Positions 1-64,000 of a stretch of DNA of 64,000 nucleotides are shown here, piece after piece. The DNA comes from Pseudomonadota bacterium. Lineage in GTDB: Bacteria; Pseudomonadota; Gammaproteobacteria; Steroidobacterales; Steroidobacteraceae. Numbering within the stretch: the first letter of the stretch is position 1; every line of letters starts with the position of its first letter. The notes under the pieces are model-generated. The model saw only the letters and a list, made by a program, of their open reading frames with translations. It was not told the origin of the DNA and searched no databases. The DNA lies in contig JAJYUL010000006.1 of assembly GCA_021792555.1 (NCBI GenBank), positions 1-64,000 of the forward strand, in the 5' to 3' direction. The position numbers were made by a program, and so were the translations under genes.

Positions 1-1
1 T

Positions 2-109
2 CTGAGCTTGACCTTGTTCGAGAAAACTCCGCTCGATCAGCTGCTTACGCTCGCCGTGGAGGGGCCGAACCAACTCGGCAGCGCCAACCAGCTGATTTTG
101 TTCGAATAA
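2..109 (+). mobile_element. 3' end of an IS4-like transposase gene (truncated by window edge)
   Basis: Frame 2 reads LSLTLFEKTPLDQLLTLAVEGPNQLGSANQLILFE*, resembling the C-terminal TLFEKTP...NQLxLF tail of IS4-type transposases; followed by GTTGGGACACTAGTG, a possible IS end. Confidence 0.55.
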
Positions 110-460
110 CGTTGGGACACTAGTGATCGCCCCTATCTGAGCACTTATAGGTTCCTGCCAATTTAGAATCAAGCCGAGATCCTTATAATGCCGTCAATAG
201 GGTTTTTTGACTCTTGTACGCACTCGTCTCCGGGTGTTGGCCAGCCCCCCGGGGTGTTACTGCCGGGCAACCCGAGCCTCGTGTAAGCTGGGCCAACGTC
301 GGGCGATTTCGCAAAGGCCATTGCCGACTTCGATGCCGCTCTCGCGCAGACCCGCGTCACCATCTCCTGGCGAGAGGCGCTCGACCGGGCAGCACGCCAG
401 GTACAGGTTCTCGCACTTCGGCAGACACCGGGCTAATCTGCGCTGCCCGTCGTCACCGTA

Positions 461-3052
461 ATGGACAGCAAGTCTTTGAATGATCTAGCCCATTCCCATA
501 CGCCGGTCATGCAGCAGTACTTGCGGATCAAGAGCCGCCATCCGGACGCGCTGCTCTTCTACCGCATGGGCGATTTCTACGAACTGTTCTACGACGACGC
601 CCGCCGCGCCGCGGCGCTGCTCGACATCACGCTCACCTCGCGCGGCCAGTCGGCCGGCCAGCCGATTCCGATGGCCGGCGTGCCGGTGCACAGCGTCGAG
701 TCATACCTGGCGCGCCTGGTGCGCAAGGGCGAGAGCGTGGCCATCTGCGAGCAGATGGGCGATCCGGCCAAGGCGAAGGGTCCCGTGGAGCGCGAGGTGG
801 TGCGCATCGTCACCCCCGGCACCGTCACCGATGCGGCCCTGCTCGATGAGCGCCACGACACGCTGGTCGCGGCGGTGGCGCGCGACGGGGAGCACTTCGG
901 GCTGGCGTGGCTCGATCTGGCTGCCGGCCGCTTCACGGTGCTGCAGTCGAGCGGCGCGGGCGCGCTCGAGGCCGAGCTCGAGCGCCTCAAGCCCGCCGAG
1001 CTGCTCATTCCTGAAGACGCGCCGCAGGATCTCGGCCGCAACAGCGCGCTGCGCACCCGCCCGCCCTGGCACTTCGAGCTCGCGAGCGCCTCGCGGCTGC
1101 TCACCGATCAGCTCGGCACGCTCGACCTGAAGGGCTTCGGGGCCGACGATCTGCCGCTCGCGATCGCCGCCGCCGGCGCGCTGCTGCAGTACGTGCGCGA
1201 CACCCAGAAGAGCGCCCTGCCGCACATTCGCGGGCTCACCGTCGAGGAGCGCGCCGAGGGGCTGCTCATCGATGCGGCGACGCGGCGCAACCTGGAGCTC
1301 GATGCGAGCCTGACGGGCCGCGAGGAGGCGACGCTGTTCGCCCTGCTCGATGTGTGCGCCACCGCCATGGGCTCGCGCCAGCTGCGCCGCTGGCTGAATC
1401 GCCCGCTCACCGACCAGCAGACTCTGCGCGAGCGCTATCAGGCGGTGGGCGCGCTGCTCGAGGCGCGCCGCTTCGAGGAGCTGCGCGAGCGGCTGCGCGC
1501 CATCGGCGACGTCGAGCGCATCCTCGCCCGCGTGGCGCTGCGCTCGGCGCGGCCGCGCGACCTGACACAGCTGCGCGCCTCGCTCGCCGCGCTGCCCGGG
1601 GTGCACGCGGCGCTGGCGCCGATCGACTCCCCGCTCATCACGGCCATCGGCGCCCGGATCGGCGCGCACGAGCAGGTCACGCAGCTGCTCGTCAGCGCCA
1701 TCGCCGCCGAGCCCGGTACGTTCCTGCGCGACGGCGAGGTGATCGCGCCGGGCTATGACGCCGAGCTCGATGAGCTGCGGCGCATCGCCACGCACACCGA
1801 TGAGTTCCTGCTCGAGCTCGAGCGACGCGAGCGCGAGCGCACCGGCATCACGACGCTCAAGCTCGGCTACAACCGCGTGCAGGGTTACTTCATCGAGATC
1901 CCGCGCAAGGACGCCGAGCGCGCCCCGCAGGAATACCTGCGCCGCCAGACGGTCAAGTCCGCCGAGCGGTTCATCACCCCGGAGCTCAAGAGCTTCGAGG
2001 ACCGGGTGCTCGGGGCGCGCGAGCGCGCGCTGGCGCGGGAGAAAGCGCTCTACGATCAGGTGCTCAGCGCGCTCATCGAGCAGCTTGCGCCGCTGCAGGC
2101 CACCGCCGGCGCCCTGGCCGAGCTCGATGCGCTCGGCGCGCTCGCCGAGCGGGCCGGTGCACTGCAGTGGAGCGAGCCTGAGCTCAGCGAGGAGCCCTCG
2201 ATCCGCATCACCGCCGGCCGCCACCCGGTGGTCGAGCGCTTCACCGCCGGCGCATTCGTGCCCAACGACCTCGCGCTCGATGCGCGCCGGCGGATGTTGA
2301 TCATCACCGGCCCGAACATGGGCGGCAAGTCGACCTACATGCGCCAGGCCGCCATCATCGTCATCCTCGCGCACATCGGCAGTTACGTGCCGGCCGAGCA
2401 GGCGCTGCTCGGGCCCATCGACCGGATCTTCACCCGTATCGGCGCGGGCGATGATCTGGCCGGCGGGCGCTCGACGTTCATGGTGGAGATGACCGAGGCG
2501 GCCAACATCCTGAACAACGCCACCGAGCGCAGCCTCATTCTGATGGATGAGATCGGCCGCGGCACCAGCACCTTCGACGGGCTGTCGCTCGCCTGGGCGA
2601 TGGCGCGGCACATCGGCACGCGGCTGAAGGCGTTCACGCTCTTCGCCACGCACTACTTCGAGCTGACCCAGCTGGCCAGCGAGATCGACGGCTGCGCGAA
2701 CGTACACCTGGATGCCACCGAGCACGGCGAGGGCATCGTGTTCCTGCACGCGGTCAAGGAGGGCCCGGCGAACCGCAGCTACGGACTGCAGGTCGCGCAG
2801 CTCGCCGGGGTGCCCCGCGAGGTCATTGCGCAGGCGCGCCAATACCTGGAGGCACTGGAAGCGCAGCGCGAGGCGCACGAGCCGCTCGCGCAGCCGCAGC
2901 GGGAGCTGCCGCTGTTCGCCGCCGCCCCGCCGCCGCTGCCGGATCGGCTGCACGCGGCGCTTGAGGCGCTCGACCCGGATGAGCTGACGCCGAAGGCCGC
3001 CCTCGAGGCGCTCTATCGGCTGCGGCAGCTGCTGCGGGAGCGCGGGAAGTGA
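461..3052 (+). CDS. mutS: DNA mismatch repair protein MutS
   Basis: 863 aa; N-terminal [34 protein letters not shown]; Walker [34 protein letters not shown]. Confidence 0.98.
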
Positions 3053-3057
3053 GCACC

Positions 3058-3495
3058 ATGAGTCCGCTGATCCGTTCGGCGAGCGAGGGGGACGTCGAGG
3101 CCATCCGCGCGCTGCTTGAGCAGGAGCGTCTGCCCGCGAGCGATCTCGGCGCGTCCCGGCCGCAGTTTCTGGTGGCCTGCGCCGCGGCGGACATCGTCGG
3201 GGCCGGCGCGCTGGAGCAGTACGGCGAGACGGCGCTGCTGCGCTCGCTCGTGGTCGCGCCGTCCTGGCGCGGCCGCGGTCTCGGCCACAGCCTGGTCAAA
3301 TCGCTCGAGCGGCAGGCACGCCTCGCCGGAGTGCGTGAGCTGGTGCTGCTGACGCAGACCGCGCAGGCGCTGTTCGCGCGACTCGACTACCGCGTGATCG
3401 CCCGCGGCGAGGCGCCGGCCGCCGTGCAGACGAGCAGCGAGTTTCGCACGCTGTGCCCGGCCTCCGCGGTGTGCATGGCCAAGGCGCTGCGCTGA
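3058..3495 (+). CDS. GNAT N-acetyltransferase, ArsN2-like
   Basis: LLRSLVVAPSWRGRGLGHSLVKSLE acetyl-CoA binding motif; LLTQTAQALFARLDYRVIAR. Confidence 0.75.
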   Translation: MSPLIRSASEGDVEAIRALLEQERLPASDLGASRPQFLVACAAADIVGAGALEQYGETALLRSLVVAPSWRGRGLGHSLVKSLERQARLAGVRELVLLTQTAQALFARLDYRVIARGEAPAAVQTSSEFRTLCPASAVCMAKALR

Positions 3496-3514
3496 GCGCC
3501 TCGCCCGCGCTCGC

Positions 3515-4153
3515 TCAGGCGAGCGAGAAATGCCCGTGCCGCAGGAAGCGCGCGGTCTCGCGCGCGACGCGGGCCGAGACCAGCATCCCCATGTGACTGA
3601 CCGGCACCACGATGTGATCGCTCGCCCCGGGCAGCCGTGTCTCGCTCACCGCCACGGTGCCGTCGCTGTCCTCCTCGAAGCCGGCGAGAAACTGCCCGAC
3701 GCCGAACGAATAGGAGCCGGCGATGATCCCGAGCGGGCGGTCGAAGCGCCACTGACGCCAGCGCGGCGTGAGCAGCTCTTCGGCCACCGAACGGCCCATC
3801 AGCGCGCTCATGAAGCGCGAGTGGCTGGCCTCGACGGCCGCCCGACTCGCCACGCACGGCGAGCCCAGAAACACCACGCGGCCGGGCGGCTGCCCGCCGA
3901 AGCGCTCGAAGAACCGGTAGATCACCAGCCCCCCGAGACTGTGGCCGACGAAGTGCACGCGCGGCGGATCGATGGCGGCGACGAACTGGCGCAGCTGCTC
4001 GGTGATTTCCTCCATGCCGTGGATGACGGCGGAGTAGGCGAACGCGTGCACCGTCGCGCCGAGCTCGCGCGAGAGCCGGTGGCGCAGCAGCAGGCCCTCG
4101 CCGCCGGACATCCACAGGCCGTGAACGTAGATGATGTGTTCCTGCGCGCTCAT
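3515..4153 (-). CDS. alpha/beta hydrolase (lipase-like)
   Basis: [14 protein letters not shown] oxyanion-type motif; GHSLGG nucleophile elbow; late His in [16 protein letters not shown]. Confidence 0.8.
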
Positions 4154-4217
4154 GTATCCGCCACCTGCGCCCGCGCCCGCGCCCGTCCCGAAGCGGCCGC
4201 GACCCCCGCCCCGCGGC

Positions 4218-5987
<1,770 letters not shown>

Positions 5988-6000
5988 AAGGGGCGCGATG

Positions 6001-7002
6001 TTACGAAGCCGCGCCGCCCCCCGCAACCAGCACCGCGGCCCCCTCGAGCGCGCCGGCGCGCAGCCGCGCGAGCGCCTCGTTGGCCGCCTCGAGGGGGAAG
6101 CGCTCGACGGTGGCGCGCAGGCCGAGCTTGCCGGCGAGGCTCATGAACTCATCGCCGTCGCGGCGGGTGAGATTGGCCACCGAGCGCACCTCGCGCTCGC
6201 CCCAGAGCAGCCGGTACGGAAAGCTCGGAATGTCGCTCATGTGGATGCCCGCGCAGACCACCCGCGCGCCCGGGCGGACCGCCGCGAGCGCTGCCGGCAC
6301 CAGCGCGCCCACCGGGGCGAACAGAATGGCCGCATCGAGCGGCTCGGGCGGCGGCTGATCCGAGCCGCCCGCCCAGACCGCACCGAGCCGCCGGGCGAAC
6401 GCCTGGCTCGCCGCATCCTCGGGGCGGGTGAAGGCGAAGACTTCCCGCCCGTCGGCCCGGGCCACCTGCGCCAGCAGGTGCGCCGCGGCGCCGAACCCGT
6501 ACAGCCCGAGGCGCTTGCCCTCGCCCGCGGCGCGGTACGCCCGGTAGCCGATCAGTCCGGCGCACAGCAGCGGGGCGAGCTCGGCGGCCGGCACGCCGGC
6601 GGGCAGGGCCAGGCAGTAGCGCTCATCGGCGATGAGCTGCTCGGCGTAGCCGCCATCGAGGGTGTAGCCGGTGAAGCGGGCGTTCGGGCAGAGGTTCTCT
6701 CTGCCCTCGCGGCAGTCACGGCACAGCCCGCAGGTCTGCCCGAGCCAGGGCACCCCGACCCGCGCGCCCACGCGCCAGCGCGTCACGGCCGGGCCGGTCT
6801 CGAGCACCGTGCCGACGACCTCGTGCCCGGGGGTCACGGGCGGGTGGATGCCGGGCAGCTCCCCGTCGAGCAGGTGCAGGTCGGTGCGGCACACCCCGCA
6901 GGCCTCGACGGCGATGCGCACCTGGTGCGGCCCCGGAGGCGCCAGGGCCACCTGCTCGAGCCGCAGCGGCGCGCCGGCCGCGCTCAGGCGCATGGCTTTC
7001 AT
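6001..7002 (-). CDS. zinc-dependent alcohol dehydrogenase
   Basis: [25 protein letters not shown]; structural zinc cysteines [15 protein letters not shown]. Confidence 0.88.
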
Positions 7003-7009
7003 GGCGCGC

Positions 7010-7690
7010 TCAGGCCGGCGGCAGCCGCTCCGGGGCGCCGGCCGGCGCCGGCGGCGTGACGACGCCGCAGGTGATGATCATCTTCATGGCCGCATCGACG
7101 CTCATGTCGAGCTCGATCAGCTGGCGCCGCGGCACGATCACCAGCACCCCCGCGGTCGCATTGAGCGCGGCGGAGATGTACACGGCGGCGTGCGGCTCGC
7201 CGGTGCGCGCGGAGACCTCAGCGACGTCCTCGGCGGTGAGAAAGCCCAGGCTCCACACGCCCGAGCGCGGGTACTCGACCAGGACCACCTTGCGGAACGC
7301 GCTCGACTGCGAGAACACGCTCTCTGCGAAGCTCTTCACCCCGCCGTACACGGCCCCGACGATCGGAATGTGGTGCAGCACCTCCTCGCCGTAGACCACC
7401 AGGCGCCGCCCGATCAGGTTCGTGACCAGCAGTCCGGTGAGAAAGAGGATCCCGAGGGCGAGCAGCAGGCCAATGGCCGCCTGCACCACCGGTCCCAAGG
7501 CCTCGAGCCGATAGGCGGCCGGCAGCGGCAGCAGCGGCACGATGCGGTCGAGCACGCGCAGCAGGAGCGTCACCACCCAGAGCGTCGCGCCGAGCGGCAG
7601 CCAGAACAGCACGCCGGACAGCAGGATGCGCCGCAGGGCCGAGCCCTTGCTCTTCGGGCCGACGGGGCGGGCGGTCAGCGGAACGCTCAA
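7010..7690 (-). CDS. DUF502 family membrane protein (TTG start tentative)
   Basis: FWLPLGATLWVVTLLLRVLD; IPIVGAVYGGVKSFAESV; typical DUF502 layout. Confidence 0.8.
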   Translation of the reverse strand: MSVPLTARPVGPKSKGSALRRILLSGVLFWLPLGATLWVVTLLLRVLDRIVPLLPLPAAYRLEALGPVVQAAIGLLLALGILFLTGLLVTNLIGRRLVVYGEEVLHHIPIVGAVYGGVKSFAESVFSQSSAFRKVVLVEYPRSGVWSLGFLTAEDVAEVSARTGEPHAAVYISAALNATAGVLVIVPRRQLIELDMSVDAAMKMIITCGVVTPPAPAGAPERLPPA

Positions 7691-7694
7691 GCGC

Positions 7695-8126
7695 TCACCG
7701 CCCCGGGCGGGCTCGGGTCGCACGCTTCGGCGCGCCCGTCTTGGCGCGCGCGCGCGCGGCGGGGCGCGCCGGCGCTTTGGCGCGCTTGCGCGCCGGGCCC
7801 GCGCTGCCTGCGGCGGCCGGCTTGGCCGCCTCGGCCGGCTTGGCCGCCGGGGCGCCGGCGGCGCTCTTCGCGGGGGCCTTCTCGGCCTGCGCGGGCTTGC
7901 TGTCCTCGCGGTCGGGACCGGCCAGGTTGCGTTTTGCCTCCTGGTCGGATTTGAAGTCGGTCTCGTACCAGCCGCTGCCCTTCAAGCGGAACACCGGGGC
8001 GGAGATGAGCTTCACGAGCGTATTGCGGCCGCAGGACGGACACTTCTTCAGCGGCGCATCCGTGATCTTCTGCATCACCTCGACGTAGTACTGGCAGCTC
8101 TGGCACTGGTATTCGTAGAACGGCAT
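7695..8126 (-). CDS. FmdB-family zinc ribbon protein with Ala/Lys/Arg/Pro-rich C-terminal tail
   Basis: MPFYEYQCQSCQYYVEVMQKITDAPLKKCPSCG zinc ribbon; low-complexity basic tail. Confidence 0.85.
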   Translation of the reverse strand: MPFYEYQCQSCQYYVEVMQKITDAPLKKCPSCGRNTLVKLISAPVFRLKGSGWYETDFKSDQEAKRNLAGPDREDSKPAQAEKAPAKSAAGAPAAKPAEAAKPAAAGSAGPARKRAKAPARPAARARAKTGAPKRATRARPGR

Positions 8127-8181
8127 GGTCAGAAGGTCTGTGTGGTTGAAGAAACCGGAAGCCGATTATACGCAACGGCCC

Positions 8182-10755
<2,574 letters not shown>

Positions 10756-10809
10756 CGGGAGCACCTGGGTATCGGGCTCCAGGCGGAATGGGGGCGGATC
10801 GGGCCGCGT

Positions 10810-11553
10810 TCAAGTGCGCCAGATCAGCGCCGCCATGCGCCCGCAGCGGCCCTCGCGCCGATACGAGAAGAACCTTGCGGAATCTGCGTACGTGCACCAC
10901 TGCCCGCCCCACACCCGCCCCACCCCCAGGGCCGCCAGGCGCCGGCGCGCCAGGGCGTACAGGTCGCACTGCCAGCGGCCGCGGGCGTTGGGCGCGAACG
11001 CCGCCGAGGCGGCCGGGTCGGTCCCGATGAACGCCGCGCGGACCTCTTCGCCCACCTCGAAATGCCCCGGCCCGATCGCAGGGCCGAGCCAGGCGAGCAC
11101 CTCGGCCGGGGCGGCCCCGAGGGCGCGCACCGCCGATTCCAACACGCCGGCGGCGAGCCCCCGCCAGCCGGCATGGGCTGCGCCGACCGCCGCACCGTCG
11201 CGGCTCGCGAGCAGCACCGGCAGGCAGTCGGCGACCTGCACCACGCAGACCCGGCCGGCCGCGCGGGTGACGGCGGCATCGGCCGTCCGCCTCGCGCCGC
11301 CGGCCTCCTCGAGCGCGACGGTGTGCCGGCCATGCACCTGCTCGAGCCATGCCGGCTCGGCCGGCAGCGCGAGCCGCTCGCGCAGCAGCGCGCGGTTGCG
11401 CGCCACCGCCTGCGGCTCATCGCCGACGTGCGCGGCGCAGTTGAACGAATCGAAAGGCGGCGCGCTCACCCCGCCCGTGCGCAGTGTGAACGCGGCATGC
11501 ACGCCGGGGGGCGCGTCCCATTCGGGCTCGATGAGCTCAGGCCCGAGGTTCAT
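10810..11553 (-). CDS. pgeF: PgeF / YfiH-family (polyphenol oxidase / laccase domain) protein
   Basis: VADCLPVLLASRDGAAVGAAHAGWRGLAAGVLE; ALGVGRVWGGQWCTYAD. Confidence 0.9.
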   Translation of the reverse strand: MNLGPELIEPEWDAPPGVHAAFTLRTGGVSAPPFDSFNCAAHVGDEPQAVARNRALLRERLALPAEPAWLEQVHGRHTVALEEAGGARRTADAAVTRAAGRVCVVQVADCLPVLLASRDGAAVGAAHAGWRGLAAGVLESAVRALGAAPAEVLAWLGPAIGPGHFEVGEEVRAAFIGTDPAASAAFAPNARGRWQCDLYALARRRLAALGVGRVWGGQWCTYADSARFFSYRREGRCGRMAALIWRT

Positions 11554-12556
11554 GTTGGTCCTGCTCCAACGCGGCGATGAGCCGCCCCAGGTCCTCTGGC
11601 GGCGGCGAGTCCCACTCGAGCCGCTTGCCGGTGAGCGGGTGCTCGAGCCCGAGGTGCGCCGCGTGCAGCGCCTGGCGCGCAAAGGCGCGCAGCGCCTCGG
11701 CGAGCTCGGGGCTGCAGCCGGCCGGCACACGCCGGCGCCCGCCGTAGAGCGGATCGCCGATGAGCGGATAGCCGATGTGCGCGAGGTGCACGCGGATCTG
11801 ATGCGTGCGCCCGGTCTGAAGCTGCACGCGCAGCAGCGTGTGGGCGCGGAAGCGCTTGACGATGCGGTAATGCGTGACGGCCCGCCGTCCGTCGGCGCGC
11901 ACGGTCATACGGGTGCGCTGCGTGCGGTGCCGGCCGATGGGCTCATCGACACTGCCGCCGCCCGTCATCACCCCGGTGCAGACCGCCAGATACACCCGCT
12001 CGATCTCGCGCGCGGCCAGCGCGGCAACCAGCCGGGCATGCGCCTCGGGCGTGCGGGCCACGACGAGCAGTCCGCTCGTGTCCTTGTCCAGCCGGTGCAC
12101 GAGACCCGCGCGCGGCACGCGAGCGAGCGCCGGGTCGAGCGCGAGCAGCGCGTTCTGCAGCGTGTGGCGCGGATTGCCCGCACCCGGATGCACCACCAGC
12201 CCCGCCGGTTTGTCGATGACGAGGATGGCGCGATCCTGATGCACCACGGTGAGCGCGAGCGCCTCGGGCTCGACGCGCGTCTCGGCCTGCCAGCGCGCCT
12301 GCACACGCACCTGCTCGCCGCCGAGCACCTTGTCCTTGGCGCGCAGCCGGCGGCCGTCGACCTCGACCGCACCGGCCTCGATCCAGCCCTGCAGCCGGGC
12401 GCGCGAGTACTGCGGGAGCGCGCGCGCGAGCGCCTGGTCGAGGCGCAGCCCGGCGGCCTCGGGCGGCAGTTCGATGCGATGGACGCGGAACTCCGCGCCC
12501 GCAGCCCGGTCGGAATCCGAAGTTTCCGCGGCCGTTTCGCTATACTCTTTCCCCAT
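11537..12556 (-). CDS. rluD: 23S rRNA pseudouridine synthase RluD
   Basis: S4 domain; VHRLDKDTSGLLVVART catalytic motif; QTGRTHQIRVHLAHIGYPLIGDPLYGG. Confidence 0.93.
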   Translation of the reverse strand: MGKEYSETAAETSDSDRAAGAEFRVHRIELPPEAAGLRLDQALARALPQYSRARLQGWIEAGAVEVDGRRLRAKDKVLGGEQVRVQARWQAETRVEPEALALTVVHQDRAILVIDKPAGLVVHPGAGNPRHTLQNALLALDPALARVPRAGLVHRLDKDTSGLLVVARTPEAHARLVAALAAREIERVYLAVCTGVMTGGGSVDEPIGRHRTQRTRMTVRADGRRAVTHYRIVKRFRAHTLLRVQLQTGRTHQIRVHLAHIGYPLIGDPLYGGRRRVPAGCSPELAEALRAFARQALHAAHLGLEHPLTGKRLEWDSPPPEDLGRLIAALEQDQHEPRA

Positions 12557-13361
12557 GCTTCCCAATCCGTCCTCCCGAGGCCGCGCGCGCGGCATGGTCG
12601 TGGCTGCGCTTATCGTGGCCGCACTCGCCCTGACCGGCTGCTCGCATCGCAAACTGATGCTCAACAGCCCGGCGGCCCTCTACCACCAGGCGCACAAGGA
12701 TCTGGTGGACTACGACTTCAACGGCGCGATCAAGCTCTATCAGCGCCTCACCGCGGTCTTCCCGTTCTCGGAGCAGGCGCGCCAGGCGCAGCTCGATCTG
12801 ATCTACGCATATTACCGCGCGGGCCAGGACGATTCCGCCATCGACGCGGCCAATACCTTCATCCGGCAGAACCCGACGCATCCGCGCGTGGATTACGCCT
12901 GGTACATGAAGGGGCTGGTGCGCTTCCCGAAGCGGGCCAACCCGATCGAGCGGGTCTTCGGGGCGAAGCTCTCCAAGCGTCCGCCGATCAACGTGCGCAA
13001 ATCCTTCGCCGCCTTCCGCGTCGTGGTGACGCGGTTCCCGCACAGCATCTACGCGCACGACGCCTGGCAGCGCATGATCTATCTGCGCGACCGCTTGGCC
13101 GCGTACGACACCTACGTGGCGCGTTATTACTACGAGCGCGGCGCCTACGTGGCGGCCATCCGCCGCTGCCGCCTGGTGCTCGAGAACTACGAGGGAGCGC
13201 CCGCGGTGCGCAACGCGCTCGCCCTGATGGTCCTTTCCTACGACCGGCTGGGCCTGAAGACCCTCGCCGCGCAGGCCGAGAAGGTGTATGCGGCGAATTT
13301 CACCGGCCCGGTGAGCCGCGCGGCGGACCTCACCGAGAAGCATTGGTGGCACTTCTGGTAA
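12555..13361 (+). CDS. bamD: outer membrane assembly lipoprotein BamD
   Basis: Lipobox MVVAALIVAALALTGCSH; TPR-like repeats; YAWYMKGLVRFPK; ARYYYERGAYVAAIRR. Confidence 0.93.
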   Translation: MLPNPSSRGRARGMVVAALIVAALALTGCSHRKLMLNSPAALYHQAHKDLVDYDFNGAIKLYQRLTAVFPFSEQARQAQLDLIYAYYRAGQDDSAIDAANTFIRQNPTHPRVDYAWYMKGLVRFPKRANPIERVFGAKLSKRPPINVRKSFAAFRVVVTRFPHSIYAHDAWQRMIYLRDRLAAYDTYVARYYYERGAYVAAIRRCRLVLENYEGAPAVRNALALMVLSYDRLGLKTLAAQAEKVYAANFTGPVSRAADLTEKHWWHFW

Positions 13362-13633
13362 CAGTGAACGCGGCGATCGTGCTCGACAGCCGCGCAGGCA
13401 CTGCAACGGGGCGATAGCGCAATCGAGCCTCGGAATCCTCACGCCAGCGGGACTCGACAGGCAATGCTCACGAGCGCGCCCATAATCTGAGCTCGACCGG
13501 CCACGCCCGTGTGCGGCGCCTCGGGCGTGACGACCATTCCGCCCGGTAGAGCTTACCGCCCCGCGGTATGTCTTTGCGATCACTTGCGGTGATCGCCAGG
13601 GCCTGATCCCATCCCAGACGAGGATGCGGCGCG

Positions 13634-13930
13634 TTAGGTCGCGTCGGGACGTGGAACGCGAACGACCGAAAGCTTCAGCCCCAGCGGCCGAAGCAGCCCC
13701 TCTACAGTCGACAGCGAAGGACTGCTGCGCCCCGCCTCAGCATTTCGAAGCGCAGGCTCAGAGATCCGTCCGACTCGGGCCATCTCAGCAACGGTCAGAT
13801 GCAGCGCCTTGCGGATCTCTTTGAGCATCCGCGGGACCTCCCACTCAGGATGTTCCGCAACCATGGCGAGCATCTTCTCCCTCAGCAGCAGCTGCTCAGG
13901 CGGCGTGAGGGGCTTTCGGCGCTTGTCCAT
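13634..13930 (-). CDS. helix-turn-helix (Xre-like) transcriptional regulator, antitoxin-like
   Basis: 98 aa; LHLTVAEMARVGRISEPALRNAEAGRSSPSLSTVEGLLRPLGLKLSVV is a clear HTH_XRE pattern. Confidence 0.7.
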   Translation of the reverse strand: MDKRRKPLTPPEQLLLREKMLAMVAEHPEWEVPRMLKEIRKALHLTVAEMARVGRISEPALRNAEAGRSSPSLSTVEGLLRPLGLKLSVVRVPRPDAT

Positions 13931-13938
13931 GTCGGGTC

Positions 13939-14244
13939 CTATACCGCAGCCAGGGAATCGAGGACAGCGCGGATCGACAGGCGTTGCCTCTGCAGGATGT
14001 CCGCTGGAATCCCTGCGCCGGCTGCGAGCCGAGCGAGATCCTGCAGCCGCGTGCGCAGCTGCCGCAGCGCCATCGGGATTGCGGCTGACAATGCGGCCGC
14101 ATCGCAGCGATCCAGATGATCGATCGCATAGTCGGTTTCGTAGGCCGTCACCGTCGCACCACCCATGCCCAGCAGCGGATCGGCCTTCAAGGCAACGGTT
14201 GCCATCGGCCGCCACCGGCCGCCGGCAAATCGTTCGATCGTCAT
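13939..14244 (-). CDS. short protein upstream of the HTH gene; weak resemblance to a HipA N-terminal region, no kinase core
   Basis: 101 aa beginning MTIERFAGGRWRPMATVALKAD..TAYETDYAIDHLDRCDAAALSAAIPMAL; adjacent to and co-oriented with the HTH gene. Confidence 0.35.
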   Translation of the reverse strand: MTIERFAGGRWRPMATVALKADPLLGMGGATVTAYETDYAIDHLDRCDAAALSAAIPMALRQLRTRLQDLARLAAGAGIPADILQRQRLSIRAVLDSLAAV

Positions 14245-14252
14245 GGCATGGT

Positions 14253-14325
14253 ATATATCGATAAAATAATATAGATATCGATGGCCAACGGGGCATCAAT
14301 TTGGCTATTAAACTATCGATATAAT
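14253..14325. promoter_or_regulatory. AT-rich region with three TATCGAT-containing sites, candidate operator for the HTH regulator
   Basis: atatatcgataa (14253-14264), agatatcgat (14273-14282), aactatcgatataat (14311-14325) upstream of the minus-strand HTH module. Confidence 0.45.
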
Positions 14326-14534
14326 GGCAGCGGCACGCGCGACCGGCCTCCGGCGCGAGAGCGGCGGATCCTCAGCGGCCTACGGGAAATTCTGGCCGCC
14401 CCCAGGGGACAGGGCCGCCCTGCTGAACGGCGCCTCTCACTCGACGGCGCCGCCGTGAAGTGGCCGAGTTCGAGCTCGCATTTGAGCCTCGGGAGGCACG
14501 CCCGGCACCCCGGCTCGCGGCGTGACGGGCCGGA

Positions 14535-16160
14535 TCAGCGGCGATAGCCGTTGGTGATCGGGTAACGCCAGTCGCGCCCGAACGCCCGGCGGCTGACCCG
14601 TACCCCGGGCGGCGCCTGGCGGCGCTTGTACTCGTTGCGCTTGACCAGATCGAGCACCCGACCCACGGTCAGGCGGTCGAAGCCGCGCGCGGCGATCTCA
14701 TCGACCGACAGGTCCTCTTCGATGAATGCTGCGAGGATCGGATCGAGCACCTCGTAGGGCGGCAGGCTGTCGGAGTCCTTCTGCTCGTAGCGCAGCTCCG
14801 CCGACGGCGGCCGCTCGATCACCCGCTGCGGGATCACCGGGTGGATGCCGTTGCGGTAGGCGGCCAGACGGTAGACGAGCAGCTTGCTGCAGTCCTTGAT
14901 GGGCGCGAAGCCGCCCGCCATGTCGCCGTAGAGCGTGGCGTAGCCGACGGCCATCTCGCTCTTGTTCCCGGTGGTGAGCAGCATGCGGCCGGTCTTGTTC
15001 GACAGGCCCATCAGCAGCAGCATGCGGCAGCGCGACTGGATGTTCTCCTCGGCGGTGTCCGGGGGCAGCCCCGCGAACTCCGCGGCCAGCGTCGAGAGCG
15101 TCGCCTCGAACATGCTCTCGATCGACAGCACGCTGTATTTGACGCCGAGGAGCCTCGCCTCCTCGGCCGCATCGGTGAGGCTCATCTGCGCCGTATACCG
15201 CGAAGGCATCATCACCGCGTGCACCCGGTCCGCGCCGAGGGCATCGACGGCAATCGCCAGCGTCAACGCCGAGTCGATGCCGCCGGACAGGCCCATCACG
15301 ACGCCCGGAAAGCCATGTTTGTTGACGTAGTCGCGCACACCGAGCACCAGCGCGCTGTAGATGCTCGCCTCCTCGCTCAGCTCGGGCGCAACCAGGCCGG
15401 GTCTGGGCACCACCGCCCCAGACTCGCGGAGGAAATCCACGCAGTAGACGCCTTCCTCGAAGGGAGGCGCGCGCATGACGACCCTACCACTCGCGTCCAT
15501 GACGAACGAGTTGCCGTCGAACACCAGCTCGTCCTGACCGCCAAGCGTGTTCACGTACGCCATCGGCAGCCCGACGTCGGTGACGCGGGCCCGGGCGATC
15601 TCCTCGCGCTCACGCTGCTTGAAGCGCTCGTACGGGGAGGCATTGATCACCACCAGCAGCTCCGCGCCGGCCAGACGGGCGCGGCGCGCGGGCTCGGCCA
15701 CCCAGATGTCCTCGCAGATCAGCACCCCGACGCGAAAGCCCTTGATCGTGAGGACCGTCGGCTCGCTGCCCGCGTGGAAGTAGCGCTTCTCGTCGAAGAC
15801 CTTGTAGTTGGGCAGCTCGGCCTTGCGGTGCACCGCCGCGACGCGCCCCTCGGCGATCACCGCGGCGGCATTGGCGATGCCGGTCGCGCCGTACTCGGGG
15901 AACCCTACGACCAGGTGACCGGCAGGCACCTCACGGCGCACCTGCTCGAGCGCCCGGTCGATCTGGACGTGAAAGCCGCGATGGAACAGCAGATCCTCCG
16001 GCGGGTAACCGGAGAGCGCCAGTTCAGGAAACAGAACGAGGTCCGCCCGGTGCTCCTCCTGAGCGACCCGGGCGGCGCGCACGATGTGCGTCAGATTGCC
16101 CTGGACGTCGCCGACCAGCAGGTCGAGCTGCGCCAGGGCAACACGCAGAGACTCACTCAT
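14535..16160 (-). CDS. nadE: glutamine-dependent NAD+ synthetase (nitrilase + synthetase domains)
   Basis: Nitrilase domain FPELALSGYPPEDLL, VGVLICEDIW; PP-loop GLSGGIDSALTLAIAVDALG. Confidence 0.96.
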   Translation of the reverse strand: MSESLRVALAQLDLLVGDVQGNLTHIVRAARVAQEEHRADLVLFPELALSGYPPEDLLFHRGFHVQIDRALEQVRREVPAGHLVVGFPEYGATGIANAAAVIAEGRVAAVHRKAELPNYKVFDEKRYFHAGSEPTVLTIKGFRVGVLICEDIWVAEPARRARLAGAELLVVINASPYERFKQREREEIARARVTDVGLPMAYVNTLGGQDELVFDGNSFVMDASGRVVMRAPPFEEGVYCVDFLRESGAVVPRPGLVAPELSEEASIYSALVLGVRDYVNKHGFPGVVMGLSGGIDSALTLAIAVDALGADRVHAVMMPSRYTAQMSLTDAAEEARLLGVKYSVLSIESMFEATLSTLAAEFAGLPPDTAEENIQSRCRMLLLMGLSNKTGRMLLTTGNKSEMAVGYATLYGDMAGGFAPIKDCSKLLVYRLAAYRNGIHPVIPQRVIERPPSAELRYEQKDSDSLPPYEVLDPILAAFIEEDLSVDEIAARGFDRLTVGRVLDLVKRNEYKRRQAPPGVRVSRRAFGRDWRYPITNGYRR

Positions 16161-16181
16161 GAGCCTCCCCGGGCCGGCCGG

Positions 16182-17339
16182 TTAGCGCTGCCGGCGTCTG
16201 CCGCGGGCCGCCGAGGCCCGCGCGGGCCGGCGCGCGGCGCGCGTCTTGGCCGGGCTCTTGCGGGCGGCAGCCTTCGCGCTCTTGCGCACCGGCCGAGCGG
16301 CCTTCTTTGCCGGCTTCTTCGCCGCCTTCCTGGGCGGCGCTTTGCTCGCCTTGCGGGCGCTGTTGGCGGCCGCGGGCTTGGCCGCCTTGCGCGCGGGGCT
16401 CTTCGCGGCCATCGGCGGCGCCGGCCGGGCGGCCGGCTTGGCGGAGCGGGACGCGGCGCGCGTGCGGCGGCGGCGCAGCAGCTCATTCATGGCGCTGCCG
16501 AGCTCGGCAGGGGACTTGACGGTGCGCACGCCTGCGGCCTCGAACGCGGCGTACTTGTCCGCCGCGGTGCCCTTGCCGCCGGCGACGATCGCGCCGGCAT
16601 GGCCCATGCGCTTGCCGGGCGGGGCGGTCACGCCGGCGATGTAGGCCACCACCGGCTTGCTGACGAAACGGTGGATGTAGCGGGCCGCCGCCTCCTCGTC
16701 GCTGCCGCCGATCTCACCGACGAGGATGATCCCCTCGGTCCCCGGGTCGCGCTCGAACAGCTCCAGCACCTCGACGAAGTTCAGGCCGCGCACGGGATCA
16801 CCGCCGATGCCGACGCAGGTGCTCTGGCCGAGGCCGATGCGCGTGGTCTGATAGACCGCCTCGTACGTCAGCGTGCCGGAGCGCGACACGATGCCCACGG
16901 CGCCCTTCTTGTGAATGAAGCCGGGCATGATGCCGATCTTGCACTCATCCGGCGTGATGACGCCGGGGCAGTTCGGACCGACGAGGCGCGTCGGCGAGCC
17001 GGCGAGCGCCGCCTTGACCCGCACCATGTCGTTGACCGGCACGCCCTCGGTGATGCACACCGCGAGCTCGATGCCCGCATCGGCCGCCTCGAGGATCGCG
17101 TCCGCGGCACCTGCAGCGGGCACGTAGATCATGCTCGCGGTCGCGCCCGTCTCGCGCACCGCCTCCTGGACGGTATCGAACACGGGCAGGCCGAGATGCT
17201 TCTCGCCGCCGCGCCCGGGCGTCACGCCGCCGACGAGCTGGGTGCCATAGGCGAGGGCCTGCTCGGAGTGGAACGTGCCCTGCTTGCCGGTGAATCCCTG
17301 GCAGATCACCTTGGTTTGCTTATTGACCAGAATGCTCAT
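16182..17339 (-). CDS. sucD: succinyl-CoA ligase alpha subunit with long basic Ala/Lys/Arg/Pro C-terminal extension
   Basis: [65 protein letters not shown]; then ~95 aa tail after [15 protein letters not shown]. Confidence 0.96.
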
Positions 17340-17374
17340 GCGTCGAAACCCTTACTCTTGTTCTAACGCGCGGC

Positions 17375-18547
17375 TCACGCCGCACCGCCGGCGGCAAGCG
17401 CCACGACCTTACGCGCCGCGTCGGTCAGATCGGTGGCCGGCGTGATGGTCAGGCCGCTGCCGGAGAGCACCTCGCGCGCCTTGTCGGCGTTGGTGCCTTC
17501 GAGCCGTACGACCACGGGAACCTTCACCCCGACGTTCTTCACGGCGTTGACGACGCCGTCTGCGATCATGTCGCAACGCACGATGCCGCCGAAGATGTTC
17601 ACCAGTACGGCACGCACCTTGGGGTTCGACAGGATGAGCTGGAACGCATGCGTGACGCGCTCGCTGGTCGCTCCGCCGCCGACGTCGAGGAAGTTGGCCG
17701 GCTGGCCGCCGTGCAGCTTGATCAGGTCCATGGTCGCCATGGCGAGCCCGGCGCCGTTGACCATGCACGCGATGTCCCCGTCGAGGGAGACGTAGTTGAG
17801 CTCATGCTCGCTCGCGCGCCGCTCCATCGGGTCCTCCTGGCTCGCATCGCGCAGCTTGGCCAGATCCGCGTGGCGGAACACCGCGTTGGCATCGATGTTG
17901 AACTTCGCATCGAGCGCCATCAGCTGACCGGAGCGGGTCACGATCAGCGGGTTGACCTCGAGCAGGCTCGCGTCCTGCTCGAGATAGAGCTTGTAGAGGG
18001 CAAGCGCGATGTGCTGGAACTGCTTGATCTGATCGCCGCTCAAGCCCAAGCCGAAGGCGAGCTGGCGCGCCTGGAAGGGCTGCAGGCCGGCCGCCGGATG
18101 CACCGTGACCGAGAGAATCTGCTCGGGGGTCTTCTCGGCGACTTCCTCGATCTCCATGCCGCCCGCCGAGGAGGCGATGAGCGCAATGCGCCCCTTCTCG
18201 CGGTTCAGGGTGAGGGACAGGTAGATCTCGCGGGCGATCTCAGATCCGCTCTCGACATAGACCTTCTCGACCGGCAGCCCCTCCGGTCCGGTCTGCTTGG
18301 TCGCAAGCCGCGTCCCGAGCATCGCCTGCGCAGCGCTGCGCACCGCATCGAGGTCGCGCGCGAGCTTCACTCCGCCGGCCTTGCCGCGTCCGCCGGCATG
18401 GACCTGGGCTTTCACGACCCACACTGAGCCGCCCAAGGCCTTGGCGGCGGCCACGGCTTCCTCGGGCGTGCTGGCGGGGCGGCCGGCCGGCACCGGAATG
18501 CCGTATTTGCGGAATATCTCTTTGGCTTGATACTCGTGCAGATTCAT
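17375..18547 (-). CDS. sucC: succinyl-CoA ligase beta subunit
   Basis: MNLHEYQAKEIFRKYGIPVPAG; ATP-grasp; FLDVGGGATSERV; NIFGGIVRCDMIADGV. Confidence 0.97.
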   Translation of the reverse strand: MNLHEYQAKEIFRKYGIPVPAGRPASTPEEAVAAAKALGGSVWVVKAQVHAGGRGKAGGVKLARDLDAVRSAAQAMLGTRLATKQTGPEGLPVEKVYVESGSEIAREIYLSLTLNREKGRIALIASSAGGMEIEEVAEKTPEQILSVTVHPAAGLQPFQARQLAFGLGLSGDQIKQFQHIALALYKLYLEQDASLLEVNPLIVTRSGQLMALDAKFNIDANAVFRHADLAKLRDASQEDPMERRASEHELNYVSLDGDIACMVNGAGLAMATMDLIKLHGGQPANFLDVGGGATSERVTHAFQLILSNPKVRAVLVNIFGGIVRCDMIADGVVNAVKNVGVKVPVVVRLEGTNADKAREVLSGSGLTITPATDLTDAARKVVALAAGGAA

Positions 18548-18723
18548 TGGTTGCTCTTGATGTCCTGACCGAGGGCGGAAAGCCGGTGATTGTCGCCAAA
18601 ATCCGGGATCGCTGCCAATAAATCGGGCTAAATCGGGCGGTCCGTGCTGCGACGCCCGTCGCCCCGCGGCGCCCGAGGCAGTGCTACAGTCCCGGCCGGT
18701 CTTCAACCCCGTTCGCACCGCCC

Positions 18724-20358
18724 ATGCCGGCCAGCGCCGCGCCCGCCTCCGCCGTTCCCTCCGACCTCGCCCGCCGCGTATCCGGCTGGCTCAACGTGTA
18801 CCGGCTGCTGGTGCCGACGGTGCTGCTCGGGGTGCTGGTGCTCGCCGAGACGCCGTACCTGCCGGTCACGCACCCGGGTCTGTTCGTGGCCACCTGCGGC
18901 GGGTATTTCGGCGCGGCGCTCGCGCTGATCATCCGCCAGCGCCTGCGGGGCGCCGAGCCGCTGATCGCGCCGCTGGCGAACTCGCTGCTCGACTCGGTGG
19001 CCATCGCGCTGATCCTTTACGCGACCGGGGGCGTTGCGAGCGGCCTCGGCATCCTGCTCACGCTGCCGGTGCTGGCCCTCACCCTGCTCGCCGACCGCCG
19101 CGAGGCGCTGCTGATCGCCGCGGGCGCGACGCTCGCGGTGCTGGTGCCGCAGTTCTTCATCGGGCTGCGCTCGGCGCAGCCGGCCGGCTTCGCCACCGCC
19201 GGGATGCTCGGGGTGGTGCTGTTCGCCATCGCGCTGTCGGCCTGGCCGCTCGCCGACCGGCTGCGCGCCAGCGAGGCGACGGTGCGCCGCCAGGAGATCG
19301 ATCTGGCGAACCTCGCGCAGCTCTCCCAGTACATCGTGCGCCACCTGCGCGAGAGCATTCTGGTGGTCGATCCGGAGGACCGCATCCGCCTGATCAACGA
19401 ATCGGCGGCGCGGCTGCTCGGGGCGGAGGCGGCGCGGGCGGATGCGCCGCTCGAGGCGGTCTGCCCGGACCTGCTGAAGCTGCTCTGCCGCTGGCGGCAG
19501 AGCACCGACAGCACCGGGCTGTTCCCGGCCGAGGACCCGACCTTCGCCGGACCGGACGGCTCGCGCGAGATCCGCGCGCATTTCGCCTCGCTCGGCGAGG
19601 CAACCCCGGCGCCGGTGCTGGTGTTTCTCGAGGACACGAGCCTGCTTGCCGAGAAGGTGCAGCAGTCCAAGCTCGCCGCGCTGGGCCGGCTCTCGGCCAG
19701 CATCGCCCACGAGATCCGGAATCCCGTCGGCGCCATGAGCCACGCCGGACAGCTGCTCGGGGAGTCGCCCCACCTCGCGCCCGAGGACCGGCGCCTCACG
19801 GAGATCATCCGCAGCCACGCCGAGCGGGTCAGCCGCATCATCGACAGCGTGCTGCGCCTCTCGCGCCGCGAGGCCGCCCGCGCCGAGCGGCTCGAGCTCG
19901 CGCCCTGGAGCTCGGCCTTCGTGCACGAGTTCTGCGAGACCATGGAGCGGCCGGCCGAGCTGCTGCGCCTCGCCGTGGCGGACGAGCCGCTCGAGATCCG
20001 CTTCGATCCGGCGCAGCTGCGCCAGATCGTATGGAATCTCTGCGAGAATGCGCTGCGCTACGGCCTGGCGGAGGTCGCCGGGCCGGTCGAGATCCGCTGC
20101 GGCCGGCGCAAGGGCAGCCGCCGGCCCTACCTCGAGGTGGCCGACCGCGGGCCCGGGGTGCCGCCCGAGCACGTCGAGCGGATTTTCGAGCCGTTCTTCA
20201 GCGGCGGCCGCGGCACGGGCCTCGGCCTGTTTCTGGCCCGGGAGCTGGCGCAGGCGAACGGCGCAACGCTGCTCTATGAGGCGCGTCACGGCGGCGGTAG
20301 CATTTTTCGGTTGGTATTCGCAGACCCACGCCGCTGGACAGGGGAGATCGAGACTTGA
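18724..20358 (+). CDS. pilS: two-component sensor histidine kinase PilS
   Basis: N-terminal TM segments; LAALGRLSASIAHEIRNPVGAMSHAGQLL H-box; ATPase DRGPGVPPEHVERIFEPFFSGGRGTGLGL; adjacent to pilR. Confidence 0.93.
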   Translation: MPASAAPASAVPSDLARRVSGWLNVYRLLVPTVLLGVLVLAETPYLPVTHPGLFVATCGGYFGAALALIIRQRLRGAEPLIAPLANSLLDSVAIALILYATGGVASGLGILLTLPVLALTLLADRREALLIAAGATLAVLVPQFFIGLRSAQPAGFATAGMLGVVLFAIALSAWPLADRLRASEATVRRQEIDLANLAQLSQYIVRHLRESILVVDPEDRIRLINESAARLLGAEAARADAPLEAVCPDLLKLLCRWRQSTDSTGLFPAEDPTFAGPDGSREIRAHFASLGEATPAPVLVFLEDTSLLAEKVQQSKLAALGRLSASIAHEIRNPVGAMSHAGQLLGESPHLAPEDRRLTEIIRSHAERVSRIIDSVLRLSRREAARAERLELAPWSSAFVHEFCETMERPAELLRLAVADEPLEIRFDPAQLRQIVWNLCENALRYGLAEVAGPVEIRCGRRKGSRRPYLEVADRGPGVPPEHVERIFEPFFSGGRGTGLGLFLARELAQANGATLLYEARHGGGSIFRLVFADPRRWTGEIET

Positions 20359-21743
20359 GCGCAAGCCAGACTGCTGCGCGCGCCGAGGCCGCCCGGCCCA
20401 CGGTGCTGATCGTGGATGACGAGCCGGACCTGCTGGAACTGCTCAGCCTCACGCTGCGCCGCATGAACCTGCGCACCCGGACCGCGCCCGACGTGGGCAC
20501 GGCCCAGAAGCTCCTCAAGGGCGAACCGTTCGATCTGTGCCTCACGGACATGCGTCTGCCGGACGGTGACGGCCTGGACCTCGTCGCCTGGATCCAGCAG
20601 AACCGCGCGGAGCTGCCGGTTGCGGTGATCACCGCGCACGGCAACGTCGAGTCGGCGGTGCGGGCGTTGAAGCTCGGCGCCTTCGATTTCGTCTCCAAGC
20701 CCCTCGACCTCGGGGTGCTGCGCAAGCTCGTCGACAATGCCATTCGGCTGAGCGCCGCCGCCGCAACGCCGCAGGAGGCGCCCGAGCCGGGCAGGGCCCG
20801 GCTCATCGGCCACTCCCCGCCCATGGAGCAGCTGCGCGAGCTGATCGCGCGCGTCGCGCGCAGCGAGGCGCCGGTGCACATCTCCGGGGAGTCCGGCACC
20901 GGCAAGGAGCTGGTCGCCCGCCTCATCCACGAATCCGGCGCACGCCGCGCAGCCCCGTTCGTCGCGGTCAACTGCGGGGCCATCCCGACGGAACTGATGG
21001 AGAGCGAGTTCTTCGGCCACAAGCGCGGCAGCTTCACCGGCGCGGTCGCCGACAAGAAGGGCCTGGTGCAGGCCGCCGAGGGCGGCACGCTGTTTCTCGA
21101 TGAAGTCGCAGATTTGCCGCTGCACATGCAGGTAAAGCTGCTGCGCGTGGTGCAGGAGAAGACCGTCCGGCCGGTCGGCGAGTCGCAGGAGGAGAAGGTC
21201 GACGTGCGCATTCTCTCCGCCACGCACAAGAGCCTGGCGGAGCTCGTCGCGCAAGGCCAGTTCCGCGAGGATCTCTTCTACCGCATCAACGTGATCGAGC
21301 TGCACGTGCCCTCGCTCCGTGAGCGCCCCGAGGACATCCCCGACCTCGCCCGGGTGGTGCTCGGGCGGCTCGGGCGGCGCATCAACGGCCCGCCGCCGCG
21401 CATCGCGGAGGATGCGCTCGCTCAGCTGACCGCCTATCCGTTCCCGGGCAACGTGCGCGAGCTCGAGAACGTGCTGGAACGGGCACTCACCCTGTGCCTC
21501 GGCGGGATGATCACGGCCGAGCACATCAAGCTGCGCTCGGCCGCACGCCCCGCGGCGCCGCCCGTGGCGCCCATCGAGCACGATGCGCCCGGGGCGCTCG
21601 GGGATCACCTGGAAGGCATCGAGCGCAGCGCCATCCTGCAGGCGCTCGAGAAGACCCGCTACAACAAGACCGCCGCCGCGAAGCTCCTCGGCATGAGCTT
21701 CCGGGCGCTGCGCTACCGGATCAAGAAGCTCGGAATCGAATAG
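20355..21743 (+). CDS. pilR: sigma-54-dependent response regulator PilR
   Basis: Receiver domain VLIVDDEPDLLELL; GESGTGKELVARLIH; GSFTGAVADKKG; FIS-type HTH NKTAAAKLLGMSFRALRYRIKKLGIE. Confidence 0.96.
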   Translation: MSASQTAARAEAARPTVLIVDDEPDLLELLSLTLRRMNLRTRTAPDVGTAQKLLKGEPFDLCLTDMRLPDGDGLDLVAWIQQNRAELPVAVITAHGNVESAVRALKLGAFDFVSKPLDLGVLRKLVDNAIRLSAAAATPQEAPEPGRARLIGHSPPMEQLRELIARVARSEAPVHISGESGTGKELVARLIHESGARRAAPFVAVNCGAIPTELMESEFFGHKRGSFTGAVADKKGLVQAAEGGTLFLDEVADLPLHMQVKLLRVVQEKTVRPVGESQEEKVDVRILSATHKSLAELVAQGQFREDLFYRINVIELHVPSLRERPEDIPDLARVVLGRLGRRINGPPPRIAEDALAQLTAYPFPGNVRELENVLERALTLCLGGMITAEHIKLRSAARPAAPPVAPIEHDAPGALGDHLEGIERSAILQALEKTRYNKTAAAKLLGMSFRALRYRIKKLGIE

Positions 21744-21908
21744 TCCCCGCGCCTGTGCCCGGCGCCCCTCACTCCCCGGTGCGTCCGCAAAGGTCGGCGT
21801 TTTCGCAGCCATAAACTGAAGACACGCGGCGTTTTTTCAGTCTGCGCCTTCAATAATGCGGAACTTGCGCTTGCGCTCGGCGCACTTCGATGCGCTAGCG
21901 CATCCACG

Positions 21909-22170
21909 TTCAAGCGCGAACTCCAGATTCCTCTGCAGCACCGCAAGAGCTCTTTCCTGTTCGTCCCGCGCGGGACCGGCAAGACAACGTGGCTTACGCA
22001 AAGCGTCCGCATGCGCTGTTCGTCAACCTTCTGCGCTCGGACTGCTATCTGCCGCTCGCGGCCAACCCGGCGCATCTGCGCTCCCTCATCCCCCAACAGT
22101 CCTCCGACCGCATCGTGATCGATGAGATCCGGCGCGTCCCGGAACCGTTGAACGAAGTGCACGACATGCG
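21909..22170 (+). pseudogene. decayed 5' fragment of an AAA ATPase resembling the DUF4143 family
   Basis: FKRELQIPLQHRKSSFLFVPRGTGKTTWLTQ, then frameshift into KRPHALFVNLLRSDCYLPLAANPAHLRSLIPQQSSDRIVIDEIRRVPEPLNEVHDM; DUF4143 domain absent. Confidence 0.75.
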
Positions 22171-22274
22171 ATCGCACCGCCGGAACCCGCTGGGTCGCCC
22201 AGGCTATGGGCGGTGCAGGCGCAAGCGCCGAGCGGCGCATGGTGCGCGCCCCTCGGCGCAATCCGCTGCACTGG

Positions 22275-22847
22275 TCATGACGGGCGGGCCCCGTCGGCGG
22301 GAGCCCATCCGGCCGCGGCGGCCGCGATCACGATCCGCGCGCACGCTTCGGCATCGGATTGCGCATGGTGATGCCGCAGCGCAATCCCGAGCCTGGCGCA
22401 CACATCGGGCAGCCGGGTCGGGCGAATGTTCCAGACCTGCCGGGCGACCCGGACAGTACAGACGAATGGCCTCGTGACTGCCGGCAGGCCCGAGGCGGCG
22501 CAGCAGGCGGCAAGCACACTGCGATCGAAAGGCGCATTGTGCGCCGCCAGAAAGCGCGCACCGGCAATCCGAGCCTCGATCTTGGGCCAAAGCTCTGCGA
22601 ACGTAGGGGCAGCGCGCACATCCTCCCACGAGAGGCCATGGACACCCGTGAAAGTGAACTGCCGGCTCGCCGGTCGGATCAGATGGTAAAGGCGCTCGAC
22701 AATTTGACCCCCTGACACGATGACCACCCCTACCGCGCACGCGCTGTCGGCGCGCGGATTGGCCGTCTCGAAATCGATCGCCGCGAACCGATCACCCCTC
22801 AGCCGGGGCAAGCGCGGCGAAGAGGAAGCCTCAGGGCGAGAGATCAC
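22275..22847 (-). CDS. DEDDh 3'-5' exonuclease, DnaQ/RNase T-like (start uncertain)
   Basis: FAAIDFETAN (ExoI), LAAHNAPFDRSVL (ExoII), HHHAQSDAEACARI (ExoIII). Confidence 0.88.
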   Translation of the reverse strand: MISRPEASSSPRLPRLRGDRFAAIDFETANPRADSACAVGVVIVSGGQIVERLYHLIRPASRQFTFTGVHGLSWEDVRAAPTFAELWPKIEARIAGARFLAAHNAPFDRSVLAACCAASGLPAVTRPFVCTVRVARQVWNIRPTRLPDVCARLGIALRHHHAQSDAEACARIVIAAAAAGWAPADGARPS

Positions 22848-24732
22848 GCAGCTTCAGCAGCGGCCCGATGAACTTCTGGTAGTTCTTCCAGCGCCCGACC
22901 GAGCTCGAATACATCTTCTGGCGCACCTGCCAGTTGCTCGCCGTCAGCACCGCCCGCTCGGTTTTGTGGAACTCCAGAACCTTTGGGTCCCACTCCAGGC
23001 CAATGAACTCAATGATGCGCCGGCTCCAGCCCTCCTGGTCAGACACGAGCTCAGCATATGGCACCTCGAGAAAGACCTCCTTGGGCAGCACCGAGCGCCA
23101 GTGTTTGACGAGACGGTGATGCTCGCGGTAGTAGTGCGCGAGATCCTGCAAGTCCATTGCGAAGGAAGCGGCGTTGATGAAGTTCTGGAAATAGCAGGAC
23201 AGACAGGTATCCACCGGATCGCGCTGCATATAGATGAAGCGTGCATTCGGAAGCACCCGGTGAATGAATCCCAAATAGTCGACATTGGCCGGCGTCTTAT
23301 CAACAACCCGCGCCGCATCGGAGGAACGCCGGGCCAGCTCATTGAGATAGGACTGGGCCAATTTCGTCACGAGCCCGGAGTCCGGTACCCGTCCGCAAAC
23401 TACGTCTTGATGCTTGAATCCGAACATTCCCCAGAACTGCAACTCGCCTGCACCCATGGCCTGCGGATGAGAGGCGATGATTTGCTCCACCAGGGACGTA
23501 CCGGAGCGCATCATGCCGACGACGAACACCGGCCGCCGAGAATCATTGGCTCCCTGAACAGGCGTTCCAACACGTTCCGCCGTGTAATGACGAACGACAT
23601 CATCCACCCAGGCGGCGCGAGCCGCCCTGTCGTAGGTCATGGATACCTTCTTGCGCTGCTCGTTCGCCTTGCGAAACGCCTCGAACGCCCGCCCATAATC
23701 TCCAATGTCATCGAAATACTTACCGATGGCGAAATGGAGCCTGGACTCCTCGATCGGCGCCATCGGACGCTCAAGCAGGCGCTGCGCAGTCTCCAGCCAC
23801 CACTGGTCCGTCGGCGTCATGCGCCGCTGTTGCGCCAACCACGTGTGGGCCTCCGTGCATGCCGGATCAATATCAAGCGCTTTGCGCAACAGTGATTCCG
23901 CGTCATCGAACCGCCCTTCCATGCTCGCCATCCATGCCAGGCCGCACAGCGCGTCCGTCGAGCGCGGCTTCAGTCGCAAGGCCCTCTCGAAGCAGCTCTT
24001 GGCGTCGTCCGCCCGATCAAGGGCAGCCAGAGCGTGCCCGAGGACACAGAGCGCATTTGCACTGCGCGGCTCCAATTTAACGGCTCGACGCAATGCGGTC
24101 TCGGCCCCCGAAAAATCTCCCCGCCAGTGCAGTATGGTTCCAAGCTTCAGATTCGCATCGGCGCGCTTCGGATCAGCCTGCACGGCACGTCGATAGGCGC
24201 GCTCCGCCTCCGGGTAACGCCCGAGAAAACATAGCGCGTCGCCCAGATTGCTGAGGGCAACAACGTGATTTGCATTGGCCGACAGGATTTCCTGCAATCG
24301 CACTACAGCCTCGGCGTAATCGCCTCGGCTCGCTGCGGCGTCAGCGGCGCTGAGTGACAGATCAATCCGTCTCCGCGATCCGCCCGTGTTTCGGAATTCC
24401 ACCTGCGGGGTCGCGGTAGAGGGGATGGGGGTACCGGTCAATTGCAATAACAGAAGATGAGTCAATTCGCCGGCGCCTGCCTCGTCGAATCCCTGCTCGA
24501 TCAGCCGCCACTTGAACGCGCCCAGCAACTTCGCCCGCTTGAACAGATTGAGCTTCAGCGGCTTGGCATCGAGCGCGGCTCGCCGCAGCAAGCGTTGCAC
24601 TTCGGCTCGCCGATCACCCTCTTGGACTTTGGCACGCCCCTTGGTCGCCCGAGCGTCATCGCGCAGAAACGACTCCGCCAGCGTGTGACCGGCAGCGATC
24701 GCTTCTTGAGCATTGAACCATTCAAGAATCAT
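22831..24732 (-). CDS. TPR repeat-containing sulfotransferase
   Basis: TPR units (VVALSNLGDALCFLGRYPEAERAYRRAVQADPKRADANLKLG); PAPS loop RPVFVVGMMRSGTSLVEQIIASHP; 3'-phosphate motif RDPVDTCLSCYFQNF. Confidence 0.92.
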   Translation of the reverse strand: MILEWFNAQEAIAAGHTLAESFLRDDARATKGRAKVQEGDRRAEVQRLLRRAALDAKPLKLNLFKRAKLLGAFKWRLIEQGFDEAGAGELTHLLLLQLTGTPIPSTATPQVEFRNTGGSRRRIDLSLSAADAAASRGDYAEAVVRLQEILSANANHVVALSNLGDALCFLGRYPEAERAYRRAVQADPKRADANLKLGTILHWRGDFSGAETALRRAVKLEPRSANALCVLGHALAALDRADDAKSCFERALRLKPRSTDALCGLAWMASMEGRFDDAESLLRKALDIDPACTEAHTWLAQQRRMTPTDQWWLETAQRLLERPMAPIEESRLHFAIGKYFDDIGDYGRAFEAFRKANEQRKKVSMTYDRAARAAWVDDVVRHYTAERVGTPVQGANDSRRPVFVVGMMRSGTSLVEQIIASHPQAMGAGELQFWGMFGFKHQDVVCGRVPDSGLVTKLAQSYLNELARRSSDAARVVDKTPANVDYLGFIHRVLPNARFIYMQRDPVDTCLSCYFQNFINAASFAMDLQDLAHYYREHHRLVKHWRSVLPKEVFLEVPYAELVSDQEGWSRRIIEFIGLEWDPKVLEFHKTERAVLTASNWQVRQKMYSSSVGRWKNYQKFIGPLLKLRDLSP

Positions 24733-25370
24733 AGACTTGGCTACCGCAAACTCGACAAACTAAACCTATCCGACAAAGCCTGGGGCATGTCTAATTTATT
24801 GTAAAGTCGCGCACCGGTTCACAGTCCTCGACCCTCCCGCCGATCCGCTCAGTCCGGTTGCAGCAGTTCCCGTGCTTGATCCTGATAATGGAAGTCCCGT
24901 CCCTGCCATGGGCGGTAGACGCGCATGTGTTCGCCGGCGGAAACTCTTGCTCAGCGGTCCCGGAACGAATCGGGCGGACGGATGGGCGCTCTTCGGGCGA
25001 TTGAACCCACAGCCGTCTGGCCAGCGCCGCAGCTGGCGCGCCCAGCTCACTACCGCCAGCGTACCTCCCAACCTGCGACTGTGCTCGAATGCTGCGAATA
25101 TCGCAGGAGCCATACGCTGGGCTCCTCCGGTCGACCCAATTGCACGCGCCCGGCACATCCACGGGACACGGCCGCCCCCGTTTGCCATGTCCCCGGGCGC
25201 TTGCCGCTCACACTGCCCAGTACCGCCTGCGGAAGTCTCCCTCCGCTGGTCGGCGAGCACTATGAACCAGCCCACAGCCGTCTTGACGCACGCAGGTTAT
25301 GCTGCGTGCTCCTGAACGCCTCATCCACACGCGCGCAATACTGGCGATTTCACCGGGGGCGGGAACACGC

Positions 25371-27425
25371 ATGGTATTTTCGAAGCGATCGCATAATCCC
25401 CTTAAGCACCGCGCAAGCTCTCTCGGAGCCACCATTCACTTCGGCGTCTTCGCCCTTTTGCTCGCGGTCACCCTGCCCGTCCTGCTGGAATCCTTCTCTT
25501 CTTCCGCCGATCCGCTCGATGCTTCTTGGGCATGGTTCATGGGCTACGCCGTCGAGCATCATCTGCAGTGGGGCAAAGCGGTATTGTTCACGTACGGCCC
25601 GCTCGGATTCCTTGCTAATCCTTACTTCTATTCGGACCACTTCCTATGGTCCGTCAGCGCAACGGCGCGCCTGGCATCCTGGCTCGGATTTGGGCTCACG
25701 TTCGGCTACATCCTCTGCCGGCTCGCCGCCAACGACAGACCCTTGCCACGAGTGACGATCGCGGCTGCCCTGGCGTGGGTCTTGGGCGCCTCATTTTTAG
25801 ACTTGGCCACCCAGGCTGCATTCATCGGCATGCTGCTGCTCGTGCTTGCCATCGCTGAAGAGCGCCTCGCAGCCGCCATCGTCGCCCTGATTCTATCGGG
25901 ACCGCTCCTCGCCTTCGGCGCCCTGATCAAATCGACGGCGCTCATCATCTCGCTGTTCGCGCTTCTCATCTATCCGATCCTATGGTGCTACGCGGGCTGC
26001 GGAAACAAGCGTGTGCACTTTTCGCTCTTGCCGGTGCTGAGTTTCATCGCGACTTTCTGCGTGCTCTGGCTGGTATCCGCCCAGTCCCTCGGCAATCTCC
26101 CGGCCTATCTGCGCGGGACCTGGGCTATCGCCCACGGATACACTCCCGCCATGGCGATCAGCGGCAACCATGCACAAACACTGATTGCGTTCGTCATCTT
26201 GGCGCTGTTCTCGGCCATAGTCCTCGCACTCCTTTCCACGGGCCGCAAACGGCTCGCCGCACAAAGTCTGCTCCTTGGCGTCATGGGATTCTGGGCGTGG
26301 AAGGAAGGCTTCACGCGCCACGACCTGGGCTACGTTGGCCACCCCATGGCCTTTTATGGCACTGCACTACTCATCGCAGCTGTCGGGACGGCCTTGATGT
26401 CCATTGCGCAATTTCGACTTGCTACCGGTCTCGTATACTGCGCCTACTTGTCCGCGTTCGTGCCCGCGCTACGCGGCTTTCCGCTGTCCTCACTTAACCC
26501 GATTGGCAACTACGAGCGCTTCTTCGCCTTGATTGTGTCAAAGCCGAACAGGGCACACGAGCAGCGCCGGCAGACTGCCGCGATCCAGGCGCAATTCACC
26601 CTGCCCTCCAAAGCGCTGCAGGCAATCGGAAGCGCGCCGGTCAACGTGATTCCCTGGTCACTGATGATCGCGCAGGGCTATCACATGCGCATCGTTGCAA
26701 GTCCGGTATTCCAATCGTATTCCGCTTACACGCCCTATTTGGATCGCCTGAATGCACGGCAGATCTGGAGAGATGCCAGCGCACAAAAGATCATCTATAC
26801 GTACTCGACCATCGACGGCCGGTATCCGGCGTTTGACGAGCCTGAGACCTTCCGAGCGATCTTGAGCTGCTTCAAGACTCTATATCCCGGCAGCGCGTAC
26901 CTCGTCCTCGGGCGAACGGCGTGCATGCGGCCGCACCTGAACGCTGTCGATGCGCCGCGGGACGCTGATTTGGGCCACTGGATTGCGATTCCGCCAGGGG
27001 CGGACTACGCCAAGATCGCCGTCCGCACCACCATGATCGGTCACCTGGCGAATCTTCTGTACAAGCCCGCCTCTGTTCGCGTCTCGTTCCGCCTTGCAGA
27101 CGGAACGATGAAAGGCCCATACAGATTCATCTACCCCGTCGCTGTCGACGGACTGTTCGTGAAATATTTCATCGGAACACAAGCTGAGGCCGCACAGCTA
27201 TTTTCGGCCATCACTTCCGGCCTGCGCCGAGTTGCCGCAATCGAACTGACAACCAATCGACATACTGCCGACTACACGCACCGCTTTCGAATCCAATTCT
27301 TCCGCGCTACTGAACCGCATCAATACCCACCCAGCGCGCCTCAGCAGCCCCGCCCTGGCTCCTCGAGGAGCGCCCGTCCGGGTCGACCGCTACTTAAGAC
27401 ACCGAGTGTCCGCGGCCGTGACTGA
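25371..27425 (+). CDS. large multi-spanning membrane protein, candidate GT-C glycosyltransferase (start uncertain, 25299 or 25371)
   Basis: Many TM helices; early loop SSSADPLDASWAWFMGYAVEHHLQWGKAVLFTYGPLGFL; long C-terminal soluble region; first gene of a tightly overlapping operon with DprE/UbiA-like genes. Confidence 0.6.
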   Translation: MVFSKRSHNPLKHRASSLGATIHFGVFALLLAVTLPVLLESFSSSADPLDASWAWFMGYAVEHHLQWGKAVLFTYGPLGFLANPYFYSDHFLWSVSATARLASWLGFGLTFGYILCRLAANDRPLPRVTIAAALAWVLGASFLDLATQAAFIGMLLLVLAIAEERLAAAIVALILSGPLLAFGALIKSTALIISLFALLIYPILWCYAGCGNKRVHFSLLPVLSFIATFCVLWLVSAQSLGNLPAYLRGTWAIAHGYTPAMAISGNHAQTLIAFVILALFSAIVLALLSTGRKRLAAQSLLLGVMGFWAWKEGFTRHDLGYVGHPMAFYGTALLIAAVGTALMSIAQFRLATGLVYCAYLSAFVPALRGFPLSSLNPIGNYERFFALIVSKPNRAHEQRRQTAAIQAQFTLPSKALQAIGSAPVNVIPWSLMIAQGYHMRIVASPVFQSYSAYTPYLDRLNARQIWRDASAQKIIYTYSTIDGRYPAFDEPETFRAILSCFKTLYPGSAYLVLGRTACMRPHLNAVDAPRDADLGHWIAIPPGADYAKIAVRTTMIGHLANLLYKPASVRVSFRLADGTMKGPYRFIYPVAVDGLFVKYFIGTQAEAAQLFSAITSGLRRVAAIELTTNRHTADYTHRFRIQFFRATEPHQYPPSAPQQPRPGSSRSARPGRPLLKTPSVRGRD

Positions 27426-28359
27426 ACTCGGCAAAATTGTCATCACCGGTGGCGCCGGCCTCGTCGGGCAGAACCTCGTCGCATGTCTCGAGGACCATGC
27501 GCACCGCAATGTGGTTGTCATCGACAAGTCCCCAGCGAATCTCGCGATACTGCAGAACCTTCATCCGCAGGTATCAACAGTCTGCGCTGACTTGGCGGAG
27601 CACGGTGCCTGGGAGCAGCAGTTTGACGGCGCCGATACCGTAGTTATGCTGCAAGCCCAAATCGGCGCAACAGCTCGCGCGCCGTTCGTTCGCAATACCA
27701 TCGTCTCCACCCAGAACGTCCTCGGCGCTATCAAGTCGCGCGGCCCCGGATACTTAATTCACGTGAGCTCCTCAGTGGTGAATTCCGTCGCGAATGACCT
27801 CTATTCGACGACAAAACGAGAACAGGAGCATCTGGTGGTGCAGAGCGGCATACCGTACGTCGTGCTCCGACCCACGCTCATGTTCGGTTGGTTTGATCGC
27901 AAGCATCTGGGATGGCTTTCGCGCTTCATGCGGCGCGTTCCAGTGTTTCCGATACCAGGCGACGGCCGATATTTGCGCCAGCCTTTGTATGTGGGAGACT
28001 TCTGCCAGATAATCCTGAGTTGCCTCAAATCACGCCCAATTGCCCAGGCGTTTGACATCACGGGACGGGAACGAATCGACTACATCGACATGATCCGGGA
28101 GATCAGGAGGGCCGTCGATGCGCGCTGCGTGATTGTCAGGATTCCATATGGCCTATTCGACAATCTATTGAGACTCTGGGCAATGTTCGACAAAAATCCT
28201 CCGTTCACGACTGAGCAGCTCGCCGCCCTGGTGGCCGGGGATGTATTCGACGTCATTGACTGGGAGAGGATATTTGGCGTAAACGCGACACCGTTCACAG
28301 TCGCAATCAACCGAACTTTTCACGATCCGCGTTACAGCGACATCGCGCTCCACTTTTGA
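27406..28359 (+). CDS. NAD-dependent epimerase/dehydratase family protein
   Basis: IVITGGAGLVGQNLVACL Rossmann motif; LIHVSSSVVN..LYSTTKREQE (YxxxK); VVLRPTLMFGWFDRKHLG. Confidence 0.88.
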   Translation: MSAAVTELGKIVITGGAGLVGQNLVACLEDHAHRNVVVIDKSPANLAILQNLHPQVSTVCADLAEHGAWEQQFDGADTVVMLQAQIGATARAPFVRNTIVSTQNVLGAIKSRGPGYLIHVSSSVVNSVANDLYSTTKREQEHLVVQSGIPYVVLRPTLMFGWFDRKHLGWLSRFMRRVPVFPIPGDGRYLRQPLYVGDFCQIILSCLKSRPIAQAFDITGRERIDYIDMIREIRRAVDARCVIVRIPYGLFDNLLRLWAMFDKNPPFTTEQLAALVAGDVFDVIDWERIFGVNATPFTVAINRTFHDPRYSDIALHF

Positions 28360-29654
28360 ACACCACAGGCAGACAGACAGTGGCGGTCATCGGCGCGGGA
28401 CCGATGGGTCTCGGCGCCGCGTATCAGCTCGCGCTGGATGGCCATACGCCAGTGGTGTTCGAGGCCGACGACCGGATCGGCGGCATGGCCGCAGCGTTTG
28501 ACTTCGGCGACCTGCGAATTGAGCGGTATTACCATTTCCACTGCACATCGGACCACGATCTCTTTGCGCTGCTTCGCGAACTGGGGCTTGATGACAAGCT
28601 CCACTGGGTGGCGACCAAGATGGGCTACTACTTCAACGGCTGCGTCCAGCCGTGGGGTAATCCGCGCGCGCTCCTGGCGTTCCGCGGGCTGAGCCTCATC
28701 GACAAGGCACGATACGGCCTGCATGCGTTTTGGGCCACGAAGCGGCAGAACTGGCGGCCACTCGACCAGCTCGAGGCCACCCGCTGGATCCGCAACTGGG
28801 TGGGTTCGCGAGCCTACGACGTGCTGTGGCGCAACCTGTTCGAGTTGAAGTTCTACGAGTTCGCGCACGATCTTTCGGCAGCTTGGATCTGGAGCCGGAT
28901 CCGACGGATCGGACGGTCCCGATACAGCATCTTCAAAGAGAAACTCGGCTTCATCGACGGAGGCTCCGAGGCAGTGCTGCACGCGATGAGCGCCGAGATT
29001 GTGCGACGCAACGGGGAGATCCGCCTCTCCTGCCCCGTGCAGCGAGTGAGGTTGGACGATGGGGCGGTGTCTGGTGTCGAGACTCGAGACTTTTTTTTCC
29101 CCTGCGAGCGGGTCATCAGCACCGTACCGACGCCGTACGTGCCGAAAATTCTCCCTGATTTGCCCGCTGGGCTGCTGAATACCTACCGATCCATAAAGAG
29201 CATCGCGGTAGTGTGTGTCATTGCGAAACTGGCGCGCTCGGTGAGCGAAAATTTCTGGCTTAATGTCAATGACCCGGACATGGACGTTCCGGGGCTGGTC
29301 GAGTATTCCAATCTGCGCCCATTGGATCGACACATCATTTACGTACCCTTCTACATGCCGGGAGAGAATTCAAAGTACGGCGACCCCGACTCCGTCTTTG
29401 CGGAAAAGGTGAAGCGCTATCTTAGGCGGATCAATCCGGAGCTGCGCGAAGACGACATCCTTGACATCCACGTCAGTCGCTATCGGTTTGCCCAGCCGGT
29501 GTGCACACCCGGCTTTGCCGATCGCCTGCCCCCCGTGAAGCTCCCCATTCGCGGCCTGTTTGTGGCCGACACATCCTTTTACTATCCGGAGGACCGCGGG
29601 ATATCCGAGAGCATCGGCCTGGCGCGCAGAATTGCGCGGATGGCGGTCGAGTGA
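28356..29654 (+). CDS. FAD/NAD(P)-dependent oxidoreductase (amine oxidase / UDP-galactopyranose mutase-like fold), TTG start overlapping previous stop
   Basis: VAVIGAGPMGLGAAYQLALDGHTPVVFEADDRIGGMAAAFDF; C-terminal GLFVADTSFYYPEDRGISESIGLARRIA. Confidence 0.85.
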   Translation: MNTTGRQTVAVIGAGPMGLGAAYQLALDGHTPVVFEADDRIGGMAAAFDFGDLRIERYYHFHCTSDHDLFALLRELGLDDKLHWVATKMGYYFNGCVQPWGNPRALLAFRGLSLIDKARYGLHAFWATKRQNWRPLDQLEATRWIRNWVGSRAYDVLWRNLFELKFYEFAHDLSAAWIWSRIRRIGRSRYSIFKEKLGFIDGGSEAVLHAMSAEIVRRNGEIRLSCPVQRVRLDDGAVSGVETRDFFFPCERVISTVPTPYVPKILPDLPAGLLNTYRSIKSIAVVCVIAKLARSVSENFWLNVNDPDMDVPGLVEYSNLRPLDRHIIYVPFYMPGENSKYGDPDSVFAEKVKRYLRRINPELREDDILDIHVSRYRFAQPVCTPGFADRLPPVKLPIRGLFVADTSFYYPEDRGISESIGLARRIARMAVE

Positions 29655-30049
29655 AAACACTCGTGTCGCGACAATTCATGCGTTTTCTGCTTGTCGGCGG
29701 CATCGCTGCAGCAGTCAACGTCCTCAGCCGCATCGTCTACGGTGCGTGGGTCGGCTATTCGATCTCGATCATCCTTGCGTATGTAACCGGAATGATGGCT
29801 GCCTTTTTCATGGCGCGCCGCTTCGTTTTCCCACCGGGAAGGAACAGCGCACACCGCTCCGCTGTTGTCTTCACACTGGTTAACATCGTCGCGCTGCTGC
29901 AGACCTGGGTGGTCAGTGTGACGCTAGCGGACCACGTCTTCCCCACTTTGGGGATACGGCAGCACTCCGAGACGATGGCACACATCATCGGCGTTGGCGT
30001 CCCGGCCTTCACCAGCTACATTGGACACCGAGAATGGTCATTCCGATGA
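29651..30049 (+). CDS. GtrA family membrane protein (first copy)
   Basis: FMRFLLVGGIAAAVNVLSRIVY..AYVTGMMAAFFMARRFVFPPG..VPAFTSYIGHREWSFR; GTGA overlap with previous gene. Confidence 0.85.
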   Translation: MKTLVSRQFMRFLLVGGIAAAVNVLSRIVYGAWVGYSISIILAYVTGMMAAFFMARRFVFPPGRNSAHRSAVVFTLVNIVALLQTWVVSVTLADHVFPTLGIRQHSETMAHIIGVGVPAFTSYIGHREWSFR

Positions 30050-31497
30050 CGGCGCAGGTGTCAGACGAAGCCGGGACGGAGAGCAGCGGCGACCGTCCGG
30101 TCTGTGTCGAGGCTGAGGGCGCGCTGATTCGGGGCAACCCCCTTTGGGAGAGCTGGTTCTCGCTGCTCAGGCAGCGTCCGGGCGCGGCCATGGTCGCCCT
30201 GACCAGACGAATTCTGAGAGGCTCAGCAGCGTTCGCTGCCGAACTATCGGCGCGCGTGAGTTTCGATGCCGCCCAGTTGCCGTACGAGCAGGCCCTGCTG
30301 GGCCGACTGCGGCAGGCGAAGACCCAGGGGAGAAGCCTCGCGCTCGTCACCCGTCTGCCACGAGCGTGGGCGGCACGCATTGCCTCGCATCTGGAGTTAT
30401 TCGACGCCGTGCTGGTGGACGAAGACTCGCACGGACGGCGAAGCTCTCCCACCTGCTCCACGCTAGATGCGCACTACGCCCCGAAGTCTTTTGATTACGT
30501 AGGTGATGCGGGCTCCCCGTCATGGCCGCTCGCACACTCCGGAATCGTTTTGGTTTCAGGAGAGTCTGCCGTTCGCGCCGAGCAACGCAATCCGTCTGGG
30601 CGCGAGGTGATCGTGCGCGATCGCCCAACCGGACGGATCTGGGCACGGCAGCTTCGGCTCCATCAGTGGATTAAGAACCTGCTGATTTATGTCCCGCTGG
30701 TCGCCGGGCGGCAAGTCGCCAATCTGCACATGGATGCCGCGGCAACGGTGGCGTTTGTTGCCTTCGGTCTGGTTGCCTCGGCGAATTACATTCTCAATGA
30801 TCTGCTTGATCTGCCCTACGATCGCAAGCATCCGACGAAACGCCATCGGCCGTTGGCGGCCGGTTTGCTCTCTGTGCCGTCAGCCACGGCGGTGATGGCA
30901 GCACTCTTCACGCTCGGCGCGCTGCTTGCCGTCTCCTTACCGATAGAGTATTCCCAAGTTCTGGTCCTCTATTTAATCGGCACCGTCGCTTATTCTCTGT
31001 TCTTGAAGCGCAGCGCACCGCTCGACGCATTTGCGCTCGCGGGGCTGTATACCTTGCGGGTACTGGCGGGCAACGCGGCGACCGGACTGCCGCCGTCATT
31101 CTGGCTGCTCGCCTTTTCCATTTTCCTGTTCCTGAGCCTCGCGATGGCCAAGCGCCACGCGGAACTTTTGCGGCTCGGCGAACAAGGTGAGAGCGTCTCG
31201 CGCGGACTAGGATATCTGACGGCCGACCGGGAGATGGTCAGTCAGCTGGGCGTTGGCGCGGGTTACATCTCGGTGCTCGTACTGGCCTTGTACTTGAACA
31301 GCCCCGAAGCGGCGCTGCTGTACCGCCGTCCCGGCATTCTCTGGGTTCTTTGCGTGCTCTTGCTGTATTGGATCACTCGGCTCTGGCTGGTTGCGCATCG
31401 CGGGCAGCTGGATGACGACCCGGTCGTATTCGCCATGCGCGACCGCATCAGCCGCATCGTGGCTCTGGCGGTGGCACTGCTGCTGATGCTGGCGTGA
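30046..31497 (+). CDS. UbiA-family prenyltransferase with degenerate N-terminal HAD-like domain; resembles decaprenyl-phosphate phosphoribosyltransferase (start 30034 or 30046)
   Basis: NDLLDLPYDRKHPTKRHRPLAAG (UbiA Asp-rich motif, close to Rv3806c NDxxDxxxDRxHPTKRxRP); YSLFLKRSAPLDAFALAGLYTLRVLAGNAATG; HAD-like N-terminus VCVEAEGALIRGN. Confidence 0.88.
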   Translation: MTAQVSDEAGTESSGDRPVCVEAEGALIRGNPLWESWFSLLRQRPGAAMVALTRRILRGSAAFAAELSARVSFDAAQLPYEQALLGRLRQAKTQGRSLALVTRLPRAWAARIASHLELFDAVLVDEDSHGRRSSPTCSTLDAHYAPKSFDYVGDAGSPSWPLAHSGIVLVSGESAVRAEQRNPSGREVIVRDRPTGRIWARQLRLHQWIKNLLIYVPLVAGRQVANLHMDAAATVAFVAFGLVASANYILNDLLDLPYDRKHPTKRHRPLAAGLLSVPSATAVMAALFTLGALLAVSLPIEYSQVLVLYLIGTVAYSLFLKRSAPLDAFALAGLYTLRVLAGNAATGLPPSFWLLAFSIFLFLSLAMAKRHAELLRLGEQGESVSRGLGYLTADREMVSQLGVGAGYISVLVLALYLNSPEAALLYRRPGILWVLCVLLLYWITRLWLVAHRGQLDDDPVVFAMRDRISRIVALAVALLLMLA

Positions 31498-31501
31498 CGC
31501 G

Positions 31502-32827
31502 ATGCCCCAGGGACAAACTCGGCTCGTCCGTTCATGGGGCAACGTAGCCCGAGGTGAGCACTCGGTCTATAGCTTGGGCAGCCGCTTCGATGAGTTCCCT
31601 CGCCTACCGGCACAAACCAGCATCCTGCCCTTTGGCAATGGACGGAGCTACGGCGACAGCTGTCTGAACGTGGGAGGCGCGCTGCTTGACATGCGCTCCC
31701 TGGACCGCTTCATCCAGTTCGATGCGCGACACGGCACGCTGCGTTGCGAAGCAGGGGTACAGCTCGGGGAAATTCTACGCATCGTGGCGCCGGCGGGTTG
31801 GCTGCCATGCGTTCTCCCGGGAACACAATACGTCACAGTCGGTGGCGCCATTGCGAACGATGTGCATGGCAAGAATCATCATCGTGCGGGGAGTTTTGGC
31901 TGTCACGTGACTCAGTTTGAATTGCTGCGGTCGAACGGGGAGCGGCTGTTGTGTTCGCCGCAGATGAACCCGGACTGGTTCGCTGCCACAATTGGCGGCC
32001 TGGGCCTCACTGGCGTGGTGACGTGGGCGGAGCTGCAGTTAACCAGAGTATCTGGGCCCTGGATGTCAGTAGAGTCCGTCCGTTGCCGCGATCTGAGCGA
32101 GCTGCTGGAGATGAGCCGCGCGGCTTCGCAAGAGCACGCTTACACGGTTGCCTGGGTGGACTGCGCCGCGCGCCGCAAGCGAATTGGCAGAGGCATCCTG
32201 CAGTGGGCCGATTCCGCAGACGAAGTCGGTGAAACGCCCCCCGCGGATCGATGGTGCCGACTTGCCGTGCCATTCACGCCCCCCATTTCGCTGCTCAATT
32301 CGGCCACAATGCACGTATTCAATGCATTGCACTACAGGCGTCACGGGGGACGGGTCCGGTCGATGCAGCACTATCGACAGTTTTTCTTCCCGCTCGACGG
32401 CATACGCCATTGGAACCGCCTGTATGGGCCTCGTGGGTTCTATCAGTACCAGTGCGTCGTTCCCGCAGACGGGGCCGACGCTTCGATTCGACGACTACTG
32501 CGCGCCATAGCGGCAAGTAGCGAGGACTCCTGCCTTGCAGTCCTGAAGTATTTCGGTGACAGCGTTTCGCCGGGGCTATTGTCGTTTCCTCGCTGTGGCG
32601 TCACTCTGGCGCTGGATTTCCCCAACCGAGGCGCACGGCTGGAGTCGCTTTTTGCACGGCTCGATGCGATCGTTGCCGACGCCGGCGGCTGCCTCTATCC
32701 GGCAAAGGATGCGCGAATGCCCCCAAGCCTGTTCCGTGCTGGCTTTCCGCAGTGCGAGACGTTCTCGCGCTTTATCGACGCACGCTGCTCATCGAGCTTC
32801 TGGCGACGCGTCATGGCGGAAGCATGA
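31502..32827 (+). CDS. FAD-binding oxidoreductase, DprE1-like (decaprenylphosphoryl-beta-D-ribose 2'-oxidase)
   Basis: PFGNGRSYGDSCLNVGG; GGAIANDVHGKNHHRAGSFGCHVTQFELL; LYPAKDARM near C-terminus, matching DprE1 HGKNHHSAGSFG and LYTAKDSR motifs. Confidence 0.9.
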   Translation: MPQGQTRLVRSWGNVARGEHSVYSLGSRFDEFPRLPAQTSILPFGNGRSYGDSCLNVGGALLDMRSLDRFIQFDARHGTLRCEAGVQLGEILRIVAPAGWLPCVLPGTQYVTVGGAIANDVHGKNHHRAGSFGCHVTQFELLRSNGERLLCSPQMNPDWFAATIGGLGLTGVVTWAELQLTRVSGPWMSVESVRCRDLSELLEMSRAASQEHAYTVAWVDCAARRKRIGRGILQWADSADEVGETPPADRWCRLAVPFTPPISLLNSATMHVFNALHYRRHGGRVRSMQHYRQFFFPLDGIRHWNRLYGPRGFYQYQCVVPADGADASIRRLLRAIAASSEDSCLAVLKYFGDSVSPGLLSFPRCGVTLALDFPNRGARLESLFARLDAIVADAGGCLYPAKDARMPPSLFRAGFPQCETFSRFIDARCSSSFWRRVMAEA

Positions 32828-33561
32828 AGAAGGTGCTCATCATCGGAGCGACCTCGGCGATCGCTGAGGAAACTGCCCGGCTCTTCGCGCAACGCCTGGC
32901 ATCGCTCTATCTGGTCGCCCGAAACGAGCGCCGTGTGGCGGCGATTGCCTCCGATCTGGGAATCCGCGGCGCCACTCAGGTGGCCTACGAGACACTGGAT
33001 GTGAATGATTTCGCCTCCCACGCCGCCATGCTGGATCGCGCCACTGAAGCTCTGGGGAAGTTAGATGTCGTGCTCATCGCGCACGGCACGCTCGACAATC
33101 AGCGCGCATGCGAGGAGTCCGTGGATCTGACAATGCGCGCGCTATCCACCAATGCGCTCTCGGTCATCGCTTTGTGCACGCAAATTGCGCCGCGTCTTTC
33201 CGCGCAAGGCAGTGGCACATTGGCGGTGATCTCTTCTGTGGCAGGCGACCGGGGCAAACGGAGCAACTATGTCTATGGGAGCGCCAAGGCACTGGTCAGT
33301 ACATATCTGTCCGGACTGAGGCAGCGGCTCTACTCGGCCGGCGTGCAGGTGTTGACGATCAAGCCTGGATTAGTGGATACACCGATGACGGCGTCCTTTC
33401 CCAAAGGCCCCCTTTGGTCCACTCCGCGGCGAGTGGCGGCCGGCATTTTACGGGCAATCGATAAGAAGCGCGATGTGGCATATTTGCCACGCGCCTGGGG
33501 CCCTGCCATGTGGTTCATCCGACTGATTCCGGAAAAGGTGTTCAAGCGACTCGAACTCTAA
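32824..33561 (+). CDS. SDR family oxidoreductase, DprE2-like (decaprenylphosphoryl-2-keto-ribose reductase)
   Basis: KKVLIIGATSAIAEETARLFAQR; VISSVAGDRGKRSNYVYGSAKALVSTYLSGLRQRL; TIKPGLVDTPMT; ATGA overlap with the DprE1-like gene. Confidence 0.88.
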   Translation: MKKVLIIGATSAIAEETARLFAQRLASLYLVARNERRVAAIASDLGIRGATQVAYETLDVNDFASHAAMLDRATEALGKLDVVLIAHGTLDNQRACEESVDLTMRALSTNALSVIALCTQIAPRLSAQGSGTLAVISSVAGDRGKRSNYVYGSAKALVSTYLSGLRQRLYSAGVQVLTIKPGLVDTPMTASFPKGPLWSTPRRVAAGILRAIDKKRDVAYLPRAWGPAMWFIRLIPEKVFKRLEL

Positions 33562-33576
33562 TGGACCCGTCGGCCC

Positions 33577-34026
33577 ATGCAACGAGACATATCGATCCAT
33601 AAAGAGCAAAAGGGCGTCTGGCGCGTGCGAATTGCACAACTGTTGCGCTTTGGCGCCGTCGGCGTTACTTGCCTCGGGCTGAGCGCAGCGGTACTGGTTG
33701 GACTTCACGCGTTCGCGGGACTGAACTATCTGCTCGCTTACGCGGCGTCCTTCGTCACCGGGAACATCGCGGGCTATCTGCTCAACGCACGCTTTACGTT
33801 TTCCGTCCGCGCCGTCAGTCACCTAGGTGCCGCGCGCTATATGCTTGTCAACGCGACGCTGCTTGGAGTAAACACGTGCGCACTGGACTTTCTCGTCGAG
33901 CGGATGCACATGTGGTACCTCGCCGCGGCAGTCCTCCTCGGCGTGCTCAATACGCCAGTAAGTTTCCTAGCGCAGCGGTTCGTAACCTATCGAACGAGTG
34001 TGCGCCGCGGCGCGCAGAACATTTAG
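33577..34026 (+). CDS. GtrA family membrane protein (second copy)
   Basis: LLRFGAVGVTCLGLSAAVLVGLHAFAGLNYLLAYAASFVTGNIAGYLLNARFTFS; C-terminal AQRFVTYRT. Confidence 0.83.
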   Translation: MQRDISIHKEQKGVWRVRIAQLLRFGAVGVTCLGLSAAVLVGLHAFAGLNYLLAYAASFVTGNIAGYLLNARFTFSVRAVSHLGAARYMLVNATLLGVNTCALDFLVERMHMWYLAAAVLLGVLNTPVSFLAQRFVTYRTSVRRGAQNI

Positions 34027-34111
34027 CCAGCATGCTCAACAGGCAATGCCGAAACACCGCGGCAACTGCTGCCCGGGACACGCAGCGGGGACTGACCGCC
34101 GAGGCGGACGC

Positions 34112-34675
34112 GTGACGGGCTATGATGAGTATTTTGATTATCTGATGCGACGCAAGCGCGCCGCCGTCTGGTATCGACGTGTCTGGCTGTACCCTAGAAT
34201 CTGCCGGAATTTGAGTGGCACGGTACTCGACATCGGTTGCGGCATCGGCGACATGGTACGGTATCGCCGCAACACGGTCGGCGTTGACGTGAATCCCCAT
34301 GCCGTCGCCTTCTGCCGGGAGCAGGGTCTAAAGGTACAACTGATGCAGCTCGATCACCTGCCGTTCGAGGGCTGCGAGTTCGACGGGGCGGTACTCGATA
34401 ACGTTCTCGAGCACCTAGAGCACCCTGAGCCGTTGCTAGCGGAAGTCCACCGGGTGCTCAAGGCGCACAGCCATTTCGTGGTGGGGGTCCCTGGCGACCG
34501 CGGATTTCGCAGCGACGCCGATCACAAGCGCCACTATCCCGAAGCCGAGTTAGCCCGTACGGTCCAGAACGCCGGGTTCAAACTGGCTCGCATGTTCCAT
34601 CAGCCGTTTCGTTCACACCTGCTCGACCGCCATTTCCGCTATTACGCGATTTACGGTCTTTTCGTGAGGATTTGA
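34112..34675 (+). CDS. class I SAM-dependent methyltransferase (GTG start)
   Basis: GTVLDIGCGIGDMVRY; DGAVLDNVLEHLEHPEPLLAEVHRVLKAHSHFVVGVPG. Confidence 0.88.
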   Translation: MTGYDEYFDYLMRRKRAAVWYRRVWLYPRICRNLSGTVLDIGCGIGDMVRYRRNTVGVDVNPHAVAFCREQGLKVQLMQLDHLPFEGCEFDGAVLDNVLEHLEHPEPLLAEVHRVLKAHSHFVVGVPGDRGFRSDADHKRHYPEAELARTVQNAGFKLARMFHQPFRSHLLDRHFRYYAIYGLFVRI

Positions 34676-34755
34676 CCGTTACTGGCAGCACGAGGGGCGC
34701 ATCAGTTTTCATCGGCCCGTCCTGCGCCCTGGAAACCGGCTTCTCCGCTCTTTCG

Positions 34756-35739
34756 TCAAGGCCCTACGCGCGAGCGCGAAGTCGCGGCACCGTCCCAGAA
34801 GACCTTGGTCATGCTGAGCCGCCGGCATAATCCACGCGGTAGCCGTCTGAATTCCCGCCCCAAGCGATAGCCGATGTATTTGGCGGCGTTGCGCACCGGG
34901 CAGACTGGCAGCACCAGCGGCGCGTTGACCGCACAGTAGCGAAGTTCGGAAAAGACAAATCGTGCGCCCTCACCCTCGGCGGTGCCGAAATGGCGCAGTA
35001 ATTCAGGGAGCTGCGCGTGAAGCACGCCGAAGTCAAAATACCGCCGCACGTCCTGTGCGATAGTATAGGCATGCGAATGGCGCACCCGAGCATCCGCACA
35101 ATATCGGATCTTCCACCCCGCCAACAGCATGTTGACGGCCACACAGGTGTCCTCGCCCAGAATCAGGTGATTCGGAAAACCTCCGCACGCCGCGAGCGCA
35201 CTGAGGCGATAGGCGGCGAATGAATTCGAGAGATACGCGGTCTTTATGCCGAGACGGGGCGCGTCTTCGATGGAACGCGTTTCACTTCGGACGCCGTAAT
35301 TGAAGAGAATAACGTGGGCCTCGAACGGTCCGGCGCCATCCTGCGGCACTTGCCGTCCGTAGGCAGCTCCGATCGCGGGATCCGAAAATGCGCCGATCAG
35401 TGCCGCAATCGACTGCGGACCCTCTAGCACGGCGTCCTGCGTCAGAAATACGACGTACTCCATTGCCGCGCAGAACTGTTCAATAGCCCACTGTCGGGTT
35501 CCCCCGTGGTTGAAGGAGTGCGACTCGATCCTCTGCAGTTCAAAGCCGCTTTCTTTCGCAACGCTATCGCTACCGTCTGTCGAGCCAGAGTCGACGACGA
35601 GCACGGACGCGGGATCCGCAAACGACGCTCTGATGGCTCGCGCCGCCTCGCGCCACCGATCACCCCCATTGAACACTGGCACAATGAGCCGAGTTCGACT
35701 CAAGGCGAACAGTTCGGCGCGCGGAGCCACCTCGCTCAT
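34756..35739 (-). CDS. glycosyltransferase family 2, rhamnosyltransferase-like
   Basis: IVPVFNGGDRWREAARAI; VLVVDSGSTDGSDSVA; HSFNHGGTRQWAIE; LGEDTCVAVNMLLAGWKIRYCADARVRHSHAYT. Confidence 0.88.
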   Translation of the reverse strand: MSEVAPRAELFALSRTRLIVPVFNGGDRWREAARAIRASFADPASVLVVDSGSTDGSDSVAKESGFELQRIESHSFNHGGTRQWAIEQFCAAMEYVVFLTQDAVLEGPQSIAALIGAFSDPAIGAAYGRQVPQDGAGPFEAHVILFNYGVRSETRSIEDAPRLGIKTAYLSNSFAAYRLSALAACGGFPNHLILGEDTCVAVNMLLAGWKIRYCADARVRHSHAYTIAQDVRRYFDFGVLHAQLPELLRHFGTAEGEGARFVFSELRYCAVNAPLVLPVCPVRNAAKYIGYRLGREFRRLPRGLCRRLSMTKVFWDGAATSRSRVGP

Positions 35740-37808
35740 TGCGGCAATACCTTTAGAAATCCTGGCCCCTGCCACCCGCAGGCAACGTGCGGCCGCGTAC
35801 TTGCCCACATCTGTTCTGATCCGGCATCCTCCTCTCGTCCGCCGGGCTCAAGCTTGACAAACCGAATCACGCCGCGCGCGATCCAGGCATGCACCGCTGA
35901 GCCTGTATATTTTCTCAGGAACTCATAACCGCTCTTTGCATCACCCAACAGAGTATCGACCGGGCGTCGTGGCTGAAAGAGCGCAGGACACGCGTCTTCG
36001 AGGTGATCAAACGCAGCATCTGCGGTGCGTTGCCCAGGTAGCGGATACATACTCGCGGGATTGCGGATCACGCGGCACGTCATCAGATACTTGGTTTCCC
36101 GACGCCCTTTCGACGTGAGCGCTCCATCTCGCACCGGATACCCAACCATAAAGATAACATCGACACCACGCGCAACAATGATTGAGCAGTGTTTCGTGTC
36201 TGCTTTCAATCCGAAAGGCTCCAGCGCGTCATTCGCTGGGTCAAAAAATGATGGCCGCGCCTGGGTGGCTATAGTATCACTGGGATCGGACCAGACCGCG
36301 CGCAGGCGAGGCGCATAGCGTCGGATCAGGGCTTCGACGTGCCGCCCGTTCGCCCCCCTTGGGCCAAGCTCATACTGACCGCTGAGATTGACGAAACCGG
36401 ATGAGTGAGCAAGAGACGGGATGATGAACGAGTTGGTCTGGCCGCCGATCAGGAAGTACAGGTCAGTCTCCGATTTGAGCCGGGGAGGCACCGAAACCGT
36501 GAACCAAGGGCCGTCGTGCCACGGCAGGTATTGTCGATATTCAGTCCCCGCATACAGCTGGAAGAACTGTACGGCGAACACCGCGACGAGCACGCCGTTG
36601 CGCAGTGCCGGCTGGTCAGAAAGGAGGCGAAAGATAAGCGCCATGCACAAGACCGCTGCAACGCACGCCATGGGCATGAAGTAGCGGCTGTTTCCCGAGA
36701 CGGGCAGCCAGAGCGCCCAGTCAACCATAAACGCCAGTCCCAATGCGCCCAATGCGCGTTCCGCTGAATCCAGCGTGCGTGATTCCGGACCACGCGCCCC
36801 GGACAACCAGCGCCACAGCCACCGCGATAGCAGGAGCAGCGAGAGCACGAGAAGAAGCGCATAGCGCAAATCCGGCGCCGGCATCTCGAAATGGATCCAG
36901 GGAATCGGCAGAACCATCGTAAACGGCCGCAGGAGGGCCGCGCCGAGGGTGGCAGGGATGAAGCGATGGTCCAGCATCGACCCGGTCGAGTAATCCGGTG
37001 AGCGAAACAATCCGTTCAGGAGTGGGAACACCGGGTTGCCGAAGTGCCGCTCGAGGTGAATCGACCACGGGAGGTTGATCAGCACGAACCCGGCCGCGAG
37101 CGTCAGCCCGAACAGAGCACCGTATCGGATCCGCCGGATCCAGCCTCCCGGAACGAATAGCAGTAGAATCGCCGCGGAGACGGCGTGCACCGCATTGGTC
37201 GGCTTCAGTCCAGTGGCTACACCCAGCATGAGCGCCGCCCCGATGACGCGCAGTGTACTAGGCGTCCACACGACATCGACAAGCAGCAACCAACCGACCA
37301 TCGCCAGTTCCGCCGTGGTGACATCCGAGTAGCTCGAACCAAACTCATTAATGAGAACTGGGTTGGCGAATGCGAATATGACCGCGAGAATCGCGATCGT
37401 CACGCGCGCGTTCGGCGTGTCCTGCGGAACCACCCGCAGGGCCAGCTCGTAGGTCAACCACAGAATCGCGCTCTGAACGAGCGCCAGGATCGACGCGATT
37501 GCCAGCGGTGGAAGCCCAGAGCGCAACAGCAGATAGAAGGGAACGTAGGCATAGGGATTGAAGTAGCCTTGCGGCCCCGCGGCAAAGTAGTCCTGACGGA
37601 ATCGGTCATGGAGCGCGCTGAAGCCCGCATACACGTGGTACTCCATGTCGTCCCACGTCATCGCCTTGCCGAGGTGATAGCTCGTAAGCACCACCAGAAG
37701 GGAGCAGGACAGGTAGACGAGCCAGCGCGGCACGCGGGCCACGCGGTTCAGCAGGAGCATCATCGAGGTTCGCAGCGGCGAGTGCGCCGGTCCGTCAGCG
37801 GGCGTCAC
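35736..37808 (-). CDS. multi-spanning membrane protein, candidate GT-C glycosyltransferase
   Basis: TWDDMEYHVYAGFSALHDRFRQDYFAAGPQGYFNPYAYVPFYLLL acidic first-loop motif; many TM helices; ATGA overlaps on both sides with glycosyltransferase genes. Confidence 0.65.
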   Translation of the reverse strand: MTPADGPAHSPLRTSMMLLLNRVARVPRWLVYLSCSLLVVLTSYHLGKAMTWDDMEYHVYAGFSALHDRFRQDYFAAGPQGYFNPYAYVPFYLLLRSGLPPLAIASILALVQSAILWLTYELALRVVPQDTPNARVTIAILAVIFAFANPVLINEFGSSYSDVTTAELAMVGWLLLVDVVWTPSTLRVIGAALMLGVATGLKPTNAVHAVSAAILLLFVPGGWIRRIRYGALFGLTLAAGFVLINLPWSIHLERHFGNPVFPLLNGLFRSPDYSTGSMLDHRFIPATLGAALLRPFTMVLPIPWIHFEMPAPDLRYALLLVLSLLLLSRWLWRWLSGARGPESRTLDSAERALGALGLAFMVDWALWLPVSGNSRYFMPMACVAAVLCMALIFRLLSDQPALRNGVLVAVFAVQFFQLYAGTEYRQYLPWHDGPWFTVSVPPRLKSETDLYFLIGGQTNSFIIPSLAHSSGFVNLSGQYELGPRGANGRHVEALIRRYAPRLRAVWSDPSDTIATQARPSFFDPANDALEPFGLKADTKHCSIIVARGVDVIFMVGYPVRDGALTSKGRRETKYLMTCRVIRNPASMYPLPGQRTADAAFDHLEDACPALFQPRRPVDTLLGDAKSGYEFLRKYTGSAVHAWIARGVIRFVKLEPGGREEDAGSEQMWASTRPHVACGWQGPGFLKVLPQ

Positions 37809-39025
37809 TTGCCGGCAGTCTCGTCGGGATGGACGTCAATCAGTCCAAGCAAAAACGATGCGAATAGAATCTCGCCGCCCGAAAGCATCAGCGTCACCGA
37901 AGTGATGACCGCGCGCATGGCCTCCAGTGGACCCATCGGACCGAATCGCGCGCGAAACCACGTATCGAGCGAATAGACCGCAAGGGCGAGGCCCGTCAGG
38001 CCGAGGGTGACACCAAGGAGAACGCCACGCTCAATGGTGAAGACCCGCAGAAACGCCCGCAGCTTCGGAGTCATGGGCAGCAACCCCTTCAAGACACCGA
38101 CCGTGCGCCCGATGACCGAGAACAGCACCAGCTGTAGGCCCAGAATGGTCGCGCCGGCCGCGTACAGCATCGTGTGGATGTCAAATCCGACGCCGTGAAT
38201 GATCACTGGACCCCGGGAAATCAGCAGCCCGGCCGCGCTGCCCACCGCAATCAGAAGAGTGCCCGGATAGAACAGCAGCCAGCGCGGGCTCATCATGAGC
38301 AGGAAGCGCAGATGCCGCCAGCCGTCGCGCCAGCTGCGCAGATGCGGCGGGCGTGAACGACCCGCTGGCGAGAGAACGGTCGGAACTTCTCCGATCCTCC
38401 AGCCCGCGAGCACCGCCTTCACGATCATCTCGCTGGCAAATTCCATCCCGGGAGCACGCAGCCCCAGGCGAAGCGCAGCGGCGCGGTTGACGCCACGCAG
38501 CCCACAATGAAAGTCACCGATGCGGCAGGAGAAAAAAAGCCTGCCGATGAAGCTCAGAAGCGGGTTGCCGATGTACCGGTGCAGCCAGGGCATAGCGCCC
38601 GGGCGGATACCGCCCCGGAATCGATGCCCGATGACCATGTCGTGTCCGCCGCGCAATGCTGCGAGAAAGCCGTCGAGCTGCGAGAAGTCGTAGCTGTCGT
38701 CGGCGTCGGCCATGACCACGAACCGACCCTGAGCTGCCTCAAGCCCCCCCAGCAAAGCGCTGCCGTAGCCCTTTGTGGAAACCGCCACGACACGCGCACC
38801 GGCCTGCCGTGCAAGCTCCGGGGAGCCATCGGTGGATCCGTTGTCAGCGACCAGAACCTCGCCCGCGACACCGGTACGCTGCAGAAAGCCGCGGGCCTTT
38901 TGCACGCATGTCGCTACGGTCTCGGCCTCATTGAGGCATGGCATGAGGATCGTCAGCTCGAGTAGACGCGGCGGGAGCGCATCGCGGGTCTCCGCTCTCA
39001 CAGGCATCGTGACAACCGCAGCCAT
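37805..39025 (-). CDS. glycosyltransferase family 2, DPM1-like polyprenyl-phosphate sugar synthase with C-terminal TM segments
   Basis: LTILMPCLNEAETVATCVQKARGFL; VLVADNGSTDGSPELARQAGARVV; VMADADDSYDFSQL; C-terminal hydrophobic segments. Confidence 0.88.
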   Translation of the reverse strand: MAAVVTMPVRAETRDALPPRLLELTILMPCLNEAETVATCVQKARGFLQRTGVAGEVLVADNGSTDGSPELARQAGARVVAVSTKGYGSALLGGLEAAQGRFVVMADADDSYDFSQLDGFLAALRGGHDMVIGHRFRGGIRPGAMPWLHRYIGNPLLSFIGRLFFSCRIGDFHCGLRGVNRAAALRLGLRAPGMEFASEMIVKAVLAGWRIGEVPTVLSPAGRSRPPHLRSWRDGWRHLRFLLMMSPRWLLFYPGTLLIAVGSAAGLLISRGPVIIHGVGFDIHTMLYAAGATILGLQLVLFSVIGRTVGVLKGLLPMTPKLRAFLRVFTIERGVLLGVTLGLTGLALAVYSLDTWFRARFGPMGPLEAMRAVITSVTLMLSGGEILFASFLLGLIDVHPDETAGK

Positions 39026-39210
39026 CGTCGATCCTCCACGCGAACAGCATCAACTGCGATACGCTCGCGCTGCAACAATCTAGAGTGCGCGCGGCCTGCT
39101 ACCGCGGCAGATACAGTGATAAATCATTCTCGCCTTGCATGACCCGATGCAGGCGTGACTGGTTCGTCAGATTCTTTCCGAAGCGAATCGACCGTCACTC
39201 GGGACTGCAG

Positions 39211-39252
39211 CTGTGACGCAGCCGCCTCGATCATGTGACGTTTTGCGTCACA
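39211..39252. promoter_or_regulatory. TGTGACG repeat cluster upstream of pilA, candidate regulator-binding site
   Basis: ctgtgacgca (39211-39220) plus inverted repeat TGTGACG (39234-39240) TTTTG CGTCACA (39246-39252). Confidence 0.5.
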
Positions 39253-39367
39253 TTCTGACACTCATCAGTCCCAGCACCGTCAATCGAGAGAATCGTGTTT
39301 GACATAGGCGGGCCGCGGCCAGAATAAACTCATTTGAAAAACAATACATTACGACCGATTCGGGTCT

Positions 39368-39385
39368 TTGGCACGGCGCTTGCTT
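39368..39385 (+). promoter_or_regulatory. sigma-54 (-24/-12) promoter of pilA
   Basis: TTGGCACGGCGCTTGCTT matches TGGCAC-N5-TTGC, ~70 nt upstream of pilA ATG; PilR/PilS encoded in the same window. Confidence 0.9.
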
Positions 39386-39454
39386 CAGAAAGCCCAGCAG
39401 GCGCCCTTTGCGCCTCCCGGCAAGAACAATCACCGTTCCTTGAGGAGTTTCGTA

Positions 39455-39961
39455 ATGAAATCGTTGCAAAAGGGCTTCACGCTGATCGAGTTGATGATCG
39501 TGATCGCGATCATCGGCATCCTGGCGGCCATCGCCATTCCCGCGTACCAGAACTACACGATCCGTGCGCAGGTCTCGGAAGGGCTTTCGCTGGCAGGAGG
39601 CATCGAGACTGCGTTCGACGAATGCTACGCCAACCACGGAACGGCGGCCGGTAGCTGCGCCACCCTGAAGGACCTCGGCATTAACAGCTCCATCAGTGGC
39701 ACGTATGTCAAGAGCATGCAGTACAACGATGGGGTGATCACGGCGGTCTACGGCGGTGCCAATGCGAACTCGAACATCAGCGGTGCGCAGAACAGCATCA
39801 CGCTCGCCGCGTATCAATCGCCAAACGGCGACATCAGTTGGGTTTGCAGCGGCGCCACCGCCAACACTGCCCCCGCTGGTCTTTCGGTAGTCAAAGGCGG
39901 TGCCGCTCCGCTGGCCGGCACGATCGCGAACGATGCCTATCTCCCCAGCAGCTGCTATTGA
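39455..39961 (+). CDS. pilA: type IVa major pilin PilA
   Basis: MKSLQKG^[32 protein letters not shown] prepilin signature; C-terminal Cys pair; followed by pilBCD. Confidence 0.96.
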
Positions 39962-39987
39962 GTCTTAAGTGACGATGTACGGCGCAG

Positions 39988-40018
39988 AAGCCCCCGCCTC
40001 GCGGGGGCTTCTTCTTTT
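39988..40018 (+). terminator. Rho-independent terminator after pilA
   Basis: aagcccccgcctcgcgggggctt hairpin followed by cttctttt. Confidence 0.85.
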
Positions 40019-40141
40019 GGGAGCCCAGTCACAGTGAGGGGTGTGGGCCTGTGCGACCATCGGTCAAGATTTGACAATTGCCGGCGCCGCCGGCTTCGGT
40101 ACACTTGAGCCCCGCGGATCGAATCGGACGTTCGTAAGTCC

Positions 40142-41884
<1,743 letters not shown>

Positions 41885-41901
41885 TCGAGGACGGTGAACC
41901 C

Positions 41902-43137
41902 ATGGCCACGGCAATCTCCGCGACCGCCAAGACCCCCAAGCCCGACGTCCCGTTCCTGTGGGAGGGCCGCGACAAGCGCGGCCAGCGCGTCAAGGGCGAC
42001 ATCATGGCCCCCGACGAGGCGGCCGTACGCGCGGATCTGCGCCGCCAGGGCATCGCCGCGTCCCGCGTCCGCCGCAAACGCGAGAGCCTCAAAGGCGGCA
42101 GAGTCAACGCCGCCGACATCGCGGTGTTCAGCCGCCAGCTCGCCACCATGCTGATCGCCGGCATCCCCATGGTGCAGTCCTTCGAGATCGTCGCGGCCGG
42201 CGTCGAGAAACCCTCGCTGCGCAACCTCATTCTCGCCATCAAGGCCGACGTGGAGTCCGGAAGCTCGCTGCACGAGGCGCTCGCCAAGCATCCGCTGCAT
42301 TTCAATGATCTGTTCGTCAATCTGGTGCGCGCCGGCGAGCAGGCGGGCGCGCTCGACACCCTGCTCGACAAGATCGCGACCTATCAGGAGAAATCCGAGG
42401 CGACCAAGAAGAAGGTCAAGAAGGCGCTCTTCTATCCGGCCGCGGTGCTGATCGTCGCCGCCATCGTGACCACCGTGCTGATGATCTTCGTGATCCCCGA
42501 GTTCCAAAAACTGTTTACAGGCTTCGGCGCGAACTTGCCGGCCTTCACGCAGTTCGTCATCAACATCTCGAACGCCGTGCGGCACCAGGGAATCTGGATC
42601 GCGCTCGTCATCGGCGCTGCGGGGTGGGTATTCGTCTACTTCAAGAAGCGCTCGCGCAAGATGCGCGAGGTTCTGGACCGAATGTCGCTCAAGATTCCGA
42701 TCATCGGCCCCATCCTCAACAAGGCGGCGATTGCCCGCTACGCGCGCACGCTCGCGACCATGTTCGCCGCCGGCGTGCCGCTGGTCGAGGCGCTGGAGTC
42801 GGTGGCGGGCGCCACCGGCAACATCATCTACGAGGATGCGGTGTTGAAGATGCGGGACGAGGTGGCCACGGGCCAGCGTCTGCAGCGCGCCATGGAAGCG
42901 CGCGGCGTCTTCCCCAACATGGTGGTGCAGATGATCGCCGTCGGCGAGGAGGCCGGCTCGCTCGATGAGATGGCCGGCAAGGTGGCCGTGTTCTACGAGG
43001 CGGAGGTGGACAACGCGGTGGACGCGATGTCGAGTCTGCTCGAGCCGCTGATCATGGTGATCCTCGGCGTGATCGTCGGCGGACTCGTCATCGCCATGTA
43101 CCTGCCGATCTTCCAGCTCGGCAACGTCGTTCACTGA
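41902..43137 (+). CDS. pilC: type IV pilus inner membrane protein PilC
   Basis: FLWEGRDKRGQRVKGDIMAPDEAAVRADLRRQGI; FSRQLATMLIAGIPMVQSFEIV; duplicated T2SF domain. Confidence 0.97.
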   Translation: MATAISATAKTPKPDVPFLWEGRDKRGQRVKGDIMAPDEAAVRADLRRQGIAASRVRRKRESLKGGRVNAADIAVFSRQLATMLIAGIPMVQSFEIVAAGVEKPSLRNLILAIKADVESGSSLHEALAKHPLHFNDLFVNLVRAGEQAGALDTLLDKIATYQEKSEATKKKVKKALFYPAAVLIVAAIVTTVLMIFVIPEFQKLFTGFGANLPAFTQFVINISNAVRHQGIWIALVIGAAGWVFVYFKKRSRKMREVLDRMSLKIPIIGPILNKAAIARYARTLATMFAAGVPLVEALESVAGATGNIIYEDAVLKMRDEVATGQRLQRAMEARGVFPNMVVQMIAVGEEAGSLDEMAGKVAVFYEAEVDNAVDAMSSLLEPLIMVILGVIVGGLVIAMYLPIFQLGNVVH

Positions 43138-43138
43138 C

Positions 43139-44038
43139 GTGCCGCTCGCCGCGCTGCTCGCCGCGTCACCCGCCCTGTTCACCGGCACCTGCCTGGTGCT
43201 GGGGCTCGCGATCGGCAGCTTTCTCAATGTGGTGATCCACCGGCTGCCCATCATCCTGGAGCGGCACTGGCGCGCCGACTGCGCGGCACTCGCGGCCGAC
43301 GCCCCCACCCTGCCGGCCGTGCCGGCAGAACGCTACAACCTCATGGTGCCGCGCTCGGCCTGCCCGGCGTGCCAGGCGCCGATCGCCGCCCGGCACAACA
43401 TCCCGGTGCTGAGCTACCTCTGGCTGCGGGGCCGCTGCGCACGGTGCGGCGCGCGCATCAGCCCGCGCTACCCGCTCGTGGAGGCGCTCACCGGACTGCT
43501 CTCGGCGCTGGTGGCCTGGAAGTTCGGCTTCGGCTGGCCGGCGCTCGCGGCGCTCGTGCTCACGTGGTTTCTGGTGGCGCTCGCCGCCATCGACATCGAC
43601 CGGCAGCTGCTGCCCGACAATCTCACCCTGCCCTTGATGTGGATCGGCCTCACGCTGAGCCTGCTCGCGCCGGCCCCGGGCGGCGCGCCCGTGCCGGTGG
43701 ACCCGCGCGCCAGCCTGATCGGGGCCGCCGTGGGGTACCTCAGTCTCTGGGGCGTCTACCACCTGTTCCGCGCGCTCACCGCCAAGGAAGGCATGGGGTA
43801 CGGGGACTTCAAGCTGCTGGCGGCGCTCGGGGCGTGGCTCGGCTGGCAGATGCTGCTGCCCACGGTGCTGATCGCAGCGCTGGTCGGAGCACTCGTAGGC
43901 GCTGTGCTCATCGTTGCCCGCGGCCGCAGCAGCGCGGTGCCGATCGCCTTCGGCCCGTTCCTCGCGGCTGCCGGCTGGCTGATGCTGATGTTCGGCCACC
44001 AGCTGGTCGGGTTCTATCTGGGGTTCTTCCCGGGCTGA
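43139..44038 (+). CDS. pilD: prepilin peptidase PilD
   Basis: AIGSFLNVVIHRLP; CPACQAPI..CARCGARISPRYPLVEALTG; GMGYGDFKLLAALGAWLGWQ. Confidence 0.96.
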   Translation: MPLAALLAASPALFTGTCLVLGLAIGSFLNVVIHRLPIILERHWRADCAALAADAPTLPAVPAERYNLMVPRSACPACQAPIAARHNIPVLSYLWLRGRCARCGARISPRYPLVEALTGLLSALVAWKFGFGWPALAALVLTWFLVALAAIDIDRQLLPDNLTLPLMWIGLTLSLLAPAPGGAPVPVDPRASLIGAAVGYLSLWGVYHLFRALTAKEGMGYGDFKLLAALGAWLGWQMLLPTVLIAALVGALVGAVLIVARGRSSAVPIAFGPFLAAAGWLMLMFGHQLVGFYLGFFPG

Positions 44039-44089
44039 GTGCGCCGGCGCCCCTAGCGCCCTGAAAGCGCGCTAGAATTCGCGGCTTAC

Positions 44090-44695
44090 ATGAAAATTCT
44101 TCGCATCGGTCTCACCGGGGGTATCGCCAGCGGCAAGTCCACCGTGGCGGAGCTGTTCGCCGCCTGCGGCGTGCCGATCATCGACACCGACCGGATCGCG
44201 CGCGACGTGGTCGAACCCGGCCAGCCGCCGCTCGAGCGGCTGGTGGAACGGTTCGGCCAGGGCATCCTGACGCCGGACGGGCACCTGGACCGGCCCAAGC
44301 TGCGCGAGATCGTGTTTTCCGATCCCAAGGCGCGTGCCGATCTCGAGGCGCTCACCCACCCGGCAATCGGCACAGCCGTGGAGGCGCTGGCCGCCTCCGC
44401 CGGCGGCCCGTACCAGATCCTGGTCATTCCCCTGCTCGTCGAGAAGGGTCTCACCGGGCGGGTCGACCGGGTCCTGGTGGTGGACTGCCCCGAGGAGCTG
44501 CAGCTCGAGCGCCTGCAGAAGCGGGACGGCTCCTCCCCCGAACAGGCACGGGCGATGCTCAGTGCACAGGCCTCGCGCGCGGCGCGGCTGAAGGCCGCGC
44601 ATGAGGTCATTCACAACGAGTCGGACTTGGCGGCGCTGCGCATGCAAGTTGTGACACTCCATCAGCGCTACCTGGAGCTCGCCGCCAAATCCTGA
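44090..44695 (+). CDS. coaE: dephospho-CoA kinase
   Basis: IGLTGGIASGKSTVAELFAACGVPIIDTDRIARDVVEPG. Confidence 0.97.
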   Translation: MKILRIGLTGGIASGKSTVAELFAACGVPIIDTDRIARDVVEPGQPPLERLVERFGQGILTPDGHLDRPKLREIVFSDPKARADLEALTHPAIGTAVEALAASAGGPYQILVIPLLVEKGLTGRVDRVLVVDCPEELQLERLQKRDGSSPEQARAMLSAQASRAARLKAAHEVIHNESDLAALRMQVVTLHQRYLELAAKS

Positions 44696-44762
44696 GCAAC
44701 GCGGTCCGTCGCGCATCGGGAACATTTACGCAACACGCGCTCGTCGCGCACAATAGCCGCCC

Positions 44763-45617
44763 ATGACCACCGATACCGCTGAAGCCGCAGCCCCTGCGTC
44801 CGCCTCTGCTGCGGCCCCTTGCGCCGCCACCCCGCCGGTGGCCCAGGACAGCGGCCGGCTCCTGGTTTTCGAGCAGCCTCTGAACGAGCGGATGCGCACG
44901 TTCCTGCGGCTGGATTTCCTCTACAACCAGGCGCTCTTTCACAACGAGACCGGCAGCCAGTGGGGCAGCCGCGCGGCCATGACGAGCCTGATCGATATCC
45001 TGGCGGTCATCTCGCGCAGCGATCTGCGCTCCGATGCGCTGAAGGAAATCGAGCGCCAGCTGCACCTGCTCAGCGAGTATCAGTCGCGCCCGGGCGTCGA
45101 CACCCAGCGGCTGAAGACCTTCATCAGCAATCTCGGGCGGCTGCGCGCCGACCTGATGAACGCCGGGGTGGCCTGCCAGCAGCCGCTCAGGGACTCGGAG
45201 TTCCTGAACGCCATCAAGCACCGCAGCAGCATTCCGGGCGGGACCTGCGAGTTCGACTTGCCGGACTACCTGTACTGGCTGTCCGAGCCCGACGAGGCGC
45301 GCATGCACGCCTTCAACCAGTGGCTCGGGCTGCTGCGGCCGCTGTGCGATGCGGTGGCCGAGCTGCTCTGGCTCACCCGCCAGTTCGGCCGCACGCGCCA
45401 GGAATGCGCGCGCGGCGGCACCTTCACCATCACCTTCGACCGGGACAATCCGCTGCAGCTGCTGCGCATCGTGCTGCCCGCCGCGAGCGGACTGTACCCG
45501 GAGGTCAGCGGCAGCCACCACCGCTGCAGCGTGCGGTTTCTGACGTGGAAGGGCCTCACGGAGCGCGCCGCGCAGACCACCGAGGACGTGCCGTTCCAGC
45601 TCACCGCCTGCGCCTGA
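44763..45617 (+). CDS. zapD: cell division protein ZapD
   Basis: [79 protein letters not shown]. Confidence 0.94.
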
Positions 45618-45627
45618 GGGGCTGTCC

Positions 45628-45813
45628 GTGCAGGTGAAATGCCCGACCTGTCAGCGGCTCATCGAGTGGACGCAGGCGCCTTACCGGCCGTTCTGCAGCG
45701 AGCGCTGCCGGCTGATCGATCTGGGCGCCTGGCTCACCGAACGGCACGCCATCGCGGGCGAGGCGGCCACGCCCGAGCCCGAGCACGCGCCCGAGCATCG
45801 GCGCGAGTCCTGA
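45628..45813 (+). CDS. yacG: DNA gyrase inhibitor YacG
   Basis: [42 protein letters not shown] zinc finger; coaE-zapD-yacG order. Confidence 0.94.
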
Positions 45814-46218
45814 TCAGGGGAACTTGATCTTCCCGCCGCCCGGGCCCGCACCCGGACCCGGCCCGAGAGCGCCCGCACCGACCTCCGGCACGACGATGCG
45901 CGAGGCGGCCTCGCGGCGCATTTCCCGCGCCTCATCGATGGCCTGCTCGATCGCCGCCCTGACGCCTTCGGAGAACTTCGCGAGCGCCTCGGGCAGCGTG
46001 GCGCCCGGCAGCTCGAAGGACAGCGGCAGAATGCCCGCGGGCGTCAGCAGCTGCGTCTGCCCCGAGAACAGCACCGGCCGCGACGGATCCGGCGAGCCGT
46101 CCTGGGTCACGGGCGTCAGGCGGCGGATCGTGCCCGCCCGGCGGTCCGTGAAGAGCTCTTCCCGATACAGGTTGGCCGAGTCCAGCTGGACCTCTGGTAC
46201 GTCATTCGTGTCGGCCAT
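45814..46218 (-). CDS. hypothetical protein (glycine/proline-rich C-terminus)
   Basis: 134 aa ORF tightly packed between yacG and mutT; MADTNDVPEVQLDSANLYREELFTDRRAGTIRRLTPV. Confidence 0.7.
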   Translation of the reverse strand: MADTNDVPEVQLDSANLYREELFTDRRAGTIRRLTPVTQDGSPDPSRPVLFSGQTQLLTPAGILPLSFELPGATLPEALAKFSEGVRAAIEQAIDEAREMRREAASRIVVPEVGAGALGPGPGAGPGGGKIKFP

Positions 46219-46636
46219 CGGGGCCCTCGTGTGCGGTGGGTGAAGTGAGCCATTCTACCAGCGCGGCGAGGAAAGGACGGTCCGCCTCCAGAATGTCCTC
46301 GGCGGCGAGCCCGCCGGCTTCGACCCACTTCAGCGCCTGGCCCTCGAGCCCGCGCGGCTCGCCCCGGAAGCGCTCGATGAGCCACAGGGACAGCTCGACC
46401 TCGCGGTCCTCGTAGGCGTGCGTCAGGCGCATCATGGGCCGGCCGGCGAGCATCTCGACGCCGAGCTCTTCGCGGAGTTCGCGCGCGAGCGCCTCGGCCT
46501 CACTCTCTCCCGGGGCGAGCTTGCCGCCGGGGAATTCCCACCGGCCCGCCATGTGCTTGCCCGCCGGGCGCTCGGCGATCAGCACCCGCCGGTCGGCGCC
46601 GATCAGCGCCGCGGCCACCACCTGCACCGCGCGCAC
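46202..46636 (-). CDS. mutT: 8-oxo-dGTP pyrophosphatase MutT (Nudix), GTG start
   Basis: Nudix box GKLAPGESEAEALARELREELGV; adjacent to secA. Confidence 0.92.
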   Translation of the reverse strand: MRAVQVVAAALIGADRRVLIAERPAGKHMAGRWEFPGGKLAPGESEAEALARELREELGVEMLAGRPMMRLTHAYEDREVELSLWLIERFRGEPRGLEGQALKWVEAGGLAAEDILEADRPFLAALVEWLTSPTAHEGPDGRHE

Positions 46637-46646
46637 CGGGAACCGC

Positions 46647-49406
46647 TCAGCCGACGTTCGAGAGCGCGCCGTGGCAGTGTTTGTACTTCTTGCCCGAGCC
46701 GCACGGACACGGCTCGTTGCGTCCGACCTTGCGCTCCCCGCGCACGAACGGGCTGTGCGGCCCATCCGACCCCGGCAGCGCCCCGGGATGAGGCGACTCG
46801 CCGTCGAACAGCGCATCCGCCGGCTCGGCGCCGGCGAACACCGACGCCTCCGCATGCTGCGCCTGCAGCGCGCGCATCAGCCGGGCGCGCCGCTCCTCCT
46901 CCTCGCGATCGACCTCCTCCTGGGTGCGCACCTCGATCTGCATCAGGGTCGAGACGGTCTCGAACTTCACCTGATCGAGCATCGCGCTGAACATCTCGAA
47001 GGCCTCGCGCTTGTACTCGGTGCGGTAGTCCTGCTGCGCGTAGCCGCGCAGATGGATGCCCTGGCGCAGGTAGTCCATCGCCGCCAGGTGGTCGCGCCAA
47101 TGCATATCGAGCGTGCGCAGCATGACGTCCTTCTCGATATGGCGGATCAGCGCCGGCTCGAGACGGGACGCCTTGGCGTTGTACGCATCGTCCACCGTGC
47201 GCACCAGCCGCTCGCGCAGCACCGATTCCTCCATGTCCGGTTCGGCCGCGAGCCAGCCCTTCGGGTCCGCGACGACGTTGAAATCCCGGCGCACCGCCTC
47301 GGTGAGCCCATCGAGGTCCCAGTCTGCGGCCATGGCGTGCTTGGGCAGGAACTGGTCGATCAGCGTGCCGACCGCCTCGGCGAGGATGCCGTGAATGGCC
47401 GCCGAGACGTCCTCGGTGGCCATGATCTCGGTGCGCTGCTGGTAGACCACCTTGCGCTGGTCGTTGGCGACGTCATCGAACAGCAGCAGCTGCTTGCGGA
47501 TATCGAAGTTGTGCGCCTCGACCTTGCGCTGCGCCTTTTCGATCTGCTTGCTCAGCATCCCGCTTTCGATGACCTCGCCTTCCTTCATGCCGGCCATCTT
47601 CAGCAGCCGCTGCGTGCGCGTCGGGTCGCCGAAGATGCGCATCAGGTTGTCTTCCATCGACAGATAGAAGCGGCTCGAGCCCGGATCGCCCTGGCGCCCC
47701 GAGCGGCCGCGCAGCTGATTGTCGATGCGGCGCGACTCGTGCCGCTCGGTGCCGATGATGTGCAGTCCGCCGGCGGCGAGCGCCTGATCGTGGCGCACCC
47801 GCCACTCGGCGCGCGCGCTCTCGCGGACCGCCTCGTCGGCCGGATCGAGCGTGGCGAGCTCGGCATCGAGACTGCCGCCGAGCACGATGTCGGTGCCGCG
47901 GCCGGCCATGTTGGTTGCGATGGTGACCGAGCCGGGGCGGCCGGCCTGCGCCACGATGCTCGCCTCGCGCTCGTGCTGCTTGGCGTTCAGCACCTCGTGG
48001 GCGATGTCCTGCTTGGTGAGCATCTCGGAGAGGTACTCGGACGTCTCGATCGAGGTGGTGCCGACCAGCACCGGCTGCTTGCGCTCCACGCAGTCGCGGA
48101 TGTCCTCGATGATCGCCTTGAACTTGTCGGCCTGGGTCAGGTAGACGAAGTCCGGCGCGTCCTTGCGGATCATCGGCCTGTGGGTCGGTATGACCGTCAC
48201 CTCGAGCCCGTAGATCTGCAGAAACTCCGGCGCCTCGGTGTCGGCGGTGCCGGTCATGCCGGAGAGTTTCTTGTACAGGCGGAAGTAGTTCTGGAAGGTG
48301 ATCGAGGCGACCGTCTGGTTCTCCTCGCGCACCTGCACGCCCTCCTTGGCCTCCACCGCCTGATGCAGTCCGTCCGACCAGCGCCGCCCCGGCATGGTGC
48401 GGCCGGTGAACTCATCGACGATGATGACTTCGCCGCCGCGCACGATGTACTCGACGTCGCGCTTGTAGAGCGCGTGGGCGCGCAGCGCCGCGTTGAGGTG
48501 GTGCATGAGGCGGATGTTGGTCGCATCGTAGAGGCTCTCGCCCTCCTTCAGCAGGCCCGTCTCGAGCATCAGCCGCTCGACGTGCTCGTGGCCCTCCTCG
48601 GTCAGGTGCACCTGCTTGTTCTTCTCCTCCACGGAGAAATCGCCCGGGCCGTCCTCGACCTCCTGGCGGCTCAGGCGCGGCACCAGCTTGTTGATGCGCA
48701 GGTACAGCTCGGTGCTCTCCTCGGCGGGGCCGGAGATGATGAGCGGCGTGCGCGCCTCGTCGATCAGGATCGAATCGACCTCATCGACGATGGCGTAGGC
48801 GAGATTGCGCTGCACGCGCTCCTCGAGGCTGAAGGCGAGATTGTCGCGCAGGTAATCGAAGCCGAGCTCGTTGTTGGTGCCGTAGGTGATGTCGCAGGCG
48901 TAGGCGGCGCGCTTCTCCTCGGGGGTCTGGGAGTTCTTGATCACCCCGACGGTGAGGCCGAGGAAGCGGTACACCGGACCCATCCAGTCCGCGTCGCGCT
49001 GCGCCAGGTACTCGTTGACGGTCACCACGTGCACGCCCTCGCCGGGCAGGGCGTTGAGGTAGGCCGGCAGCGTCGCCACCAGGGTCTTGCCCTCGCCGGT
49101 GCGCATCTCGGCGATCTTGCCCTGGTGCAGCGCGATGCCGCCGATCAGCTGCACGTCGAAGTGGCGCATCTTGAGGGTGCGCGAGGCCGCCTCGCGGACC
49201 ACCGCGAAGGCCTCCGGCAGCAGATCGTCCAGGCTCGCCCCCTCGCGCAGCCGGGCGCGGAACTCCTCGGTCTTGGCCCGCAGCTGCTCGTCGCTGAGCT
49301 GCTTCAGCGCCGGCTCGAATCCCTTGGCGGCACGGACGTAGCGCGTATAGCCGCGCAGGAGCCGCTCATTGCGGCTGCCGAAGATGCGTTTGAGGGTATT
49401 GAGCAA
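46647..49406 (-). CDS. secA: preprotein translocase subunit SecA
   Basis: [20 protein letters not shown]; Walker [21 protein letters not shown]-terminal [20 protein letters not shown]. Confidence 0.98.
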
Positions 49407-49576
49407 CTTGAGGATCCTGATTCACTAATTCGGTGCGCCGGCGCCCCGGCGGGGCCCCTGTGCGGAACCGGTTATTCTACGCAAACGGGCCCTCGCCTCC
49501 TAATGGGTGGCCCTGGCGGCAAATCAAGCGTCGGCGGGGCCCGGGGCAGGCCGGGAGGGCACGGGAGCGCGGGCCG

Positions 49577-50653
49577 CTAGTGGCCCTTGATGACCTGCGC
49601 CAGGGTCATGGTGCCCCGGCCGATGAAGCGGGCCGGGTTGATGGGGTGATCGTACTTGAGCACTTCGAAATGCACGTGCGGGCCGGTCGACCAGCCGGTG
49701 TCGCCCACCAGCGCGATCACGGCGCCGCGCTTGACGGTCTCGCCCACGTGCACCAGAAGCTTCTCGGCGTGCGCGTACAGGGTCGAGTAGCCCTCCCCGT
49801 CCTTGATCTGCACCATATTGCCGAACCCCTCCATCGGCCCGGCCCAGGTCACCACACCCGCGGCAACCGCGTGAATGGGCGTGCCGATCGGGGCGGCGAA
49901 ATCGATCCCCTCGTGGAACCCCGGCTTGCCGGTGAAGGGGTCAATCCGGGGCCCGAACGGCGAGGAGATCCAGCCGACCTGGACCGGACGGCCCTCGGGA
50001 TAGATCTCCTGGTGCAGCTTGCGCGAGAGGATCAGGTTCTCGAGCGCCGAGAGCTGCGAGGCGCGCAGCGTGACCTCCCCCTGCAGGTGGCCGATCATCT
50101 TCGCCAGGCTGGGCATGCCCGCCCCGCCGCCGGGCAGGGCGGCTTCCGGCCCGCCGATCGGCGGATCGTGACGAAAATCAAATGCATCGCCGGTCAGGCC
50201 GGCCATCTTGGTCAGGCGCTGCCCGAGGGCATCCAGGCGGATCATGTGCGCCTGCAGGTCCCCGACCTGGATGGCCAGGGCCTCGGCCCGCGCCTGCATC
50301 TGCGTACGCAGATCGGCAATCTGCTCGCGCTGCGCGGCGAGGACATCCATCCAGTGGGCGGTCTGCACCAGCGCCACATCGCCGCTGCTGCCCCGGCCGA
50401 GCGACAGGCCGACGGCGAACGCCCCGCCGAGCACGGCGAGCAGCGCTGCGGCCGCGGCGCCGACGATCAGCGGATGACGCAGATTCAGATCGAGCAGGCG
50501 GGAGCGGCCGTCGCGGGCGAACACCACGACGCTGATACCGGGGCTGCCCGAGCGCAGCGTCAGGCCGCGCAGCGGGTTGAAGCGCCCGAGCCACGCGCGG
50601 GTGCGCGCCAGAGCAGAGCGGACCGGCCGCCCGTGTTCAGCCGCATCGTTCAT
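49577..50653 (-). CDS. M23 family metallopeptidase
   Basis: ISSPFGPRIDPFTGKPGFHEGIDFAAPIGTPIHAVAAGVV; STGPHVHFEVLKYDHPINPARFI. Confidence 0.93.
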   Translation of the reverse strand: MNDAAEHGRPVRSALARTRAWLGRFNPLRGLTLRSGSPGISVVVFARDGRSRLLDLNLRHPLIVGAAAAALLAVLGGAFAVGLSLGRGSSGDVALVQTAHWMDVLAAQREQIADLRTQMQARAEALAIQVGDLQAHMIRLDALGQRLTKMAGLTGDAFDFRHDPPIGGPEAALPGGGAGMPSLAKMIGHLQGEVTLRASQLSALENLILSRKLHQEIYPEGRPVQVGWISSPFGPRIDPFTGKPGFHEGIDFAAPIGTPIHAVAAGVVTWAGPMEGFGNMVQIKDGEGYSTLYAHAEKLLVHVGETVKRGAVIALVGDTGWSTGPHVHFEVLKYDHPINPARFIGRGTMTLAQVIKGH

Positions 50654-50730
50654 TGCTCGCCCCCGCTATCATACCGTCACTTGTAAAATCGCCTGTCAGC
50701 CGGGCTTTCATCGTGACCCGGCGCGCGACT

Positions 50731-51084
50731 ATGCCGAAAATCCCCCAGACGCACAAGCGAGGCGGACGCACCGCCGTCACAAAACCGGGCGCGCCGCGCG
50801 CCATCGGCGAGCTGCTCGCGCGCGGCGCACCTGTTTTGTCGCAGATCCGCGACCAGTCGGCCCGCCAGACATTCTGGCGAAGTTGGTTGTCAGAACATCT
50901 GGGGGAGGAGCTCGACGCGCACGTGACCGGCGCGGTCGAGCGCGACGGCACCCTGACGCTGTTCGCCGCCTCGGCCGCGTGGGCGGCGCGTCTGCGCTAT
51001 ACGCTGAGTGATCTGCAGCCGCTCGTGCAGAAGGCCGAGCCGCGTGTGCACGCGCTCACCGTGCGCGTCATGCCGCGGCGCTGA
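50731..51084 (+). CDS. dciA: DUF721 / DciA-like protein
   Basis: LLARGAPVLSQIRDQSARQTFWRSWLSEHLGEELDAHVTGAVERDGTLTLFAASAAWAARLRY; location between secA and lpxC. Confidence 0.8.
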   Translation: MPKIPQTHKRGGRTAVTKPGAPRAIGELLARGAPVLSQIRDQSARQTFWRSWLSEHLGEELDAHVTGAVERDGTLTLFAASAAWAARLRYTLSDLQPLVQKAEPRVHALTVRVMPRR

Positions 51085-51090
51085 GTGTGC

Positions 51091-52008
51091 TCAGCCGCCG
51101 CCGAGCGCCGGCGCCTCGATGTAGGAAATCGGCGCCTCGTCGTACGACTCGAAGGCGACCTCTTCCCACGCCGTGCGGTCCGCGAGCAGCGCCCGCAGCA
51201 GCTTGTTGTTGAGCGCGTGGCCGGACTTGTAGCCGCTGAACTCGCCGATCAGGCCGTGTCCGAGCAGATACAGATCGCCGATCGCATCGAGAATCTTGTG
51301 CTTGACGAACTCGTCCTCGTAGCGCAGGCCGTCTTCATTCAACACGCGGAAATCATCGAGCACGATCGCGTTGTCGAGATTGCCGCCGAGGGCGAGGTTG
51401 TGCTCGCGCAGCGTCTCGAGGTCGCGCAGAAAGCCGAAGGTGCGCGCGCGGCTGACTTCCTTCAGGAAGGAGGTCGTGGAGAAGTCCATCGAGGCCCGCT
51501 GCGCGCGCCGCTTGAACAGCGGATGATTGAATTCGATCTCGAAGTTGACCTTGAAGCCGTCGAACGGGCTGAACTCCGCCCATTTGTCCCCGTCGGTCAC
51601 CCGCAGCCGCTTGGTGATGCGGATGAAGCGCTTCGCCTCGCACAGCTCCTCGATGCCCGCGGACTGCAGCAGGAACACGAACGGGCCCGCGCTGCCGTCC
51701 ATGATCGGCACCTCGGGCGCCGACAGCTCCACCACCGCATTGTCGATGCCGAGCCCGGCGAACGCCGACAGCAGGTGCTCGACGGTCGACACGCGCGCCG
51801 CGCCCTTGCACAGCGTCGTGCCGAGCATGGTGTCGCCCACGTTCTCGGCGTGGGCGCGCACTTCAGCCGGGGCCGGCAGATCGGTGCGCCGAAAGACGAT
51901 ACCGGAATTGGCCGGCCCCGGACGCAGGGTCATCAGCACCTTCTTGCCGGTGTGCAGACCCACGCCGGTAGCGCGAATCGAATTCTTCAGCGTCCGTTGT
52001 CCAAGCAT
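51091..52008 (-). CDS. lpxC: UDP-3-O-acyl-N-acetylglucosamine deacetylase
   Basis: [93 protein letters not shown]. Confidence 0.98.
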
Positions 52009-52132
52009 GAGTCTTTTTCTGTGGTTCGCGCAGATCCGGTCCACCCAAAGAGGGGCCGTCCCGGGCGGGTAATGGCGCGCTACCGTACCATAGCCGCACC
52101 ATTTACTCCATGTCGCGCAACGGCGCCAGCGA

Positions 52133-52170
52133 CCCATCCCCCGGGGCGCCATCAGACCCCGGGGGATGGG
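52133..52170 (-). terminator. 14-bp perfect hairpin between ftsZ and lpxC (terminator or attenuator-like)
   Basis: cccatcccccgggg (52133-52146) pairs perfectly with ccccgggggatggg (52157-52170), 10-nt loop; no clear T-tract on the ftsZ strand. Confidence 0.6.
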
Positions 52171-52182
52171 CTTTGCCGCGGC

Positions 52183-53385
52183 TCAGTCGGCCTGGCGGCG
52201 CAGGAACGCCGGGATGTCGAGCAGGTCATCCGACGGGATGTCCTGCCGCAGCCCGTCGCCCACCGCGCGCTGGCGCTGCACGGTCGGCCGGTCGAGCTTG
52301 GCGTAGTCGCTGCTCGAGGGCGCGTTGCGCCGCACCACCCGCATCGGCGGCTCGGCGCGCGTCTCGCGCGGCGCAACCGCCTCGCGCAGGCCGGCCCCGA
52401 TCGTCGGCCGGGCGCCCGCGGCGGCGGCCGGCCGGCCAAGCCCGGTGGCGACCACGGTCACGCGCACCTGGTTGGTGAGCTCCGGGTCGATCACCGTGCC
52501 GACCACCACCGTGGCGTCCTCGGAGGCGAACTCCTTGACGATCTGGCCGACCTCCTGGAATTCCCCGATGGACAGGTCCATGCCCGCGGTGACGTTGACC
52601 AGGATGCCGTGCGCGCCGGCGAGGTTGATGTCCTCGAGCAGCGGGGAGGACACCGCCGCCTCGGCCGCTGAGCGGGCGCGCCCCTCGCCGCTCGCCGTGC
52701 CGGTGCCCATCATGGCCATGCCGGTCTCCGACATCACGGTGCGCACGTCGGCGAAGTCGACGTTGATCAGGCCCGGACGGGTGATCAGCTCGGCGATGCC
52801 CTGCACGGCGCCCTGCAGCACCTGATTGGCCGACTTGAACGCATCGAGGAGCGTGGTCTGCGCCCCGAGCACGGTGAGCAGCTTCTGGTTGGGAATGGTG
52901 ATGAGCGAGTCGCAGTACTTGCCGAGCTCGGCGATGCCGTGATCGGCGACGTGCGAGCGCTTGCCGCCTTCCATCTCGAACGGCCGCGTGACCACCGCGA
53001 CGGTGAGGATGCCGAGCTCCTTGGCGACCTGGGCCACCACCGGCGCGCCGCCCGTGCCGGTGCCGCCGCCCATACCCGCGGTGATGAACAGCATGTCGCA
53101 GCCCTTGATGAGCTCGACGATGCGGTCGCGGTCCTCCATGGCGGCCTGGCGGCCGACCTCCGGATCGGCGCCGGCGCCGAGGCCCTTGGTGATGTTGCTG
53201 CCGATCTGCAGCGCGGTCTTGACCTTCGCGTGCTTCAACGCCTGGGCATCGGTGTTGACGCACATGAACTCCACGCCTTCGATCCCGGTCGTCAGCATGT
53301 GGGCGACGGCGTTGCCGCCTCCACCGCCGACGCCGATGACCTTGATCACGGCGCTCTGGTTGTAGGCATCCATTAATTCAAACAT
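52183..53385 (-). CDS. ftsZ: cell division protein FtsZ
   Basis: AVIKVIGVGGGGGNAVAHML; GMGGGTGTGGAPVVA tubulin signature. Confidence 0.98.
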   Translation of the reverse strand: MFELMDAYNQSAVIKVIGVGGGGGNAVAHMLTTGIEGVEFMCVNTDAQALKHAKVKTALQIGSNITKGLGAGADPEVGRQAAMEDRDRIVELIKGCDMLFITAGMGGGTGTGGAPVVAQVAKELGILTVAVVTRPFEMEGGKRSHVADHGIAELGKYCDSLITIPNQKLLTVLGAQTTLLDAFKSANQVLQGAVQGIAELITRPGLINVDFADVRTVMSETGMAMMGTGTASGEGRARSAAEAAVSSPLLEDINLAGAHGILVNVTAGMDLSIGEFQEVGQIVKEFASEDATVVVGTVIDPELTNQVRVTVVATGLGRPAAAAGARPTIGAGLREAVAPRETRAEPPMRVVRRNAPSSSDYAKLDRPTVQRQRAVGDGLRQDIPSDDLLDIPAFLRRQAD

Positions 53386-53430
53386 TGCGCGCTCCTCGAT
53401 GATGGCTAAGTTGGATGAAACGAGTCACGA

Positions 53431-54666
53431 TCAGAAATTCCCCTGGAACCACGCCCGCATGCGATCGAGCGAGCTCTTGGCATTGCTGCCGAGCGATCGC
53501 CCGCGGCGCGCGGGCAGAATGTTGTCGCGGGCGTAGTGCAGCAGGCCGACGCCAGTGGCGAACACCGGGTTGCGCACCACGTCGGTGAGCCCCTGCACCT
53601 GCTGCGGCAGGCCGAGCCGCACCGGCACGTGGAAGACCTCCTCGGCGAGCTCGATGGCCCCCTCCATGCGCGCGCTGCCGCCGGTGAGCACCACGCCCGC
53701 GACGATGATTTCCTCGAAGCCGCTCCTGCGCAGCTCCTCGCGCACCAGGCCGAACAGCTCCTCGTAGCGCGGCTCGACGATCTCGGCGAGCGTCTGGCGG
53801 GCGAGCCGCCGCGCCGGCCGCTCCCCGACGCTCGGCACCTCGATGCTCTCGTCGGGATTGGCGAGCTGCGAGAGCGCGCACGCGTAGCGGATCTTGATGT
53901 CCTCGGCGTGCTGCGTCGGGGTGCGCATGGAGACCGCGATGTCGTTGGTCACCTGGTCGCCGGCAATGGGGATGACCGCGGTGTGCCGGATCGCCCCCTG
54001 GGCGAACACGGCGATGTCGGTGGTGCCGCCGCCGATGTCCACCATGCACACGCCGAGCTCCTTCTCGTCGTCGGTGAGCACCGCGAAGCTCGAGGCCAGC
54101 TGCTCGAGCACCACGTCCTCGACCTCGAGGCCGCAGCGCTTGATGCACTTCTCGATGTTCTGCGCCGCGCTGTCGGCGCCGGTGACGATGTGCACCTTCG
54201 CTTCGAGCCGCACGCCGGACATGCCGATCGGATCGCGGATGCCCTCCTGACCGTCGACCACGAACTCCTGCGGCAGCACGTGCAGGATCTTCTGGTCGGC
54301 CGGTATGGCGAGCGCGCGCGCCGCGTCGATCACGTGCTCGACGTCCCCGTGCGTGACCTCGCGGTCGCGGATGGCTACGACGCCGTGGGAGTTGAGGCTG
54401 CGCACGTGGCTGCCGGCGATGCCGGCGAACACCGAGTGGATCTCGCAGCCGGCCATCAGCTCGGCCTCCTCCACCGCGCGCTGGATCGACTGCACGGTCG
54501 ATTCGATGTTGACCACCACGCCTTTCTTCAGGCCGCGCGAGGGCTGCGTGCCGATGCCCAGCACCTCGATGGCTCCGTCCGCGCCGACCTCCCCCACCAG
54601 GGCTAGGACCTTGGACGTGCCGATGTCGAGACCGACGATGAGGTCCCGTTCGGATCGCTTACGCAT
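53431..54666 (-). CDS. ftsA: cell division protein FtsA
   Basis: LIVGLDIGTSKVLALVGEV; VCMVDIGGGTTDIAVF; GVVLTGGSARMEGAIELAEEVF. Confidence 0.97.
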   Translation of the reverse strand: MRKRSERDLIVGLDIGTSKVLALVGEVGADGAIEVLGIGTQPSRGLKKGVVVNIESTVQSIQRAVEEAELMAGCEIHSVFAGIAGSHVRSLNSHGVVAIRDREVTHGDVEHVIDAARALAIPADQKILHVLPQEFVVDGQEGIRDPIGMSGVRLEAKVHIVTGADSAAQNIEKCIKRCGLEVEDVVLEQLASSFAVLTDDEKELGVCMVDIGGGTTDIAVFAQGAIRHTAVIPIAGDQVTNDIAVSMRTPTQHAEDIKIRYACALSQLANPDESIEVPSVGERPARRLARQTLAEIVEPRYEELFGLVREELRRSGFEEIIVAGVVLTGGSARMEGAIELAEEVFHVPVRLGLPQQVQGLTDVVRNPVFATGVGLLHYARDNILPARRGRSLGSNAKSSLDRMRAWFQGNF

Positions 54667-55444
54667 CGCGGCCTCCTGCGCCGGTGAGCCCCGCGGGCGC
54701 GAGGCCCCGCGGCGCGCCCGTGCGCCAACCAATTGCAAAACCGTTCATGTAACGCATATCGATGTAGGAAATGTCCCCGGCGCGGCGCTTGACGATCGCG
54801 AGCGCCACATTGACGAATTTCTCGAACCGCGCGGCGAGCTGTGATCGTCCGAGCCTGACGGTGATCCCGTCGTTGAGCGTGAACTGCCAGGTGCCGCGCG
54901 CATCGAGCGTGAGCGAGGCGATCGAGAAGCCCTCCGGCTCGAGCTGCCCGCTCATGCGCAGGTAGCGGCGCGTCACCTGCCGCGAAGTGCCGTGCGGCCC
55001 CGAGAGGCTCGGCAGTCCCGGCGGGACGCTGGCCGGGCCCCTGAGGAACACCTGCCCGGCGCGATTGACCAGCCCGTGCCCGTTCCAGCCGGCGAGGGCG
55101 ACCTGCTCGTGCACGCGCACGGCGAGCTCGTCGGGCCAGACCCGGCTGACGCTCGAGCGCGCCACCCAGGGCAGCGCATCCACGGCCGCGCGCACCCGCG
55201 CGAGGCTCACCGTCAGAATCCCCGAGCCTTCGGCCTCGGCGGCCACCGCCCGCTCGACGGCGGGCGGCGTCACGTGCTCGAAGCTTCCGCTCACGCGTAC
55301 GTCGCGGATGGGGCGGTTGAGCGCCCACAGCGCGAGCCACAGCACCGCGACGGCGCCGGCTGCCGCGAGCAGCCGGCGCAGCAGCCCGGGTCGGCGCGCT
55401 GCGCCCTGTGCGGCTGGACGTCGTCTGGTGCGGCGTTTGAACAT
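54659..55444 (-). CDS. ftsQ: cell division protein FtsQ
   Basis: RPIRDVRVSGSFEHVTPPAVERAV POTRA; VDALPWVARSSVSRVWPDELAVRVHEQVALAGW. Confidence 0.94.
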   Translation of the reverse strand: MFKRRTRRRPAAQGAARRPGLLRRLLAAAGAVAVLWLALWALNRPIRDVRVSGSFEHVTPPAVERAVAAEAEGSGILTVSLARVRAAVDALPWVARSSVSRVWPDELAVRVHEQVALAGWNGHGLVNRAGQVFLRGPASVPPGLPSLSGPHGTSRQVTRRYLRMSGQLEPEGFSIASLTLDARGTWQFTLNDGITVRLGRSQLAARFEKFVNVALAIVKRRAGDISYIDMRYMNGFAIGWRTGAPRGLAPAGLTGAGGRDA

Positions 55445-55446
55445 GG

Positions 55447-56436
55447 TCAGCTCACCCCGCCCCGGCCGGTCTCGGCCGCCCGCCGCACGAAGCTCGTCTC
55501 GAGGACCCGCCAGACGAGCTCATCGAAATCGATGCCGGCGGCGCGCGCGGCCATCGGGACCAGCGAGTGCCCGGTCATGCCCGGCACGGTGTTGACCTCG
55601 AGCAGCAGCGGCCGGCCGGCCGCATCCATCATGAAGTCCGCCCGGCCCCAGCCCTCTGCGCCCACGGCCTCGAACGCGGCCCGCGCGAGGCTGCCGAGGT
55701 GGCGTTCGGCCGGATCCGACAGGCCCGAGGGGCACAGGTAGCGCGTGTCGTCGCGGTTGTATTTCGCCTCGTAGTCGTAGAAGGCCCGCGGCGTCTCGAT
55801 GCGGATCGAGGGCAGCGCCACGCCCTGCAGCAGCGCCACGGTGTACTCGCCGCCGCTGATCCACGTCTCGGCGAACACGCTGCGCTCGAGGGCGCGCGCG
55901 GCCGCGTAGGCGGCCGGCAGGTCCGCGGCGCGCTCCACTTTGCTCATGCCGACGCTCGAGCCCTGCGTGGCGGGCTTGACGATGAGCGGCAGGCCGAGCC
56001 GCTCGAGCGCGAGCTCGAAGTCCTGCGGGCCGGCGAGCTCGAGCGAGGCCGGCGTCGGCACGCCGATCGCATGGGCGAGGCGCTTGGTGCGCAGCTTGTC
56101 CATGCCGATCGCCGAACCCATGACGCCGCTGCCGGTGTACGGCACCCCTAGATACTCGAGCGCGCCCTGCAGCGTGCCATCCTCGCCGCCCGGGCCATGC
56201 AGGGCGATCCACACGCGATCGAAGCGCCCGTGGAGGAGCTCGACCAGCGGGCGCTCGCGCGGATCGAACGCCTCGGCCGCCACGCCCCGCCGCTTGAGCG
56301 CTTCGAGCACCGCGGCGCCCGAGAGCAGCGAAACCTCCCGCTCGCTCGAGTCGCCGCCGGCGAGCACCGCGACGCGGCCGAACTCCCCGCTCGCGCTCGC
56401 GCGATGCATCCAGGCCGGATCGTGCTGCAGCCGCAT
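55447..56436 (-). CDS. ddlB: D-alanine--D-alanine ligase
   Basis: [75 protein letters not shown]. Confidence 0.97.
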
Positions 56437-57332
56437 CAGCGCGCCTCTCCCACGATGCGCACCTCGGTCGTGAGGGTGACGCCGTGCTGGCGCGCGACCG
56501 TCTCCTGCACCTTGCGGATCAGCGACTCGATGTCCCCGGCGCTCGCAGCGCCGTTGTTGAGGATGAAGTTGGCGTGTTTTTCCGACACCGAGGCTCCGCC
56601 GACGGCGAGCCCCTTCAGGCCGCTCGCCTCGATCAGGCGCGCGGCGTGATCGCCGGGCGGGTTGGTGAACACCGAGCCGCAGCTCCACGCGCCGATCGGC
56701 TGCGTCGCACGGCGCCGCTCGAGCAGCTCGCGCACCTCGTTGGCGTGCGCGGCCGGACGCTTCTCGAAGCGCAGCGTCGCCCCGAGGAACCATTCCCCGG
56801 CCGCGGGCGGCTCGACGTGCCGATAGCCCACGCGGTACTCGTCGGCCGTGCGCTTGTGCTCGCGGCCGCGCCGGTCGATCGTGTCGAGCTCGAGCACGTG
56901 CTGCCAGGTCTCCCCGCCGAACGCGCCGGCGTTCATGGCGAGCGCTCCGCCGAGGGTGCCCGGGATGCCGGCGAAGAACTCCGCGGGGCCGAGCCCCCAG
57001 CGGATGCACTGGCGCGCGATGCGCGCGCAGGCGACGCCGCTCTCGCCGTACACCGTCGTCTCGCTGATGCGCTCGAGGCGCTCGAACGCACCGTGCGTGC
57101 ACACCACGACTCCCCTCAGGCCGCCGTCGCGCACCAGCAGGTTGCTGCCGAGGCCCACCCAGAACACCGGCACCTCGGGCGGCAGATTGCGCAGGAAGGC
57201 GGCGAGGTCCGCGCGGTTCTCGGGGCTGAAGAAGATGTCCGCCGGGCCGCCGACGTGCCAGGAGGTATGCCGGCTCATCGGCTCATCGCGGCGGATGCGG
57301 GACAGGAACTGCGGGGCGAGCGCGAGTGTCAT
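56436..57332 (-). CDS. murB: UDP-N-acetylenolpyruvoylglucosamine reductase
   Basis: [75 protein letters not shown]. Confidence 0.96.
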
Positions 57333-58795
57333 GCGCCCCTCCGCGGCGGCAGCAGTGCCGCAAGCCGCGCCGGCAGTCCGTGCGCGACCGCACTGATGTT
57401 GCCCGCGCCCATGGTGACGATCAGGTCGCTGTCGCGGATCACGTCGCGCAGCGACTCGGCCAGTTCTTCCACTCGCTCGACGAACAGCGGCTCGACCTGC
57501 CCGCGGCTGCGCACCGCGCGGCAGATGGCGCGCCCGTCGGCGCCGGCGATGGGCGCCTCGCCGGCCGCGTACACCTCCGTGACCAGCAGCACATCGACGC
57601 CCGCGAGCACCTTGCCGAAGTCATCGATGAGGTCGTGCGTGCGGCTGTAGCGGTGCGGCTGAAAGGCGAGCACGATGCGCCGGCCGGGGTAGCCCTGGCG
57701 CAGCGCCTCGAGGGTGGCGGCCACTTCGGTCGGATGATGACCGTAGTCATCGACGACCGTGACCCGGCCGACCGCGGTGTCGAAATCGGCCACGTGCTGC
57801 AGCCGCCGGTCGATGCCCTGGAACTGCGCGAGCGCCCGGCCGATGGCCGCATCGGCGATGCCGAGGTCCGTGGCCACGGCGATCGCCGCCAGCGCGTTCA
57901 ACACGTTGTGCGTGCCGGGCAGGTTGACGGCGACCTCGAGCGGTCCGCCCGCCGGGCGCGTCACGGTAAAGCGTGTCCTGAGCCCCTCGCGGCGCACGTT
58001 GCTGCCGCGCACGTCCGCATCGGCGCTGAGGCCGTAGGTGAGCACGTGGCGCCCGACGCGCGGCAGGATGGCCCGCACGTTCTCGCAATCGAGGCACAGC
58101 ACCGCCAGGCCGTAGAACGGCAGGTTGTGCAGAAAGTCGACGAAGCTCTGCGCCAGGCGCGCGAAATCCCCGCCGTGGGTGGCGAGGTGATCGTTGTCGA
58201 TGTTGGTCACCACCGCCACGAGCGGCTGCAGGTGCATGAACGAGGCATCGCTCTCGTCCGCCTCGGCGACGAGATAGCGGCCCGAGCCCAGCCGGGCGTG
58301 GCTGCCGGCGCTCTTCAGGCGCCCGCCGATCACGAAGGTCGGATCCTCCCCGCCCTCGGCGAGGATGCTGGCGATGAGACTGGTGGTGGTCGTCTTGCCG
58401 TGGGTGCCGGCGACCGCGATGGCGTAGCGGAAACGCATCAGCTCCCCGAGCATCTCGGCGCGCGAGACCACCGGAATGCGCAGCTCCTGCGCGGCGGCCA
58501 CTTCCGGATTGTCCTTGGCAATGGCGCTCGACACGACCAGCACGTCGGCGCCGGCGATGTTGGTCGCGGCGTGCCCGAGGAGGATCTTCGCCCCGAGCGC
58601 GGCCAGCCGCTCGGTCACCGCGCCGCCGCGCAGGTCCGAGCCCTGCACGCGGTAGCCGAGGTTCAGCAGCACCTCCGCGATGCCGCTCATGCCGCTGCCG
58701 CCGATCCCGACGAAATGGATGGTGTCGATGCGGCGCATGCGGCCGATGCCCTGCAGTCCGCGCCGCTCGCCGGTCACGTCCGTCGGCCCGCTCAT
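57329..58795 (-). CDS. murC: UDP-N-acetylmuramate--L-alanine ligase
   Basis: [48 protein letters not shown]. Confidence 0.97.
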
Positions 58796-59877
58796 GCGGC
58801 CCTCCCGAGGTACTTCAGGCAGCTCTCGGCGAGCCGCTCGGTGGCATCCGGCCGGGCAAGCTCGCGGGCGCGCTCGCCCATCTCGAGGAGCCGGCCGCGC
58901 TCGGCGCACAGGCGCTCGAGCTCGGCGGCGAGCCGCTCGGCCGTGAGCTCGCGCTCGGGCATCAGCACCGCGGCGCCCTGGCGAACCAGCAGGCGCGCGT
59001 TGTGCGTCTGGTGATCGTCGACCGCGGCGGGAAACGGCACCAGCACCGCACCGAGGCCGGCGGCGGCCAACTCCGAGACCGTGAGCGCTCCGGCGCGGCA
59101 GATGACGAGGTCCGCCCAGGCGTACGCCTCGGCCATGTCGGTGATGAACGGCTGCACGTCCGCCTTGATGCCGGCCTCGACATAGCTCTGCCGGCACGCC
59201 GCGAGCCAGCGCTCGCCCGCCTGGTGGCGCACCTCGAGCCGGCAGGTGGCCGCCGCCCGCGCCAGCGCGAACGGCACCACCGTATTGAGCCGCACGGCGC
59301 CCTGGCTGCCGCCGATGACGAGCACGCGCACCGGCGCGGTGCGGCCCGCCAGGCGCTCGCGCGGCGGGGCGAGCGAGGCGATCTCGCGCCGCACGGGATT
59401 GCCGATGGCCCGGGCGCGCACCCCCGGACCGAAGCTGCCCGGGAAGGCCTCGAACACCTCGCGCGCGAGCGGCGCCAACGCCCGGTTGGTGAATCCCGCG
59501 ATCGCGTTCTGCTCGTGGATGATGAGCGGCCGGCGCGTGAGCCAGGCAGCCACCCCGCCCGGACCGGTGACGAAGCCCCCGAGCCCCACCACCACGCGCG
59601 GACGGCGGCGGCGCATCACGCCGAGCGCCTGCCACAGCGCCACGGCGAGCCGCCAGGGCGCGGCGAGCCGGGTCTTCCAGCCTTTGCCGCGCAGTCCGCC
59701 CACCGAGAGCCACTCGATGTCGATGCCCTCGGCCGGCACCAGCCGCGCTTCGATGCCGCGCCGCGTGCCGAGCCAGACGACCTCCACCGAGTGCGCCCGC
59801 AGGCTGCGGGCGAGCGCGAGCGCCGGGAAGACGTGCCCGCCGGTGCCGCCCGCCATGATGAGAATGGGCCCCTTCAC
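58792..59877 (-). CDS. murG: MurG glycosyltransferase (GTG start)
   Basis: [55 protein letters not shown]. Confidence 0.97.
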
Positions 59878-61070
59878 TGCCCGTCCTCCGCGCGCAGCCG
59901 CGCCGCACCGCGGCTCTCGATCAGCGCCTCGTGATAGATCCGCAGCAGCAGCCCCACCCACACCAGCGTCATGATCATGCTTGAGCGTCCGTAGCTCATC
60001 ATCGGCAGCGTCAGTCCCTTGGTCGGCAGGATGCCCATGTTCACGCCGATGTTGATGAAGGTCTGCATCCCGAGCCACAGCCCGAAACCGGCGGCGAGCA
60101 GCCGGTGGAAGGTGAGGCCGGCGCGCGCGGCGAGCTCGGCGATCTGAAATGAGCGCCAGACGAGCGCGACGAACAGGCCGATCGTCAGCAGCACCCCGGC
60201 GAGGCCGAGCTCCTCGGCGAGCACCGCGAAGAGAAAGTCGGTGTGCGCCTCGGGCAGATAGAACAGCTTCTGCACGCTGTTGCCGAGACCGACGCCGAAC
60301 CACTTGCCGCGCCCGATCGCGATCAGCGACTGGGTGAGCTGAAAGCCCGCGCCGTAGGCCGAAGCCCACGGATCGATGAAGTTGGTGATGCGCCTGAGGC
60401 GGTACGCCGAGGTCACCGCGAGCAGCGCAAAGGCGATGACCGCCACCACCGTGAGCAGCACCACGTCGCGCAGGCGCGCGCCGGCGAGAAACAGGATGCC
60501 GAAGCCGGTGGCGAACAGCACCGCCGCGGAGCCGAAATCCGGCTCCCCGAGCAGCAGCGCCGCGATGAGCGCGAGCAGCAGCAGCGGCTTGAGCAGCCCG
60601 CCGAAGCTCTCCTGGAGCTCATCCTGGCGGCGCGTCGCGTAACTGGCGATGTAGACCATCACCAGCACGCTCGCGAGCTCGGAGACCTGGAAGCTCAGGC
60701 CCGCCAGGTGCAGCCAGCGCCGCCCGCCGTTGACGCGCACGCCGAGGCCGGGCACGAGCACCGCGAGCAGCAGCACGATCGCCCCGATCATCAGCCAGGG
60801 CGAGAGCCGCTCGAGCCGCTCGCATTTGAAGGAGAACACGAACACCCCGCCGGCCACCCCGAGCGCCACCGCGATCAGCTGCCGCTCGAGAAAGTAAAAC
60901 GGCTGGCCGGTGTAGTGGCCGGCGATCGAGATCGACGCCGAGGTCATCATGATCAGCCCGAACAGCACGATCGCGAGCACGAGCGCCAGGGTCACGGTGT
61001 CGATGTAAATGACCCGCCCGCGCCCGCTCGAGCGGGCGAACGACATCGGTGTGCGCTCGGCGGCGCTCAT
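59874..61070 (-). CDS. ftsW: peptidoglycan polymerase FtsW
   Basis: SEDS features: [69 protein letters not shown]. Confidence 0.97.
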
Positions 61071-62422
61071 GCCGTCAGCTCCCGCACGGCCTCGGCGAAC
61101 GTCTCGCCGCGGTGCGCATAGTCGCGGAACATGTCGAGGCTGGCGCACGCCGGCGAGAGCAGCACCGTGTCGCCCGCATGCGCCGCGCGGGCCGCGGCGC
61201 GCACCGCCGCGCCCATCGAAGCGCAGATCTCGAGCGCGCACACGCCTTCGAGCGCGCGCTCAAGCAGCGGCGCGTCCCGCCCGATCAGCACCACGTGACG
61301 CGCCTTGCCGCGCAGCGCCGCCGCGAGCGGCGCAAAGTCCTGCCCCTTGCCCTCGCCGCCGGCGATCAGCACCAGCGGCCCGTCCATGCCGCTCACCGCC
61401 GCGAGCGTCGCCCCGACGTTGGTGCCCTTCGAGTCGTTGATGTAGACGACGCCGGCGAGCTCGGCAACCCACTGCGTGCGGTGCGGCAGTCCCGGGAAGT
61501 CGCGCAGCTCCGCGAGCATGTCAGCGAGCGGCAGCGCAAGCGCCTCCCCGAGGGCGAGCGCCGCCAGCGCGTTGGCGGCGTTGTGCAGTCCGCGCAGCCG
61601 CATGGAGGCCACCGGCAGGAGCGGCTCGCCGCGGCGCGCCAGCCAGCGGCCGCCGCGCTCGAGCAGCGTATAGACCGCGCCACCCGCGCCGCTCACCGAG
61701 AACCCGAGCGTGCGCTGACCGGCGCGCGTCATCCGCGCCACCAGCGGGTCGTCGAGGTTGACCACCGCCGTGTCGCAGCGCTCGAAGATGCGCGCCTTGG
61801 AGAGCGCGTACTCCTCGACGGACGGATAGCGGTCGAGGTGATCAGCGGTCACGTTGAGCACCGTGGCCGCCTTCAGATCGATCGACTGGGTGGTGTCGAG
61901 CTGGAAGCTCGACAGCTCGAGCACGTACAGCTCGGTGGGCCGCACTGCGCGCTCGGCCGCCGCCAGGAGCTCGAGGGCCGGCTCGCCGAGGTTGCCGCCG
62001 ACGCGCACCTCGATGCCGGCGCGCGCGGCCATGCGCCCGAGCAGGCTCGTCACGGTGCTCTTGCCGTTCGTGCCCGTGATGCCCACCACCGGCGCGCTCA
62101 CCGCTCGCGCGAACAGCTCGATGTCGCCGAAGATCTCGATCCCGCGGCGGCGCGCCTCGAGGAAGAACGGCAGATTGAGCGGCAGGCCCGGCGAGGCCAC
62201 CACGCACACCGCCTCATCGAGCAGCGCCGGATCGAGCCCGCCGGCGCGCACCTCGATGCCCGGATCGAGGGCACGGAGCTGCTTAAGCTGCGGCGGATCG
62301 GCGCGCGTGTCGGTGACCGCGATCCGCCAGCCGTGCTCGCGCAGATACCGCGCGCACGAGAGCCCCGTGCGTCCGAGCCCGGCGATGACGGCGGTGGCGG
62401 GTTTGTGGCTGGCGGGGCTCAT
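61067..62422 (-). CDS. murD: UDP-N-acetylmuramoyl-L-alanine--D-glutamate ligase
   Basis: [66 protein letters not shown]. Confidence 0.96.
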
Positions 62423-63504
62423 CTGAGTTTCAGCGTCGCGAGTCCCGCCAGCACCAGGATCAGCGAGATGATCCAGAAGCGCACGATGACCTTCGGCTCG
62501 GCCCAGCCCTTCAGTTCGAAGTGGTGATGCAGCGGGGCCATGCGGAAGATGCGCCGTCCGGTGAGCTTGAACGAGGCCACCTGCAGGATCACCGAGGCGG
62601 TCTCGAGCACGAACACCCCGCCCATCAGCAGCGCCACCAGCTCCTGGCGCACCATGACGGCGATCACGCCGAGCGCCGCGCCGATCGCGAGCGCGCCCAC
62701 ATCGCCCATGAACACCTGCGCCGGATAGGCGTTGAACCAGAGAAAGCCGAGCCCCGCCCCGGAGAGCGCCGAGCAGAAGATGAGCAGCTCGCCCGCCCCC
62801 GGAATCATCGGGATCTCGAGGTAATGCGCGAACACGGCGTTGCCGCTGGCATAGGCGAAGATGCCGAGCGCCGCCGAGACCAGCGCCGCCGGCATGATGG
62901 CCAGGCCATCGAGACCGTCGGTGAGATTGACCGCGTTGCTCATGCCGACGGTCATGAAATAGGCGATGGTGATGAAAGCAGCGGCCGGCAGCGGCTCGGC
63001 GAACGTCTTGATGAAGGGCAGATACAGCGTCCGCTCGGCCGGAACGCTCGCCGTGTAATAGAGGACGGCGGCGATGGCCAGACCGAACACCGACTGGAAG
63101 AAGTACTTCCAGCGTGCCGGCAGCCCGCGCGCGTTGCGCACGACGAGCTTGAGGTAGTCATCGAGGAAGCCGATCAGGCCGAACGCGAACGTGGCCGCGA
63201 GCACCAGCCAGACCTGCCGGCTGGTGAGCTTGGCCCACAGCAGCGTGCTCACCAGGGTGGTCACCAGGATGAGCGTGCCGCCCATGGTCGGGGTGCCGGC
63301 CTTGGGCAGGTGGGTCTGCGGTCCGTCGTCGCGCACCACCTGGCCGATCTGATAGCGCGAGAGGCGCTGGATCATCGGCGGACCGACGAGCAGCGAGATC
63401 ACCAGCGAGGATCCCATGGCGAGGATCGCGCGGAACGTCAGGTACGAGAAGACGTTGAATCCCGAGTACCAGGCGAGGAGCCGGTGTGCGAGCCAGTAGA
63501 GCAT
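62419..63504 (-). CDS. mraY: phospho-N-acetylmuramoyl-pentapeptide transferase
   Basis: [57 protein letters not shown]. Confidence 0.98.
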
Positions 63505-64000
63505 TCAGTGCGCCTCCGGCGGCGCGCCATCGGCGGTGAGCACCGCGACGACCCGCTCGAGCCTGTTGATCCGCGAGCCCTTGACCAGTACCGACACCCC
63601 CGCTCCCGCCTCGGTGAGCGCCGCACGCAGCGCCTCGGCGAGCGAGGCGGCCTCGGGGAACCAGCGCGCGCCCGCGCCGAAGCGCTCGACCGCGAGCGCC
63701 GCGAGCGAACCGGTGGCGTACAGCCGCTCGATGCCGTGCTCGCGCGCGAACTCGCCGATTTCGAGGTGTGCGCTCTCGGCAAACGCGCCGAGCTCGGCCA
63801 TGTCGCCGAGCACGAGCCAGCGCCGGCCCGCGAGCGAGGCGAGCACCTCGATGCCGGAGCGCACCGAACTCGGGTTGGCGTTGTAGGAGTCGTCGATGAT
63901 CCAGGCGCCGCTCGCGGCCTGCTTCAGCTGCAGCCGCCCGGGCACGGGGCGCACCGCCGCCAGGCCCGCGGCGATGTGCGCCAGGCTCGCCCCGGCGCTC
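63505..64000 (-). CDS. murF: UDP-N-acetylmuramoyl-tripeptide--D-alanyl-D-alanine ligase, partial (5' end outside window)
   Basis: RPVPGRLQLKQAASGAWIIDDSYNANPSSVRSGIEVLASL; GRRWLVLGDMAELG. Confidence 0.94.
   Translation of the reverse strand, partial: SAGASLAHIAAGLAAVRPVPGRLQLKQAASGAWIIDDSYNANPSSVRSGIEVLASLAGRRWLVLGDMAELGAFAESAHLEIGEFAREHGIERLYATGSLAALAVERFGAGARWFPEAASLAEALRAALTEAGAGVSVLVKGSRINRLERVVAVLTADGAPPEAH

Follow-up and report, generated by a model that had tools for sequence, protein, structure and literature searches.

Pilus coatings can block phages, and for this reason it matters what is made by a block of genes that lies, in the 64-kb stretch of DNA analysed here (the window), between pilR and pilA. 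The gene order is nadE, sucD, sucC, pilS, pilR, block, pilA, pilB, pilC, pilD and coaE, which confirms the position given in the first-pass annotation, and the question is whether the enzymes of the block act on the pilin. We consider it fairly probable that the interval between pilR and pilA serves as an exchangeable locus for pilin modification, of which the window carries one allele, and the block probably coats the pili with unusual sugars, D-arabinose included. The interval is framed by the following features:

20355-21743, + strand: pilR, sigma-54 response regulator (Pfam), with the left edge of the variable segment at its stop codon
21903-22165, + strand: remains of an AAA_14-DUF4143 ATPase gene, broken by a frameshift (matched in two frames by tblastn with the intact protein of G012, E 5e-8)
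22275-22847, - strand: 3'-5' exonuclease (RNase_T; PF00929, E 7e-14)
39368-39383, + strand: sigma-54 -24/-12 promoter of pilA, TTGGCACG-N4-TTGC
39455-39961, + strand: pilA, major type IV pilin, presumed acceptor (PF00114, PF07963)

The variable segment starts after the pilR stop codon (21743) and ends at 39367, just before the -24 box of the pilA promoter (39368). Homology common to all relatives stops at 21739-21764 on the left and restarts at 39360-39369 in most relatives on the right, and both edges were sharp irrespective of the cargo carried. The right end, earlier placed at 39454, was moved to 39367, since relatives share the pilA promoter and 5' leader; the promoter, the sole exact match to TTGGCACG-N4-TTGC in the window, is kept 74-92 bp upstream of pilA in most relatives. 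That sigma-54 also controls genes within the block was considered and rejected, as no convincing second site was seen (9 loose matches vs 6.7 expected). A terminator is located downstream of pilA at 39986-40012 and the next gene is pilB; the cargo lies upstream of pilA, and the arrangement used to recognize pilin-accessory loci, in which an attenuating terminator separates pilA from an accessory gene further downstream, was not found here.

The block was correctly described as AT-rich, with a GC content of 61.1% compared to 70.1% in the left flank and 69.6% in the right flank, and GC3 was also lower (~0.64-0.77 in block genes, 0.84-0.93 in flanking genes). The 64-kb window has no tRNA gene, and the annotated genes of the block include neither an integrase nor a transposase, so that the integrase and tRNA target of an integrative genomic island are missing. 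A recent single integrase-driven acquisition was ruled out on these grounds and because the same block, in the same gene order, recurs in genome G076 and is present in rearranged form in G003 and G077. The block had been said to consist almost entirely of sugar and lipid-carrier enzymes, which is accurate apart from its first ~1.1 kb; this part has no glycan-related genes and contains the ATPase remnant, labelled after the Pfam domains of its intact relative, and the RNase_T exonuclease gene, which adjoins a TPR-sulfotransferase gene also in G029, G076, G030, G078, G012 and G014.

Fifty-eight genomes of the genus were surveyed for the contents of the slot. pilR and pilA were contiguous without cargo in 12 same-genus species; the block is neither present in all relatives nor native in composition. 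The cargo classes were sulfotransferase-led, a single EptA/LtaS-like enzyme, a GT-C module without D-arabinose, and the full set (four). In G002, the slot is occupied by a single membrane enzyme of PF00884, next to pilA; phosphoethanolamine/phosphoglycerol transferases belong to this superfamily. The window block is not a one-off island: the interval is a genus-wide cargo site, which was probably filled once or twice, with later turnover. No description of cargo between pilR and pilA was found in the open-access literature.

The pilin gene moved with the cargo. PilA groups cargo-bearing species that the PilR+PilB tree separates (AU p 4e-97; 4e-7 when the comparison is limited to the three nearest non-carriers). 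In the PilR+PilB tree, G076 (full set) is the sister of G030 (none) and G023 (block) the sister of G026 (none), and one pilin type is common to G076, G023, G029 and the window genome (G000) despite their placement in that tree. Such a conflict, together with sharp edges, is the mark of a pilin-accessory cassette, in which pilA and accessory genes are exchanged as a unit, and the sequence comparisons support horizontal exchange of pilA plus cargo. Of the horizontally acquired pilin-glycosylation cassette first proposed, the horizontal exchange was borne out, whereas the single island was replaced by the genus-wide site.

By gene content, the block consists of two lipid-linked-sugar systems and a TPR-sulfotransferase. 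The first system is a D-arabinofuranose module, comprising a phosphoribosyltransferase, DprE1, DprE2, a GtrA, the GT-C1 membrane enzyme, an epimerase and an FAD oxidase; D-arabinose is otherwise best known from tuberculosis bacteria.

25371-27425, + strand: GT-C1, large multi-TM, GT-C-like; assigned to this module by weak homologues beside D-arabinose operons
27406-28359, + strand: NAD-dependent SDR epimerase/dehydratase (PF01370)
28356-29654, + strand: FAD amine-oxidase-like enzyme (NCBIfam NF005560)
29651-30049, + strand: GtrA-1, candidate flippase of a lipid-linked sugar (PF04138)
30034-31497, + strand: HAD-UbiA fusion, a degenerate HAD phosphatase domain joined to a polyprenyl-phosphate phosphoribosyltransferase (NF006088, 512 bits)
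31502-32827, + strand: DprE1, polyprenylphosphoryl-ribose 2'-oxidase (PDB DprE1, E 2e-67)
32824-33561, + strand: DprE2-like SDR reductase (NF053786, 169 bits, under the cut-off of 250)

The DprE1 oxidase and DprE2 reductase are encoded as an adjacent pair, and the frames of DprE1, DprE2 and UbiA are open with active-site motifs retained. DprE1 keeps the HGKNHH and YxAKD motifs, has Ala at the position of the benzothiazinone-target Cys, and scored 360 bits in NCBIfam, under the curated cut-off of 500. The UbiA part matches decaprenyl-phosphate phosphoribosyltransferase 8j8j (E 1e-25), and in this comparison its Asp-rich ND..D...D motif is present, with NDLLDLPYDRKHPTKR aligned to NDVRDVEADREHPTKR. 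In the fused HAD domain, the motif survey found VEAEGAL in place of VDLDGTL, with both catalytic Asp gone, in the window genome and G076; the domain is truncated in G003 and G077. No second HAD phosphatase of this kind was found in the window genome, and five PAP2 proteins were. GT-C1 had no match in Pfam or NCBIfam, its weak homologues adjoin D-arabinose operons at six loci (L055, L063, L064, L068, L088 and L100), its profile comparison with GT-C2 was weak (probability 14%), and its structure model was poor (pLDDT 41) and was left out of the fold search.

The second system is a Gtr-type module of a polyprenyl-phosphate-sugar synthase, GtrA, GT-C2, a GT2 and a methyltransferase, listed here with the sulfotransferase:

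22831-24732, - strand: TPR-sulfotransferase (PF13469); the sulfotransferase domain resembles protein-tyrosine sulfotransferase
33577-34026, + strand: GtrA-2, candidate flippase of the Gtr-type module (PF04138)
33998-34675, + strand: SAM methyltransferase (PF08241); true start probably near 34112
34756-35739, - strand: GT2b, soluble family-2 glycosyltransferase (PF00535)
35736-37808, - strand: GT-C2, glycosyltransferase of GT-C fold (model and Foldseek), soluble domain at the C terminus
37805-39025, - strand: GT2a, polyprenyl-phosphate sugar synthase, DPMS/ArnC/AglJ-like

The GtrA flippase, polyprenyl-phosphate sugar synthase and GT-C genes of Gtr-type periplasmic glycosylation are all found here. 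The model of GT-C2 (pLDDT 70.6) shows a predicted GT-C fold: its best 25 Foldseek matches were all GT-C enzymes, and the nearest folds include protein O-mannosyltransferases and oligosaccharyltransferases. GT-C2 alleles have diverged (56%) while the neighbouring GT2a is 93% identical, a contrast typical of a Gtr enzyme that is specific for its acceptor or serotype. GtrA-2 is retained in slots without the D-arabinose module. The TPR-sulfotransferase has orthologues (>=54% identity) in 15 genomes of the genus, slot-linked wherever the contig shows it, and no description of a pilin sulfotransferase was found in the open-access literature. The enzymes named in the first-pass annotation were thus recovered (DprE1, DprE2, UbiA, two GtrA, two GT2, sulfotransferase and methyltransferase), with a GT-C fold for one of the two GT-C-like proteins; it had missed the epimerase and the FAD enzyme.

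Wzy_C (PF04932), the family to which WaaL, PglL and TfpO belong, had no match in the whole window genome (the E. coli control was positive) and was not found in G029, G023 or G076; it was present in 29 of the 58 congeners. The window genome therefore has no homologue of these three enzymes, and an O-antigen ligase/TfpO mechanism was rejected.

An unlikely but live alternative is that the slot is a hotspot for insertions in general and that its enzymes modify a different envelope glycan (LPS, exopolysaccharide or capsule) or a glycolipid, with the proximity of pilA incidental and pilA dragged along by recombination. It stays alive because the slot behaves as a hotspot, some slots holding ATPase, UvrD-PDDEXK, HATPase or OsmC genes. 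pilA is also the next gene after the cargo, so their co-movement may be hitch-hiking, and O antigens are the main target of Gtr and three-component systems (PMC11127046). A collection scan found 80 DprE1 loci elsewhere than in the slot, and a pilin near only 1 of them, leaving 79 without one; the D-arabinose pathway thus usually serves something else. The epimerase co-occurs with the FAD oxidase and GtrA in 22 of these 80 loci, and Xanthomonadaceae operons with UbiA, DprE1, DprE2, epimerase, FAD oxidase and GtrA, likewise 22 of the 80, have the gene set of the window but are not at pilA, except in Lysobacter enzymogenes. There, pilD-pilC-pilB is followed by a D-arabinose operon, a GT-C1-like gene and then pilA copies, and this pil-linked operon is an independent case. 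Aquabacterium parvum (L056), with a D-arabinose operon near pilB/pilC, was not accepted as a second case, as no pilin was found in the locus. The pilin as target is strengthened by the Lysobacter operon, by the absence of Wzy_C and by the linkage of GT-C2 to the slot in at least 11 of 13 carrier genomes (in the other two it is on contigs without pil genes). The chemically unrelated periplasmic transferase beside pilA in G002 also speaks against another envelope glycan. PilA, proposed as the target at the outset, is strongly suggested.

Counted against a pilin-modification locus were the unrelated genes in some slots; G014, which has the carrier pilin type and a visible slot of exonuclease-sulfotransferase-pilA; G029, in which GT-C1 runs directly into DprE2 and the D-arabinose genes are apparently deleted, unless this is an assembly join; and Ser/Thr enrichment in the pilin, which was tried as a marker and did not differ between carriers and non-carriers.

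It is quite improbable that the targets are other proteins that reside in the periplasm or are associated with the pilus (minor pilins, PilY1, the general O-glycoproteome), with PilA one among several. The large multi-enzyme set and the fold neighbours of GT-C2 would suit this, but allele replacement follows the major pilin gene and the other prepilin-type genes sit on other contigs of the window genome. Very improbable is a decaying D-arabinose module, or a product that stops at the 5-phospho-sugar, an idea that arises because the HAD phosphatase looks dead, here and in related blocks, with no other of its kind in the genome, and that the apparent deletion in G029 would fit, but DprE1, DprE2 and UbiA have open frames and retain their motifs, the PAP2 proteins are available, and the fused phosphatase is absent also from Rv3806c and the P. 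aeruginosa enzyme (PMC11127046).

If the locus modifies pilin, a phosphatase encoded elsewhere would remove the 5'-phosphate, DprE1 and DprE2 would epimerise ribose to D-arabinofuranose, one GtrA protein would flip the lipid-linked D-arabinofuranose, and GT-C1 would transfer it in the periplasm. In parallel, GT2a may make a second polyprenyl-phosphate sugar, to be flipped by the other GtrA and transferred by GT-C2, and GT2b, the methyltransferase and the sulfotransferase may extend or decorate the glycan. The acceptor would most likely be PilA, and the block and pilA would be replaced jointly when the conserved flanks, pilR to the left and the pilA promoter to pilB to the right, undergo homologous recombination.

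More tentatively, and at somewhat less than even chances, the site could be a genus-wide pilin 'serotype' locus, in which chemically different modules (D-arabinose three-component, Gtr-type GT-C, TPR-sulfotransferase, EptA/LtaS-like transferase) swap with matching pilin alleles, the window species having a sulfated, methylated, arabinose-containing heteroglycan on its pili. A single site in one genus would then offer a natural allelic series for pilin decoration, and sister species differing mainly in the cassette could be used to test what drives pilus glycan diversity, pilus-using phages being the obvious candidate. A mycobacterial-type D-arabinose route would be built into a pilus locus, a protein-sulfotransferase-like enzyme would be placed in pilin modification, and the biochemical question would be which phosphatase serves a phosphoribosyltransferase with an apparently dead phosphatase domain.

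The group IV pilin of P. paraeruginosa receives D-arabinose via TfpW, plus the D-arabinose genes of RGP80, and its glycosylation protects from pilus phages (PMC12369383, PMC11841053). The window resembles this system in its UbiA, DprE1 and DprE2 homologues and, by position and fold, in a GT-C gene linked to pilA (GT-C2). In P. paraeruginosa, pilA has one GT-C gene downstream of it and no linkage to the biosynthesis genes, whereas the window has the pathway upstream of the pilA promoter, along with both GT-C-like enzymes, the second sugar system and the sulfotransferase. The three-component pentofuranose systems of Citrobacter youngae O1/O2 share the phosphoribosyltransferase, epimerase, exporter and GT-C genes and the ancestry of the HAD-UbiA fusion (PMC11127046), but the window has lost the HAD catalytic motif and is linked to pilA, not to an O-antigen locus. 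The Gtr (GtrA/GtrB/GT-C) modules of O-antigen glucosylation likewise pair a fast-diverging GT-C with a flippase and a polyprenyl-phosphate sugar synthase that are conserved, whereas the window has an extra GT2, methyltransferase and sulfotransferase in a genome without a Wzy/WaaL-type protein. As in the P. aeruginosa pilin/accessory cassettes (TfpO, TfpW-X, TfpY, TfpZ), a pilA allele is exchanged along with the accessory genes next to it, but here the cargo lies between pilR and pilA, reaches up to 18 kb and varies among species of the genus. On the best reading, the locus would be a new variant both of this cassette and of the D-arabinose (TfpW) pathway.

The first-pass annotation had described a low-GC block between pilR and pilA, and the layout was borne out: in the source genome (G000; 3.51 Mb, 99% complete), sucD-sucC, pilS and pilR (to 21743) are followed by the block and then by pilA (39455), pilB, pilC, pilD and coaE. 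The GC content was 61.1% in the block compared to 70.1% and 69.6% in the flanks, and third-position GC was approximately 0.64-0.77 in block genes versus 0.84-0.93 in flanking genes. The initial kilobase was unrelated to glycans and contained two features:

First kb of block: AAA_14-DUF4143 ATPase remnant, split over two frames
First kb of block: RNase_T exonuclease

Among the flanking genes, SucD (succinyl-CoA synthetase alpha; 16182-17339, minus strand) carries a ~90-residue Lys/Ala/Arg/Pro-rich, histone-H1-like C-terminal tail; tails similar in kind and varied in sequence were present in G078, G075, G076, G041, G081 and G073, and SucD of G082 had no such tail.

Regardless of cargo (slot genes beyond pilA), homology with most relatives stopped at the pilR stop (21739-21764) and restarted at 39360-39369. 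The right edge falls on the -24 box in the sigma-54 promoter of pilA (39368-39383), and most congeners keep this promoter 74-92 bp upstream of pilA. Matches reached further inward on the right in the close carriers G029 and G076, and on the left in G029 and G042.

Slot contents turned over among the 58 genomes of the genus surveyed. The slot held pilA alone in 12 species, and mostly pilins only in other sampled families of the order. The full set was found in G000, G076, G003 and G077, and a partial set in G023 and G020 (contig breaks) and in G029, where the arabinose genes were apparently deleted. At the G029 contig end (L023:13993-14560), residues 72-167 of GT-C1, the large multi-TM GT-C-like protein, were joined directly to DprE2 residues 149-245, reflecting either a ~6 kb deletion or an assembly join. 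A TPR-sulfotransferase, with or without an exonuclease and other genes, occupied the slot in G008, G042, G030, G012, G078 and G014; DnaJ-like and OsmC genes did so in G026. The G002 slot held a single PF00884 membrane protein (EptA/LtaS-like; L016:3057-4913) immediately before pilA, a candidate phospho-substituent transferase for pilin. AAA_14-DUF4143 ATPases recurred in slots (L012, L046, L044, L129), accompanied by UvrD/PDDEXK (G012) and HATPase (G078) genes, and part of these may be defence or toxin-antitoxin cargo.

The block genes were sorted into modules because the Gtr-type set occurs without arabinose genes in other slots (G032, G036, G075, G074). In the arabinose module, DprE1 matched solved DprE1 structures (E 2e-67) and retained HGKNHH and the catalytic YxAKD lysine, with Ala at the position of the mycobacterial benzothiazinone-target cysteine. 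The following gene is a DprE2-like SDR. The UbiA protein matched the M. tuberculosis decaprenyl-phosphate phosphoribosyltransferase structure and NCBIfam NF006088. Its fused HAD phosphatase is predicted to be dead: the nucleophile motif reads DLDGT/SL in most of the other HAD-UbiA proteins whose N-terminus is complete, but VEAEGAL in the window protein and G076; the domain is a short remnant in G003 and G077, and G084 retains DLDGAL. The window's genome contained no second HAD of this kind and five PAP2 proteins; therefore, the 5'-phosphate would be removed by another enzyme or stay on. In M. tuberculosis and P. aeruginosa, a separate enzyme removes it (PMC11127046). The epimerase, FAD oxidase and GtrA protein (GtrA-1, a candidate flippase) preceding the UbiA/DprE genes were assigned to this module because 22 of the 80 DprE1 loci found elsewhere, chiefly in Xanthomonadales, have this triad alongside the DprE genes. 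Xanthomonas has elaborate systems with several candidate epimerases (PMC11127046); that the pentose undergoes a second epimerisation is speculative.

The right-hand genes form the Gtr-type set, including GT2a, GtrA-2 (a second candidate flippase) and GT-C2. GT2a, a polyprenyl-phosphate sugar synthase, resembles dolichol-phosphate-mannose synthase, ArnC and AglJ. GT-C2 has a GT-C fold: the top 25 PDB matches of its model (pLDDT 70.6) were all GT-C enzymes, including oligosaccharyltransferases, Pmt4, ArnT, AftA and EmbA-C, at modest query-normalised TM-scores (0.27-0.43). GT-C2 was found in 13 genomes, 11 times at the slot and twice on contigs without pil genes. Contig L143 (G084:C140) carries D-arabinose genes together with GT-C1-like and GT-C2-like genes, two of each, in another arrangement, and no pil genes were visible on it.

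In the sulfotransferase, the catalytic domain is similar to a protein-tyrosine sulfotransferase (E 2e-9) and the TPRs to those of O-GlcNAc transferase; the clade of this protein (at least 54% identity) was present in 15 genomes. If the enzyme is cytosolic and PAPS-dependent, it would more easily act on a lipid-linked sugar before flipping than on membrane-inserted pilin. In G001 and G002, species without a slot sulfotransferase, a 46-47% identical TPR-sulfotransferase lies ~9-10 kb upstream of pilR (G001:C18:11748-13619; G002:C11:18984-20864).

On the PilR+PilB tree, slot occupancy beyond pilA required two changes, the GT-C module five, and the arabinose module four with G029 and G023 scored as carriers. 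The PilA tree united G000, G029, G076, G023 and G014 with moderate support only (77/58), whereas PilR+PilB paired G076 with G030 and G023 with G026. Keeping together the four carriers (G000, G029, G076, G023), already known as such before the test, was rejected (log-likelihood 148 lower, AU p 4e-97; AU p 4e-7 against only G008, G026 and G030). Because the PilA grouping conflicts with PilR+PilB, pilA and its cargo appear to move jointly. Identity between G000 and G029 was 93% for GT2a and 56% for GT-C2, and between G029 and G076 84% for GT-C2 and 90% for PilA; GT-C2 alleles have been swapped independently of neighbouring genes. Inside the G030 slot the 3' end of the resident pilR is present a second time (97.5% over 202 bp; L012:8441-8672), and the G026 slot has a decayed extra copy (L011:6014-6145), both recombination footprints.

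The block is best read as a pilin-modification cassette that would make two lipid-linked sugars, both transferred to PilA in the periplasm. The gene identities, the GT-C fold of GT-C2, the slot edges, the turnover of cargo and its co-movement with pilA are shown by the sequence comparisons; the donor sugars, flipping, the acceptor and the target of sulfation are predictions. The main rival, in which the block serves another envelope glycan and the slot is a general hotspot, is less likely but still plausible: the genome has no Wzy_C protein, GT-C2 is linked to the slot, and Lysobacter has a pil-linked operon. Pilins occurred at one of 80 DprE1 loci outside the genus, that of L. enzymogenes ATCC 29487 (L100), in the order pilD-pilC-pilB, a GT2 gene, HAD-UbiA-DprE1-DprE2-epimerase-FAD oxidase-GtrA, a GT-C1-like gene, a TPR membrane protein and pilA copies. 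A search of open-access literature found no published note of this D-arabinose operon between pilB and pilA. Since its place and gene order differ from those in the window, where the genes lie between pilR and pilA, the association is independent. In P. paraeruginosa, TfpW adds D-arabinofuranose to pilin, which blocks pilus phages, and the biosynthesis genes sit on a separate island (PMC12369383, PMC11841053); in contrast, the window locus holds pathway, transferases and pilin together, with a second sugar system.
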